Source: Caballeronia sp. (GTDB lineage: Bacteria; Pseudomonadota; Gammaproteobacteria; Burkholderiales; Burkholderiaceae). From it: a DNA stretch of 42,764 bases. The notes under the pieces were generated by a model, which searched no databases, was not told the origin of the DNA, and saw only the letters and a program-made list of their open reading frames with translations. The number at the start of each line of letters is the position of its first letter. Positions within the stretch are counted from its first letter, which is position 1. Below are positions 1 through 42,764 of the stretch, piece by piece. The position numbers were made by a program, and so were the translations under genes. The stretch covers positions 1 through 42,764 of the forward strand of contig NZ_JAQGMM010000587.1 of assembly GCF_028292365.1 (NCBI RefSeq), read 5' to 3'.

Positions 1-60
1 GCTTCGCGCTGAAGGGTTGGAGTAAGGCGTCATTGTTGCCGGCATAAATGGCTCGTTGCC

Positions 61-220
61 GATCTCGTCCATCTGGATAGACAATGTCTTCGACGGCGAG
101 CGACTGCGAGTTTTCGCCCAACGCTAATGCATGGAAGGCGTGGCTATACTAGCCGTACATCGTCAACGTAGGGCTCGGCTGGTAACGAAGCGTGACGCGC
201 GTCGAGAAACACACCGTCGA
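61..220 (+). pseudogene. Possible remnant of an IS3-family transposase (C-terminal DDE region)
   Basis: Translation from about 62 gives WIDNVFDGERLR (74-109), which resembles the W-x-DNVFVERLWRS segment around the last catalytic Glu of IS3-family DDE transposases. Downstream, an in-frame stop is followed in shifted frame by GLGW, reminiscent of the ALGWRTP tail of these enzymes. Stops and frame changes interrupt everything, so nothing functional remains. The match is short and was made by eye. It may instead be chance similarity. Confidence 0.3.
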
Positions 221-501
221 AATCGCTTAGTTATCTTGATGACGTGATTGACCCAGTGTCAAGTTGCGGATGACAGGGTATGTCCAGCTGATAGCAACCC
301 GCCGCGATAGGTCGATCACCGGCCACCTCTTGCAACGCAGATGGCGGAATGAGTTCAATGGGGTCTCGGTACGCGCGCTGACAAACCTATGCTCATGGAC
401 AGGCTACGTCGCAGACTAGGCAGTAGACAAACGGCAGTCTTGGAAGATTTCATTCACATAATAGTTTTATTCACCAGGCTTAACTTCAAATAATCCACAG
501 G

Positions 502-539
502 ATGCGGATTTATTATGGTTTATAACAAGATGTTATGAG
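502..539 (+). repeat. 38-bp direct repeat, copy 1
   Basis: Identical to the copy at 564-601 except for two adjacent bases (36 of 38). The element contains an inner palindrome ATAAC-N5-GTTAT, and the two changed bases fall in its loop, so the stem is preserved. A DnaA-box-like TAATCCACA lies just upstream at 491-499, one mismatch from TTATCCACA. Role unknown: operator, iteron-like site or mobile-element end are all possible. Confidence 0.8.
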
Positions 540-563
540 GTCTAAAAACATAAACCCGAGAGA

Positions 564-601
564 ATGCGGATTTATTATGGTTTATAACTGGATGTTATGA
601 G
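564..601 (+). repeat. 38-bp direct repeat, copy 2
   Basis: Second copy of the 502-539 element, with start-to-start spacing of 62 bp, close to six helical turns. The loop of the internal palindrome reads TGGAT instead of AAGAT while both ATAAC/GTTAT arms are unchanged. It is followed by the AT-rich tract at about 600-760. Confidence 0.8.
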
Positions 602-1101
602 CTAGCAAAAATTGGCCCAATGAGCACTAATTACCGAACCTGCCGCAACCTATTATCAATGCGTTGGCTATATGTAATTAATTAGAATAATTTTTGTAAT
701 TTAATAATGACGTATTGAGAATGTCTATTTAGAGTGTCGCAAATACCGCTAAAAATACTTTCGAACGCTGCTTTCGGAATTTTTATTTCCTCGCGCTTGA
801 CGCTGGCCCCTTGTCGGTGGTTGATCCGTCACGTCTGACCGGCCTTCGGCGCTCCGTCCTGGTCATGTGAAATTCGCACAAAGGTCCGTCCAGTAAGGCT
901 TTACGCCGCGTAGTGCAGGCTATCTTGCGGCGGCTCATGGTGCGCAATGGAAAGCCGCAATAAGCGGTGGCATCCCAATTGCCGGGCTGCTTAAGGTGCG
1001 TACTTATCCGCTTGAGATACGGTTATTCTTTTGCAACAACGCAAATACGGTCTCGGTTAGAGCGTTCTCTCTAATTTGAGTATGCTGACATCAAAAAAAG
1101 T

Positions 1102-1131
1102 TTGACCATGCATTTTTTGTCCTGCTATCTT
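1102..1131 (+). promoter_or_regulatory. Candidate sigma70-type promoter upstream of tonB
   Basis: TTGACC (1102-1107) and TATCTT (1126-1131) are separated by 18 bp and point toward tonB, whose start lies about 350 bp downstream. The distance would leave a long leader. No convincing Fur box was found between here and tonB, so iron control of the cluster is not supported by eye. Confidence 0.3.
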
Positions 1132-1227
1132 CGCATCCCATGAAACGCCGATGACAATCACGCTGAAAAGTTCAGGAGCAATAGCTCTTTGTTCAAAATG
1201 CCTCCGGGTGTTAATGCCAGAACGAGA

Positions 1228-1245
1228 TGCGTGAGTTGCGTGAGT
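1228..1245 (+). repeat. Tandem 9-mer (TGCGTGAGT x2)
   Basis: Two perfect, directly adjacent copies of TGCGTGAGT sit in the tonB upstream region. They may be a regulator half-site pair or a chance duplication. No third copy was noticed. Confidence 0.4.
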
Positions 1246-1478
1246 CGAATTTAATCGAACAGTCTTATTAAGCGATCGTTCGGCGGGCAGGAAATACCGC
1301 TGAGGTGCCTCATAGCCGTACCCCCGTCATTGCATCAGGTTTGCGCGCTGCAGCATAAATTTTGGAGTGCAAATCAAGGGGTGGAGCGGCGGAAGCGGTG
1401 CTTCGAAGTAAGCGTTGGTTGCCGTACGCAAGCGCACTGCAGTTACAGAAATGGACGGTTCAAGCCGGAGGAGTAAAG

Positions 1479-2189
1479 GTGGGTACGAAAGTCGAAGGGC
1501 AATTTCCGGCAGCAACGGCCCGTATGGGAAGGCCAGGGCGCCCGCGTGAGTTTGGGCGCAAGCAACAAAACCCAGTACGCCGCTTCGGCGGCATCGCTGT
1601 TGTTCTGCTCCTGCACATCGTGCTGATCTATGCACTCATCAATGGCCTTGCCACCAAGGTCGTACAGGTCATCCAGCATCCTATCGAAACGAAAATCATC
1701 GAGCCGGTGAAGCCACCTCCGCCGCCTCCATTGCCCACCGTGCAATTGCCGCCGCCGAAGTTTGCACCGCCGCCGCCGCCGTTCGTGCCTCCGCCGGAAG
1801 TGCAGGTGCAAACGCCGCCGCAGCCGACCATCACGCACCAGACCGCGCCGGTGGTGTCGGCTCCCGCTGTAGCGCCACCCGCTCCACCGGCGCCGCCCGC
1901 CCCGACCAAGCCGGTGAGCACCGAGGTTGGCGTCGTGTGTCCGAACTCGGACCAGATCCGGTCCTCGATCCGCTACCCGAAGGAAGCTCAGGACAACAAT
2001 GTGACGGGCGATGTGCTCATCGAATTCGTAGTCGACCCGCAGGGCCACATCACGAATGAACGCGTTGCCAAGTCGGCAGACGATTCCTCACTCGATCGCG
2101 CAGCCTTCAACGCGGTCAAGCAGTTCACGTGCGTTTCCCAAGGCCAACCCGTCCGTGTGCAAGTTCCGTTCTCGTTTAACCTGAACTGA
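1479..2189 (+). CDS. tonB: TonB energy transducer
   Basis: Periplasm-spanning TonB protein that carries proton-motive energy from ExbB/ExbD to outer-membrane receptors. The GTG start at 1479 is chosen because GGAGGAG (1467-1473) sits 5 nt upstream; the frame stays open to 1362 but lacks such a site. The product is 236 aa: a short basic N-terminus, one membrane segment (about 38-57), a long proline-rich spacer (about 78-145) and a TonB C-terminal domain (about 150-236) with the YPKEA motif at 166-170. Its own exbB and exbD genes follow directly, so this is a self-contained TonB set. The proline tract throws long empty frames on the opposite strand. Confidence 0.93.
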   Translation: MGTKVEGQFPAATARMGRPGRPREFGRKQQNPVRRFGGIAVVLLLHIVLIYALINGLATKVVQVIQHPIETKIIEPVKPPPPPPLPTVQLPPPKFAPPPPPFVPPPEVQVQTPPQPTITHQTAPVVSAPAVAPPAPPAPPAPTKPVSTEVGVVCPNSDQIRSSIRYPKEAQDNNVTGDVLIEFVVDPQGHITNERVAKSADDSSLDRAAFNAVKQFTCVSQGQPVRVQVPFSFNLN

Positions 2190-2267
2190 TCCCCCACTGG
2201 CTGTTCGGTACCGGTAGCGATTTATCAGTCTTGGTTTAGAAGTTGTACTAATGAACATGGAGCAGGC

Positions 2268-3179
2268 ATGAAAAAGCGTACTCTCGCCGCATTGGCGGCA
2301 ACCCTGTTGTTCGCCGTAACCACGGTGGATACCTTTGTGGCACCACATATGGCCCACGCGCAAGCTAGCGACGCGACTGCGTCAGCTGCGGCCACTGGCA
2401 CCGCCACCGCCGCACCGCAAACGGCCGGCTCAGCCGCAGACCAGGCGGTACCGCCGCCGGAGCCGGCCACGTCCGAAACCGTCAACAACCCATACGGACT
2501 CGGCGCGCTCTGGAAGAACGGGGACTTTGTTGCACGCTTCGTGCTGATCCTGCTGGTGCTCATGTCGATGGGCAGCTGGTACATCATGATCACCAAGTTC
2601 TTCGAGCAGTTCCGCGCCAATCGTCGTGCGAAGAGCGCCGACGAACAACTGTGGACAGCGCCGTCGCTCGTCGAAGGCGCGAAGATGCTCGACGAGGCCT
2701 CGCCGTTCCGCTTCATCGCCGAGACAGCTATTGAAGCGGGCGAACATCACAACGAAGCACTGCTTGAAGCCGTCGACCGCAACACGTGGATAGACACCTC
2801 GGTTGAGCGTGCGATCACCAACGTATCGAACCGCCTGCAGGACGGCCTGGCTTTCCTCGGCACAGTCGGCTCGACAGCGCCGTTCGTTGGCCTGTTCGGT
2901 ACGGTGTGGGGGATTTATCACGCGCTGACGGCAATCGGTATCGCTGGTCAGGCTTCGATCGACAAGGTCGCAGGTCCGGTGGGTGAAGCGCTGATCATGA
3001 CCGCGATCGGCCTCGCCGTGGCTGTGCCGGCGGTACTTGGCTACAACTTCCTGGTTCGCCGCAACAAGTCGGTGATGGAGCGGGTTCGTGCGTTCGGCGC
3101 ACAACTGCACACCGTCTTGCTCGCCGGCAGCCGGCGCTCGGCGCGCGCTACGGCTCGCGAAACAGCGCTGGCCCAATAA
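2268..3179 (+). CDS. exbB: ExbB/TolQ/MotA-family proton channel protein
   Basis: Inner-membrane channel subunit that pairs with ExbD and drives TonB. The protein is 303 aa, longer than E. coli ExbB, because of a cleavable-looking signal peptide (1-32, ending AHA-Q) and an Ala/Thr/Pro-rich stretch (33-70). Three membrane segments follow (about 88-108, 195-222, 240-265), the second containing the conserved GTVGSTAPFVGLFGTVWG region typical of MotA/TolQ/ExbB. GGAG (2259-2262) precedes the ATG. It lies 78 bp after tonB and 12 bp before exbD, in an apparent operon. Confidence 0.95.
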   Translation: MKKRTLAALAATLLFAVTTVDTFVAPHMAHAQASDATASAAATGTATAAPQTAGSAADQAVPPPEPATSETVNNPYGLGALWKNGDFVARFVLILLVLMSMGSWYIMITKFFEQFRANRRAKSADEQLWTAPSLVEGAKMLDEASPFRFIAETAIEAGEHHNEALLEAVDRNTWIDTSVERAITNVSNRLQDGLAFLGTVGSTAPFVGLFGTVWGIYHALTAIGIAGQASIDKVAGPVGEALIMTAIGLAVAVPAVLGYNFLVRRNKSVMERVRAFGAQLHTVLLAGSRRSARATARETALAQ

Positions 3180-3191
3180 GCGGAGTTCGTC

Positions 3192-3614
3192 ATGGCTATG
3201 AGCGTTGGGCAAGATGATGACGACGAGGTCATCTCCAGTATCAACACTACACCGCTCGTCGATGTGATGCTGGTCCTGCTGATCATCTTTCTGATCACGA
3301 TTCCGGTGGTGACCCATACGATTCCGGTGCAACTGCCGAAAGAGACGATCCAGCCACTGCAGACCACACCGAAAAGTATCGTCATTGCGGTCAATCGCGA
3401 CGGCGATTTCTTCTGGAACGAGAAGCAGGTGGATGGGCCGACGCTGCTGGCACGCCTGAAGACCGTATCGGTCATGACGCCGCAACCGGAAGTGCACGTT
3501 CGGGGTGACCAGAGCGCGCGTTATGAGTTCATCGGCCGGGTCATTACCGAGTGCGAACGCGCCGGTATCGCCAAGGTTTCGTTTATTACTGAGCCGCCTG
3601 CGCGGGGCGGCTAG
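3192..3614 (+). CDS. exbD: ExbD/TolR-family protein, first copy
   Basis: Partner of ExbB in the proton channel. The protein is 140 aa with one membrane segment (about 24-42) and a periplasmic domain. The conserved membrane Asp is present (D24 in INTTPLVDVML), so the proton path should work. GGAG (3182-3185) precedes the ATG at 3192. The next gene encodes a second ExbD 19 bp downstream. Such exbD pairs are known from Xanthomonas-type tonB-exbB-exbD1-exbD2 clusters. Confidence 0.95.
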   Translation: MAMSVGQDDDDEVISSINTTPLVDVMLVLLIIFLITIPVVTHTIPVQLPKETIQPLQTTPKSIVIAVNRDGDFFWNEKQVDGPTLLARLKTVSVMTPQPEVHVRGDQSARYEFIGRVITECERAGIAKVSFITEPPARGG

Positions 3615-3633
3615 CTTTGCAGGGGATCGCACA

Positions 3634-4065
3634 ATGGGAATGAACGTATCGTCGGGTGGTGGCAGCGCTGAACCGGATGTGATGGTCGATATCAACACCA
3701 CGCCGCTGATCGACGTGATGCTGGTGTTGCTGATCATGCTGATCATCACAATTCCGATCCAGACGCACGCCATAAAGATGAACATGCCGATCGGCAATCC
3801 GCCGCCGCCGATCACGCAGCCTGAAGTGGTGCAGATCGATATCGACTTCGACGGCACCACGACCTGGAACGGTCAAGCGGTGCCGGATCGTGCGGCGCTC
3901 GAATCCAGGCTCGCACAGGTGGCGGCTGAACCGGTGCAGGCGGAAATTCATCTGCGGCCGAACAAGCTGGTGCCGTACAAAGATGTCGCGGCGGTGATGG
4001 CGTCCGCTCAGCGATTGGGCGCGACGAAAATCGGCCTGATCGGCAATGAGCAGTACATGCAATAG
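3634..4065 (+). CDS. exbD: ExbD/TolR-family protein, second copy
   Basis: Second ExbD of the cluster, 143 aa from the ATG at 3634, which has an AGGGGA site about 10 nt upstream; an in-frame ATG at 3640 is an alternative. The frame is open to 3505, but that extension overlaps the first exbD and is unlikely to be translated. The conserved Asp is kept (D27 in INTTPLIDVML). The periplasmic half differs clearly from the first copy, so the two are not a recent duplication and may form a mixed channel or have distinct roles. Confidence 0.94.
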   Translation: MGMNVSSGGGSAEPDVMVDINTTPLIDVMLVLLIMLIITIPIQTHAIKMNMPIGNPPPPITQPEVVQIDIDFDGTTTWNGQAVPDRAALESRLAQVAAEPVQAEIHLRPNKLVPYKDVAAVMASAQRLGATKIGLIGNEQYMQ

Positions 4066-4074
4066 GGAAGTGGA

Positions 4075-5280
4075 ATGCTAACGATCCATCAACGATTCAA
4101 ACGGGCCGTCATGGCGGCTGCTATTGGAGGACTGTCCGCGCTCGTCGTGCTGCCGGTGACGGCTCATGCCGCGGACACGTTGCGCCCGGATGTGGCGAAG
4201 CCGCTGAACGCCGCGCAGGATCTGTATCGCGCGCACAAGTACAACGATGCATTGACGAAGATCGATCAGGCAGCTGCCGTTCCGGGCAAGACCCCGTATG
4301 AAAGCACCATGGTCGAAGAAATGCGCGGCGCTGCAGCGGCAGCGGCAGGCAACAACGCTGTGGCTGCCCAGGCCTACGAAACGTTGCTGAGCTCAGGGCA
4401 CCTGAGCGGCGCCGACGAACAACGCACCACCGCGGCACTTGCGGGCATCTACTTCCAGGAAAAGAACTACACACAGGCTATCAAGGTCGCGCAGCGCTAC
4501 CTGAAGTCAGGCGGCGGCGATCCCGATATGCGCACGTTGCTCGTGCAGTCTTACTACCTGTCGAACGACTGCGGCAATGTGGTGAGCTTGCTCAAGCCCG
4601 TGGTCGACGCACAGGTGCGTGCCGGCCATGCGCCCGATGAGTCGCAACTGCAGTTGCTTGGCACGTGCGCGCAGCGTGTGAAAGATGACACGACGTACCG
4701 CGGTGCGCTCGAAAAATTGGTGGCCTATCACCCGAAGCAATCCTACTGGGACGATCTGTTTCAATCGATCCGCACGAAGCCGGGCTATTCGTCGGTGCTC
4801 GATATCGACACCTATCGGCTGCGTCGCGCAACCGGTTCGCTCGCGACCGTCGACGACTACATGGAGATGACGCAACTCGCGATCGTGGCGGGTACCACGG
4901 CCGAGGGCAAGCAGGTGATCGACCAGGGTTTCACATCGGGCGTTCTGGGCCACGATGCACAGGCGGATCGCGAAAAGCGGTTGCAGGCGCTGGCCGTGAA
5001 GCGGGCGCAAGCGCCGGCTGATTCGGCGAACCCTGTGGCGCCGGTCGACATCGGCTTCAATCAGGTCTTCACCGGGCAAACCAAGCAGGGACTCGCAGCC
5101 ATGGAGGCGGCGATCGCGAAGGGCGGACTCGATCACCCTGACCAGGCGCAGTTGCATCTCGGCGTGGCTTACTACGTGGCAGGCGACAAAGTTCGCGCAG
5201 TGCAAACGTTCCGTGCGGTGAAAGGCTCCGACGGTTCAGCTGACCTCGCCCGATTATGGGTGCTGGTGGCGTCGAAGTAA
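4075..5280 (+). CDS. Exported TPR-repeat protein of the TonB cluster
   Basis: The product is 401 aa with an N-terminal signal peptide (about 1-32, ending AHA) and helical repeat pairs of TPR type: an A-x2-LY-x2-HKYNDAL segment near 45-60, another near 115-145, and a last one near 350-390. It starts 9 bp after exbD2 with GGAAG upstream and is surely co-transcribed. TPR proteins accompany TonB2-type systems in marine gammaproteobacteria, where they help the TonB complex. A similar accessory role at the inner face of the outer membrane or in the periplasm is inferred. No enzyme motif was seen. Confidence 0.85.
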   Translation: MLTIHQRFKRAVMAAAIGGLSALVVLPVTAHAADTLRPDVAKPLNAAQDLYRAHKYNDALTKIDQAAAVPGKTPYESTMVEEMRGAAAAAAGNNAVAAQAYETLLSSGHLSGADEQRTTAALAGIYFQEKNYTQAIKVAQRYLKSGGGDPDMRTLLVQSYYLSNDCGNVVSLLKPVVDAQVRAGHAPDESQLQLLGTCAQRVKDDTTYRGALEKLVAYHPKQSYWDDLFQSIRTKPGYSSVLDIDTYRLRRATGSLATVDDYMEMTQLAIVAGTTAEGKQVIDQGFTSGVLGHDAQADREKRLQALAVKRAQAPADSANPVAPVDIGFNQVFTGQTKQGLAAMEAAIAKGGLDHPDQAQLHLGVAYYVAGDKVRAVQTFRAVKGSDGSADLARLWVLVASK

Positions 5281-5590
5281 CGGTATCCCGGCTCCCACGT
5301 GTCCCATCCTGCGAAGTGCCGCCGAACTATCAGTGCATTGAACCGGGTGGCGCGTGCTGGCCGTGTGGAACGCAGGTCTCCGAAAGTAGAGGGCGATGGT
5401 TGCGTACGTAATCAACGTCCGCATCGTCCGGCTTTAGAGAAGTGCGAAAGTGTCCCGACGATCGCATTGACTGAACCATCCATCGCGGCAACTAACCGGG
5501 CATATGGCGAGTGTCTCAGGGAGGATGCTGCATTCAATAAAACATAGTTTGGTATACAAACTAATTTTGACCACGGGATTCTGTCTTGCT
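5281..5590. other. Intergenic region between TPR gene and regulator
   Basis: No gene is supported here. A frame at 5299-5547 has neither a ribosome site nor family resemblance. The only structure noticed is at the right end: the palindrome at 5546-5562 and promoter elements at 5567-5595. No hairpin-plus-T-run terminator was recognised after the TPR gene. Confidence 0.5.
5546..5562. promoter_or_regulatory. Palindromic operator candidate (AGTTTG-N5-CAAACT)
   Basis: Perfect 6-bp arms around GTATA, 17 bp in all, ending 4 bp before the TTGACC -35-like element at 5567. Its placement directly upstream of the XRE-cupin gene fits autoregulation by that dimeric HTH protein. No second copy was found in front of the receptor gene at 6546 or tonB. 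Confidence 0.5.
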
Positions 5591-5595
5591 ATGGT
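5567..5595 (+). promoter_or_regulatory. Sigma70-like promoter overlapping the regulator start
   Basis: TTGACC (5567-5572), a 17-bp spacer and TATGGT (5590-5595). The -10 element overlaps the most plausible ATG (5591), so either translation starts further downstream from a rare start codon or the real promoter lies upstream and this match is fortuitous. Confidence 0.4.
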
Positions 5596-6166
5596 TTTGC
5601 CACTCGATAACAAGGCACAGGTCGCAGTTTCCATAGGAAGTAAAATTCGCGCGCTTCGCCAACGGCTCAAGCGCACGCTGGATGAAGTGGCAACGACTGC
5701 AGGGATTTCCAAGCCGTTTTTATCGCAGGTGGAACGAGGTCTTGCAACGCCTTCCATTACATCTCTGGTCGGCATTGCGCGAGCTCTGGGCGTGACGGTG
5801 CAGTACTTCGTTGACACGCCAACCGAAGACAAATCGGTGCGTAGAGGGAGTGAGCTGAACTACTTCGGGTTCGACGGAACCGCGAATCGTTTCGGAAGGC
5901 TGACGAACCTGTCCGTCGGCGGTCAATTGGAGGCGATTCTTGTCAGGATGCCGGTGGGACAGAATCCATCGGAAGTCACGACACATGCAGGGGAAGAGTT
6001 CCTGTACGTGATGAGCGGCCAGATATCGCTTACGTTAGAAGGTACAACGTTCTTGTTACAGGCTGGGGACACCGCGCATTACGAGTCCACTGTGCCTCAC
6101 GCCTGGTGCAATACCGCTCGCGAAGAAGCGGTGATTGTATGGGTGGGCACACCCAGATTGTTTTAG
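5591..6166 (+). CDS. XRE-family regulator with C-terminal cupin sensor domain
   Basis: Transcription regulator of 191 aa from ATG 5591. An XRE helix-turn-helix (about 14-70) is followed by a cupin_2 beta-barrel (about 110-188) with the HAGEEFLYVMSG segment at 132-143. Such proteins bind DNA as dimers and sense small ligands through the cupin. An upstream ATG at 5504 would add 29 residues unlike the family and would overlap the palindrome, so 5591 is preferred, though no strong ribosome site is visible. It stands between the TonB energiser genes and the receptor gene, so control of the import locus is a reasonable inference. The nearby palindrome suggests autoregulation. Confidence 0.85.
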   Translation: MVLPLDNKAQVAVSIGSKIRALRQRLKRTLDEVATTAGISKPFLSQVERGLATPSITSLVGIARALGVTVQYFVDTPTEDKSVRRGSELNYFGFDGTANRFGRLTNLSVGGQLEAILVRMPVGQNPSEVTTHAGEEFLYVMSGQISLTLEGTTFLLQAGDTAHYESTVPHAWCNTAREEAVIVWVGTPRLF

Positions 6167-6545
6167 GCCCCTTTGCTTCGTACTTTCTTTGGAAGCAATC
6201 GCCTTGTATTTGTAAGCATTGCTGATTGTTATATGAAAGGTTGGTCGGTTGGATGGAAAGGCATTGCCCGGTCCATCACGCAAAGTAGTTGAAGTTAAAA
6301 AAACTAAGAAGCGCTGCGCATTTCGTTTGCACTAGATAAGTAGTCCGATATTGAAGTATGTGAAGTGCCCCGTCTTTTTGTCTGCATGTGCAATTTGGTG
6401 CGCTGTTGGCCAGTTTGCCGGGCAGTAGAAGCGCGGGTCAGCTTTAACGGAGCGCGGCGCAAGAACGCCGTATATCGAGTGGCGAGGTTCACAAGACCTC
6501 ACCTCACACACAGCTGTGCCTTACTTACGAGCGAGAAGGGGAAAA
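6167..6545. other. Leader region of the TonB-dependent receptor gene
   Basis: No gene is supported. An imperfect inverted repeat (AGCAAT 6194-6199 with ATTGCT 6218-6223, plus CTT/AAG inside) lies just after the regulator stop but lacks a T-run. TTGCAC (6327-6332) and TATTGA (6349-6354) with a 16-bp spacer are a weak promoter candidate for the receptor. No Fur-box-like sequence was recognised. The ribosome site GAGAAGGGG ends 4 nt before the ATG at 6546. Confidence 0.4.
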
Positions 6546-9290
6546 ATGAAACAACGGGCATTGGCGCTGGCCATCAAAAGAATAGTCTGGGCTGAGTTAG
6601 CATTATCAGCCGCATTCGCCGTACCGGCGTTTGCGCAAAGCCAGCCGGCCACCACAGGAACCGCGGCAGGCGCAACGACTACGGAAAGTGCGCCGGCAGC
6701 GGCAGTGGCGGCGCCAGCATCTGGCACTGCTGCAACGCCGTCCGCGGACAACAACACCGCGACACCGACTGCTGAAAAGGGCGTCCAGCAAATCAAGAAA
6801 TTTGAAGTGACCGGGTCGCTGATTCGTAGCGCCGACAAGGTTGGCTTCAATGCGGTCCAGACGGTAACGCAGAAAGACATTCAGAACAGCGGCGCCACGA
6901 CCGTAGCCGATTATCTGCGCACGACCTCGGCCAACTCGGCGAACAGCTGGGGCGAAGGCCAGTCCGGCAACTTCGCCGCAGGCGCGGCGGGTATCGCTCT
7001 GCGCGGCCTGAGCGAAAAGTACACGCTCGTGTTGGTGGATGGACAGCGCGTTGCGCCGTTTGCGTTCTTCTCGAACAGCGTCGACTCCTTCTTCGACTTG
7101 AATACGCTGCCGTTGAACTCCATCGAGCGCATCGAAATTGTGAAGGCCGGTGCCGTGTCGCAATACGGCTCGGACGCCATCGCGGGTGTGGTCAACATCA
7201 TCACGAAGCATGACTTCCAGGGGCTGCAACTCGACGGCAGCTATGGCAGCGCCGTCAGCCAGGGCGGCGGCGCGGGCACGACCAAATTCGGCGTGCTCGC
7301 CGGCTTTGGCGATCTCAACGCCGATCGCTTCAACGTGACGGCCGCGGCAAGTTACTACAAGTCGAACGGCTTCACGCTTGCTGATCGTGACGCGACGAGC
7401 GGTCAGGATTTCACCAATCAGCCGGGCGGCCATTCGTTGCTCGCGCCGTCGTACTGGAATATGCCCGACGGCAGCGTGCAGGCATTGAACGGCTGTGCGA
7501 ATGGTGGCGCAGTACATCCCGCAGGCACCAACTCGCTGACATCTGGATTGCCGGGCACCATCTGCGGCTTCAACTCCGCAGAAAGCACGTCCATCGCGCC
7601 GATGACCGAGCGTTTGAACGCGAAGCTTCACGCTGATTTCAAGATCAACGATACGACGACGGCGTTCGGCGACTTCCTGATCAGCAGCAACAAGACGACC
7701 ACCAACGACGGTCTGTGGAACAATGTTGTCGGCAATCCGCAGGTCCCCGCACTCGTGTGGAACCCGCAGACCAAGCTGCTTTCGCCGTTCAACTTCAACG
7801 TGCCGGCGAGCAATCCGTACAACCCGTTCGGGGTAGCCACGCCACTCACGTATGCGTTCCCGAACGCGGTAGCGGAAGACACGTATTCCACCTACTGGCG
7901 CGCGTCAACGGGCCTCAAGGGTTCGTTCAACCTGCCGAACGGCGAGTGGGATTGGGCGAGCTCGGTCAGTCACTCGCAAAGCACGGTTTCGAACACCTAT
8001 ACGAACCAGCTCAACACCGCGGCGCTGACCAATATTTACCAGAACGGGACGTTCGATTTCTCGAATCCCGCCGCTACGCCGAACGGGCTCAATGGGCTGT
8101 ACCAGGATGCGAATAACCTGGCTATCTCGAAGCTCGATACCGTTGACGCGACGCTGTCTACTCCTCACCTCTTCAGTCTGCCAGCAGGCGATGTAGGCCT
8201 CGGCTTCGGTGCACAGTTCACGCACCAGAGCGAAGTGATGAACCCGGGTGCGGCGTTCGAAACAGGTCAGGTCATCAGCCCGAATCTCCAGACGGTGAAC
8301 GGTCAGCGCAACGTGGCTGCCGTGTATTACCAGGTGGACATTCCGATCGTGCGCGCGCTGACGTTCAGCCAGTCGGGCCGTTACGACCACTACAGCGATG
8401 TGGGTGGTGCATTCTCGCCGCGCTTCGCGTTGCGCTATCAGCCGGTTCAGGCGCTGACGATGTACACCTCGTATAACCGTGGTTTCCGTGCGCCGACGTT
8501 CGTTGAGAACAGCAACTCGCAAACGATGGGTATCCAGGTGGACCAGGCCACTGGTCAGAACTACACGTCGATCACGGAAGGCAATCCGGCCCTGAAGGCG
8601 GAGCGTACGAAAAACCTGACCATCGGCTTCGAGCTGTCGCCTACCCGTACGACTGATATCGGCCTGGACTGGTACAAGATTCGTGTCGATAACGTGATCG
8701 GCCAGGGCTCGCCTTCCCAGGTTGTCACCGACGCGGATGGGAATTTGCTGTACAAGGTCATCCCGTACGCGAACCTCGGCTATCTCGATACGAACGGTTT
8801 CGAGGGCACATTCCGTCAGTCGCTGCCGACGAAGACCGGGACGTTCACGTTGTCCGCGGACTGGGCTTACATCAACAGCTTCAAGCTCGGTGCCCCGGGT
8901 GCGTCGCCGGTGAATGGTGCGGGTAACGACTTCACCCTCACACAGCCGTTCGGCGGCAGCTTCCCGCGCTGGAAAGGGAACACCACCCTGGACTGGGCGT
9001 ACAACAAGTTTGACGCAGCGTTGACCTGGCAGTTCACCGGTCCGTACGCGCAGAATCTGGTTGCCGCCGGGCCGTCCCACGCGGGATCGTACAGCCAGTT
9101 CAACCTGATGATGACGTACACGGGCTTCAAGCACTGGACGATCTTCGGCGGCATCGACAACATCTTCAATCGTGCGCCGCCGTACGATGCAGTCTTTGCA
9201 AATGGCACGCTGGATCAGAATGGCTACGACCAGTCGCTCTACACGAACATTGGCCGTTTCGCGCAGGTCGGCGCAACGTACAAGTTCTGA
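6546..9290 (+). CDS. TonB-dependent outer-membrane receptor
   Basis: Outer-membrane gated beta-barrel of 914 aa from ATG 6546; an earlier in-frame ATG at 6516 would spoil the signal peptide. In order: signal peptide (1-30, ending AFA-Q), a low-complexity Ala/Thr/Pro linker (about 31-78), a likely TonB box (KKFEVTGSLI, 84-93), a plug domain (about 97-220) with the LRGL, LVDGQR and IERIEIVKAGAVSQYGSDAIAG-type signatures, then a barrel ending in aromatic Phe (TYKF). The class resembles receptors for larger organic ligands rather than small siderophore receptors, but the ligand cannot be read from sequence. Location between a tonB-exbB-exbD set and peptide-uptake genes suggests a peptide or peptide conjugate. 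Confidence 0.93.
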   Translation: MKQRALALAIKRIVWAELALSAAFAVPAFAQSQPATTGTAAGATTTESAPAAAVAAPASGTAATPSADNNTATPTAEKGVQQIKKFEVTGSLIRSADKVGFNAVQTVTQKDIQNSGATTVADYLRTTSANSANSWGEGQSGNFAAGAAGIALRGLSEKYTLVLVDGQRVAPFAFFSNSVDSFFDLNTLPLNSIERIEIVKAGAVSQYGSDAIAGVVNIITKHDFQGLQLDGSYGSAVSQGGGAGTTKFGVLAGFGDLNADRFNVTAAASYYKSNGFTLADRDATSGQDFTNQPGGHSLLAPSYWNMPDGSVQALNGCANGGAVHPAGTNSLTSGLPGTICGFNSAESTSIAPMTERLNAKLHADFKINDTTTAFGDFLISSNKTTTNDGLWNNVVGNPQVPALVWNPQTKLLSPFNFNVPASNPYNPFGVATPLTYAFPNAVAEDTYSTYWRASTGLKGSFNLPNGEWDWASSVSHSQSTVSNTYTNQLNTAALTNIYQNGTFDFSNPAATPNGLNGLYQDANNLAISKLDTVDATLSTPHLFSLPAGDVGLGFGAQFTHQSEVMNPGAAFETGQVISPNLQTVNGQRNVAAVYYQVDIPIVRALTFSQSGRYDHYSDVGGAFSPRFALRYQPVQALTMYTSYNRGFRAPTFVENSNSQTMGIQVDQATGQNYTSITEGNPALKAERTKNLTIGFELSPTRTTDIGLDWYKIRVDNVIGQGSPSQVVTDADGNLLYKVIPYANLGYLDTNGFEGTFRQSLPTKTGTFTLSADWAYINSFKLGAPGASPVNGAGNDFTLTQPFGGSFPRWKGNTTLDWAYNKFDAALTWQFTGPYAQNLVAAGPSHAGSYSQFNLMMTYTGFKHWTIFGGIDNIFNRAPPYDAVFANGTLDQNGYDQSLYTNIGRFAQVGATYKF

Positions 9291-9320
9291 TGCCGCTGTA
9301 GTCTGTTTGCCTGATGGAGC

Positions 9321-9366
9321 GGTCGCTTCGGCGCGCGTGATGCGGCGCCGGAGCGGCCTTGTTTCT
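9321..9366 (+). terminator. Rho-independent terminator after the receptor gene
   Basis: A 14-bp stem (9321-9334 with 9345-9358, two G-U pairs) with a 10-nt loop is followed by TTGTTTCT. It lies 30 bp after the receptor stop and separates that transcript from the binding-protein gene at 9480. Confidence 0.75.
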
Positions 9367-9479
9367 GGAATCACTGACCTTTCAATTCAATCATCGATCT
9401 TTCGACGCCTCATCGCATGACGTGCTCAAGGCTGCAGTCAAAGCCGAGCGCGGAAGTCACGAATACCAGGAGTTTCCAG

Positions 9480-11120
9480 ATGTTTTTCGCACCACGTCCT
9501 TGTCCTTCCATCCGGCTTCGCCGTGCATCCGCGGCACTTGCTCTGGGCGGCGTCATGCTCGCTGGCGCCGTGCAGGCGGCAATCGTTCCTCCCGGCGTGC
9601 AACTCGCCGCGAAGCAGGAACTGGTGCGCAACAACGGCACTGAAGTCGAGACACTCGATCCGAACGTGGCGGAGTCGGTACCGGCCAATACCGTTGCGCG
9701 AGATCTGTTTGAAGGGCTGACCGCGACGCGCGCCGACGGCGAGACGGTCCCCGGCGTCGCGGAAAAGTGGGAAATGAAGGACCCCACCACGTGGGTCTTT
9801 CATTTGCGAAAGAACGCGAAGTGGTCCAACGGCGAGCCGGTCGTTGCCGGTGACTTTGTCTACGGATCCCAGCGGCTCGTCGATCCAAAAACGGCTTCAC
9901 CGTACGCAACCACCTACGGCATGTTCCTGCTTAACGGAACAGACATTGTGGCTGGCAAGAAACCGGTGGCTTCGCTTGGCGTGAGCGCACCCGACCCGTA
10001 CACAGTCGAGATCAAGACGCCCTATCCGGTGCCGTTCCTGCCTGACCTGATGTCGAATACGAACTTTGGGCCGCTGAACAAGGCGGCCGTCGAAAAGTAC
10101 GGCAAGGACTGGACAAAACCCGGCAAGCTGGTCAGCAACGGCGCGTTCATGCTGAAGGACTGGCAGGTGAACAACCGCCTTGTGCTGGGAAAAAACCCGC
10201 AGTACTGGAATGCCGCTTATGTGCAATTGAATCAGGTTACGTATCTGCCTGTGGAAGACGAAAATACGGACGTGGATCTGTACAAGTCCGGCGGTGACGA
10301 CTGGGTGAATCAGCTTCCCTCGGGTACCTATGCCCGTTACAAACAGGAGTACCCGAACGAGATGCGCGCGGCACCCATGCTCGGCTTGCGCTATTACTCG
10401 TTCAACAACAAAGACCCGCTCCTGAAGGACGTGCGTGTGCGCAAGGCGCTGTCCATGGTCATCGACCGGGACATTCTCGCGCAGCGCGTGACTGCCGACG
10501 GCCAGATCCCGGCGTATGGCGTCATCGTGAAGGGCGTGAAGGGCGCCGACGTCAGTGCGTACGACTGGGCCTCGTGGCCAATGGCGAAGCGCGTGGACGA
10601 GGCGAAAAAGCTGCTGGCTGAGGCGGGCGTGAAACCTGGCACCAAGTTGCAGTTTGTCACCAACACGAGTGAGTATCACAAGAAGATGGCGATCTTCGCG
10701 GCTTCCGAATGGAAGACCAAGCTGGGCCTGGATACGGAAATCCAGGCGATGGAATTCAAGGTGCTGCTCAAGAAACGGCACGACGGCGACTACCAGATCG
10801 CACGCAACGGCTGGGTGGCGGATTACAACGACGCAAGCACCTTCCTCACGCTGGTTCAATGCGGTTCCGAGCAGAACGACAACCAGGCGTGCAACCCCAA
10901 AGCCGATGCGCTGATGCGCCAGGCGTCCAACTCCACCGACCCGGCTACGCGCCAGACATTGCAGACCGAAGCGGGCAAGGTGGCAATGGAAGATTATCCG
11001 ATGCTGCCGCTGCTCCAATACACGCTGGTGCGCTTGGTCAAGAGTTACGTGGGCGGTTATTCCACGAAAAACCCAATGGACCATTACCGCAGCGCGGACA
11101 TGTACATCATCAAGCATTGA
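9480..11120 (+). CDS. oppA: OppA/MppA-type peptide ABC transporter substrate-binding protein
   Basis: Periplasmic binding protein of solute-binding family 5, 546 aa from ATG 9480 with AGGAG at 9468-9472. A signal peptide (about 1-38, ending VQA-A) is followed by the OppA-like start (ETLDPNVAESVPANTVARDLFEGL region, about 58-80) and the FHLRKNAKWSNGEPV signature that marks this family. No oligopeptide permease genes of Opp type follow; the next genes are yejABEF. It may therefore deliver its ligand to the Yej permease or work with a permease elsewhere. It is separated from the receptor by a terminator and from yejA by 134 bp. Confidence 0.9.
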   Translation: MFFAPRPCPSIRLRRASAALALGGVMLAGAVQAAIVPPGVQLAAKQELVRNNGTEVETLDPNVAESVPANTVARDLFEGLTATRADGETVPGVAEKWEMKDPTTWVFHLRKNAKWSNGEPVVAGDFVYGSQRLVDPKTASPYATTYGMFLLNGTDIVAGKKPVASLGVSAPDPYTVEIKTPYPVPFLPDLMSNTNFGPLNKAAVEKYGKDWTKPGKLVSNGAFMLKDWQVNNRLVLGKNPQYWNAAYVQLNQVTYLPVEDENTDVDLYKSGGDDWVNQLPSGTYARYKQEYPNEMRAAPMLGLRYYSFNNKDPLLKDVRVRKALSMVIDRDILAQRVTADGQIPAYGVIVKGVKGADVSAYDWASWPMAKRVDEAKKLLAEAGVKPGTKLQFVTNTSEYHKKMAIFAASEWKTKLGLDTEIQAMEFKVLLKKRHDGDYQIARNGWVADYNDASTFLTLVQCGSEQNDNQACNPKADALMRQASNSTDPATRQTLQTEAGKVAMEDYPMLPLLQYTLVRLVKSYVGGYSTKNPMDHYRSADMYIIKH

Positions 11121-11254
11121 GCGCAGTGCCGCGTTTTTCATCCGGACGCATACGCCCGTTTCATTTTTCTGGCTTTGCTATGAACGAACCGCATCATCCC
11201 CTGAAAGTACTGGCGTCGTGCAATTCCCGTTCAAGACGATGGCGGCAGGCGACG

Positions 11255-13087
11255 ATGAACAGGGTTCTTTTCACGCTGGGCTTTACGGCACTGCTCGTTG
11301 CATCGCAAGCATTCGGGCGGCCGTCGATCGCGCAATACGACGAGCCGAAGTACCCGGCCAACTTCACGCATTTCGACTACGCGGACCCGGCCGCGCCGAC
11401 CAACGGCGACATGAATTTCCAGAACTGGGACGAACTGCAAAGCTACGATTCGATGAATCCGTTCCTGGTCCGCGGCGCGCCGGCGCCCGACCTGAAGAAC
11501 CTGATGTTCGACACACTGATGCAGCGAAGCTGGGACGAACTGGCGTCGGAGTATCCATTGATCGCGGACGACGTGGTGGTGACCCCGGACGGCAAGTCGG
11601 CCACGTTCCATATCAATCCGAAGGCGCGTTTTTCCAATGGCGATCCGATCACCGCTGCCGATGTGAAGTATTCATACGACACGTTGTCCAGCCGCGAGGC
11701 TGCGCCGATCTACAACTCGCAGTTCGCCAACATCAGCCGCGCGACCGTGGTCGATCGCCTGACGGTGCGCTTCGACTTCAAGGAAGCGCGCCGCGATGCA
11801 CCGTTGATCGCGGGTGACTTGCCGGTTTTCTCGCCGAAGTGGGGCATGAAAGCGGACGGCGCGCGGCCGCCGTTCGACCAGATATCGGATGTGCCGCCGG
11901 TGGCGAGCGGTCCCTACCTGATCGAGCAACGCAAGAACGACAAGCAGATCACGTACAGGCGCAACCCGGATTATTGGGCCGCTGACCTGCCGTCGCGACG
12001 CGGCATGTACCGCTTCCAGCGCGTGACGTTCCGGCTCTTCACGGATCACTACACCTCGCTGGAAGATTTCAAGGCGGGTCACACGGATCTGCGCGTGGAG
12101 TATTCGTCATCGACCTGGGCGCGCAAGTACATCGGCAAGAACTTCAGCAATGGATCGCTCAGGAAAGGCGAGTTCCCCGATGGCCCGGCACAGATGCAGG
12201 GCATGTTCTTCAATACCCGCAAGCCACTGTTCGCGGACGCCCGCGTGCGTCATGCGTTGACGCTCGCTTTCGACTATGACTGGCTGAACCGCCTGGCTTT
12301 CTACAATCAATACCGCCGCACGGGAAGTTACTTCCAGGATTCCCCGTTTGGCGCGCAGGGCTGGCCGGATGCGAAAGAGCTGAAACTGCTCGAACCGTAT
12401 CGCTCGATGCTCCCCGCCGCCGTGTTCGGTCCGATGCTGAAGCAGCCCGATACGGTGCCGCCTCACTCGTTGCGCGCCAATTTGCGGCAAGCCCAGGCGC
12501 TCCTGAACGATGCGGGCTGGCAGTATCGTGACGGCGCGTTGCGCAACGCCAGCGGCACACCAATGACCGTCGAGATCATGGACGACCAGCCCGGCATGGA
12601 CGAGGTCATCCTGCCGTACATCCAGCAGTTGCAGACGCTTGGCATTCAGGCACACCTGCGAGAACTCGACAGTGCGTTATACGAGAAGCGGATGGACGCG
12701 TTCGATTTCGACATGACCACGTTTATCTATGCGCCTGTCACCATTCCGGGCGGCGAACTGACGCGGCGTTTCGGCAGCGCGGCGGCCTCGCAGCCGGGCT
12801 CGGAGAATTACCCGGGTGTCCGTTCGAAAGCCGCCGACGCGATGATCGACGCTGCGTTGAAAGCGCAGACGCTAAGCGATCTTGAGACCGCGACGCGCGC
12901 GCTCGATCGTATCCTGATCAACGGGTATTACATCGTGCCGGAGTACTACGCACCAAATACACGCGTGGGGTATCGGTCACGAATGGGCTTCCCAAAGGTC
13001 TCGCCAACCTCTTACTACGCCGAGGACTGGCTGGTCGACTACTGGTTCGTGAAGGCGCCGTCCGCCGCTGCCGGTTCAACACACTGA
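11255..13087 (+). CDS. yejA: YejA-type peptide/microcin C transporter binding protein
   Basis: Periplasmic binding protein, 610 aa, close to the usual YejA length of about 600. The start at 11255 gives a clean signal peptide (MNRVLFTLGFTALLVASQAFG); an in-frame ATG at 11180 would add 25 polar residues and is less likely. Family-5 features include the NFTHFDYADPAAPTNG segment after the signal and a FHINPKARFSNGDPI motif near 117-131. In enterobacteria YejABEF imports microcin C and other peptides. Here the four yej genes are in the order A-B-E-F with gaps of 7 bp or less after yejA, a tight operon. Confidence 0.93.
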   Translation: MNRVLFTLGFTALLVASQAFGRPSIAQYDEPKYPANFTHFDYADPAAPTNGDMNFQNWDELQSYDSMNPFLVRGAPAPDLKNLMFDTLMQRSWDELASEYPLIADDVVVTPDGKSATFHINPKARFSNGDPITAADVKYSYDTLSSREAAPIYNSQFANISRATVVDRLTVRFDFKEARRDAPLIAGDLPVFSPKWGMKADGARPPFDQISDVPPVASGPYLIEQRKNDKQITYRRNPDYWAADLPSRRGMYRFQRVTFRLFTDHYTSLEDFKAGHTDLRVEYSSSTWARKYIGKNFSNGSLRKGEFPDGPAQMQGMFFNTRKPLFADARVRHALTLAFDYDWLNRLAFYNQYRRTGSYFQDSPFGAQGWPDAKELKLLEPYRSMLPAAVFGPMLKQPDTVPPHSLRANLRQAQALLNDAGWQYRDGALRNASGTPMTVEIMDDQPGMDEVILPYIQQLQTLGIQAHLRELDSALYEKRMDAFDFDMTTFIYAPVTIPGGELTRRFGSAAASQPGSENYPGVRSKAADAMIDAALKAQTLSDLETATRALDRILINGYYIVPEYYAPNTRVGYRSRMGFPKVSPTSYYAEDWLVDYWFVKAPSAAAGSTH

Positions 13088-13094
13088 GAGTGCC

Positions 13095-14144
13095 ATGGCC
13101 GCTTATATCCTGAGACGCCTGTTCCTGATGATCCCCACGCTGATCGGCGTGGTCACGCTGACGTTCTGCGTTACGCAGTTCGTGCCGGGCGGACCGGTCG
13201 AGCAGATCCTGACCCAGATGCGCCACGGTGGAAACCACGGTGGCGAGGCGGGCGGGGCTGGCGGGTATCACGGCAGCCAAGGGGTTGATCCCCAGCAGGT
13301 GGAGCAGCTCAAGAAGCAGTTCGGTTTCGACAAACCGCCGTTCGTGCGCTATTTGAGCATGCTCAAGAACTATGCGAGCTTCAATCTCGGCCAGTCGTAT
13401 TACCAGCATCAGAGTGTCTGGGCGGTGATCCGGTCGAAGCTGCCAGTGTCCATCACGCTGGGGCTCTGGACCGTGTTGCTGACCTACCTCATTGCAGTGC
13501 CGCTGGGGATCTCGAAGGCCGTGCGCAACGGCTCCCGGTTCGACACCGCCACGAGCGTGCTCGTGCTGACCGGCTACGCCATTCCGGGTTTTGTACTTGG
13601 CGTACTGCTGCTGATGCTGTTTGGCGGCGGGACGCTGTGGCAAGTGTTCCCCATGCGCGGCCTGACTTCCGACGACTTCGATCAACTCAGCATCGTGGGA
13701 AAAGTACTCGATTACCTGTGGCACATTGCACTGCCGGTGACAGCCGCGGTGGTCGGCAACTTTGCGATTATCACCATCCTCACGAAGAACACGTTCCTCG
13801 AGGAGATCAGCCGGCAATACGTGCTGACCGCGCGCGCAAAAGGTGCGCCGCAACGCGACGTGCTCTGGAAGCACGTACTGCGCAACGCAATGATTCCGCT
13901 CCTGACCGGGCTGCCGGCGGCATTTGTGGGTGCGTTCCTCAATGGCAACCTGCTGATCGAGACATTGTTTTCACTCGATGGCATGGGCCAGCTTTCCTAC
14001 GACTCGGTGATCCGGCGCGACTATCCCGTCGTGCTCGGTTCGCTCTACTTGTTCACCCTGATTGGTCTTGTGACCAAGCTTATTGCGGACGTGTGTTATG
14101 TCCTCGTCGACCCCCGTATCCAGTTCGACCGGCTCGACCGGTGA
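13095..14144 (+). CDS. yejB: YejB inner-membrane permease
   Basis: First permease subunit of the Yej ABC transporter, 349 aa, with a membrane segment at the N-terminus (about 8-30) and five more in the C-terminal binding-protein-dependent transport domain (about 120-340). The EAA loop region (ARAKGAPQRDVLWKHVLRNA) that contacts the ATPase is present at about 250-270. Between the first membrane segment and the core is a Gly/His-rich periplasmic stretch (about 45-65). E. coli YejB also has a Gly-rich insertion at this place. Starts 7 bp after yejA. Confidence 0.95.
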   Translation: MAAYILRRLFLMIPTLIGVVTLTFCVTQFVPGGPVEQILTQMRHGGNHGGEAGGAGGYHGSQGVDPQQVEQLKKQFGFDKPPFVRYLSMLKNYASFNLGQSYYQHQSVWAVIRSKLPVSITLGLWTVLLTYLIAVPLGISKAVRNGSRFDTATSVLVLTGYAIPGFVLGVLLLMLFGGGTLWQVFPMRGLTSDDFDQLSIVGKVLDYLWHIALPVTAAVVGNFAIITILTKNTFLEEISRQYVLTARAKGAPQRDVLWKHVLRNAMIPLLTGLPAAFVGAFLNGNLLIETLFSLDGMGQLSYDSVIRRDYPVVLGSLYLFTLIGLVTKLIADVCYVLVDPRIQFDRLDR

Positions 14145-14148
14145 GCGC

Positions 14149-15243
14149 ATGAACGTCTCTGCGGACCCGCTCATGGCGGCCATGACCCACCCGCCGCCGT
14201 CCGAGTCGCCCGGCCGGCGTGTATGGCTGCGTTTCAAGGCGCAGCGGCTGGGCTACTGGAGCACGATCGTGTTCGTCGGGTTGTTTATCATCAGCCTGCT
14301 CGGCGAGGTGCTGGCAAACGACAAGCCGCTGTTGGTCCGGTACGAAGGAACCTATTATTTTCCGATTCTGAAGGACTATTCGGAGAAAGTATTCGGCGGC
14401 GATTTTCCTGCGCGCACGAATTATCTTGATCCGTACATTCGCAACCGGCTGGAATCGAAGGGCAACTTCGCGATCTATCCGCCGAATCATTTTCACTACG
14501 ACACTGTCGACTATTTCGCGACCACGCCCAATCCGGCGCCACCCTCGGCCGCCAACTGGATCGGCACGGACCAGTTCGGCCGCGACGTCCTCGCGCGGCT
14601 GCTGTACGGTTTCCGGCTCTCCGTGCTCATGGCGCTTGCACTGACGGTTTCGGGCGTCTTGCTGGGCGTCCTGACGGGCGCTGTGCAGGGGTTTTACGGC
14701 GGGCGCACCGACTTGATCGGCCAGCGCCTGATCGAGATATGGAGTTCGATGCCCGACCTGTACCTGCTGATCATCTTCGCGTCGATCTTCGAGCCGACCT
14801 TGTGGCTGCTGTTCATCCTGCTCTCGGCGTTCGGATGGCTCACGCTGTCGGACTACGTGCGCGCCGAGTTCCTGCGCAACCGTTCGCTTGATTACGTTCG
14901 CGCAGCTCGCACGATGGGTTTGTCGAACTGGCAGATCATGTGGCGTCATGTGCTGCCCAACAGCCTGACGCCCGTGATCACCTTCTTGCCATTTCGCATG
15001 AGCGCCGCGATTCTCGCACTGACGAGCCTAGATTTCCTCGGCCTTGGCGTACCCGCGCCAACACCGAGCCTGGGCGAACTGCTCGCCGAAGGTAAAAACA
15101 ATCTTGACGCGTGGTGGATCTCCGGAGCGGCGTTCGGCGGCCTTGTTGTCACCTTGCTGCTGCTGACCTTCATGGGCGACGCATTACGCAACGCACTCGA
15201 TACCCGCACACGCGGTTCCGCATTCGGAGGCGCACAGAAGTGA
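14149..15243 (+). CDS. yejE: YejE inner-membrane permease
   Basis: Second permease subunit, 364 aa from ATG 14149, 4 bp after the yejB stop. The frame is open to 14083, but that extension lies inside yejB. It has one N-terminal membrane segment (about 39-60), a periplasmic region of about 90 residues rich in aromatic residues that is typical of YejE, then the IGTDQFGRDVLARLLYG motif and five further membrane segments. The EAA loop (VRAARTMGLSNWQIMWRHVL) is clear. It overlaps the GTG of yejF by 4 bp. Confidence 0.95.
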   Translation: MNVSADPLMAAMTHPPPSESPGRRVWLRFKAQRLGYWSTIVFVGLFIISLLGEVLANDKPLLVRYEGTYYFPILKDYSEKVFGGDFPARTNYLDPYIRNRLESKGNFAIYPPNHFHYDTVDYFATTPNPAPPSAANWIGTDQFGRDVLARLLYGFRLSVLMALALTVSGVLLGVLTGAVQGFYGGRTDLIGQRLIEIWSSMPDLYLLIIFASIFEPTLWLLFILLSAFGWLTLSDYVRAEFLRNRSLDYVRAARTMGLSNWQIMWRHVLPNSLTPVITFLPFRMSAAILALTSLDFLGLGVPAPTPSLGELLAEGKNNLDAWWISGAAFGGLVVTLLLLTFMGDALRNALDTRTRGSAFGGAQK

Positions 15244-16853
15244 CAGTCCCTCTGTTGCAACTCGACGGGTTATCGATTGGTTTCGGCGACAAGACTGTCG
15301 TACGCGACCTGAGTCTTTCTATCGGGCGTGGCGAACGCGTGGCGTTGGTGGGCGAATCCGGATCGGGCAAGAGCGTCACGGCGCTTTCCATCCTCGGTCT
15401 TGCGGACAATGCTCGCCAGACGGGGCGCATTCTGCTGGATGGCGACAACCTCCTGCAAAAGACCGAGCAGCAGATGCGCGGCATTCGCGGCCGCGACATC
15501 GCCATGGTCTTCCAGGAACCGATGACCGCGCTCAACCCGTTGTTCACTATCGGTAAGCAGATTGCCGAAAGCCTGCGTCTGCACGAAGGGTTGCGGCCGA
15601 ACGCTGCACGCCAGCGCGGCATTGAATTGTTGCGGCGTACCGGTATCCCCGAACCGGAACGACGTGTTGACAGCTTCCCGCATCAGCTCTCCGGTGGTCA
15701 GCGGCAACGCGCGATGATCGCGATGGCGCTTGCTTGCCGGCCACGCCTGCTGCTCGCCGATGAGCCGACCACGGCCCTCGATGTGACAGTGCGCCAGCAG
15801 ATAGTGGAGTTGTTGATCGGCTTGCAGGAACAGGAGGCGGCCGAGCGTGGCATGGCGGTGCTATTGATCACGCACGACCTGAACCTGGTCAAGCGCTTCG
15901 CGCAGCGTGTGGCGGTGATGGAGAAGGGCGTGCTGGTGGAAACCAATTCGACCGCGGAACTGTTCGCGAATCCGCAGCATCCTTATACACGCCGTCTGCT
16001 CAACAGCGAGCCCGAACGCGCGATCGATCCGGTAGCCTCGAACGCGCGGCGGCTGCTCGAGGTGCAGGGGTTGTCGGTGGACTACCGGACGTCGGTGAAG
16101 GGCTGGCGGTCCGTGTTTTCGAAGTCTTCCTTCCGCGCTTTGCAGGACGTCGGCATCACGCTGAGACGCGGCGAAACGCTTGGCATAGTGGGTGAATCCG
16201 GGTCCGGAAAGTCAACGCTCGCTGCCGCCATCCTGGGCTTGCAACGGCCGGCGGAAGGACTGATTCATATCGACGGGCAGTCCTTGTCCACGCTCAGGAG
16301 CGCGAACTCACGGCGCAGCGTGTCGTCGCGGCTACAAGTCGTATTTCAGGATCCCTACGGATCGTTGTCGCCACGGATGACGATCGAGCAGATCGTGGGC
16401 GAGGGGATTGCATTGCATCGGCCGGAGGTAACGGCAGCGGCACGTCGTCAGCGTGTGGTGGCGCTGCTTGACGAAGTGGGCATGCCGGCCGATGTCCTGC
16501 CGCGTTATCCCCACGAATTTTCCGGCGGCCAACGGCAGCGCATTGCGATTGCCCGCGCGCTTGCGGTCGAGCCTGAACTACTTGTACTCGATGAACCCAC
16601 GAGCGCGCTCGATGTGTCGATACAGCAGCAGGTGCTCAACTTGCTCACACGGCTGCAGAAAAAATACACGCTGACCTATCTGTTCATCACGCATGACCTG
16701 GCCGTAATGCGCGCGATGGCGCATAGGGTGGCTGTCATGAAGGCGGGGCGGATCGTGGAGATGGGCGACACAATGGACGTTTTGCAAGCGCCCGGGCACC
16801 CTTATACACAGGCGCTACTCGCGGCATCGATCGTAGCGAGCGCGGCGGCGTGA
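15240..16853 (+). CDS. yejF: YejF double-domain ABC transporter ATPase
   Basis: Energising subunit of the Yej transporter, 537 aa, with two fused nucleotide-binding domains. Domain 1: Walker A GESGSGKS (38-45), signature LSGGQ (150-154), Walker B LLLADEP (170-176). Domain 2: Walker A (318-325), signature FSGGQ (427-431), Walker B LLVLDEP (447-453). All catalytic motifs are intact. The GTG start at 15240 overlaps the yejE stop (GTGA), implying translational coupling. The frame extends upstream to 15111, but that part lies within yejE. Length matches E. coli YejF (529 aa). Confidence 0.96.
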   Translation: MTVPLLQLDGLSIGFGDKTVVRDLSLSIGRGERVALVGESGSGKSVTALSILGLADNARQTGRILLDGDNLLQKTEQQMRGIRGRDIAMVFQEPMTALNPLFTIGKQIAESLRLHEGLRPNAARQRGIELLRRTGIPEPERRVDSFPHQLSGGQRQRAMIAMALACRPRLLLADEPTTALDVTVRQQIVELLIGLQEQEAAERGMAVLLITHDLNLVKRFAQRVAVMEKGVLVETNSTAELFANPQHPYTRRLLNSEPERAIDPVASNARRLLEVQGLSVDYRTSVKGWRSVFSKSSFRALQDVGITLRRGETLGIVGESGSGKSTLAAAILGLQRPAEGLIHIDGQSLSTLRSANSRRSVSSRLQVVFQDPYGSLSPRMTIEQIVGEGIALHRPEVTAAARRQRVVALLDEVGMPADVLPRYPHEFSGGQRQRIAIARALAVEPELLVLDEPTSALDVSIQQQVLNLLTRLQKKYTLTYLFITHDLAVMRAMAHRVAVMKAGRIVEMGDTMDVLQAPGHPYTQALLAASIVASAAA

Positions 16854-16879
16854 ACTCGCGAGGCAGCCGCTTTGCAAAC

Positions 16880-17980
16880 TCAGGACACGGGCTCGTCGCT
16901 CTTTTCGCCCAGGCGACGTTCCGTGCGCAGTGCGCTGAATGGACCGGCCTCCGGCGAGTCCGACCCGGAATTCTCCGCGGCAGTCGATCCGTTAGCTGAT
17001 CCGTCAGCCGACCCCGCCGGCTTTCCCGGCGCGAGCATCTTGCGCAGTTGCGGCGCGATTGGGGTCGCGTCGAAACACAACTTGATGCCGAAGCGCGCGC
17101 GGTTGAGAAGGTGTGCCGTCGACACCGTCCGCCAGAAGCGATTCGGGTTGAAGCCGGGATAACGCGCCTCGCGTTCAATCAACGCCTTGCCATCGGGCAA
17201 GTGGACGAAGCAGCAGTGCTGGAACCATCGAAGGTCGCGATGCGTGTTGCCGGTCCAGTGCCGGCCGATCGCCTGGTACGCTCCCAGTTCCACGATCTGT
17301 TGTCCTTCGTCGGCGAGCGTATTGAGTGCCGCGGAGACAAACGACTCGTCGCCGTGATGCTGCAAGCGCGAGATCTCTCCGACGTACCGTTCAAAGTGCG
17401 CACGTGCGCGAGGCACCAATACCCTGAGGAACGCGCTTGTGCTGATGAGGAATTCGCCGCCATACCAACGCGGATTAAGCAGATGCCGTCCGGCTACTAT
17501 CTCAAGGTCCTTGATGACGTTGGCGCTTCCATAAGCAGGGAACACTTGATCCGATATGTCGAACGCACCGACTCCTGCGTCGGCACAGAGTTGAAGCAAC
17601 TCATTGTCCAGGGGACGGATGGCGACAATGTCCGTATCGAGCAGCAACAGCAAGGTATCGGGCGCGAGCAGCCCTGTCACTTGTTCAAGCAGGTCGAGCT
17701 TGAAATGCGCCGCGTAGAAATCCGTGCTTCTTGGAACGTTGACGCTCGTGATCAGTTCGTGCACGAGCGGACGCCGCTCTTCCGGCACAACGGAAAAGCA
17801 TGCGTTGACCGCGTCCGGTGCGTTCGTGAAGACGTTAAGCCGGGGCATGCCTGCATGCAGCAAGGTCTTGTTCAAGCAGAGCGCTTGGCGGGCGTACGAT
17901 AGCGGATCCTTACTCGTGCTATTCGGACTGGCGGTGGCGTCGACATCGACGAAGACCAGAGTACAAGGAAAAATTTCCAT
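16880..17980 (-). CDS. Putative GT-A-type glycosyltransferase, orphan
   Basis: The product is 366 aa from the ATG whose complement is at 17978-17980. A DTD motif in LLLLDTDIVAIRPLD (residues 111-125) and the surrounding hydrophobic strand resemble the nucleotide-sugar-binding DxD centre of GT8-like glycosyltransferases, and WYGGEFLIS further on fits the acceptor region. The frame stays open to 18196, which would add 72 residues with a hydrophobic segment; no strong ribosome site decides the start. The C-terminal 50 residues are low-complexity (Gly/Ser/Ala). There are no sugar or capsule genes next to it. It converges with yejF, with 26 bp between them. Confidence 0.7.
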   Translation of the reverse strand: MEIFPCTLVFVDVDATASPNSTSKDPLSYARQALCLNKTLLHAGMPRLNVFTNAPDAVNACFSVVPEERRPLVHELITSVNVPRSTDFYAAHFKLDLLEQVTGLLAPDTLLLLLDTDIVAIRPLDNELLQLCADAGVGAFDISDQVFPAYGSANVIKDLEIVAGRHLLNPRWYGGEFLISTSAFLRVLVPRARAHFERYVGEISRLQHHGDESFVSAALNTLADEGQQIVELGAYQAIGRHWTGNTHRDLRWFQHCCFVHLPDGKALIEREARYPGFNPNRFWRTVSTAHLLNRARFGIKLCFDATPIAPQLRKMLAPGKPAGSADGSANGSTAAENSGSDSPEAGPFSALRTERRLGEKSDEPVS

Positions 17981-18790
17981 TGTTGAGTTGTCCAGTTCCT
18001 TGATCGAGAATTTGTTGCTGATTTGAATCGGGCCATTTGAATAAGCCGCCTTATAAGCATCGTGGAAGATACAAATACTATGTGTCCGCCAAAATGCCGG
18101 ACAGGTGAGACATATAAGAGGAATTAGCACGGTTCCGATTACCGGCAATGGCACGCAGCGATAACACCCGCGCATACGCGCAATGGAAGCGAGCAAGGTC
18201 CAGCGGTGCGAAGAGATCTAATGCGGTTTGAAAAGCCATTATCAAGCGGCAAGAGCTACCGTGGTTTCTGAATAACAGTAAGCCTGACCGGCGTGTTTGC
18301 GGTGCCGTAATGTACTTCCGGTTGAAAGATGGCTGTTGCGGTTTCAGATAATGGAATGCTTCTTCGCAGGGCGATGGTGAATTTCGCCATGGCTTTAAAA
18401 AGGGCAATAACGCACAACAGAAATGACGCAGAGATCAGTTTCAGTGCATTGTCTTCCCATCGATTTCTGAGCCGTCGAAGCCGGGATGGATTCGCCATGA
18501 ACAAAAACTAGTAGAGCGAAATCACTTTCGACTTTAGCCGGCTTTGACACTCCGCTATAACCAGGAACGATGCCGCATGCTGCCAGGAGGATCAGGCAAT
18601 CGAGAGCAATGAACGAAGCGCGCCAACCTCAGCGGGTTGTGCTGAGTTCGCGTTTGGCGAGTAAGCTTTAGCGCGGATTTACACGCGGGCAGGGTTCGGC
18701 GATGCATCCTCAGGCTTCGGCCCGACATGACCTTCCTCATTCAGATGCACTAATACAACTGACTTTCCGATTGATAAACAGGAGCTTTCC
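17981..18790. other. Long, lower-GC intergenic region
   Basis: No gene can be supported with confidence. On the minus strand, 18256-18498 could encode an 80-aa protein with one hydrophobic segment, but it lacks a ribosome site and any family I recognise. The region is poorer in GC than its flanks, like the 5' half of the neighbouring glycosyltransferase gene, which hints at local acquisition. The ribosome site AGGAG for the dehydrogenase gene lies at 18780-18784. Confidence 0.4.
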
Positions 18791-19645
18791 ATGATGAATC
18801 GAGACAATCCCGTGTGGCTCATCACCGGCTGCTCGACCGGCTTCGGCCGTGAGCTGGCCAAACTTGTGCTCGAGCGCGGATGGCGCGCCGTGGTGACGGC
18901 ACGGGATCCGTCCAAGCTCAAAGACCTTGCCGAAGGCTATGGGGACCGCGCGCTGGTGCTGCAACTCGATGTGACCGACCGCAAGCAGATTGCCGATGTC
19001 GTCGCGAAATCGCAGAAGCATTTCGGCCGTATCGATGCGCTCGTGAACAACGCGGGTTACGGTTATCTGGCGGCGATCGAAGAAGGCGAAGACGACGCCG
19101 TACGCGCCATGTTCGAGACGAATGTGTTTGGTTTGGTCGACATGACAAAGGCCGTGCTGCCCATCATGCGTGCGCAAAAAAGCGGCCTCATTGTTAACAT
19201 TTCGTCGATAGGCGGGATCACGAGTTTCGCGGCCACGGGGTATTACCACGGCACCAAATACGCGGTGGAAGGCATCTCGGAGTCGCTGGCGATCGAAGTG
19301 AAGCCGCTGGGCATTGACGTGCTCGTGGTTGAGCCCGGACCGTTCCGCACCAACTGGGCGGGGCCGTCGATCAAGCAGTCGGCTACGCGCATCGATGACT
19401 ATGCGACGACCGCTGGCGAGCGCCGCAAGCAGACCGAGGCGCGCAGCGGCAACCAGGCGGGCGATCCGGTGCGCGCGGCGCAGGCGATCATTGACGCGGC
19501 ACTCTCCGATACCCCGCCGTTGCGCCTGTTGCTTGGCAAAGCCGCGCTTGAACTGGCGCGCAAGAAGGTCACTTCGCTGACTCACGACTTCGACGCTTGG
19601 GAAAAGACGACTATTGGCGCCGACTTTCCTGAAGGATCGAGCTAA
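18791..19645 (+). CDS. Short-chain dehydrogenase/reductase
   Basis: NAD(P)-dependent oxidoreductase of the classical SDR family, 284 aa, with AGGAG 6 nt before the ATG. Rossmann glycine motif TGCSTGFG (12-19), NNAG (86-89), catalytic Ser in the NISS segment (136-139) and Tyr152-x3-Lys156 are all present. The TGCSTGFGRELA signature is common in SDRs annotated as oxidoreductases of unknown substrate. It stands alone, with no operon partner on either side. Confidence 0.9.
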   Translation: MMNRDNPVWLITGCSTGFGRELAKLVLERGWRAVVTARDPSKLKDLAEGYGDRALVLQLDVTDRKQIADVVAKSQKHFGRIDALVNNAGYGYLAAIEEGEDDAVRAMFETNVFGLVDMTKAVLPIMRAQKSGLIVNISSIGGITSFAATGYYHGTKYAVEGISESLAIEVKPLGIDVLVVEPGPFRTNWAGPSIKQSATRIDDYATTAGERRKQTEARSGNQAGDPVRAAQAIIDAALSDTPPLRLLLGKAALELARKKVTSLTHDFDAWEKTTIGADFPEGSS

Positions 19646-19784
19646 GCCGTCACATCGCACGAGAGTCTTTCTGAATCCTTGCCGCACGTTATAACCGCGG
19701 CGCACGCTTCTTTCGTCTACCTGACTGAGAGGTGTGCGCCTTGACAGTCGGACACCTCCAATCAATCAAGCGCGCCTGCGCGTC

Positions 19785-19946
19785 TCACGCGTATGGCTTG
19801 GCTTCCATCACAAGATAAGCGTGCCTGCTCCCGGGCTGCATGAGCCTGTACTTCACCACGATTGCAGGAAACCCCGCTTCCGCGAACATTTTGCATAAGG
19901 CAAACTTATGGACATCGACGGAAAATGCTGCAGCTTCGCACGGTCC
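19785..19946 (-). pseudogene. C-terminal remnant of a gene, possibly methyltransferase
   Basis: A 53-codon frame bounded upstream by an in-frame TAA and without a good start reads like the tail of a real protein: DVHKFALCKMFAEAGF, then VVKYRLMQPGSRHAYLVMEA. The AGF...V-K.RLM-PG-R-AYLV-EA pattern resembles the last strands of class I SAM-dependent methyltransferases. I see no continuation in other frames upstream. It is probably the leftover end of a deleted gene; the identity is inferred by eye only. The rest of the 362-bp gap (19646-20007) holds nothing else recognisable apart from the inverted repeat listed next. Confidence 0.45.
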
Positions 19947-19980
19947 TTAGCAGCACGGGCATCCTTTAGTCCTTGCTAAG
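19946..19980. promoter_or_regulatory. Inverted repeat upstream of a LysR gene
   Basis: CTTAGCA (19946-19952) and TGCTAAG (19974-19980) are perfect 7-bp arms 21 bp apart, ending 27 bp before the LysR start at 20008. Position and spacing would suit an autoregulatory site. A second LysR half-site pair was not identified. Confidence 0.3.
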
Positions 19981-20007
19981 CCGGCGCCGCGCCAAACCGG
20001 AGCGCCC

Positions 20008-20973
20008 ATGAGACGACCGCGTCACCCCATCGACCTGCGCTCACTGCAGGCGTTCGTTGCCGTCTGCGATACAGGCTCCATGACTGCCGCTGCAAAGCAG
20101 CTCGGCGTGAGCCAGAGCGCGATCAGCCAGGCGGTATCCGCCCTCGAACGCGAGCAGGGTACAAGCCTGTTCGACCGGGACAGCCGCCCGCCGCGTGCCA
20201 ATAGCGCAGGGCGAGCCTTGCTTGAACTCGCCACGCCCTTGCTCGATCACGCGCAACGTGTAAGTGCTCGCATAGACGAGGTATCCGACGCAGGCAACGC
20301 GTCGGTGCGCCTCGGATGTGTGGACTCGTTCGCAGCCACTGTTGGCCCGGAACTGATTCGTGCACTCTCGGGTTCGTCCCGGCAGATTGCGTTGTGGTCG
20401 GGCCTGACGCCGGGGCTGACCAAGCAGTTGCACGATCGCGAGATCGATCTGGCCGTATGCACCCAGACTGTCATTTCGGACCCGCGTATCGTGGAGATCC
20501 CATTGTTCTCCGAGGCGTTCGTGGCGGTTGCGTCGCGGCGCTTCCTCGCGTCGCGGCCCGCGGTGGACTGGCGTATGCTCGCTGGCAATCTTCCTTTGAT
20601 CCGTTATACGGGGCGCTCGGTGATCGGCCAGCAGGTCGAGCGTTTTGCGCGGCACCTCGGTATCGACAGCCCGCGCCGTTATGAATTCGACGCCACCGAT
20701 CCGCTGCTCAGCCTCGTTGCCGCGGGTCTTGGTTTCGCCATTTCCACGCCGCTCTGCTTGTGGCAGGCGCGTCACTACCTGGGCGAAATCGATGTGTTGC
20801 CGCTGCCGCCGGGCGGCCTTGCACGTCGCGATTTTTTCCTGCTGCATCGTGAGAGCGAATGGGATGGTTTTGCGGCCGAACTGATCAGTTTGACGCGCGG
20901 TGTGCTCGACCAGCGCATTCGCCCGGCGCTGCAGCAAGCGCTACCCAACCTGCCGGACGACGCGCTCCAATAA
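20008..20973 (+). CDS. LysR-family transcriptional regulator
   Basis: The protein is 321 aa with an N-terminal winged helix-turn-helix (about 10-68, containing MTAAAKQLGVSQSAISQAVSALE) and a periplasmic-binding-protein-like effector domain (about 90-300). GGAG precedes the ATG. It lies 87 bp upstream of the N-formylglutamate deformylase gene in the same orientation and may be co-transcribed with it and the aldo/keto reductase, rather than in the usual divergent arrangement. The effector is unknown; a formylated amino acid is a possible guess from context only. Confidence 0.92.
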   Translation: MRRPRHPIDLRSLQAFVAVCDTGSMTAAAKQLGVSQSAISQAVSALEREQGTSLFDRDSRPPRANSAGRALLELATPLLDHAQRVSARIDEVSDAGNASVRLGCVDSFAATVGPELIRALSGSSRQIALWSGLTPGLTKQLHDREIDLAVCTQTVISDPRIVEIPLFSEAFVAVASRRFLASRPAVDWRMLAGNLPLIRYTGRSVIGQQVERFARHLGIDSPRRYEFDATDPLLSLVAAGLGFAISTPLCLWQARHYLGEIDVLPLPPGGLARRDFFLLHRESEWDGFAAELISLTRGVLDQRIRPALQQALPNLPDDALQ

Positions 20974-21060
20974 CGCTTATCAACTTGCCTGTTGTTCTCT
21001 GTTCCAAATTTCTTTCATACGCGCACCTTTTTCATACGATTACTTCGCCCGGAATCCATC

Positions 21061-21855
21061 ATGACCGATCTCTACACCCTGCATCGTGGCGACGCGCCAC
21101 TGCTTATTTCGATCCCGCATTTGGGCACTGAAATTCCCGAAAGCTTGCGGCCGTTATACACGGACATTGCGCTGACCGTTGCGGACACCGACTGGCATCT
21201 CGACCGCCTCTATGACTTCGCCCGCGAGATGGGCGCGACCATTCTGGGTGCACGCATCTCGCGTTATGTGATCGACCTGAACCGCCCATCGAACGATGAA
21301 AGCCTCTATCCGGGCCAGACGACAACGGGCCTTTGCCCGGGCGAAACCTTCCGTGGCATGCCGCTGTATCGCGATGGCGCGGGCCCCGACGCTGCCGAGA
21401 AAGCGCGGCGCGTAGTCACTTACTGGCAGCCGTATCACGACGTGCTTGAGGTGGAACTCGCGCGCTTGCGGGCGGCCCACCCGAACGTGCTGCTGTGGGA
21501 AGCGCATTCCATTGCAAGCGTGTTGCCGCGTTTGTTCGAGGGCAAGCTTCCTGATCTGAACATTGGTACGCAGGATGGGCACACGGCGGCGCCGGGCGCC
21601 TTGCAAGCGGTCACCGATGCCGCTGCGCGGAGCGCTTATACGTGGATCGCCAATGGCCGTTTCAAAGGCGGCTACAACACGCGTCACTATGGAGCGCCTG
21701 GGACCGGCGTTCACGCGATACAACTGGAAATGTGCCAGTCGACCTACATGGATGAGACGGAACCGTTCGACTATGCGCCCGAAGCCGCGAGTCAGGTTCA
21801 AGTGGTGGTGAAGGACATGGTGGGCGCCGCGCTGGATGTCATCCAAAGGCTGTAA
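21061..21855 (+). CDS. hutG: N-formylglutamate deformylase (amidohydrolase)
   Basis: Hydrolyses N-formyl-L-glutamate to glutamate and formate, the last step of one histidine-degradation branch. The protein is 264 aa from ATG 21061 with GGAA upstream; the open frame to 20992 is not needed. Characteristic features are ISIPHLGTEIPE near the N-terminus, DTDWHLDRLYDFA (about 42-54), VIDLNRPSNDESLYPGQ and the WEAHSI segment with metal-binding His. No other hut genes lie nearby, so it may act on a different N-formyl compound. Confidence 0.88.
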   Translation: MTDLYTLHRGDAPLLISIPHLGTEIPESLRPLYTDIALTVADTDWHLDRLYDFAREMGATILGARISRYVIDLNRPSNDESLYPGQTTTGLCPGETFRGMPLYRDGAGPDAAEKARRVVTYWQPYHDVLEVELARLRAAHPNVLLWEAHSIASVLPRLFEGKLPDLNIGTQDGHTAAPGALQAVTDAAARSAYTWIANGRFKGGYNTRHYGAPGTGVHAIQLEMCQSTYMDETEPFDYAPEAASQVQVVVKDMVGAALDVIQRL

Positions 21856-22023
21856 TCCAAAGGTTGTAATCGCTCTCGCTTGAGTGCAGGACCGGCTGCT
21901 GCTGCCTTGCGTCCAAGCGCGATTTTCAACGATCTCTTAACATGGCCGATGCATCAGCGAAGCCGCCTGCCCGCGTCGCCGGCGCGGCAGCGGCTCATTG
22001 GCTTTCAATGGAAAGGAGTGGAC

Positions 22024-23049
22024 ATGGAATATCGCTTACTGGGTGAAACGGGCTTCAAGGTGCCCGTGCTGAGCCTGGGCACCGCCACGTTTGGCGGCAG
22101 CAATGATTTTTTCAAGGCGTGGGGCAGCACTGACGCCGACGGCGCGCGCAGTCTGGTCGACATTGCGCTGGAGGCGGGCGTCTCCATGTTCGACAGTGCC
22201 GACGTTTATTCCGACGGCATGGCGGAGGAGATCCTCGGCAAGGCAATTGCCGGACGTCGCTCGAAGGTGATCGTATCGACGAAAGGAACGTTTCAGTTCG
22301 GCTCGGACGTGAACAGCGTTGGCTCGACACGGCATCACTTGACCGAAGCCATCAATGGCAGCCTGAAGCGCCTGAACACCGACTACATCGACATCTATCA
22401 ACTGCATGGTTTCGACGCACTGACACGCGTGGAAGAAACCTTGCGCACGCTCGACGACTTCGTGCGCGCGGGCAAGATCCGCGTGATCGGCTGCTCGAAT
22501 TTCTCCGGCTGGCACTTGATGAAATCGCTGGCGGTTTCCGACCGTGAAGGCCTCGCGCGGCATTCAGTGCATCAGGCGTATTACTCGCTGACCGGCCGCG
22601 ATTTCGAGCATGAACTCATGCCGCTGGGACTGGACCAGAAGGTCTCGACCATTGTGTGGAGTCCGTTGGGGTGGGGGCGTCTGACAGGCAAGATTCGTCG
22701 CGGCAGCCCGTTGCCGGAGAACAGCCGTTTGCACAAGACGGCCGACATGGGACCGCCGGTTGCCGATGACTATGTCTACGGCATTGTGGATGCGCTGGAT
22801 GCCGTCGCCAAGGAAACGGGCAAGAGCGTGCCGCAGATTGCGTTGAACTGGCTGCTGCAGCGGCCGACTGTCGCGAACGTGATTGTGGGCGCTCGCGACG
22901 AGAAGCAATTCCGCGAAAACCTGGGCAGCGTAGGATGGTCGCTGAGTGCTGAGCAGATTGCGGCTCTGGATAAAGCGAGCATGTTGCCGTTGCCGTATCC
23001 GTACTGGCATCAACGCGGTTTCGCGGATCGCATTCCGTCGCCGGTGTAG
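22024..23049 (+). CDS. Aldo/keto reductase
   Basis: NADPH-dependent reductase of the AKR superfamily, 341 aa from ATG 22024, with AAAGGAG 6 nt upstream. The catalytic tetrad is complete: D57, Y62, K87 and H128. The MEYRLLGETGFKVPVLSLG start and the GCSNFSGWHL segment (about 160) are typical of the AKR11-13-like group, often acting on sugars or aromatic aldehydes. Substrate unknown. It follows the deformylase gene by 168 bp. Confidence 0.92.
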   Translation: MEYRLLGETGFKVPVLSLGTATFGGSNDFFKAWGSTDADGARSLVDIALEAGVSMFDSADVYSDGMAEEILGKAIAGRRSKVIVSTKGTFQFGSDVNSVGSTRHHLTEAINGSLKRLNTDYIDIYQLHGFDALTRVEETLRTLDDFVRAGKIRVIGCSNFSGWHLMKSLAVSDREGLARHSVHQAYYSLTGRDFEHELMPLGLDQKVSTIVWSPLGWGRLTGKIRRGSPLPENSRLHKTADMGPPVADDYVYGIVDALDAVAKETGKSVPQIALNWLLQRPTVANVIVGARDEKQFRENLGSVGWSLSAEQIAALDKASMLPLPYPYWHQRGFADRIPSPV

Positions 23050-23136
23050 AGAAGGGGGCGGGTGGGCATACACAGCGCTTTCATGTGAGGGTTGCGAGCG
23101 CCGCGCGCCACCCGCCGTCACTTCGTGGGTTAAGGG

Positions 23137-23460
23137 TTAGCGCAGCGACGCGATCGCTCCGTTTTCTGCACCGTTACGCATGATTCGCGTGAGTCGATCG
23201 CCGAGTTTTTCACGCGCCTGTTCGGTATCGTAATGCGTCTGGAGGTTCATCCAGCTTTGTGGATCGACGCCAAAAAAATGCACCGGGACGAACAGCTGTA
23301 TCAGCCGTGATGGCGCGTTTCCCTTGCACGATTTCATTGATACGACGTGCCGGTACTTCTATGGCTTTCGCGAGCGCGTACTGAGTAATGCCCATTGGGG
23401 CGAGCCATTCTTCCGCGAGGATCTCGCCGGGTGTGTCGAGTGGAATTTCGCGAGTCGTAA
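23137..23460 (-). pseudogene. higA: HigA-family antitoxin, frameshifted
   Basis: The first frame reads [56 protein letters not shown], a classic HigA XRE domain. The conserved tail ([22 protein letters not shown]...) continues in another frame. The break sits at seven A's on the + strand (23272-23278): removing one base restores [12 protein letters not shown] sequence through to the stop at 23137-23139. No ATG is found at the expected start, although an in-frame ATG lies further in at 23393-23395. It may be a true pseudogene, a sequencing slip, or a slippage-switched gene. Confidence 0.8.
23272..23278 (+). repeat. Seven-A homopolymer at the higA frameshift
   Basis: The tract AAAAAAA lies exactly where the two halves of the antitoxin reading frame change phase. 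A six-base tract would restore one continuous frame. It is listed separately because it decides whether higA is functional. Confidence 0.85.
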
Positions 23461-23466
23461 GGAATC

Positions 23467-23541
23467 CTAGTGGTAGTCGCAGATTTCAACTTGCGTGGCG
23501 CCGCCCGATTCGAAACAAAAGCAACGACGCGACTCAGATCC
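23467..23541 (-). pseudogene. higB: HigB-family toxin remnant (C-terminal end only)
   Basis: Immediately upstream of higA on the same strand, the last codons of a RelE/HigB-type toxin survive: [20 protein letters not shown] then TAG, matching the usual C-terminal W-R-[IL]-CF-F...VEI-DYH pattern. The rest of the toxin is absent, as the MarR gene ends at 23555. Order toxin-antitoxin on the same strand is that of higBA modules. The toxin cannot be made here. Confidence 0.65.
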
Positions 23542-23554
23542 TCTTAACGCACCG

Positions 23555-24142
23555 TCACCGGTCCTCTACCGTATCCCCACGCTCTGCAATGATCCGTCCC
23601 AACTCCCGCGTTGAAGGCACGCGACGCATTGGATTCGTGGACCCCAGTTCATCGTCGGCCAGGTTTTCAATCAGCGCCAGCAACACCTTCCGCGCGGTCT
23701 TGATGTCGTGCTCGCTCAGGCCCACCACGCTGACGTCATTGACTTCCTCGGCGAGCGGAACGAGCTTCTCTTTCAGCGCCCGGCCCTCGGTCGTCAGGAA
23801 GACGTGCACGTTCTTCTTGTTGTCCGGCATCTGCTGACGCTCGACGTAACCCAGCGCCTCCATCGCCTTGACGGCTGCAAAGGTGGTTGGCTCCATCACC
23901 CCCGCCTGCGTGCTCAGCTCGCGCTGCGTCAAGCCATCTGTCTCCCACAAGATTCGCAGGAACGTCCAGTGCCCGTACGACACGGTATGCTCGGCAAGCC
24001 GCATTTGCATCGCGCGCACCATCGAACGCGCAGCGTCCTTGACGAGGTGGGCCAGCCGGTCGTTGGGTACGGCGTCGTGCCAGTGACGCAGGATTGCAGC
24101 GGTTTCGCGGGGCGCGCTGTCCGCGGGTTTCTTTCTTGTCAT
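23555..24142 (-). CDS. MarR-family transcriptional regulator
   Basis: The protein is 195 aa from the ATG with complement at 24140-24142; GGGAAA lies upstream. The open frame continues to 24307, but that part looks non-coding. A winged helix-turn-helix in the middle (about 75-140) contains LTQRELSTQAGVMEPTTFAAVKAMEALGYVERQ and the wing DNKKNVHVFLTTEGRALKEKL. MarR proteins usually repress efflux or catabolic genes and respond to phenolic ligands. Its target is not evident, since the neighbours are a decayed toxin module and a diguanylate cyclase gene read divergently. Confidence 0.9.
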   Translation of the reverse strand: MTRKKPADSAPRETAAILRHWHDAVPNDRLAHLVKDAARSMVRAMQMRLAEHTVSYGHWTFLRILWETDGLTQRELSTQAGVMEPTTFAAVKAMEALGYVERQQMPDNKKNVHVFLTTEGRALKEKLVPLAEEVNDVSVVGLSEHDIKTARKVLLALIENLADDELGSTNPMRRVPSTRELGRIIAERGDTVEDR

Positions 24143-24437
24143 GACCGTGTTTCCCAAAGCTCGAAGCGTTACCCAGGCCAACATGATAGCCGGTCGGAAC
24201 GAACCTGAAGAACGGCGCCGCATGGTCAAAGGCACGGTCACGGGCATGATGGAAAATTGGGCCGCGCGCGGCATCTGCATGCCGGCTGAGCAGGGGAATG
24301 TACGCACAAAGTCGATCTATACGAATTGAACCGCCATCTCGTGAGCATGCCGTGCAGACTTGCAGGGTTAAACTCCGTGCGAGAATTGTCGTTATAGACT
24401 GTATGCACTGCTCTAGGCACCGTCGACAGAACTGGAT

Positions 24438-26267
24438 ATGCTGGCCCCCATTAAACTTGACGACGAAAGCAACCCGGTTCATGCCCTGCGCTCGCTCGAC
24501 GGGAACACGCTTCCGGACGAACGATTCGACGGGCTGACTCGTCTCGCCAGACGCCACTTCGGCGTGAGCCTCGCGCTCATCATGCGGGTTGACGGGCAAC
24601 GGCGGTGGTTCAGCTCATGCGATGGTCTTGCGGCTGGTCGTGCCTTCGCGCAAACCCCTCGTGCGCTTTCATTTTGCGGTCAGGCAATACCTGACGACGA
24701 GACACGTGACGACGATCTTCTCGTCATACCGGATACCCTTGCCGACAACCGTGTTCAAGACCATCCGCTTGTTGTGGACAATCCCTGCATCCGTTTTTAT
24801 GCCGGATATCCGCTGCGGAATTCGAACGGAGAAACGCTCGGCGCCTTTTGTCTGCTTGATACCGCGCCCCACGACCTCGACCACGCCGAGCGCGAATGCT
24901 TGCGGGATTTTGCCCGGCTCGCAGAGGCGATCCTTGCGCGCGATCAGTCGGCCGCGCATTTAAAAGAAGACCAGGACGCGCTGCGTAAGCGCGAGAAACG
25001 CATGGCGCTTGCCATTGCAGGCAGTGGCACGGGCATTTGGGATCGCAATATCGTTACCAACGAGATCCACTATTCTGCTGGATGGAAAGCCATCCTGGGT
25101 TATGCGGATTGGGAACTGACCAACCAACTCAATGACAGCTACCAACGCGTCCATCCAGACGATCTCGCTTACGTTCAAGCGGCCATCCAGGCGCATTTCA
25201 ATCAGAAGACGCCAAGCTATGAAGTAGAACATCGCATCCGGTGCAAGGATGGCAGTTACAAATGGATCTCCAGCCGCGGCAAGGTCGTCAGCCGTGACAG
25301 CACGGGCCGGCCGTTGCGCATGATTGGCACCACTACCGATATCACGGCTATGCGCGCTATGTCGGAACGGCTGCAGGAGAACGTTGACCTGATCACCAGC
25401 CTGACCAACGAAGTACCGGGTCTCGTCTTTCAATATCGCTTGCTGCCGGGCGGCGAATCATTTTTTTCGTACGCGAGCGCGGGCATTGAAGAGATTTACG
25501 AGCTCACGCCGCAGCAGGTTGCCAAGAGCGCGGCGGTCATCAACACAATCGTGCACCCGGATGATCTCGCGGCTTACCGCGCTTCCCTTGAAATATCCGC
25601 AGCTAGCCTGACGCCGTGGCACCTCGAATACCGTGTCGAATTGCCACGACAGGGTCTGCGCTGGCGGCAGGGTGACGCGCAACCCCGGCGGCTGGAAGAC
25701 GGCGGCACGCTGTGGCACGGCTTCATTACCGACGTGACGGAACGCAAGCGCATAGAGGCCGAACTGAAGGAGTTCGCGACCATCGACTTCATGACGCAGT
25801 TGCCGAATCGACGCCATTTCATGGTTCAGATCGAGGCGGAACTGGCGCGGATCCGGTGCGCGAAAGAGGGTTTTGCGACCATCCTCATGTGCGATCTCGA
25901 TCACTTCAAATTGATCAACGACACATGGGGGCATGCGGTTGGCGACCGGACGCTCAGGCATTTCGCGTCCATCCTTCAGGCTGAGCTGGGTACGCAGGGC
26001 ATCGCGGGCCGTGTTGGTGGCGAAGAGTTTGCGGTGGTGTTGCCGAATGCCGATCTGGTCGATGCCAGGGCATTCGCGGAACGCGTGCAACAACGGATGG
26101 CGGAAGCGCCGCTGGCGGAATGCGACTGGCGAATCGCGCTGACGGTCAGCATCGGTATTGCCGTCATGAACGCGGCCGATGCAACTGCCGACGCACCGCT
26201 CTCTCGCAGCGACGCCGCCCTATATCGCGCGAAGGAGCGCGGGCGCAATCGTATCGAGTGTCATTGA
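24438..26267 (+). CDS. Diguanylate cyclase with GAF and two PAS domains
   Basis: Makes cyclic di-GMP from two GTP. The protein is 609 aa, soluble, without membrane segments. Domains: GAF (about 25-165), PAS (about 185-305, PAS_3-like with YEVEHRIRCKDGSYKWI), a second PAS (about 320-435), and GGDEF (about 446-605) with an intact GGEEF active site (527-531) and NDTWGH-x-GD nucleotide segment. The inhibitory I-site RxxD expected five residues before GGEEF is missing (TQGIAG instead), so product feedback inhibition is unlikely. No EAL domain. Likely senses a cytoplasmic cue through GAF/PAS. It stands as a single gene. Confidence 0.95.
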   Translation: MLAPIKLDDESNPVHALRSLDGNTLPDERFDGLTRLARRHFGVSLALIMRVDGQRRWFSSCDGLAAGRAFAQTPRALSFCGQAIPDDETRDDDLLVIPDTLADNRVQDHPLVVDNPCIRFYAGYPLRNSNGETLGAFCLLDTAPHDLDHAERECLRDFARLAEAILARDQSAAHLKEDQDALRKREKRMALAIAGSGTGIWDRNIVTNEIHYSAGWKAILGYADWELTNQLNDSYQRVHPDDLAYVQAAIQAHFNQKTPSYEVEHRIRCKDGSYKWISSRGKVVSRDSTGRPLRMIGTTTDITAMRAMSERLQENVDLITSLTNEVPGLVFQYRLLPGGESFFSYASAGIEEIYELTPQQVAKSAAVINTIVHPDDLAAYRASLEISAASLTPWHLEYRVELPRQGLRWRQGDAQPRRLEDGGTLWHGFITDVTERKRIEAELKEFATIDFMTQLPNRRHFMVQIEAELARIRCAKEGFATILMCDLDHFKLINDTWGHAVGDRTLRHFASILQAELGTQGIAGRVGGEEFAVVLPNADLVDARAFAERVQQRMAEAPLAECDWRIALTVSIGIAVMNAADATADAPLSRSDAALYRAKERGRNRIECH

Positions 26268-27202
26268 CCAGGCGCCTCGCCTGTCACCGTGGTCCCGGGC
26301 AGCATTCTCGCAAACGACACAGCCATGGACGCCAATTCCTGCGCGACCGGTGTCAACGGCACACCTGCGCGGCGCAGCAGGCACACGCGCGTACTCAACG
26401 CCTGCTCTTTGATCGGAACGACCGCCACGTGGTCCCTGAAGAACGGATGTGCCGCGAGACGCACGGGCTCGAGCGACAAGTAATCGCTGTTCGCCACGCA
26501 ATGCAGCGTATCGAACACCGCTTCGGTCGTGGCCGCGATACGCGGCGGTTCAAGCCCCGCGTCCTCGAACAAAGTGGATAAGCGGTTAGCGACATCACCT
26601 GCATGACGAGGCCGGGTGCTGACCCACTCGCAGTCCTGCAACGCCCGTAGCGAGCGCGCGCGACCTAACGGATGACCACGCCGCGCGACCACGGTGACAG
26701 GCGATTCAAACAGGGTGGTCGCTTCGAGATCGTGGATATCCGCTTCGTTCGATGCCAGCGCCAAGGCAAAATCCAGGCTGCCGTCGCGCACCCACGCCGT
26801 CAGGACACGCGACGTGGCGCTGGTCAAGTGAACATCGATACGCGGGCAGCGCTCGCGAAAACTCGCCAGCAGCGCGGGAAATAATCGCATCATGGCTTCG
26901 GCCGCGGCGCCGAGCGAGACCTGGCCCGTCAACTCTCCGCGTAACTGGCGCATTTCGTTTTCGGTTCGAACGCATTCGCCCAGGATCACGTCGGCGCGAA
27001 TCCGCAAGCGCTCCCCAACCGAGGTCAGGCGCGCGCCGCGATGCCCACGCTCGAACAACGGACCGCCCGCGTTCGTCTCAAGCTTCCTCAACTGTTGCGT
27101 CACACCGCTTTGCGCAATGCCGAGGCTGCGCGCCGCCGCCCTGAGACTGCCGGCTTCAGCAACAGCCACGAACACGCGAAGTTGCGTCAAGGTGAGGTCC
27201 AC
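26261..27202 (-). CDS. LysR-family transcriptional regulator
   Basis: The protein is 313 aa from a GTG start (complement 27200-27202), chosen because it puts the canonical LTQLRVFVAVAEAGSLRAAARSLGIAQSGVTQQLRKLE helix-turn-helix at residues 4-42; the frame upstream to 27283 is open but unlike the family. The effector domain follows. It is divergent from the amino-acid-binding protein gene at 27331, the classical LysR layout, so it probably controls that gene and the deacylase behind it. Its 3' end overlaps the stop of the convergent GGDEF gene by 7 bp. Confidence 0.9.
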   Translation of the reverse strand: MDLTLTQLRVFVAVAEAGSLRAAARSLGIAQSGVTQQLRKLETNAGGPLFERGHRGARLTSVGERLRIRADVILGECVRTENEMRQLRGELTGQVSLGAAAEAMMRLFPALLASFRERCPRIDVHLTSATSRVLTAWVRDGSLDFALALASNEADIHDLEATTLFESPVTVVARRGHPLGRARSLRALQDCEWVSTRPRHAGDVANRLSTLFEDAGLEPPRIAATTEAVFDTLHCVANSDYLSLEPVRLAAHPFFRDHVAVVPIKEQALSTRVCLLRRAGVPLTPVAQELASMAVSFARMLPGTTVTGEAPGQ

Positions 27203-27217
27203 GATATCCGCCCACGG

Positions 27218-27247
27218 TGATAGGTAAAAGTGATCATGATAAGTAAA
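27218..27247. promoter_or_regulatory. Direct repeats in the LysR / binding-protein divergent region
   Basis: TGATAGGTAAA (27218-27228) and TGATAAGTAAA (27237-27247) repeat with a 19-bp period, 10 of 11 identical, and flank TGATCA. They sit between the divergent starts and are candidate LysR binding half-sites. TTGCAC (27269-27274) with TGTTAT (27291-27296) is a weak promoter candidate for the binding-protein gene. Confidence 0.4.
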
Positions 27248-27330
27248 TCGGCCCTGTTTGGTGGCATTTTGCACTCGTACCATGCAGGCGTGTTATCCCC
27301 ATCACCGTCCTGACCACTGAGTAAGCGCCG

Positions 27331-28110
27331 ATGAAAACCCTCTCTTCGTTGCTGGCCGCCGCCGTGATCGCGGCCTTGACCGTCTCCATGCCGGCCCTCG
27401 CGAAAGACGCGAACGTAGTGCGCCTCGGCATTGATCCGACGTATCCGCCAATGGACGTAAAAATGCCGGACGGCACGGTGACCGGTTTCGACGTCGACCT
27501 CGCCAACGAGATTTGCCGCCGCATCGCGATGCATTGCCAATGGGTCGAGATGGAGTTTTCCGGCATGATCCCGGCGCTACAGGCACGCAAGATCGACGCG
27601 ATCATCTCATCGATGGCCATCACCGAAAAGCGCATGCAGCAGATCGCGTTTTCAACCAAGCTGTTCCAGTTCAAGTCACGTTTGATCGCGAAGACCGGCG
27701 CTCCGTTGACGGTCAGCGCGGAGGGTCTGCGCGGCAAGCGCATTGGCGTGCAGAGCGGCACGCAGTTCGAGACGTATGCACAGAAGAACTGGCAGTCGGG
27801 CGGCGTGGAAGTGGTCGCGTATCAAAGCCAGGAGGGCGTCTTTGAAGACCTGATGGCTGGCCGGCTGGACGCGGCGCTGCTGGGGTCGGTGGAAGCGGAT
27901 AACGGCTTCCTGAAGACACCGAGAGGCAAGGGTTTCGGTTTTGTCGGCGGACCGCTTGAGATGGGTGACCATGGCACGGGCATCGGCTTGCGCAAGGACG
28001 ATGGTGCGCTCAAGGCCAGCATCGACAGCGCGATTGCCGGCATGCGTGCCGACGGCACTTATCAAAAGATCGCCCGCAAGTACTTTGACTTCGACGTCTA
28101 CGGCAACTAA
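27331..28110 (+). CDS. Polar amino acid ABC transporter substrate-binding protein
   Basis: Periplasmic solute-binding protein family 3, 259 aa, with signal peptide (about 1-24, ending ALA-K). The VVRLGIDPTYPPMDVKMPDG start, GFDVDLANEICRR, the AIISSMAITEKR segment (about 90-101) and IGVQSGTQFETYAQ are diagnostic of the lysine/arginine/ornithine/octopine-binding group. No permease or ATPase genes are beside it, so it must share a transporter encoded elsewhere. It is followed after 20 bp by a deacylase gene, which suggests the ligand is an acylated or otherwise modified amino acid. Confidence 0.92.
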   Translation: MKTLSSLLAAAVIAALTVSMPALAKDANVVRLGIDPTYPPMDVKMPDGTVTGFDVDLANEICRRIAMHCQWVEMEFSGMIPALQARKIDAIISSMAITEKRMQQIAFSTKLFQFKSRLIAKTGAPLTVSAEGLRGKRIGVQSGTQFETYAQKNWQSGGVEVVAYQSQEGVFEDLMAGRLDAALLGSVEADNGFLKTPRGKGFGFVGGPLEMGDHGTGIGLRKDDGALKASIDSAIAGMRADGTYQKIARKYFDFDVYGN

Positions 28111-28130
28111 CAAGATTTCAGGAGCATTCG

Positions 28131-29252
28131 ATGCACATCCAAAGCACGCCGCTGGTTTCCACGTTCATTGGCACGCGCCGCGAGTTCGTCAGCTTTCACT
28201 TCGGTACGCCGGGCAAGGGCGAGAAGATCTATATACAGGCGTCGCTGCACGCGGACGAAATACCCGCCATGCTGACCGCGTGGCGCCTGAAGCAACGGCT
28301 GATCGAACTGGAAAAGGCGGGACGCATTCTCGGCGAAGTGATCCTGGTGCCGGTCGCGAACCCGATCGGACTCTCGCAGCATGTGCTTGGACAGTTCCTT
28401 GGGCGCTTCGAGTTGAATAGCGGCCACAACTTCAATCGCAGCTTTCCGCTGCCTGCTGCCGCTGCTTTGGTCGAGCGCATCGGCAGCCAGTGGACGCAGG
28501 ACGCCGACAGCAATACGCGCTTGTTGCGGCGTGCTGTATGCGACATGCTCGCCGACGTCAAGCCGAAGAATGAATTCGAGTCCTTGCGCCGCGAGATGCT
28601 GATCATGGCAGCCGATGCCGACGTCATCCTCGACCTGCACTGTTCGCTTGAAGCGACCATGCACCTGTACACGAGCCCAGCGAGCTGGCCGGCGGTCGAA
28701 CCGCTCGCGCGGTATCTGGGTGCAAGCGGCGTACTGCTCTGTGGGGACTCGGGCGGCCAGTCATTCGACGAGGTTCATACGCAACTCTGGAACGACGTTC
28801 GTGCGCTTCTGGGCGAGGGCACGCCGCTCGCCGCGCCTAACGTTGCGCTGACGGTCGAGCATCGCGGCCAGCGCGACGTGTCCTATGAGTTCGCCGAGCA
28901 GGACGCGGACGCAATTGTCGACTACCTGACTTATCGGGGTGTGATCGAAGGCGAGGCGCGCGAGTTGCCGCCGCTCAATCATCCTGCAACGCCGCTGGCG
29001 GGCAGCGAGCAGTTCATTGCGCCCGCAAGCGGCGTGGTGGTGTATCGCGCGCAGGTTGGGGCACATCTGAAAGCCGGTGACCCCGTCTTCGACATCGTCG
29101 ATCCGATCACGGACGAGGTGACTACGCTCACTACGAAAAACGACGGTGTCTTTTATATGCGCCGGGCGATCCGCTTTGTTATCGCCGGCGCACCAATGGG
29201 CCGTGTAACGGGCGCAGTCCCATTCAGGACCGGGGTGTTGATCGGTGCTTAG
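28131..29252 (+). CDS. Succinylglutamate desuccinylase/aspartoacylase-family deacylase
   Basis: Zinc-dependent hydrolase of the AstE/AspA (M14-like) family, 373 aa, AGGAG 8 nt before the ATG. Zinc ligands H40 and E43 (SLHADEIPA) and H170 (ILDLHC) are present, as is the NFNRSFP substrate segment (100-106). Such enzymes cleave N-acyl or related bonds in amino acid derivatives, but the exact substrate is unknown. Likely co-transcribed with the preceding binding-protein gene and controlled by the divergent LysR. No other arginine-catabolism (ast) genes are present, so it is probably not AstE itself. Confidence 0.88.
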   Translation: MHIQSTPLVSTFIGTRREFVSFHFGTPGKGEKIYIQASLHADEIPAMLTAWRLKQRLIELEKAGRILGEVILVPVANPIGLSQHVLGQFLGRFELNSGHNFNRSFPLPAAAALVERIGSQWTQDADSNTRLLRRAVCDMLADVKPKNEFESLRREMLIMAADADVILDLHCSLEATMHLYTSPASWPAVEPLARYLGASGVLLCGDSGGQSFDEVHTQLWNDVRALLGEGTPLAAPNVALTVEHRGQRDVSYEFAEQDADAIVDYLTYRGVIEGEARELPPLNHPATPLAGSEQFIAPASGVVVYRAQVGAHLKAGDPVFDIVDPITDEVTTLTTKNDGVFYMRRAIRFVIAGAPMGRVTGAVPFRTGVLIGA

Positions 29253-29271
29253 CTAGCGTCTCCTGATAGCG

Positions 29272-30738
29272 TCACTTGACCTCGCCCGCGCGCCCGCGTG
29301 TGGACCCTCGCGAAGCAGAAATTCCCTCTCCTGCTTCAGCGGGCATCCGCATGAACATCGGATAAGAACTAATGACAACGAGCGCGGTAACGATAAAAGC
29401 CGATGCCAACTGCCACCGTTCAGCATGCGCGCCAGGGGCCACGATCATGGTGACTTGAATTGTCCCCGCCGCGACTGTCACGCCGACCGCCTTCATCAAT
29501 TGCTGAGCGGTCCCCTGAAACGATGTGGCGGCAGCAAGCTTGGCCTTGGGTACATCGGCGAAAGCGAGTGCGCCCATGGTGGCGAAGCTGAGCGAGCGCG
29601 ACAATCCGCCCACGAGCAGCAACAAGAAGATGCCGCCAGCCGGCCAATTCTGCGACATGAACGAGCACACCACGAGCACGGCGGCAAACGAAACGCTCCC
29701 CGCACACAAGACGGTGCGCACGGAAAAGCGCCTTAGTGCAAGCGATGTCATGGGGCGCATGCAAAATGATCCTAGCGCGCTAGCGAACGTGACGAGGCCG
29801 CTAGCGGAAGCGCTATAGCCGAACCCGGCTTGCAACGTCAGCGGCACGAGAAACGGCAGCGCGCCAGCACCGGCGCGAAACAAGCTTCCCGCAATAGTCG
29901 CCGCATGAAAAGTGGGTATGGAGAGCAGTGAGAAATCGACGGCCGGGTCGTCCACGCGGCGGCAGTGCCTGACGGCCATCCAGAACATCACCACGCCCGC
30001 CGCAACGCAGGCAGGGGACGCAAACGGCGGCAGGACGCCACGTCCCGCACATTCAATACCGGTCATGAACAGCGTCAGCGACCCGCCGATCAACATCATT
30101 CCGCGAACGTCGGGTGGCGCGTGATGTTCGGGAGGCGCGGCCGGCAGCAAGCGCCAGGTCAGCAGCAGACCGACGATGCCCACAGGTACGTTGACCCAGA
30201 AGATGCTGCGCCACGAGAGGGTATCGGTGAGAAAACCTCCTAGTGGCGGTCCCATCAAGGGGCCGATGAGAGCAGGCATGGTGAGCCATGTAGTCGCCTG
30301 CAATAACTCCTCGCGTTTGACGCCACGGAAAAGGATCAGACGCCCGACCGGCACCATCATGGCGCCGCCGATTCCCTGCACGATGCGCGCAGCAATCAAC
30401 TGCGGGAGGTTCGCGGCCGCGGCGCACGCGAGCGAAGCGAGCGTGAACGTTGCGATCGCCCACATGAAGACACGCTTCGCACCGAAGCGATCGGCAACCC
30501 ATCCGCTAGCCGGAATGAACACCGTCAACGCCACCAGATAAGCCGTAATGGCACTGCTCAGATGCACCGGGTCAACGCCCAAGTCGCGCGCCATGGCGGG
30601 CAGCGCCGTCGCGACGATCGTGCCGTCCATGTTTTGCATAAAAAGCGCGCTGGCTACAACGGCGGCGGTGAGGCGGAAGTTGGCAGGTTTCACAAGGCGG
30701 CGAAGGTATTTCAGGTAGAGCCAGCGACGCGCCTGCAA
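29272..30738 (-). CDS. MFS drug:H+ antiporter (DHA2, EmrB/QacA type)
   Basis: Multidrug-type exporter, up to 488 aa, with 14 predicted membrane segments. Motif A-like GWVADRFGAKRVF near residues 79-91, the QNMDGTIVATALPAMARDLG signature of helix 1 and the GPPLGGF motif C-like segment (about 161-167) place it in DHA2. The start is uncertain: a TTG at 30738 or a GTG at 30690 (giving VKPANFRLTAAVV); neither has a clear ribosome site. No membrane-fusion partner (EmrA) is nearby, so it probably works alone. Transcribed toward the deacylase gene. Confidence 0.88.
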   Translation of the reverse strand: MQARRWLYLKYLRRLVKPANFRLTAAVVASALFMQNMDGTIVATALPAMARDLGVDPVHLSSAITAYLVALTVFIPASGWVADRFGAKRVFMWAIATFTLASLACAAAANLPQLIAARIVQGIGGAMMVPVGRLILFRGVKREELLQATTWLTMPALIGPLMGPPLGGFLTDTLSWRSIFWVNVPVGIVGLLLTWRLLPAAPPEHHAPPDVRGMMLIGGSLTLFMTGIECAGRGVLPPFASPACVAAGVVMFWMAVRHCRRVDDPAVDFSLLSIPTFHAATIAGSLFRAGAGALPFLVPLTLQAGFGYSASASGLVTFASALGSFCMRPMTSLALRRFSVRTVLCAGSVSFAAVLVVCSFMSQNWPAGGIFLLLLVGGLSRSLSFATMGALAFADVPKAKLAAATSFQGTAQQLMKAVGVTVAAGTIQVTMIVAPGAHAERWQLASAFIVTALVVISSYPMFMRMPAEAGEGISASRGSTRGRAGEVK

Positions 30739-31011
30739 CCAAGGCGCCGAGGGTTCGATCGCTTGCGTGGCACCAGAGTCTACTTGAACCGGAGGGCGCG
30801 ATGCGAGAGCGTCGATGTCCCAGGTTCATTACAAAAGCCGTACAAGGAGAGTGCGGCTTAAGGCTTAAGTGCCTGTTGGCTGCTAGTGGCAATTGCTTCC
30901 TGATTTTTCCTGGAGTCGGAACATTATGCTTGTCGTGAGGATCGCCAAGTCAGGGTAACTACTAGGAATAACACCGTCGCGCGCGTCACGCTAATAGGAC
31001 TAGGATGACGT

Positions 31012-31263
31012 ATGAAACTCAATTTCCCGAACCCTAGCCGTTCCTACGACAACTCCCGGCACTGCGTGTGCTTCTGGGGGTATGACGGTTCGCGCGAGAT
31101 ATCATTCCAGATAGACGATGCAGCTCTATCGAGTTTCAATCCACAAATGGGGTCGGACGAATCCGCCGTACTCGCCGCCTTCGATCTTTATCGCGAACGC
31201 ATCCTCCTGAAAGCCGAGGGGCTGTACGTACGCGGGTCGCAAAACATCTTCAAGATATCCTGA
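31012..31263 (+). CDS. DUF1488-family small protein
   Basis: The product is 83 aa, soluble, and resembles the DUF1488 family of betaproteobacteria: N-terminal NFPNPSRSYD then CFWGYDGSREISFQIDD, ending in an acidic/hydrophobic tail with VLAAFD. AGGA lies upstream of the ATG. Function unknown across the family. It is transcribed away from the MFS gene and upstream of the Pr6Pr gene by 88 bp; no functional link is evident. Confidence 0.8.
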   Translation: MKLNFPNPSRSYDNSRHCVCFWGYDGSREISFQIDDAALSSFNPQMGSDESAVLAAFDLYRERILLKAEGLYVRGSQNIFKIS

Positions 31264-31300
31264 GCCTGATTGCACGTGCTTGCGCCGGCTGGTCGCCGTT

Positions 31301-31324
31301 CTGCAGCTCTGCAGCTCTGCAGCG
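31301..31324 (+). repeat. Short tandem repeat (8-mer x3)
   Basis: CTGCAGCT repeats three times (the last copy ends in G), 27 bp upstream of the next gene. Unit and copy number are small. It could alter promoter or leader spacing by slippage, but no evidence for that is visible. Confidence 0.6.
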
Positions 31325-31351
31325 CTGACTGGCCGCGTATAAAATCGAGGC

Positions 31352-32089
31352 ATGCTCAAGCCGAATTCCTCGATTTCCTCGCCGCCGGAAAGTCAGACCC
31401 ACCGCGCTATGCAAAGCCCACCACCGGCGGGGGCAGAGCACGCGTTGCCCTTGCGTACGCCCGGCACGGCGTCGTTATTGCTGGCCGCGTGCATCGCGAC
31501 AATAGCGTGGCTCGCGCTCGCGGCGCAAACCGATATCACGGTCCACCGGATGCTAGCCAGGGGCCTAAGCGTATTCGATGGGATTGAGCGCCTTAGCAGC
31601 TATCTGACGAACCTGACCGTATTTGCTGTTGCCCTTTGTTTTTCGTGTGTCGCCGCGCTTGGCCGCTCGCCGTTCGGGAGATTTTTTCGCCAGCCGCCGG
31701 TGGTGACAGCGGTCGTGGTGTACATCGTGTTTGTCGGGCTGGCTTATAACCTGTTGCTGCGTCACCTATGGACGCCTTCGGGATACCGGGCGATGCTCAA
31801 CGAATGTCTGCACACTGTTATTCCCGTGTTGTCGACAATCTACTGGGTGCTGTTCGTGCCGCGCTTTCATCTGACTTTGCGGCAATGCCTGCTGTGGCTG
31901 ATCTATCCGCTAGCTTATCTTTGCATCACGCTTTGGCGCGGCAGTACGTCGGACTTTTATCCGTATCCGTTTATTGATGTCGGTGAACTTGGCTATCCGC
32001 ATGTGCTGCTCAACGCAAGCTTGCTCGTGCTGGCCTTTGTCACGCTGATGGGTGTGTTCATCGCTTTGAATCACAGGCGTCCGCATTAA
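31352..32089 (+). CDS. Pr6Pr-family integral membrane protein
   Basis: The protein is 245 aa with six predicted membrane segments. The C-terminal half contains YWVLFVPRFHLTLRQCLLWLIYPL and YPYPFIDVGELGYP, hallmarks of the Pr6Pr (six-pass, FAR-17a/AIG1-like) family. The function of bacterial members is unknown; eukaryotic relatives include fatty-acid-ester hydrolases. GAGG at 31347-31350 precedes the ATG. Appears monocistronic. Confidence 0.8.
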   Translation: MLKPNSSISSPPESQTHRAMQSPPPAGAEHALPLRTPGTASLLLAACIATIAWLALAAQTDITVHRMLARGLSVFDGIERLSSYLTNLTVFAVALCFSCVAALGRSPFGRFFRQPPVVTAVVVYIVFVGLAYNLLLRHLWTPSGYRAMLNECLHTVIPVLSTIYWVLFVPRFHLTLRQCLLWLIYPLAYLCITLWRGSTSDFYPYPFIDVGELGYPHVLLNASLLVLAFVTLMGVFIALNHRRPH

Positions 32090-32174
32090 CGCGTGATCGA
32101 ATGGCCGCCGGCCGCGTTTGTGCACGTTCGTGCGCGACCGGCAGTGCTTCATTACGCCTGCCCGGACATGGCGA

Positions 32175-32564
32175 CTACTTCGGCGCGTAGTGCATATCGC
32201 CATTGCCGAACGACCAGTCCTCCCGGTTCACCTCGACCAGGTTGATCCAGACATCCTCCTTTCGTACGCGCGTCTTGGCATGTATGCCATCCGCCACCGC
32301 GCGGTAAAACGCTTTCTTCATTTCAGTCGTGCGGCCGGTGTTCCATGTCACCTGAATAAATACGATCCCCGGCGTGTAGGTCACGCCCAGGTATCCCTCC
32401 GCCGGGTAGATCAATTCGTCAGGCGCATGGCGCGTGATGATCTGAAACTTGTCGTGCTCGGGCACTTTGACGACATTGATCATTGCGTCGTACACGATGT
32501 CGCTGATTGCCTGAACGACTTCCGGTGACGCAGTTTGCGCGAGATTAATTCGAACGAGTGGCAT
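32175..32564 (-). CDS. Tautomerase-superfamily protein
   Basis: Small MIF-fold enzyme, 129 aa from the ATG with complement at 32562-32564 and TGAGG upstream. After removal of Met the N-terminal Pro (MPLVRINL) would be the catalytic residue, as in 4-oxalocrotonate tautomerase relatives. Longer upstream starts would bury that Pro and are rejected. The conserved YLGVTYTPGIVFIQVT region follows. It is divergent from a LysR gene, which probably regulates it. The substrate is unknown. Confidence 0.88.
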   Translation of the reverse strand: MPLVRINLAQTASPEVVQAISDIVYDAMINVVKVPEHDKFQIITRHAPDELIYPAEGYLGVTYTPGIVFIQVTWNTGRTTEMKKAFYRAVADGIHAKTRVRKEDVWINLVEVNREDWSFGNGDMHYAPK

Positions 32565-32671
32565 GGCTTTGACCTCAGGATTAAGTGGGAAATAAGGGCG
32601 CGCTGGCCACGACATGCGTGGCAAGTTGTGGCGGTCAGAATTTGCGCCGTGCATTAAAAAATATCGCTTCG

Positions 32672-32741
32672 CATGGTTCGCCATTGAAGATTAGACTAGG
32701 TGATAACTTGCATCAAGCGCATAGTTTTCATACGAACCATG
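32672..32741. promoter_or_regulatory. Inverted repeat and LysR-type box in the tautomerase / LysR intergenic region
   Basis: CATGGTTCG (32672-32680) and CGAACCATG (32733-32741) are perfect 9-bp arms 52 bp apart, the second ending 10 bp before the LysR start. Between them lies TGAT-N7-ATCA (32701-32715), a plausible LysR box. Together they look like a regulator binding region for both divergent genes. Confidence 0.45.
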
Positions 32742-32751
32742 AGAATCAAGC

Positions 32752-33666
32752 ATGTTATTCGAAGATCTTAAAACCTTGGTTGCGGTAATTGACCAAAATT
32801 CGTTGACTCGGGCGGCGGATGTGCTGTCGCTGACGCAATCGGCCATATCGCGGCGGATTCAGCATCTTGAAGCTGTACTTGGCGCGGAACTCCTGGACCG
32901 AAACAGCAAGCCGCCTCAAGCAACCGCGCTTGCGCGCCGAATCTACGAACACGCTGTTCCGCTCATGCGCAGCGTGAATCAACTGCTTGAGATTTCCCGG
33001 GAAGACGCTGTGCCGAGCGGGACGTTTCGCCTAGGCCTTTCGCAAGTGATAGCGGAGATCGTTTTGTTCGACGCGGTGATGCGTCTGAAAGCGGCATTTC
33101 CGGCGCTAGAGGTTCAGTCGCATACCGAGTGGAGCACGGGCTTGTTGCAGCAGGTCAGTCTTGGGAAACTCGACGCGGCCACGTTGCTGTTGCCCTCTCC
33201 CAGCACGCTGCCGGACAATATGGCAGGCCGGCTTATCACAACGCTCGAGGTGCTGGTGGTCCAGAGCAAAAGGCGGCCGGTGGTTGAGCGTCGTTCAACC
33301 ATCAAGGCGCTTGCGGAGCAGGAATGGATCCTGAATCCGTTGGGTTGCGGCTACCGTGCCGCGCTTGACCGGGCGATGCAAGGCGCCGGGCGCGAGCTCA
33401 AGTTGAGCGTGGATACGCACGGCACCGAGATGCAACTGAAGTTGATTGCTGCGGGGCTCGGTTTGGGGCTTGTGCCGCGGACTGTGCTTCGCCGGAGTGA
33501 TTCGTATGCCGAACTATCTATTGTTGAGGTGAAAGATTTTTCACTAAGTCTCGATATCTGGCTGATCCACTCTGTTCAGTTAGGCAATCTAAAGGGTGCA
33601 GCCGCTGTGTTTGGCGACGCCGTGGCTGAGGGCTTCGCGAGCGTTGCTGCCGGTCGTGGCCGTTAG
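32752..33666 (+). CDS. LysR-family transcriptional regulator
   Basis: The protein is 304 aa. The HTH is at about 4-62 (SLTRAADVLSLTQSAISRRIQHLEAVLG) and the effector domain at about 90-290. The start ATG at 32752 is the first in frame and leaves the usual short N-terminus. It is divergent from the tautomerase gene and so is probably its regulator. It converges with the glutathione transferase gene over a shared hairpin. Confidence 0.92.
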   Translation: MLFEDLKTLVAVIDQNSLTRAADVLSLTQSAISRRIQHLEAVLGAELLDRNSKPPQATALARRIYEHAVPLMRSVNQLLEISREDAVPSGTFRLGLSQVIAEIVLFDAVMRLKAAFPALEVQSHTEWSTGLLQQVSLGKLDAATLLLPSPSTLPDNMAGRLITTLEVLVVQSKRRPVVERRSTIKALAEQEWILNPLGCGYRAALDRAMQGAGRELKLSVDTHGTEMQLKLIAAGLGLGLVPRTVLRRSDSYAELSIVEVKDFSLSLDIWLIHSVQLGNLKGAAAVFGDAVAEGFASVAAGRGR

Positions 33667-33728
33667 GAAACAGCTTGCAATAGCTACCCTTAACATGGCA
33701 ATTTAATAGCCACTGTTGATTGGCGTGA

Positions 33729-33772
33729 GCGTCGTTGGCTAAGCAAGCGTTCCTTGCCCCCGCCAACGACGC
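33729..33772. terminator. Bidirectional terminator hairpin
   Basis: A perfect 11-bp stem (GCGTCGTTGGC 33729-33739 with GCCAACGACGC 33762-33772) contains a second inner stem (GCAAG/CTTGC) in its 22-nt loop. It lies between the convergent LysR and glutathione transferase genes. The T-runs on either side are weak, so termination is inferred from position and stem. Confidence 0.6.
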
Positions 33773-33782
33773 ACAAAGCTTT

Positions 33783-34394
33783 TCACTCCCCCGACTTCTC
33801 GATCGCCCGCTTATACGCGTCACGCGCTTCAATACGCCGGACGAACGCGGTGAGGTTGGGGTATGCCTCTTCGCCGCAGAACTTCACGGCCATCTGGACC
33901 GCGAACGACAGTTGAACATCCGCGCCCGTCAGTTCATTCCCAATGAAATAGTCCTGTCCTGCGAGCTCGCTGTTCAGAAAGCCAAGGTGCCTTTGCATTT
34001 CACTTTCGATGCGTGGCTGCAATGGTGCAGCGCCATCGCCAAGCCGGCTCGTGTAGAGCTTGAGCATGAGCGGCAACATCGCGGAACCTTCTGCATAGTG
34101 CAGAAACTGCAAATAGCGATTGTAGTCACGCGAATCCGCCGCGGGCGCAAGACGGCCGTTGCCATACTTGCGCACCAGGTATTCGATGATCGCACCGGAC
34201 TCGAAGATGACCTCGTCGCCGTCGCGAATCACGGGCGCCTTGCCCAGCGGATGAATCTTTTCTAGTTCGGGCGGCGCAAGCCGGGTCTTTGGATTGCGCT
34301 GGTAAGCATGGACGGTGTAGTCGAGTCCAAGTTCTTCGAGCAGCCACGTAATACGGCGCGACCGGGATTCGTTTAGATGATGGACTTCGATCAT
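33783..34394 (-). CDS. Glutathione S-transferase
   Basis: Cytosolic GST, 203 aa. The N-terminal thioredoxin-like domain carries the cis-Pro (KAPV, P54) and the glutathione-binding ESGAI motif (65-69). The C-terminal helical domain follows, with the GADVQLSFA segment near 160. The SRSRRITWLLEELGLDY start is shared with beta/theta-like bacterial GSTs. Substrate unknown. A 274-bp gap separates it from the methyltransferase-like gene upstream, so a separate promoter is likely. Confidence 0.93.
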   Translation of the reverse strand: MIEVHHLNESRSRRITWLLEELGLDYTVHAYQRNPKTRLAPPELEKIHPLGKAPVIRDGDEVIFESGAIIEYLVRKYGNGRLAPAADSRDYNRYLQFLHYAEGSAMLPLMLKLYTSRLGDGAAPLQPRIESEMQRHLGFLNSELAGQDYFIGNELTGADVQLSFAVQMAVKFCGEEAYPNLTAFVRRIEARDAYKRAIEKSGE

Positions 34395-34668
34395 GAATAG
34401 CCTTGTGATTCAAACGTTGGAAAAGGAGTGGTCTGCCGATCTGCGACTGGCACGCAAGCTACGGTCCCGCTTGCGACCCATCCAGCGTCGGCATCCGCTG
34501 ACATGCCGCGTAATGAACGTGTTGTCCACGAGACCTATCTCTGCAAATGATTCTTTTCGCAGGAGAGGTGATTCAAACTGGCGGCGGTGAGATCGGCTAG
34601 CGCGCGTCGCGGCGGGCTTGCGGGCGCGCGTGCTTGCTTACGGGTTGAGAACCACCCGCTTGACGATC

Positions 34669-35514
34669 CTACGGCTTGACGAAACGCAGCGTCATCCGGT
34701 CGGATTCGCCAATGGCTGCGAAGCGTGCGCGGTCAGTATCGCCGCCACGGTAGGTCGGCGGCAACGACCACACGCCGTTTGGATAGTCCTTCGTATCGCG
34801 GGAATTGCTGTTGATCTCGCTACGCGCCGCAAGCTTGAAACCCGCTGCCCGTGCATGCTCGATCACGTAGGCTTCTGTCATATAGCCGGTATCGATCATT
34901 TGCTGAACCGATGTACCCGGTATTGCGCGATGCTCTTCCACACCAAGCACGCCGCCCGGTTTCAGGACCGAATAGAACGCACGCAAGTTGGCATCGACCT
35001 GACCGTCTTCTATCCAGTTATGAATATTACGGAACGTCAGCACACGATCCACTTGCAGCCCGGCGGGAAAGCCGCTGAACTGCCCTGATTGCAACGTGCC
35101 GACCACAACCGTTCCGAAGACGTCGGGCGCGGCAGCGAGCTTACGCTCGAACAAGGCGTTGCTCTTTGCTTCACCAGCAGGAAGCCCCCCTTGGGGCGGC
35201 AGATATTGCGCTTCGTAAAGCGTGCCACGTGCGCGCAAATAAGGCCCGAGGATGTCCGTGTACCAGCCGCCGCCCGGCGCGATCTCCAGCACGCTCTGGT
35301 TAGGCGCAAGGCCGAAGAACTCCAGCGTCTCTTTCGGGTGTCTATAAACATCGCGCGCCTGCGCTTTTTCGCCACGATACGGCGCGGCAATGGCGGTATC
35401 GAGTGATATCGGTGCGGTAGGTGTCGCGCACGACGCTAGCAGCATGGCTGCGGGCAACGCCAGGAAAGCACGCCGCATGAGACGGGGGGTAGGGAGCATT
35501 TTCATGCGAGACAT
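34669..35514 (-). CDS. Methyltransferase-like lipoprotein (class I SAM fold)
   Basis: The product is 281 aa with a lipoprotein signal: twin basic start (RLMRR), hydrophobic core, lipobox L26-A-S-C29. The mature part has a class I methyltransferase glycine motif (VLEIAPGGGW, 75-84), a LKPGGVLGVEEHR strand (motif post-II) and resembles the exported COG4798-type predicted methyltransferases. An envelope location is odd for an enzyme needing SAM, so its activity is uncertain. The ATG at 35514 is used; the ATG at 35499 is an alternative. It lies downstream of kynA by 115 bp, same strand. Confidence 0.8.
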   Translation of the reverse strand: MSRMKMLPTPRLMRRAFLALPAAMLLASCATPTAPISLDTAIAAPYRGEKAQARDVYRHPKETLEFFGLAPNQSVLEIAPGGGWYTDILGPYLRARGTLYEAQYLPPQGGLPAGEAKSNALFERKLAAAPDVFGTVVVGTLQSGQFSGFPAGLQVDRVLTFRNIHNWIEDGQVDANLRAFYSVLKPGGVLGVEEHRAIPGTSVQQMIDTGYMTEAYVIEHARAAGFKLAARSEINSNSRDTKDYPNGVWSLPPTYRGGDTDRARFAAIGESDRMTLRFVKP

Positions 35515-35629
35515 TATCGGACAAAGCGGGCCGCTTGTCAGAGCGTGTCCGTTTTACTCGCACGGCCTTTGGGTTTTTCGAAGATCCGTGCGACAAGCGC
35601 TGTTCTAAATGAACCACTCAATCAAACGC

Positions 35630-36556
35630 TCAGAGCAACGTCCTGACGTGCCATAACTCAGGAAACAGCACGACATCCAGCATCTTTCGCAAATAGAGCG
35701 CACCGCTGGTTCCGCCCGTGCCTTGCTTGAAGCCGATAATCCGCTCAACGGTGGTGACGTGGCGAAAGCGCCATTGCCGGAACGAGTCTTCAAGATCGAC
35801 GAGCTCTTCCGCCATCTCATAGAGCTCCCAATGCTGGGTCGGCTCGCGATACACCTTGAGCCACGCGGCTTCCACGCTGGCGTCGTGCGTGGTCGGCTGG
35901 GTCCAGTCACGCTCCAGCCTTTCCGGTGCGATCGGAAAACCGCGGCGTGCAAGCAGGCGAATGACTTCATCGTAAAACGAGGGGGCGTCAAGCGTCGCCT
36001 TGACCTCGGCAAGCACGTTCGGACGATGCGCGTACGGCTTGAGCATCTGCGCATTCTTGTTGCCAAGCAGGAATTCGATTTGCCGGTACTGATGCGATTG
36101 GAATCCGGACGATGCCCCCAGATAAGGCCGCATCGCCGTGTATTCGGAGGGAGTCATGGTGGCGAGAACGCTCCACGCCTGGACCAGCTGATCGAGTATG
36201 CGCGAAACACGCGCAAGCATCTTGAACGCAGGCGGAAGATCATCGCGATGCACGGCGGCGAGCGCTGCATGGAGCTCATACAGCGCGAGCTTCATCCATA
36301 ACTCGCTCGTCTGGTGCTGCACGATGAACAGCATCTCGTTGTGATCAGGCGAGAGCGGGTGCTGCGCCGACAGGAGCGTATCGAGCGAGAGATAGTCGCC
36401 ATAGCTCATCGAACTGGAGAAGTCGAGCTGTGCGTCATGCCAGCCTTCGGGCTTCTGCGCAGCGTCGCCTGCCGTTCCAGTGGTTCCCGTGATTCCTGCC
36501 GTTCCATACCCCATGGGACAGCCGCCCGTGCCTTCGCTTTCGTGTGATTGTGTCAT
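35630..36556 (-). CDS. kynA: Tryptophan 2,3-dioxygenase
   Basis: Heme enzyme that opens the indole ring of L-tryptophan to N-formylkynurenine, first step of the kynurenine pathway. The protein is 308 aa from the ATG with complement at 36554-36556. Heme-proximal His266 (FRH), distal-site H81 in QHQTSELW and the GTGGTSG loop (279-285) are intact. A Gly/Thr-rich N-terminal extension of about 35 residues precedes the core. It lies 19 bp behind kynU, in one operon. The formamidase kynB, first gene of this operon in several Burkholderia and Pseudomonas, is not in the window. Confidence 0.96.
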
Positions 36557-36575
36557 CGCGCGTTCTCCGCTTGTG

Positions 36576-37826
36576 TCAGGTAACCGCGCCACGTTCGGCG
36601 AACTCGGGTGCACGCCATGCTTCAGTCGCGAGCACGTCGCGCAATGTTTCAACAGCGTCCCACACATCCACATAGCGCGTATAAAGCGGCGTGAAGCCGA
36701 AGCGCAAAATGCGCGGCTCGCGGTAATCGCCGATCACGTTGCGCGCGATCATCGCTTGCATGACCTCATACCCATGCGGATGTTCGAAGCTTGCCTGCGA
36801 CCCGCGTTCAGCATGTGCCCGCGGCGTCACGAGCTGCAACGGAAATTCGCTGCAACGCGTCTCCACGAGTTCAATGAACAAGTCACTCAGCGCCAGCGAT
36901 TTCCGGCGCAACGCGGCCATGTCGGTTTGCCCGAATACGTCGAGGCCGCATTCGATCATCGACATCGAGACAATAGGTTGCGTGCCGCACAGGAACCGTC
37001 CGATACCGTCATCGGGCCGGTACTCAGGGCTCATTTCAAACGGTTTTTTGTGGCCCCACCAGCCGGACAGCGGCTGCGAGAAAACATTCTGCAGCCGCTT
37101 CGGCACCCAGATGAACGCGGGCGAACCCGGTCCGCCATTCAAATATTTGTAGGTGCAGCCGACGGCGTAATCCGCACCGGCGGCGTTGAGATCGACCGGA
37201 ACCGCGCCTGCCGAATGCGCCAGGTCCCACACCGCGAGCGCGCCCGCTTGATGAATCATACGGGTTAGCGCGGCCATGTCGTGCATGGCCCCCGTGCGAT
37301 AGTTCACGTGCGTGATCATGGCAACGGCCGTGTTCTCGTCGATAGCACCGGCGAGCTCGGATGCGTGATCCACGAGACGCAGTTCGTATCCGCGATCCAG
37401 TTGTTCAATCACGCCTTGAGCAATGTAGAGATCGGTCGGGAAATTCGAGCGTTCGGAGACGATGACACGACGCTTGGGATCGCGTTCGTTGGCTACCCGC
37501 AGCGCTGCCGACAGGATCTTGAACAGGTTGATGGAGATGGTGTCGGTGACGACCACTTCGTCCTCGGCTGCGCCAATCAACGGAGCCAGCTTGTTGCCAA
37601 GCCGCTTGGGCAACGCGAACCATCCCGCCGTATTCCACGAGCGGATCAAACCGTCGCCCCATTCGCCGGTTATGACGGCGGTGGCGCGTGCGGCTGAAGC
37701 CTTGGGCGGTACGCCAAGCGAGTTGCCGTCCAGATAGATGGTGTCGTGGCCGAGCGCGAACTGGTCGCGCAAACCGGCTAGTGGATCGTCGCGGTCGAGC
37801 GCCGCAGCATCGTCTCTATGGTTCAT
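36576..37826 (-). CDS. kynU: Kynureninase
   Basis: PLP enzyme that cleaves kynurenine to anthranilate and alanine. The protein is 416 aa from the ATG with complement at 37824-37826; the frame continues upstream to 37907 but without family resemblance. PLP Lys227 in [11 protein letters not shown], the DLAHSAG segment (201-207) and the YLDGNSLG start (31-38) are all present. It is transcribed as kynU-kynA and divergently from the M20 peptidase gene. With kynA alone, formylkynurenine must be hydrolysed by a formamidase encoded elsewhere. Confidence 0.96.
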
Positions 37827-38160
37827 TGAAGCGTATTCCGGTGAATTATTGTGTCCGTGCCTGACGGAAATCCGCGTCTCGCCGCCGTCTGGGGAGCGCG
37901 TGCCCATGCCTGAAAGCTTAGCTGAGAATGGCCGTTAATTGATTGCGAAACAAACGCGGCGCTTACGCTCCGGTGCAATATTCTTCGATGAAAACCGCGC
38001 TTAAGCGCGATAAATTGATTGCGATCTGTTATGGGCGGCATTCGGGTGCGCTCACCCATTGATGGGGCGGGTCCGCTAAGCTGGCGCTGCTCGCCGGCAG
38101 CAGCGTTACTCGTTACCATGCAGCCAACCCCCAGCCAATTACCTAGATAGACCGCCGCTC
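37827..38160. promoter_or_regulatory. Divergent control region kynU / M20 peptidase
   Basis: This 334-bp region contains a perfect 14-bp palindrome CGCGCTTAAGCGCG (37996-38009) and two direct repeats AATTGATTGCGA (37937-37948 and 38013-38024) 76 bp apart. These are candidate regulator sites for one or both divergent transcripts. No regulator gene (for example the Lrp-type KynR) is adjacent. No open frame with coding character is present. Confidence 0.5.
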
Positions 38161-39402
38161 ATGACCTCACCCGTTCTCGCCTCGACCCTTACCGACTGCG
38201 TCGATCATCACTTTGACCAGGAGGTTCAGTTTCTTGCCGCGCTTGTGCAAAAACCTTCGGACAATCCGCCGGGCGATTGCGCGGGCCACGCTGAGATGGC
38301 GGCACAATGGCTTGAACGGATCGGCTTCACGGTCGAGCGTCACGTCGTGCCGGCCGACGATGTCACGCGCGCCGGCATGATCAGCGCGACGAACCTGGTG
38401 GTTCGCCATCGCTTTGGTGCGGGGCCGGTGATCGCGCTGAACGCGCACGGCGACGTGGTGCCGCCCGGCGATGGCTGGACCGCCGATCCCTACGGTGCCG
38501 AGATTCGCGATGGTTTCATGATCGGGCGCGGAGCGGCGGTATCGAAGTCGGACTTCGCCACTTATGCGTTCGCGTTGAAGGCATTGATCGAGAGTGGTGC
38601 GACGCTCGGCGGAACGGTGGAGCTGCACCTGACCTATGACGAAGAAACCGGCGGCCTGATTGGCCCGGGGTGGTTGCTGAAGCAGGGCATTGTGAAGCCC
38701 GATTACGCCATCTGTGCAGGTTTTTCCTATTCGATCACGACCGCACACAATGGCGCGATCCATCTGGAAGTCACGGTACGGGGCAAGTCGGCGCACGCGG
38801 CGCGGCCCGATACCGGGCATGACGCGCTGGAGGCCGCTACGGCGGTGCTGAATGCGCTGTACGCACACAGGGCCGCATTGCGCGAGATCCATTCGGAGAC
38901 GCCGGGCATCGATCATCCTACGTTGGTGGTGGGTCTGATCAAAGGCGGCATCAACACGAACGTGGTACCCGACAAGGTGAGTATGCGGCTCGACCGGCGC
39001 GTGGTGCCGGAGGAGAATCCGCAAGACGTGCTCAGGCAATTGAAGACGCTGATCATGGCGTCGGTGGGAGGCCTGCCAGGCATTGGCGTGGAGATAGAAG
39101 AGGTGTTGGTTACGTCGCCGTTGCGCTCGCTTGACGGCGCAGAGCGCTTGTCACAAGCGTTGCAACGCGCAGCGCTGGTTACGTTGCAGCGCGACATTCC
39201 TACCGAGGGCGTGCCTCTTTATACCGATGCCCGTTTGTATTGCGAGGCGGGTGTACCGACTGTCATTTACGGCGCCGGTCCGCGGACGCTGCTTGAGGCT
39301 AACGGACATCGGGCCGATGAGCGGGTTGCACTCGAAGACTTGAAGGTCGCGACAAAAACTGTTGCGATTGCACTTGCGGATTTGCTCGGGCAACAGTCCT
39401 AA
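38161..39402 (+). CDS. M20-family metallopeptidase (ArgE/DapE-like)
   Basis: Zinc-type amidohydrolase, 413 aa. Metal-site motifs: H96-G-D98 in NAHGDVVPPG, catalytic/ligand pair E161-E162 in TYDEETGG, a dimerisation domain with GKSAHAARPDTGHDA, and a C-terminal NGHRADE His. At the position of the usual bridging Asp (GRGAxDxKG) this protein has GRGAAVSKSD (122-131), so V127 stands where Asp is expected. It probably cleaves an N-acyl amino acid or dipeptide. The following DUF3311 and symporter genes, same strand, suggest import of its substrate. Confidence 0.88.
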   Translation: MTSPVLASTLTDCVDHHFDQEVQFLAALVQKPSDNPPGDCAGHAEMAAQWLERIGFTVERHVVPADDVTRAGMISATNLVVRHRFGAGPVIALNAHGDVVPPGDGWTADPYGAEIRDGFMIGRGAAVSKSDFATYAFALKALIESGATLGGTVELHLTYDEETGGLIGPGWLLKQGIVKPDYAICAGFSYSITTAHNGAIHLEVTVRGKSAHAARPDTGHDALEAATAVLNALYAHRAALREIHSETPGIDHPTLVVGLIKGGINTNVVPDKVSMRLDRRVVPEENPQDVLRQLKTLIMASVGGLPGIGVEIEEVLVTSPLRSLDGAERLSQALQRAALVTLQRDIPTEGVPLYTDARLYCEAGVPTVIYGAGPRTLLEANGHRADERVALEDLKVATKTVAIALADLLGQQS

Positions 39403-39419
39403 GCGTTCCATGCTTCCAG

Positions 39420-39455
39420 GCTTCGTTCCTTTGCGGCCTTGCAAAGGAACGAAGC
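39420..39455. terminator. Perfect 15-bp hairpin after the M20 gene
   Basis: GCTTCGTTCCTTTGC (39420-39434) pairs perfectly with GCAAAGGAACGAAGC (39441-39455) around a 6-nt loop, starting 18 bp after the M20 stop. It lacks a downstream T-run, so it could be a terminator, an mRNA-stabilising or attenuating hairpin, or an intergenic palindrome. The rest of the 292-bp gap up to 39694 holds nothing recognisable. Confidence 0.6.
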
Positions 39456-39694
39456 GGTATTCCGCACTGGCACGGATAGAGGCCGAAGACCGACGTGCAT
39501 TAAAAACCGACTGCTCCCCGCAGACTGCTTCAATCTCCCCGATCCATCAGCATTCCAAGCCCTCCTGCCCGGGGCATTCAGCACATCTTCGAAAACTCGA
39601 ACATAATTCCGGGTGTCCTTATTCCGGGCTTCGCCGCAGCGCCCGGCTGCCGCGAAGCGCGACAGGTCGAACCTCTATCACGAATCAAACTACT

Positions 39695-39892
39695 ATGAAA
39701 ACATCAGAAGAGACAAAGCATTCCTGGCTTTGGCTGGTCTTGCTCATTCCCTACGTCGCCTTGCTCTGGCTGCCTTTTTATAACGATATCCGTCCGTCTT
39801 TCGCCGGCTTCCCATTCTTCTACTGGTACCAGTTCCTATGGGTGCCGCTGACCTCGCTCATCATTTACATCGTGTATAGAGGTGTCAAATGA
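39695..39892 (+). CDS. DUF3311 small membrane protein
   Basis: The protein is 65 aa with two membrane segments (about 11-29 and 41-62), matching the DUF3311 family that almost always precedes a sodium:solute symporter gene. The ATG at 39695 is chosen because the frame further upstream (to 39362) has no coding character. Its stop overlaps the symporter start (ATGA at 39889-39892), implying translational coupling. It is presumed a small accessory subunit of that transporter. Confidence 0.9.
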   Translation: MKTSEETKHSWLWLVLLIPYVALLWLPFYNDIRPSFAGFPFFYWYQFLWVPLTSLIIYIVYRGVK

Positions 39893-41373
39893 GCGATATC
39901 GTTCCGGTCAATCCGGTAGCCATGACCGTCTTCATCGCCTTCTTCCTGCTGGTGACGGTGGTGGGATTTTTCGCGGCGCGCTGGAAGCGCGGCGACCTGA
40001 CGCAACTGCATGAATGGGGTTTGGGCGGCCGCCAGTTTGGCACTGTGATTTCATGGTTCCTGGTAGGGGGCGATTTCTATACCGCCTATACCGTCATTGC
40101 CGTACCCGCGTTGGTGTATTCCGTAGGCGCTTATGGTTTCTTCGCGCTGCCCTACACCATCATTGTTTATCCGTTTGTGTTTGCCGTCATGCCGAAGCTA
40201 TGGAAGGTCGCGCACGCGAAGAACCATATTACGGCAGCCGATTACGTGCAAGGCGAGTACGGCGGCAAGTGGTTCCCGGCGGCCGTGGCGGTGACGGGGA
40301 TTGTCGCGACCATGCCGTACATTGCATTGCAGCTGGTGGGTATGCAGGTCGTGATCAAGGGTCTGGGCGTGAGCGGCGAGTTGCCGCTGATTGTTGCGTT
40401 CGTGATCCTCGCGCTCTACACCTACACCAGCGGCTTGCGCGCGCCGGCCATGATCGCGTTCGTGAAGGACATCATGATTTATATCGTGGTGATCGCGGCA
40501 GTCTGGCTGATTCCATCGAAACTCGGCGGCTATGCGCATGTGTTCGATGCCGCCGATCAGTTCTTCCAGGCCAAGGGCGGTGCGACCGGGATTCTCCTCA
40601 AGCCGACGCAATTCACCGCGTACGCATCGCTTGCTTTAGGCTCAGCGCTCGCGGCCTTCATGTATCCGCACACCATGACCGCGGTATTGTCGTCGTCGTC
40701 GGCTGCCACCGTACGCAAGAACGCCATCTTCCTGCCGGCTTATACGCTGCTGCTCGGTTTGATCGCGTTGCTCGGCTACATGGCAATTGCTGCGGGCATC
40801 AAGGTGCAATCCGCGTCCGACGTCGTGCCCGCGTTATTCGGCCAGTTGTTCCCGTCGTGGTTCGTTGGCTTCGCAGCCGCGGCCATCGCGATCAGCGCGC
40901 TTGTGCCGGCCGCGATCATGTCGATTGGTGCAGCGAACCTGTTCACGCGTAATTTGTGGCCGCTGATGGCGCGTGATATCACGCCCGAGAAGGAAGCGAA
41001 GACAGCCAAGCTGGTGTCGCTCGTGGTGAAGTTCGGCGCGCTGCTGTTCATCGTGTTCCTGCCGACGCAATATGCAATCGATCTGCAATTGCTCGGTGGC
41101 GTGTGGATCCTGCAGATATTCCCGGCCATTGTGTTTTCGCTTTATACACGGCGCCTGAACACGCCGGGGCTGTTCCTCGGCTGGCTGGCCGGAATCGTGC
41201 TCGGAACCGGCATGGCGATCGCGCAGGGTTTGAAGCCGGTGTTCGCGTTGCATCTGGGTGGGGCGACGTATCCGCTGTATATCGGCCTGATTGCATTGGC
41301 GCTGAATATTGTGGTGGCGTTTGTTGTATCAATGGTCACACCGCGACGCGCACCCGTTCCGCAGGCGACGTAA
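39889..41373 (+). CDS. Sodium:solute symporter family protein
   Basis: The protein is 494 aa with about 13 membrane segments. The SSS family signature is seen in helix 1-3 (LGGRQFGTVISWFLVGGDFYTAYT), and in the later YPHTMTAVLSSSSAATVRKNA and AAAIAISALVPAAIMSIGAANLFTRN segments. Substrate group cannot be read out; relatives with DUF3311 partners carry small organic acids or amino acids. Coupled to DUF3311 and downstream of the M20 peptidase, it is likely the importer for the M20 substrate or product. Confidence 0.93.
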   Translation: MSDIVPVNPVAMTVFIAFFLLVTVVGFFAARWKRGDLTQLHEWGLGGRQFGTVISWFLVGGDFYTAYTVIAVPALVYSVGAYGFFALPYTIIVYPFVFAVMPKLWKVAHAKNHITAADYVQGEYGGKWFPAAVAVTGIVATMPYIALQLVGMQVVIKGLGVSGELPLIVAFVILALYTYTSGLRAPAMIAFVKDIMIYIVVIAAVWLIPSKLGGYAHVFDAADQFFQAKGGATGILLKPTQFTAYASLALGSALAAFMYPHTMTAVLSSSSAATVRKNAIFLPAYTLLLGLIALLGYMAIAAGIKVQSASDVVPALFGQLFPSWFVGFAAAAIAISALVPAAIMSIGAANLFTRNLWPLMARDITPEKEAKTAKLVSLVVKFGALLFIVFLPTQYAIDLQLLGGVWILQIFPAIVFSLYTRRLNTPGLFLGWLAGIVLGTGMAIAQGLKPVFALHLGGATYPLYIGLIALALNIVVAFVVSMVTPRRAPVPQAT

Positions 41374-41404
41374 CGAACGAGGCAAGCAGGAGAGGGCAAG
41401 CGCA

Positions 41405-41436
41405 GGTCGATGCACAAGATTTTTTGCACATCGACC
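41405..41436. terminator. Hairpin after the symporter gene
   Basis: GGTCGATG (41405-41412) and CATCGACC (41429-41436) form a perfect 8-bp stem with a 16-nt T-rich loop, 31 bp after the symporter stop. There is no T-run after the stem, so this is weaker than the element at 41501. Confidence 0.4.
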
Positions 41437-41500
41437 AAGCAATCTTTACTGTGCTGGCGCGCGCGGTTTGTACTTTCCGCGTCGTGCCTGTAACCTTCGG

Positions 41501-41527
41501 CGACGAGCATTCCCTGCTCGTTGTTTA
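41501..41527 (+). terminator. Probable rho-independent terminator
   Basis: Stem CGACGAGCA / TGCTCGTTG (9 bp, one G-U) with loop TTCCC, followed by TTTA. It lies between the symporter and msrA genes; the 359-bp gap (41374-41732) holds no gene, only this, the hairpin at 41405 and the msrA leader stem. Confidence 0.5.
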
Positions 41528-41649
41528 CCCCGTGATTTGCAGCACCTCGGCAACACTGCGGCACCTCGTCCTGACCTTTCCATGACCTGTCGATGACATC
41601 TTTGTCATCAAGCTTCCACCCGTCTCCGGGCGCGCTACCATGGCGCAAA

Positions 41650-41714
41650 AGGACGACGCTTAAGCGCCCGCCCGGGCATGTGATCGCCGGGCGTCAGTTA
41701 AAGCGCGTCGTCCT
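41650..41714 (+). promoter_or_regulatory. Long leader hairpin upstream of msrA
   Basis: AGGACGACGC (41650-41659) pairs perfectly with GCGTCGTCCT (41705-41714). Inside lies a second stem, CGCCCGG (41669-41675) with CCGGGCG (41687-41693). The structure ends 18 nt before the msrA ATG and 7 nt before its ribosome site (GGAGG 41722-41726). It has no T-run, so it may be an RNA control element or a protein-binding palindrome. Confidence 0.5.
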
Positions 41715-41732
41715 CAAACCCGGAGGTTCTCC

Positions 41733-42473
41733 ATGATTTCCACGAAGCAAAATCCTGCCACGTTTCTGCGTTCGCGGGGCGCGGCGCTGTTGACGGCCAT
41801 TGGCCTGGGCGTCGGTATCCTGTTCGCATCCATGCATCCAGCACATTCATCAGAAGCCGCGGTCGTCATTGCCCCGCCCACGCTCGACGAACCCGTGAAC
41901 GGAGCGCACCAGGAAACCGCAGTGCTGGCAGGCGGTTGTTTTTGGGGCGTTCAAGGCGTCTTCCAGCACGTCAATGGCGTGACGAAAGTTGTGTCGGGCT
42001 ACTCTGGTGGTCAGCCTCAGACCGCGCAATACGAGACCGTCAGCGGGGGTCAGACGGGTCATGCCGAGTCTGTGCAGATCACTTATGACCCAACGAAGAT
42101 TACCTATGGCAAGTTGCTGCAGATCTATTTCTCGGTCGCTCACGATCCGACGGAATTGAACCGGCAAGGCCCGGACAGCGGAACGCAATATCGTTCGGCA
42201 ATCTTCCCGGCCAACGACATGCAAAAACACATCGCGCAAAGCTATATCGCGCAACTCGACAAAGCGCATGTATTTTCCTCGCCGATCGTGACGAAGACAG
42301 ATTCGCTCAAGGGCTTTTATCCCGCCGAGTCTTATCACCAGAATTATTTGACGCTGCATCCGGATGCACCGTATATCGCGATCAATGACATGCCGAAGGT
42401 CGAGAACCTGAAGCGCCTTTATCCGACGCTGTATCGCGACAAACCGGTGCTGCTGAGCGTGGCATCGCAGTAA
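41733..42473 (+). CDS. msrA: Peptide-methionine (S)-S-oxide reductase, exported
   Basis: Repairs methionine-S-sulfoxide in proteins. The protein is 246 aa. A signal peptide or anchor (hydrophobic about 17-33) followed by a short linker precedes the MsrA core with the catalytic GGCFWG (Cys69), the GYSGG loop and conserved YHQNY. Export suggests repair of envelope proteins under oxidative stress. Cys69 is the only cysteine in the protein, so no resolving Cys exists; recycling must use an external thiol reductant. GGAGG lies 6 nt before the ATG. No msrB is adjacent. Confidence 0.93.
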   Translation: MISTKQNPATFLRSRGAALLTAIGLGVGILFASMHPAHSSEAAVVIAPPTLDEPVNGAHQETAVLAGGCFWGVQGVFQHVNGVTKVVSGYSGGQPQTAQYETVSGGQTGHAESVQITYDPTKITYGKLLQIYFSVAHDPTELNRQGPDSGTQYRSAIFPANDMQKHIAQSYIAQLDKAHVFSSPIVTKTDSLKGFYPAESYHQNYLTLHPDAPYIAINDMPKVENLKRLYPTLYRDKPVLLSVASQ

Positions 42474-42531
42474 TGGAAAAGCGGTGGTGGACTTGAAATT
42501 CACCGCCGCTCGGTCGCTAGTCAGCGGCTAC

Positions 42532-42764
42532 TCAGCCGTTGTCACTCATCTTGTCGACGATGTCGCGACCCGCATGATAGGCCGCATCCAGTGCCTTTGC
42601 TTCGGTCTCAAAGACGTTGCCGAGTTCATAAAACTGGGTGCGTTGCCCGGCATGATGCACGTCGGCCCCGGGTCGACATACGTACCCGTTGTAGTGGTAG
42701 GGGGTGTCTGGCGTGGGAGGTCCGTACGCAAGGATCGGCAGCACCCAGATCTCAAAGCCTTTGT
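42532..42764 (-). CDS. Hypothetical protein, partial (runs off right edge)
   Basis: The frame is open from the window end to a TGA at 42532-42534. The visible part reads KGFEIWVLPILAYG then GYVCRPGADVHHAGQ and ends FETEAKALDAAYHAGRDIVDK, with coding-like composition and an amphipathic C-terminal helix. The pattern, a YKGFEIW-type beta strand then an EA.A....GR.IVD helix, is seen in small uncharacterised betaproteobacterial proteins. The start lies outside the window; an internal GTG at 42744 is not convincing. Confidence 0.6.
   Translation of the reverse strand, partial: KGFEIWVLPILAYGPPTPDTPYHYNGYVCRPGADVHHAGQRTQFYELGNVFETEAKALDAAYHAGRDIVDKMSDNG

Follow-up and report, generated by a model that had tools for sequence, protein, structure and literature searches.

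YejABEF is the entry route of several peptide antibiotics. One published account calls it unknown by what route peptides of more than five or six residues arrive at YejA (PMC10924461), and for phazolicin Tn-seq revealed no outer-membrane uptake system (PMC10128002). Here, we ask whether a Caballeronia sp. locus, in which a TonB-dependent receptor lies beside yejABEF genes, encodes both halves of such a route.

The window is the whole stretch of DNA that was analyzed (42,764 nucleotides; contig NZ_JAQGMM010000587.1). All genes that an earlier note had named in a row at positions 1479 to 16853 were found intact on the plus strand (Table 1). The tonB product is 95 to 98% identical to those of other Caballeronia-type loci. 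Intergenic gaps from tonB to yejF were 78, 12, 19, 9, 310, 379, 189, 134, 7, 4, and −4 bases; judging by these sizes (310, 379, 189, and 134 bases among them), the block probably forms three to four transcription units, not a single operon. Simple scans for promoter and terminator signals gave no excess over shuffles.

Table 1. Features of the receptor-motor-transporter block (positions in the window)
Feature	Position	Strand	Basis
tonB energy transducer, 236 aa, GTG start	1479..2189	+	Pfam PF03544, E 7.6e-17 (longer ORF); NCBIfam TIGR01352
exbB proton-channel subunit, 303 aa	2268..3179	+	Pfam PF01618, E 1.1e-32
exbD1	3192..3614	+	Pfam PF02472, E 5.1e-28
exbD2	3634..4065	+	Pfam PF02472, E 4.7e-24 (longer ORF)
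TPR protein of motor cluster, 401 aa	4075..5280	+	Pfam TPR_16
XRE-cupin transcription regulator, 191 aa	5591..6166	+	Pfam HTH_3 and Cupin_2 (longer ORF)
Putative operator, conserved	6337..6354	+	Alignment; ~210 bases 5' of receptor start codon
TonB-dependent receptor, 914 aa, plug and barrel	6546..9290	+	Pfam PF07715, PF00593
OppA-type oligopeptide-binding protein, 546 aa	9480..11120	+	Top PDB sequence match 3zs6, 565 bits
yejA paralog, peptide-binding protein, 610 aa	11255..13087	+	PDB matches 4ony, 7z8e, 7atr, 5icq
yejB permease	13095..14144	+	NCBIfam NF011712, 429 bits (cut-off 445)
yejE permease	14149..15243	+	NCBIfam NF011596, 387 bits (cut-off 439)
yejF two-domain ATPase	15240..16853	+	NCBIfam NF011713, 618 bits (cut-off 834); two ABC_tran stretches

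The last four genes have the layout of a YejABEF transporter (an SBP family 5 protein, two permeases, and a fused ATPase), with the same genes in the same order as in the transporters of microcin C, phazolicin, and peptides. YejA matched the solved proteins 4ony (366 bits), 7z8e, E. coli YejA (7atr), and MbnE (5icq, 316 bits), and its residues from 26 onward align with the N-terminal extension of E. coli YejA. Unlike the known transporters, the pump of the block belongs to a separate paralog clade, and its genes are linked to those of a TonB receptor and its motor. Its YejB, YejE, and YejF all score below their NCBIfam cut-offs; since ordinary copies from the same family also fall below for YejE (385.5 bits) and YejF (626.9 bits) and pass for YejB (452.5 and 459.6 bits), the two kinds are told apart by the YejB cut-off alone. 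In a hand-read alignment, the residues with which E. coli YejA holds the arginine of its bound peptide (Tyr136, Asp160, Ser475, and Asp476) are Phe, Ala, Gly, and Glu in the window; these positions are not known as a requirement in other YejA proteins, and their change suggests that ligand preference probably differs from that of E. coli YejA.

Burkholderiaceae YejA proteins fall into two sets, 28 copies scoring 895 to 1409 bits and ordinary copies scoring at most 701 bits. Members of the first set, the clade of the window's YejA, are 65 to 100% identical to it, against at most 54% for the other Burkholderiaceae copies listed; YejA proteins from outside the genus are 33 to 49% identical. A receptor of the window's family adjoins 27 of the 28 clade copies. 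The one unlinked copy (L217) lies near a contig end, which cuts one of its flanks to about 6 kb, and several other locus pieces are likewise shortened by contig ends. No receptor of this family lay near any of 93 ordinary yejA loci (79 and 14 in two scans), as searched with profiles built from the window's receptor family, which a very different receptor could escape. The window's receptor sequence alone does match Cir, PfeA, and BtuB, and one ordinary locus (L125) gave a weak 28-bit TonB-like match. Fourteen of the 93 ordinary loci belong to the same family, and in 11 of these cases the genome carries a linked copy as well. Chance adjacency of receptor and YejA is ruled out by these counts (27/28 versus 0/93). 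Seen from the receptor side, 65 loci comprised 46 with full yejABEF, 2 with part of it, and 17 with none in the flanks covered. One of the 17 (L075) was a spurious match; Yej genes are thus absent from the covered flanks of 16 of 64 genuine receptor loci, so this family of receptors has a role elsewhere too.

The block is common to Caballeronia, Paraburkholderia, Burkholderia, and Trinickia and so is conserved over four genera; confinement to close strains, which the earlier note had named as counting against its reading, is not what is seen. Receptor, private motor, and distinct YejABEF paralog form a conserved linked unit, and we consider it likely, from sequence comparison, that this unit brings peptides that exceed the size limit of porins through both membranes. 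The receptor would capture a long peptide, modified or linear, at the cell surface, and TonB-ExbB-ExbD1/ExbD2, assisted by the TPR protein, would supply the energy that takes it into the periplasm, as their families suggest. YejA, and in the window's lineage also OppA, would then take the peptide, which YejBEF would pump into the cytoplasm as other YejABEF transporters do. If this is correct, YejABEF gains a partner in the outer membrane, which the literature describes as unknown, and Burkholderiaceae have a natural route for peptide cargo. With receptor, motor, and pump encoded together in soil bacteria, the question of peptide entry becomes directly testable.

The receptor has plug and beta-barrel domains over the Pfam cut-offs, and no signaling domain was matched in it by Pfam. 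Its best resemblance is to siderophore, heme, and B12 receptors, the nearest solved relatives being Cir, PfeA, PirA, and BtuB; a predicted model, weak at a mean pLDDT of 63.8, gave PirA, PfeA, Cir, FepA, PhuR, and BtuB as top Foldseek matches. This predicted fold, nearest to siderophore receptors, is consistent with a metallophore system, in which the receptor would import a metal-loaded modified peptide (methanobactin-like or another thioamide/azole) and YejA would act like its relative MbnE, a metallophore-binding protein. The nearest precedent, MbnT/MbnE, likewise pairs a TonB-dependent receptor with a binding protein that resembles YejA, its ligand being a modified peptide (PMC7558416); the same review calls the onward passage of methanobactin to the cytoplasm incompletely understood. 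The block adds to that pair an inner-membrane ABC transporter, a TonB motor, and often a protease. The linkage of TonB motor, receptor, and Yej transporter, which the earlier note did not know as a described system, is likewise not described in what searches of an open-access library listed, MbnT/MbnE being a partial precedent.

A further clue comes from yej-less loci. In L008, on a plasmid of Paraburkholderia megapolitana, a YcaO/TfuA/ThiF/MoaD cluster adjoins a member of the receptor family. Across 17 yej-less receptor loci (L008 and 16 others, L075 left out), few neighbors are shared; apart from those of L008, the Pfam searches covered two of the neighbor genes, argS next to L025 and, next to L061, one for a protein with a transpeptidase domain. 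Among these orphan receptors, L008 alone is suggestive of a ligand. Its YcaO, TfuA, and ThiF queries had no match in any other locus compared, and a Pfam search of 32 distinct ORFs of the window returned no methanobactin precursor or maturation family. Given also that solved YejA proteins give YejA a better score than MbnE does, and that genes for peptide degradation and uptake are recurrent neighbors, we regard the metallophore reading as unlikely. Beyond the family, a sample of 150 genomes of the order held receptor relatives at E ≤1e-150 in 2, not counting the window's own genome and one congener; a profile search of the flanks of both matched no other block gene.

Import of long peptides across both membranes is also suggested by what follows yejF. 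Many relatives carry a TldD- plus PmbA-type protease pair directly 3' of yejF; in others this slot holds a POT peptide symporter or an RND pump. TldD plus PmbA were present in 32 of 65 receptor loci; the complete pair was absent from the covered flanks of 14 of the 46 full-yejABEF loci, some of which stop soon after yejF. HESIGH with a C-terminal CGK was found in 33/33 linked TldD rows and 0/31 PmbA rows, in keeping with the active E. coli TldD/TldE heterodimer, where one partner has HExxxH and a C-terminal Cys and the other lacks them (PMC5810440). In contrast to the E. coli proteins, the linked pair are encoded behind an importer and are divergent paralogs, with a score of 75.8 bits against E. 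coli TldD. With its active-site motif present, this protease may shorten the imported peptide in many relatives. No such pair follows the window's yejF, and a search for a remnant there gave chance-level matches only; in the window's lineage, other peptidases would take over this step. A POT symporter lies 3' of yejF in 3 of 80 rows (L043, L211, and L213), that of L211 scoring over the NCBIfam oligopeptide:H+ symporter cut-off; the contigs of L043 and L211 are equal in length. OppABCDF adjoins the receptor in L009.

In 26 of 80 rows (a set that overlaps with the 65 loci), the next gene 3' of the block is of the AcrB-type RND kind. An RND pump is not a peptide gene as such. Together with the protease pair, it could fit an import-and-destroy defense, in which toxic peptides of competitors or hosts would be taken in and degraded by TldD/PmbA or their remnants exported by the pump. 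Published work ties Brucella YejABEF to antimicrobial-peptide resistance (PMC4994006) and describes the Sap transporter as importing and degrading antimicrobial peptides (PMC3207918). A private TonB receptor would, however, push periplasmic toxin levels up, and the RND gene is found in loci that have the protease pair and in loci that lack it; we judge this reading quite improbable. The idea of a dedicated outer-to-inner uptake unit, as first proposed, draws support from conservation over four genera and from recurrent peptide-handling partners (TldD/PmbA-type protease, POT symporter, and opp genes), of which the earlier note had overlooked the protease pair of the relatives.

OppA stands outside the common core of the block. 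Its gene occupies the same place in the Caballeronia-type and G116/G351 loci, and a second OppA elsewhere in the genome, beside oppB, is 81% identical; by sequence comparison, OppA is an addition of the window's lineage. It might serve as a second binding protein, as YepA does with YejBEF in Agrobacterium (PMC9790009). YejBEF-YepA imports muropeptides, which raises the alternative of cell-wall peptide recycling or scavenging. That substrate consists of periplasmic fragments, for which an outer-membrane receptor would be unnecessary; YepA is reported in that source only in Alphaproteobacteria, and the word TonB is absent from its main text. We consider recycling a very remote prospect.

Whether the unit serves one ligand can be judged from how its parts combine. 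YejA proteins of Caballeronia-type and G116/G351 loci form one clade (SH-aLRT 100), a grouping rejected for the receptor tree (AU p 0.0001); this conflict points to module exchange between loci. The window's motor-regulator-receptor half is Paraburkholderia-like, and its OppA-YejABEF half is common to loci with a different receptor and motor, so by its sequences the window's lineage is a hybrid of two halves. Two motor types occur, TonB-ExbB-ExbD1-ExbD2-TPR and ExbB-ExbD-TonB (L009, L010, L131, and L192), and the receptor precedes the motor in Trinickia and several other genomes. One operon of a fixed gene set was rejected, as gene order, the slot 3' of yejF, and motor type all vary. A single ligand, as the earlier note proposed, is not supported, given the swapped halves, two motor types, and lineage-specific OppA. 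With receptor and pump exchangeable, the pump probably takes a class of peptides and the receptor decides which enter. Tentatively, and with slightly less confidence than an even call, we extend this to a missing outer-membrane half of YejABEF: interchangeable TonB-powered receptors, each for a different long or modified peptide, may all feed the same Yej pump, with a protease acting as a pencil sharpener behind it, whole natural-product peptides being eaten from outside to inside.

The motor of the window has known counterparts. In the Vibrio TonB2 system, a TPR protein (TtpD2, 425 aa) is encoded with the motor (PMC6957404), and two exbD genes are known elsewhere, Xanthomonas included (PMC3551730). 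In contrast to TonB2-type and tonB-exbB-exbD1-exbD2 clusters, the motor of the block adjoins one receptor and a peptide ABC transporter.

The XRE-cupin regulator has PuuR as its best NCBIfam match (59.7 bits, cut-off 211). The window holds one match to the operator consensus WTTAGTAGTCCGATAYTAA, at 2 mismatches, against an expectation of 0.00, and at ≤4 mismatches the consensus occurs in 38 of 71 receptor upstream regions versus 4 of 1420 simple shuffles. Motif and regulator co-occur across loci, and related upstream motifs are the likely sites through which the XRE-cupin protein controls the genes of receptor and motor.

The block at 1479-16853 (+ strand) is a real, conserved, modular unit joining TonB and Yej parts, and as a whole it is predicted, most likely, to take up long peptides. 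The genes listed in the earlier note (tonB, exbB, exbD1, exbD2, TPR, XRE-cupin, receptor, oppA and yejABEF) were all confirmed as intact and correctly placed by open reading frame (ORF) reading and family matches; in a window scan for ORFs of ≥100 aa, none started before 1327. The source assembly was 8.08 Mb long (681 contigs; 98.75% complete; 5.7% contamination), with the window as contig C77. The receptor gene was 90.6% identical in DNA to those of Caballeronia sp. SBC1 and SBC2, and its protein was 92 to 97% identical across other Caballeronia-type loci.

Coordinates of features in the window and in related loci from other genomes (L-numbers)
Feature	Position	Strand	Observation
Direct repeat atgcggatttattatggtttataac	Window 502-526 and 564-588		Upstream of tonB
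tonB, probable start	Window 1479	+	GTG, after a conserved purine-rich stretch
Conserved motif	Window 6337-6354		~210 bases before the receptor start
Receptor, probable start	Window 6546	+
yejA, probable start	Window 11255	+
366-aa protein	Window 16880-17980	-	Kept beside the block in several Caballeronia-type loci; no match in Pfam or NCBIfam
Amino-acid/peptide catabolism genes	Window 20008-41373		Downstream of the block
N-formylglutamate amidohydrolase; SBP family 3 protein with AstE/AspA-like enzyme	Within window 20008-41373
Tryptophan 2,3-dioxygenase; M20 peptidase with sodium:solute symporter	Within window 20008-41373
AcrB-type RND gene (PF00873)	L205:14757-17918		After the block
yejB	L012:16600-17600		Caballeronia sordidicola PAMC 26633; two tblastn pieces, may be broken
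Receptor locus	L008:1-18505		Paraburkholderia megapolitana plasmid
Block, then TldD, PmbA	L007:24247-34554		Burkholderia stagnalis plasmid

Linkage to a TonB receptor characterizes a single YejA clade rather than yej loci at large, because 27 of 28 high-scoring YejA copies (window included) adjoined a receptor of the window's family and none of the 93 ordinary copies examined did. YejA was present (E ≤1e-100) in 130 of 150 Burkholderiaceae genomes, and scores split into 28 copies at 895 to 1,409 bits (27 genomes) versus ≤701 bits among the other matches listed. Flanks of all 27 nonwindow high-scoring copies were examined; the one copy without an adjacent receptor (L217) lay on a contig that stopped ~6 kb to one side of yejA. 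Profile scans of 14 ordinary Burkholderiaceae yejA flanks, 11 from genomes also carrying a high-scoring copy, found no receptor, ExbB, ExbD, TonB, TldD, or PmbA. Wider samples, which take in a few Burkholderiaceae, held yejA (E ≤1e-60) in 25/120 genomes of the order and 112/199 of the phylum; flanks were examined for 20 of 27 order-level places and 60 among the phylum-level matches listed, and 79 of these 80 were ordinary copies. None of the 79 had a receptor, ExbB, or ExbD profile match in its flanks (one weak TonB-like match [28 bits] and three XRE-cupin-like matches were found), with some stretches shortened at contig ends and profiles built from the window's family, so that a small number of links, or receptors of another type, may have gone undetected. 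In L217, a 403-aa ORF lies directly upstream of the linked-clade YejA, with no receptor within the 17 kb examined.

Anchoring on the receptor (scan of genome contigs, 60% identity for gene presence) gave 65 loci, including two contigs of one assembly (L016 and L012). The flanks examined held yejABEF in full in 46, in part in 2, and not at all in 17, of which L075 was rejected as spurious (32% match). Three or four window-type motor genes (tonB/exbB/exbD1/exbD2) were present in 42/65, and TldD plus PmbA followed yejF in 32/65. In an architecture table of 80 rows, which are not independent since receptor- and YejA-anchored sets overlap (e.g., L031/L205), the commonest order was tonB-exbB-exbD1-exbD2-TPR-XRE-receptor-yejABEF-tldD-pmbA. 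Trinickia and several other genomes placed the receptor before the motor; four loci (L009, L010, L131, and L192) carried another motor (short ExbB, one ExbD, and TonB) divergent from the receptor, with OppABCDF adjoining the receptor in L009. The Caballeronia type had oppA between receptor and yejA, and tldD/pmbA were not found after its yejF. RND genes followed the block in 26/80 rows, whether or not tldD/pmbA were present, and a POT proton-peptide symporter (PF00854) followed yejF in 3/80 (in L211, NCBIfam oligopeptide:H+ symporter, 350.7 bits; cutoff, 130.2). L032, L041, and L207 carry two receptor genes in tandem before yejA, pointing to duplication of the receptor within the unit.

The halves of the unit appear to have been exchanged. 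Over six loci (means), Caballeronia-type motor, regulator, and receptor were 86 to 97% identical to those of one Paraburkholderia group, and YejA was 83% identical to that of the G116/G351 type (similar oppA and yejABEF, different receptor and motor) but only 72% to that of the Paraburkholderia group, itself 71% identical to the G116 type. Caballeronia-type and G116/G351 receptors shared 54% identity, and their motors differed too. Quick trees (37 rows each, without bootstrap, grouping chosen after the identity comparison) placed Caballeronia-type and G116/G351 YejA in one clade (SH-aLRT, 100); forcing the same grouping on the receptors cost 504 log-likelihood units (AU P = 0.0001). L213 showed another mismatch, with its receptor in the G116/s-type clade (support, 100) and its YejA beside Trinickia symbiotica (95). 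On a simple reading, the YejABEF-TldD-PmbA half accompanying a Paraburkholderia-like receptor would have given way to an OppA-YejABEF half. Different Yej pumps can thus stand with the receptor, and this speaks against a single coevolved ligand and so against the earlier proposal of a pathway dedicated to one.

Window YejA could be aligned over almost its entire length to MbnE and to YejA proteins of solved structure, N-terminal extension included. Its specificity probably differs from that of Escherichia coli YejA, because residues gripping the arginine of the E. coli YejA-bound peptide were not kept (hand-read against chain 8fsr, with eight counted positions coinciding with residues the E. 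coli YejA paper names). Excerpts of that work (PMC10924461) give a cavity of 8,253 cubic angstroms, peptides of 10 to 19 residues found with the protein, and no evidence of antimicrobial-peptide binding in thermal shift assays. Linked TldD matched E. coli TldD (75.8 bits) and carried HESIGH and a C-terminal CGK in 33/33 rows; its PmbA partner had a PmbA/TldD C-terminal domain, no PDB match, and neither motif in 31/31 rows. In E. coli TldD, HExxxH is accompanied by a Cys that binds zinc close to the C terminus; the narrow channel of TldD/E feeds unfolded peptides independently of sequence (PMC5810440, excerpts). By analogy, the linked pair points to imported peptides that would be unfolded or modified.

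Among known systems, MbnT/MbnE combines a TonB receptor and a binding protein related to OppA (PMC7558416, excerpt). Phazolicin enters via BacA and YejABEF, and Tn-seq found no outer membrane system (PMC10128002, excerpt). The words Yej, oligopeptide, and methanobactin were absent from the searched main text of a TonB-dependent uptake review (PMC11658791), and the titles and visible abstracts of the open-access papers listed yielded no description of Yej or TldD/PmbA linked with TonB-dependent receptors.

The motif before the receptor recurred (≤4 mismatches) in 38/71 receptor upstream regions versus 4/1,420 simple shuffles, a descriptive count, as the consensus was drawn partly from the sequences scored. 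Where linked loci had sufficient upstream sequence, the motif was present in 30/41 with an XRE gene versus 2/13 without (Fisher P = 0.0006, kinship ignored). Against a simple XRE-motif link, 11 linked loci, several Burkholderia-type, had XRE without the motif, and several orphan receptors (e.g., L025 and L027) had the motif but no XRE gene nearby. A related site preceded tonB (≤5 mismatches) in 18/46 versus ~1% of shuffles; the window's own had 6.

Downstream of the block lie genes for the 366-aa protein, an SDR enzyme, a LysR regulator, and the amidohydrolase, with strong block-adjacent matches in Caballeronia-type loci only among the receptor-anchored comparison loci, except that in L131 the 366-aa protein and SDR enzyme also matched (read from sequences). 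The neighborhood of the L008 receptor (window family, 60%) lacks yej genes and resembles a cluster for a thioamide-forming peptide, with two YcaO/TfuA pairs, ThiF, MoaD, two MFS genes, and a JmjC-type cupin. In L007, genes that follow TldD and PmbA within ~8 kb include those for P450, MFS, insulinase-family, and radical SAM proteins, possibly a biosynthetic cluster.
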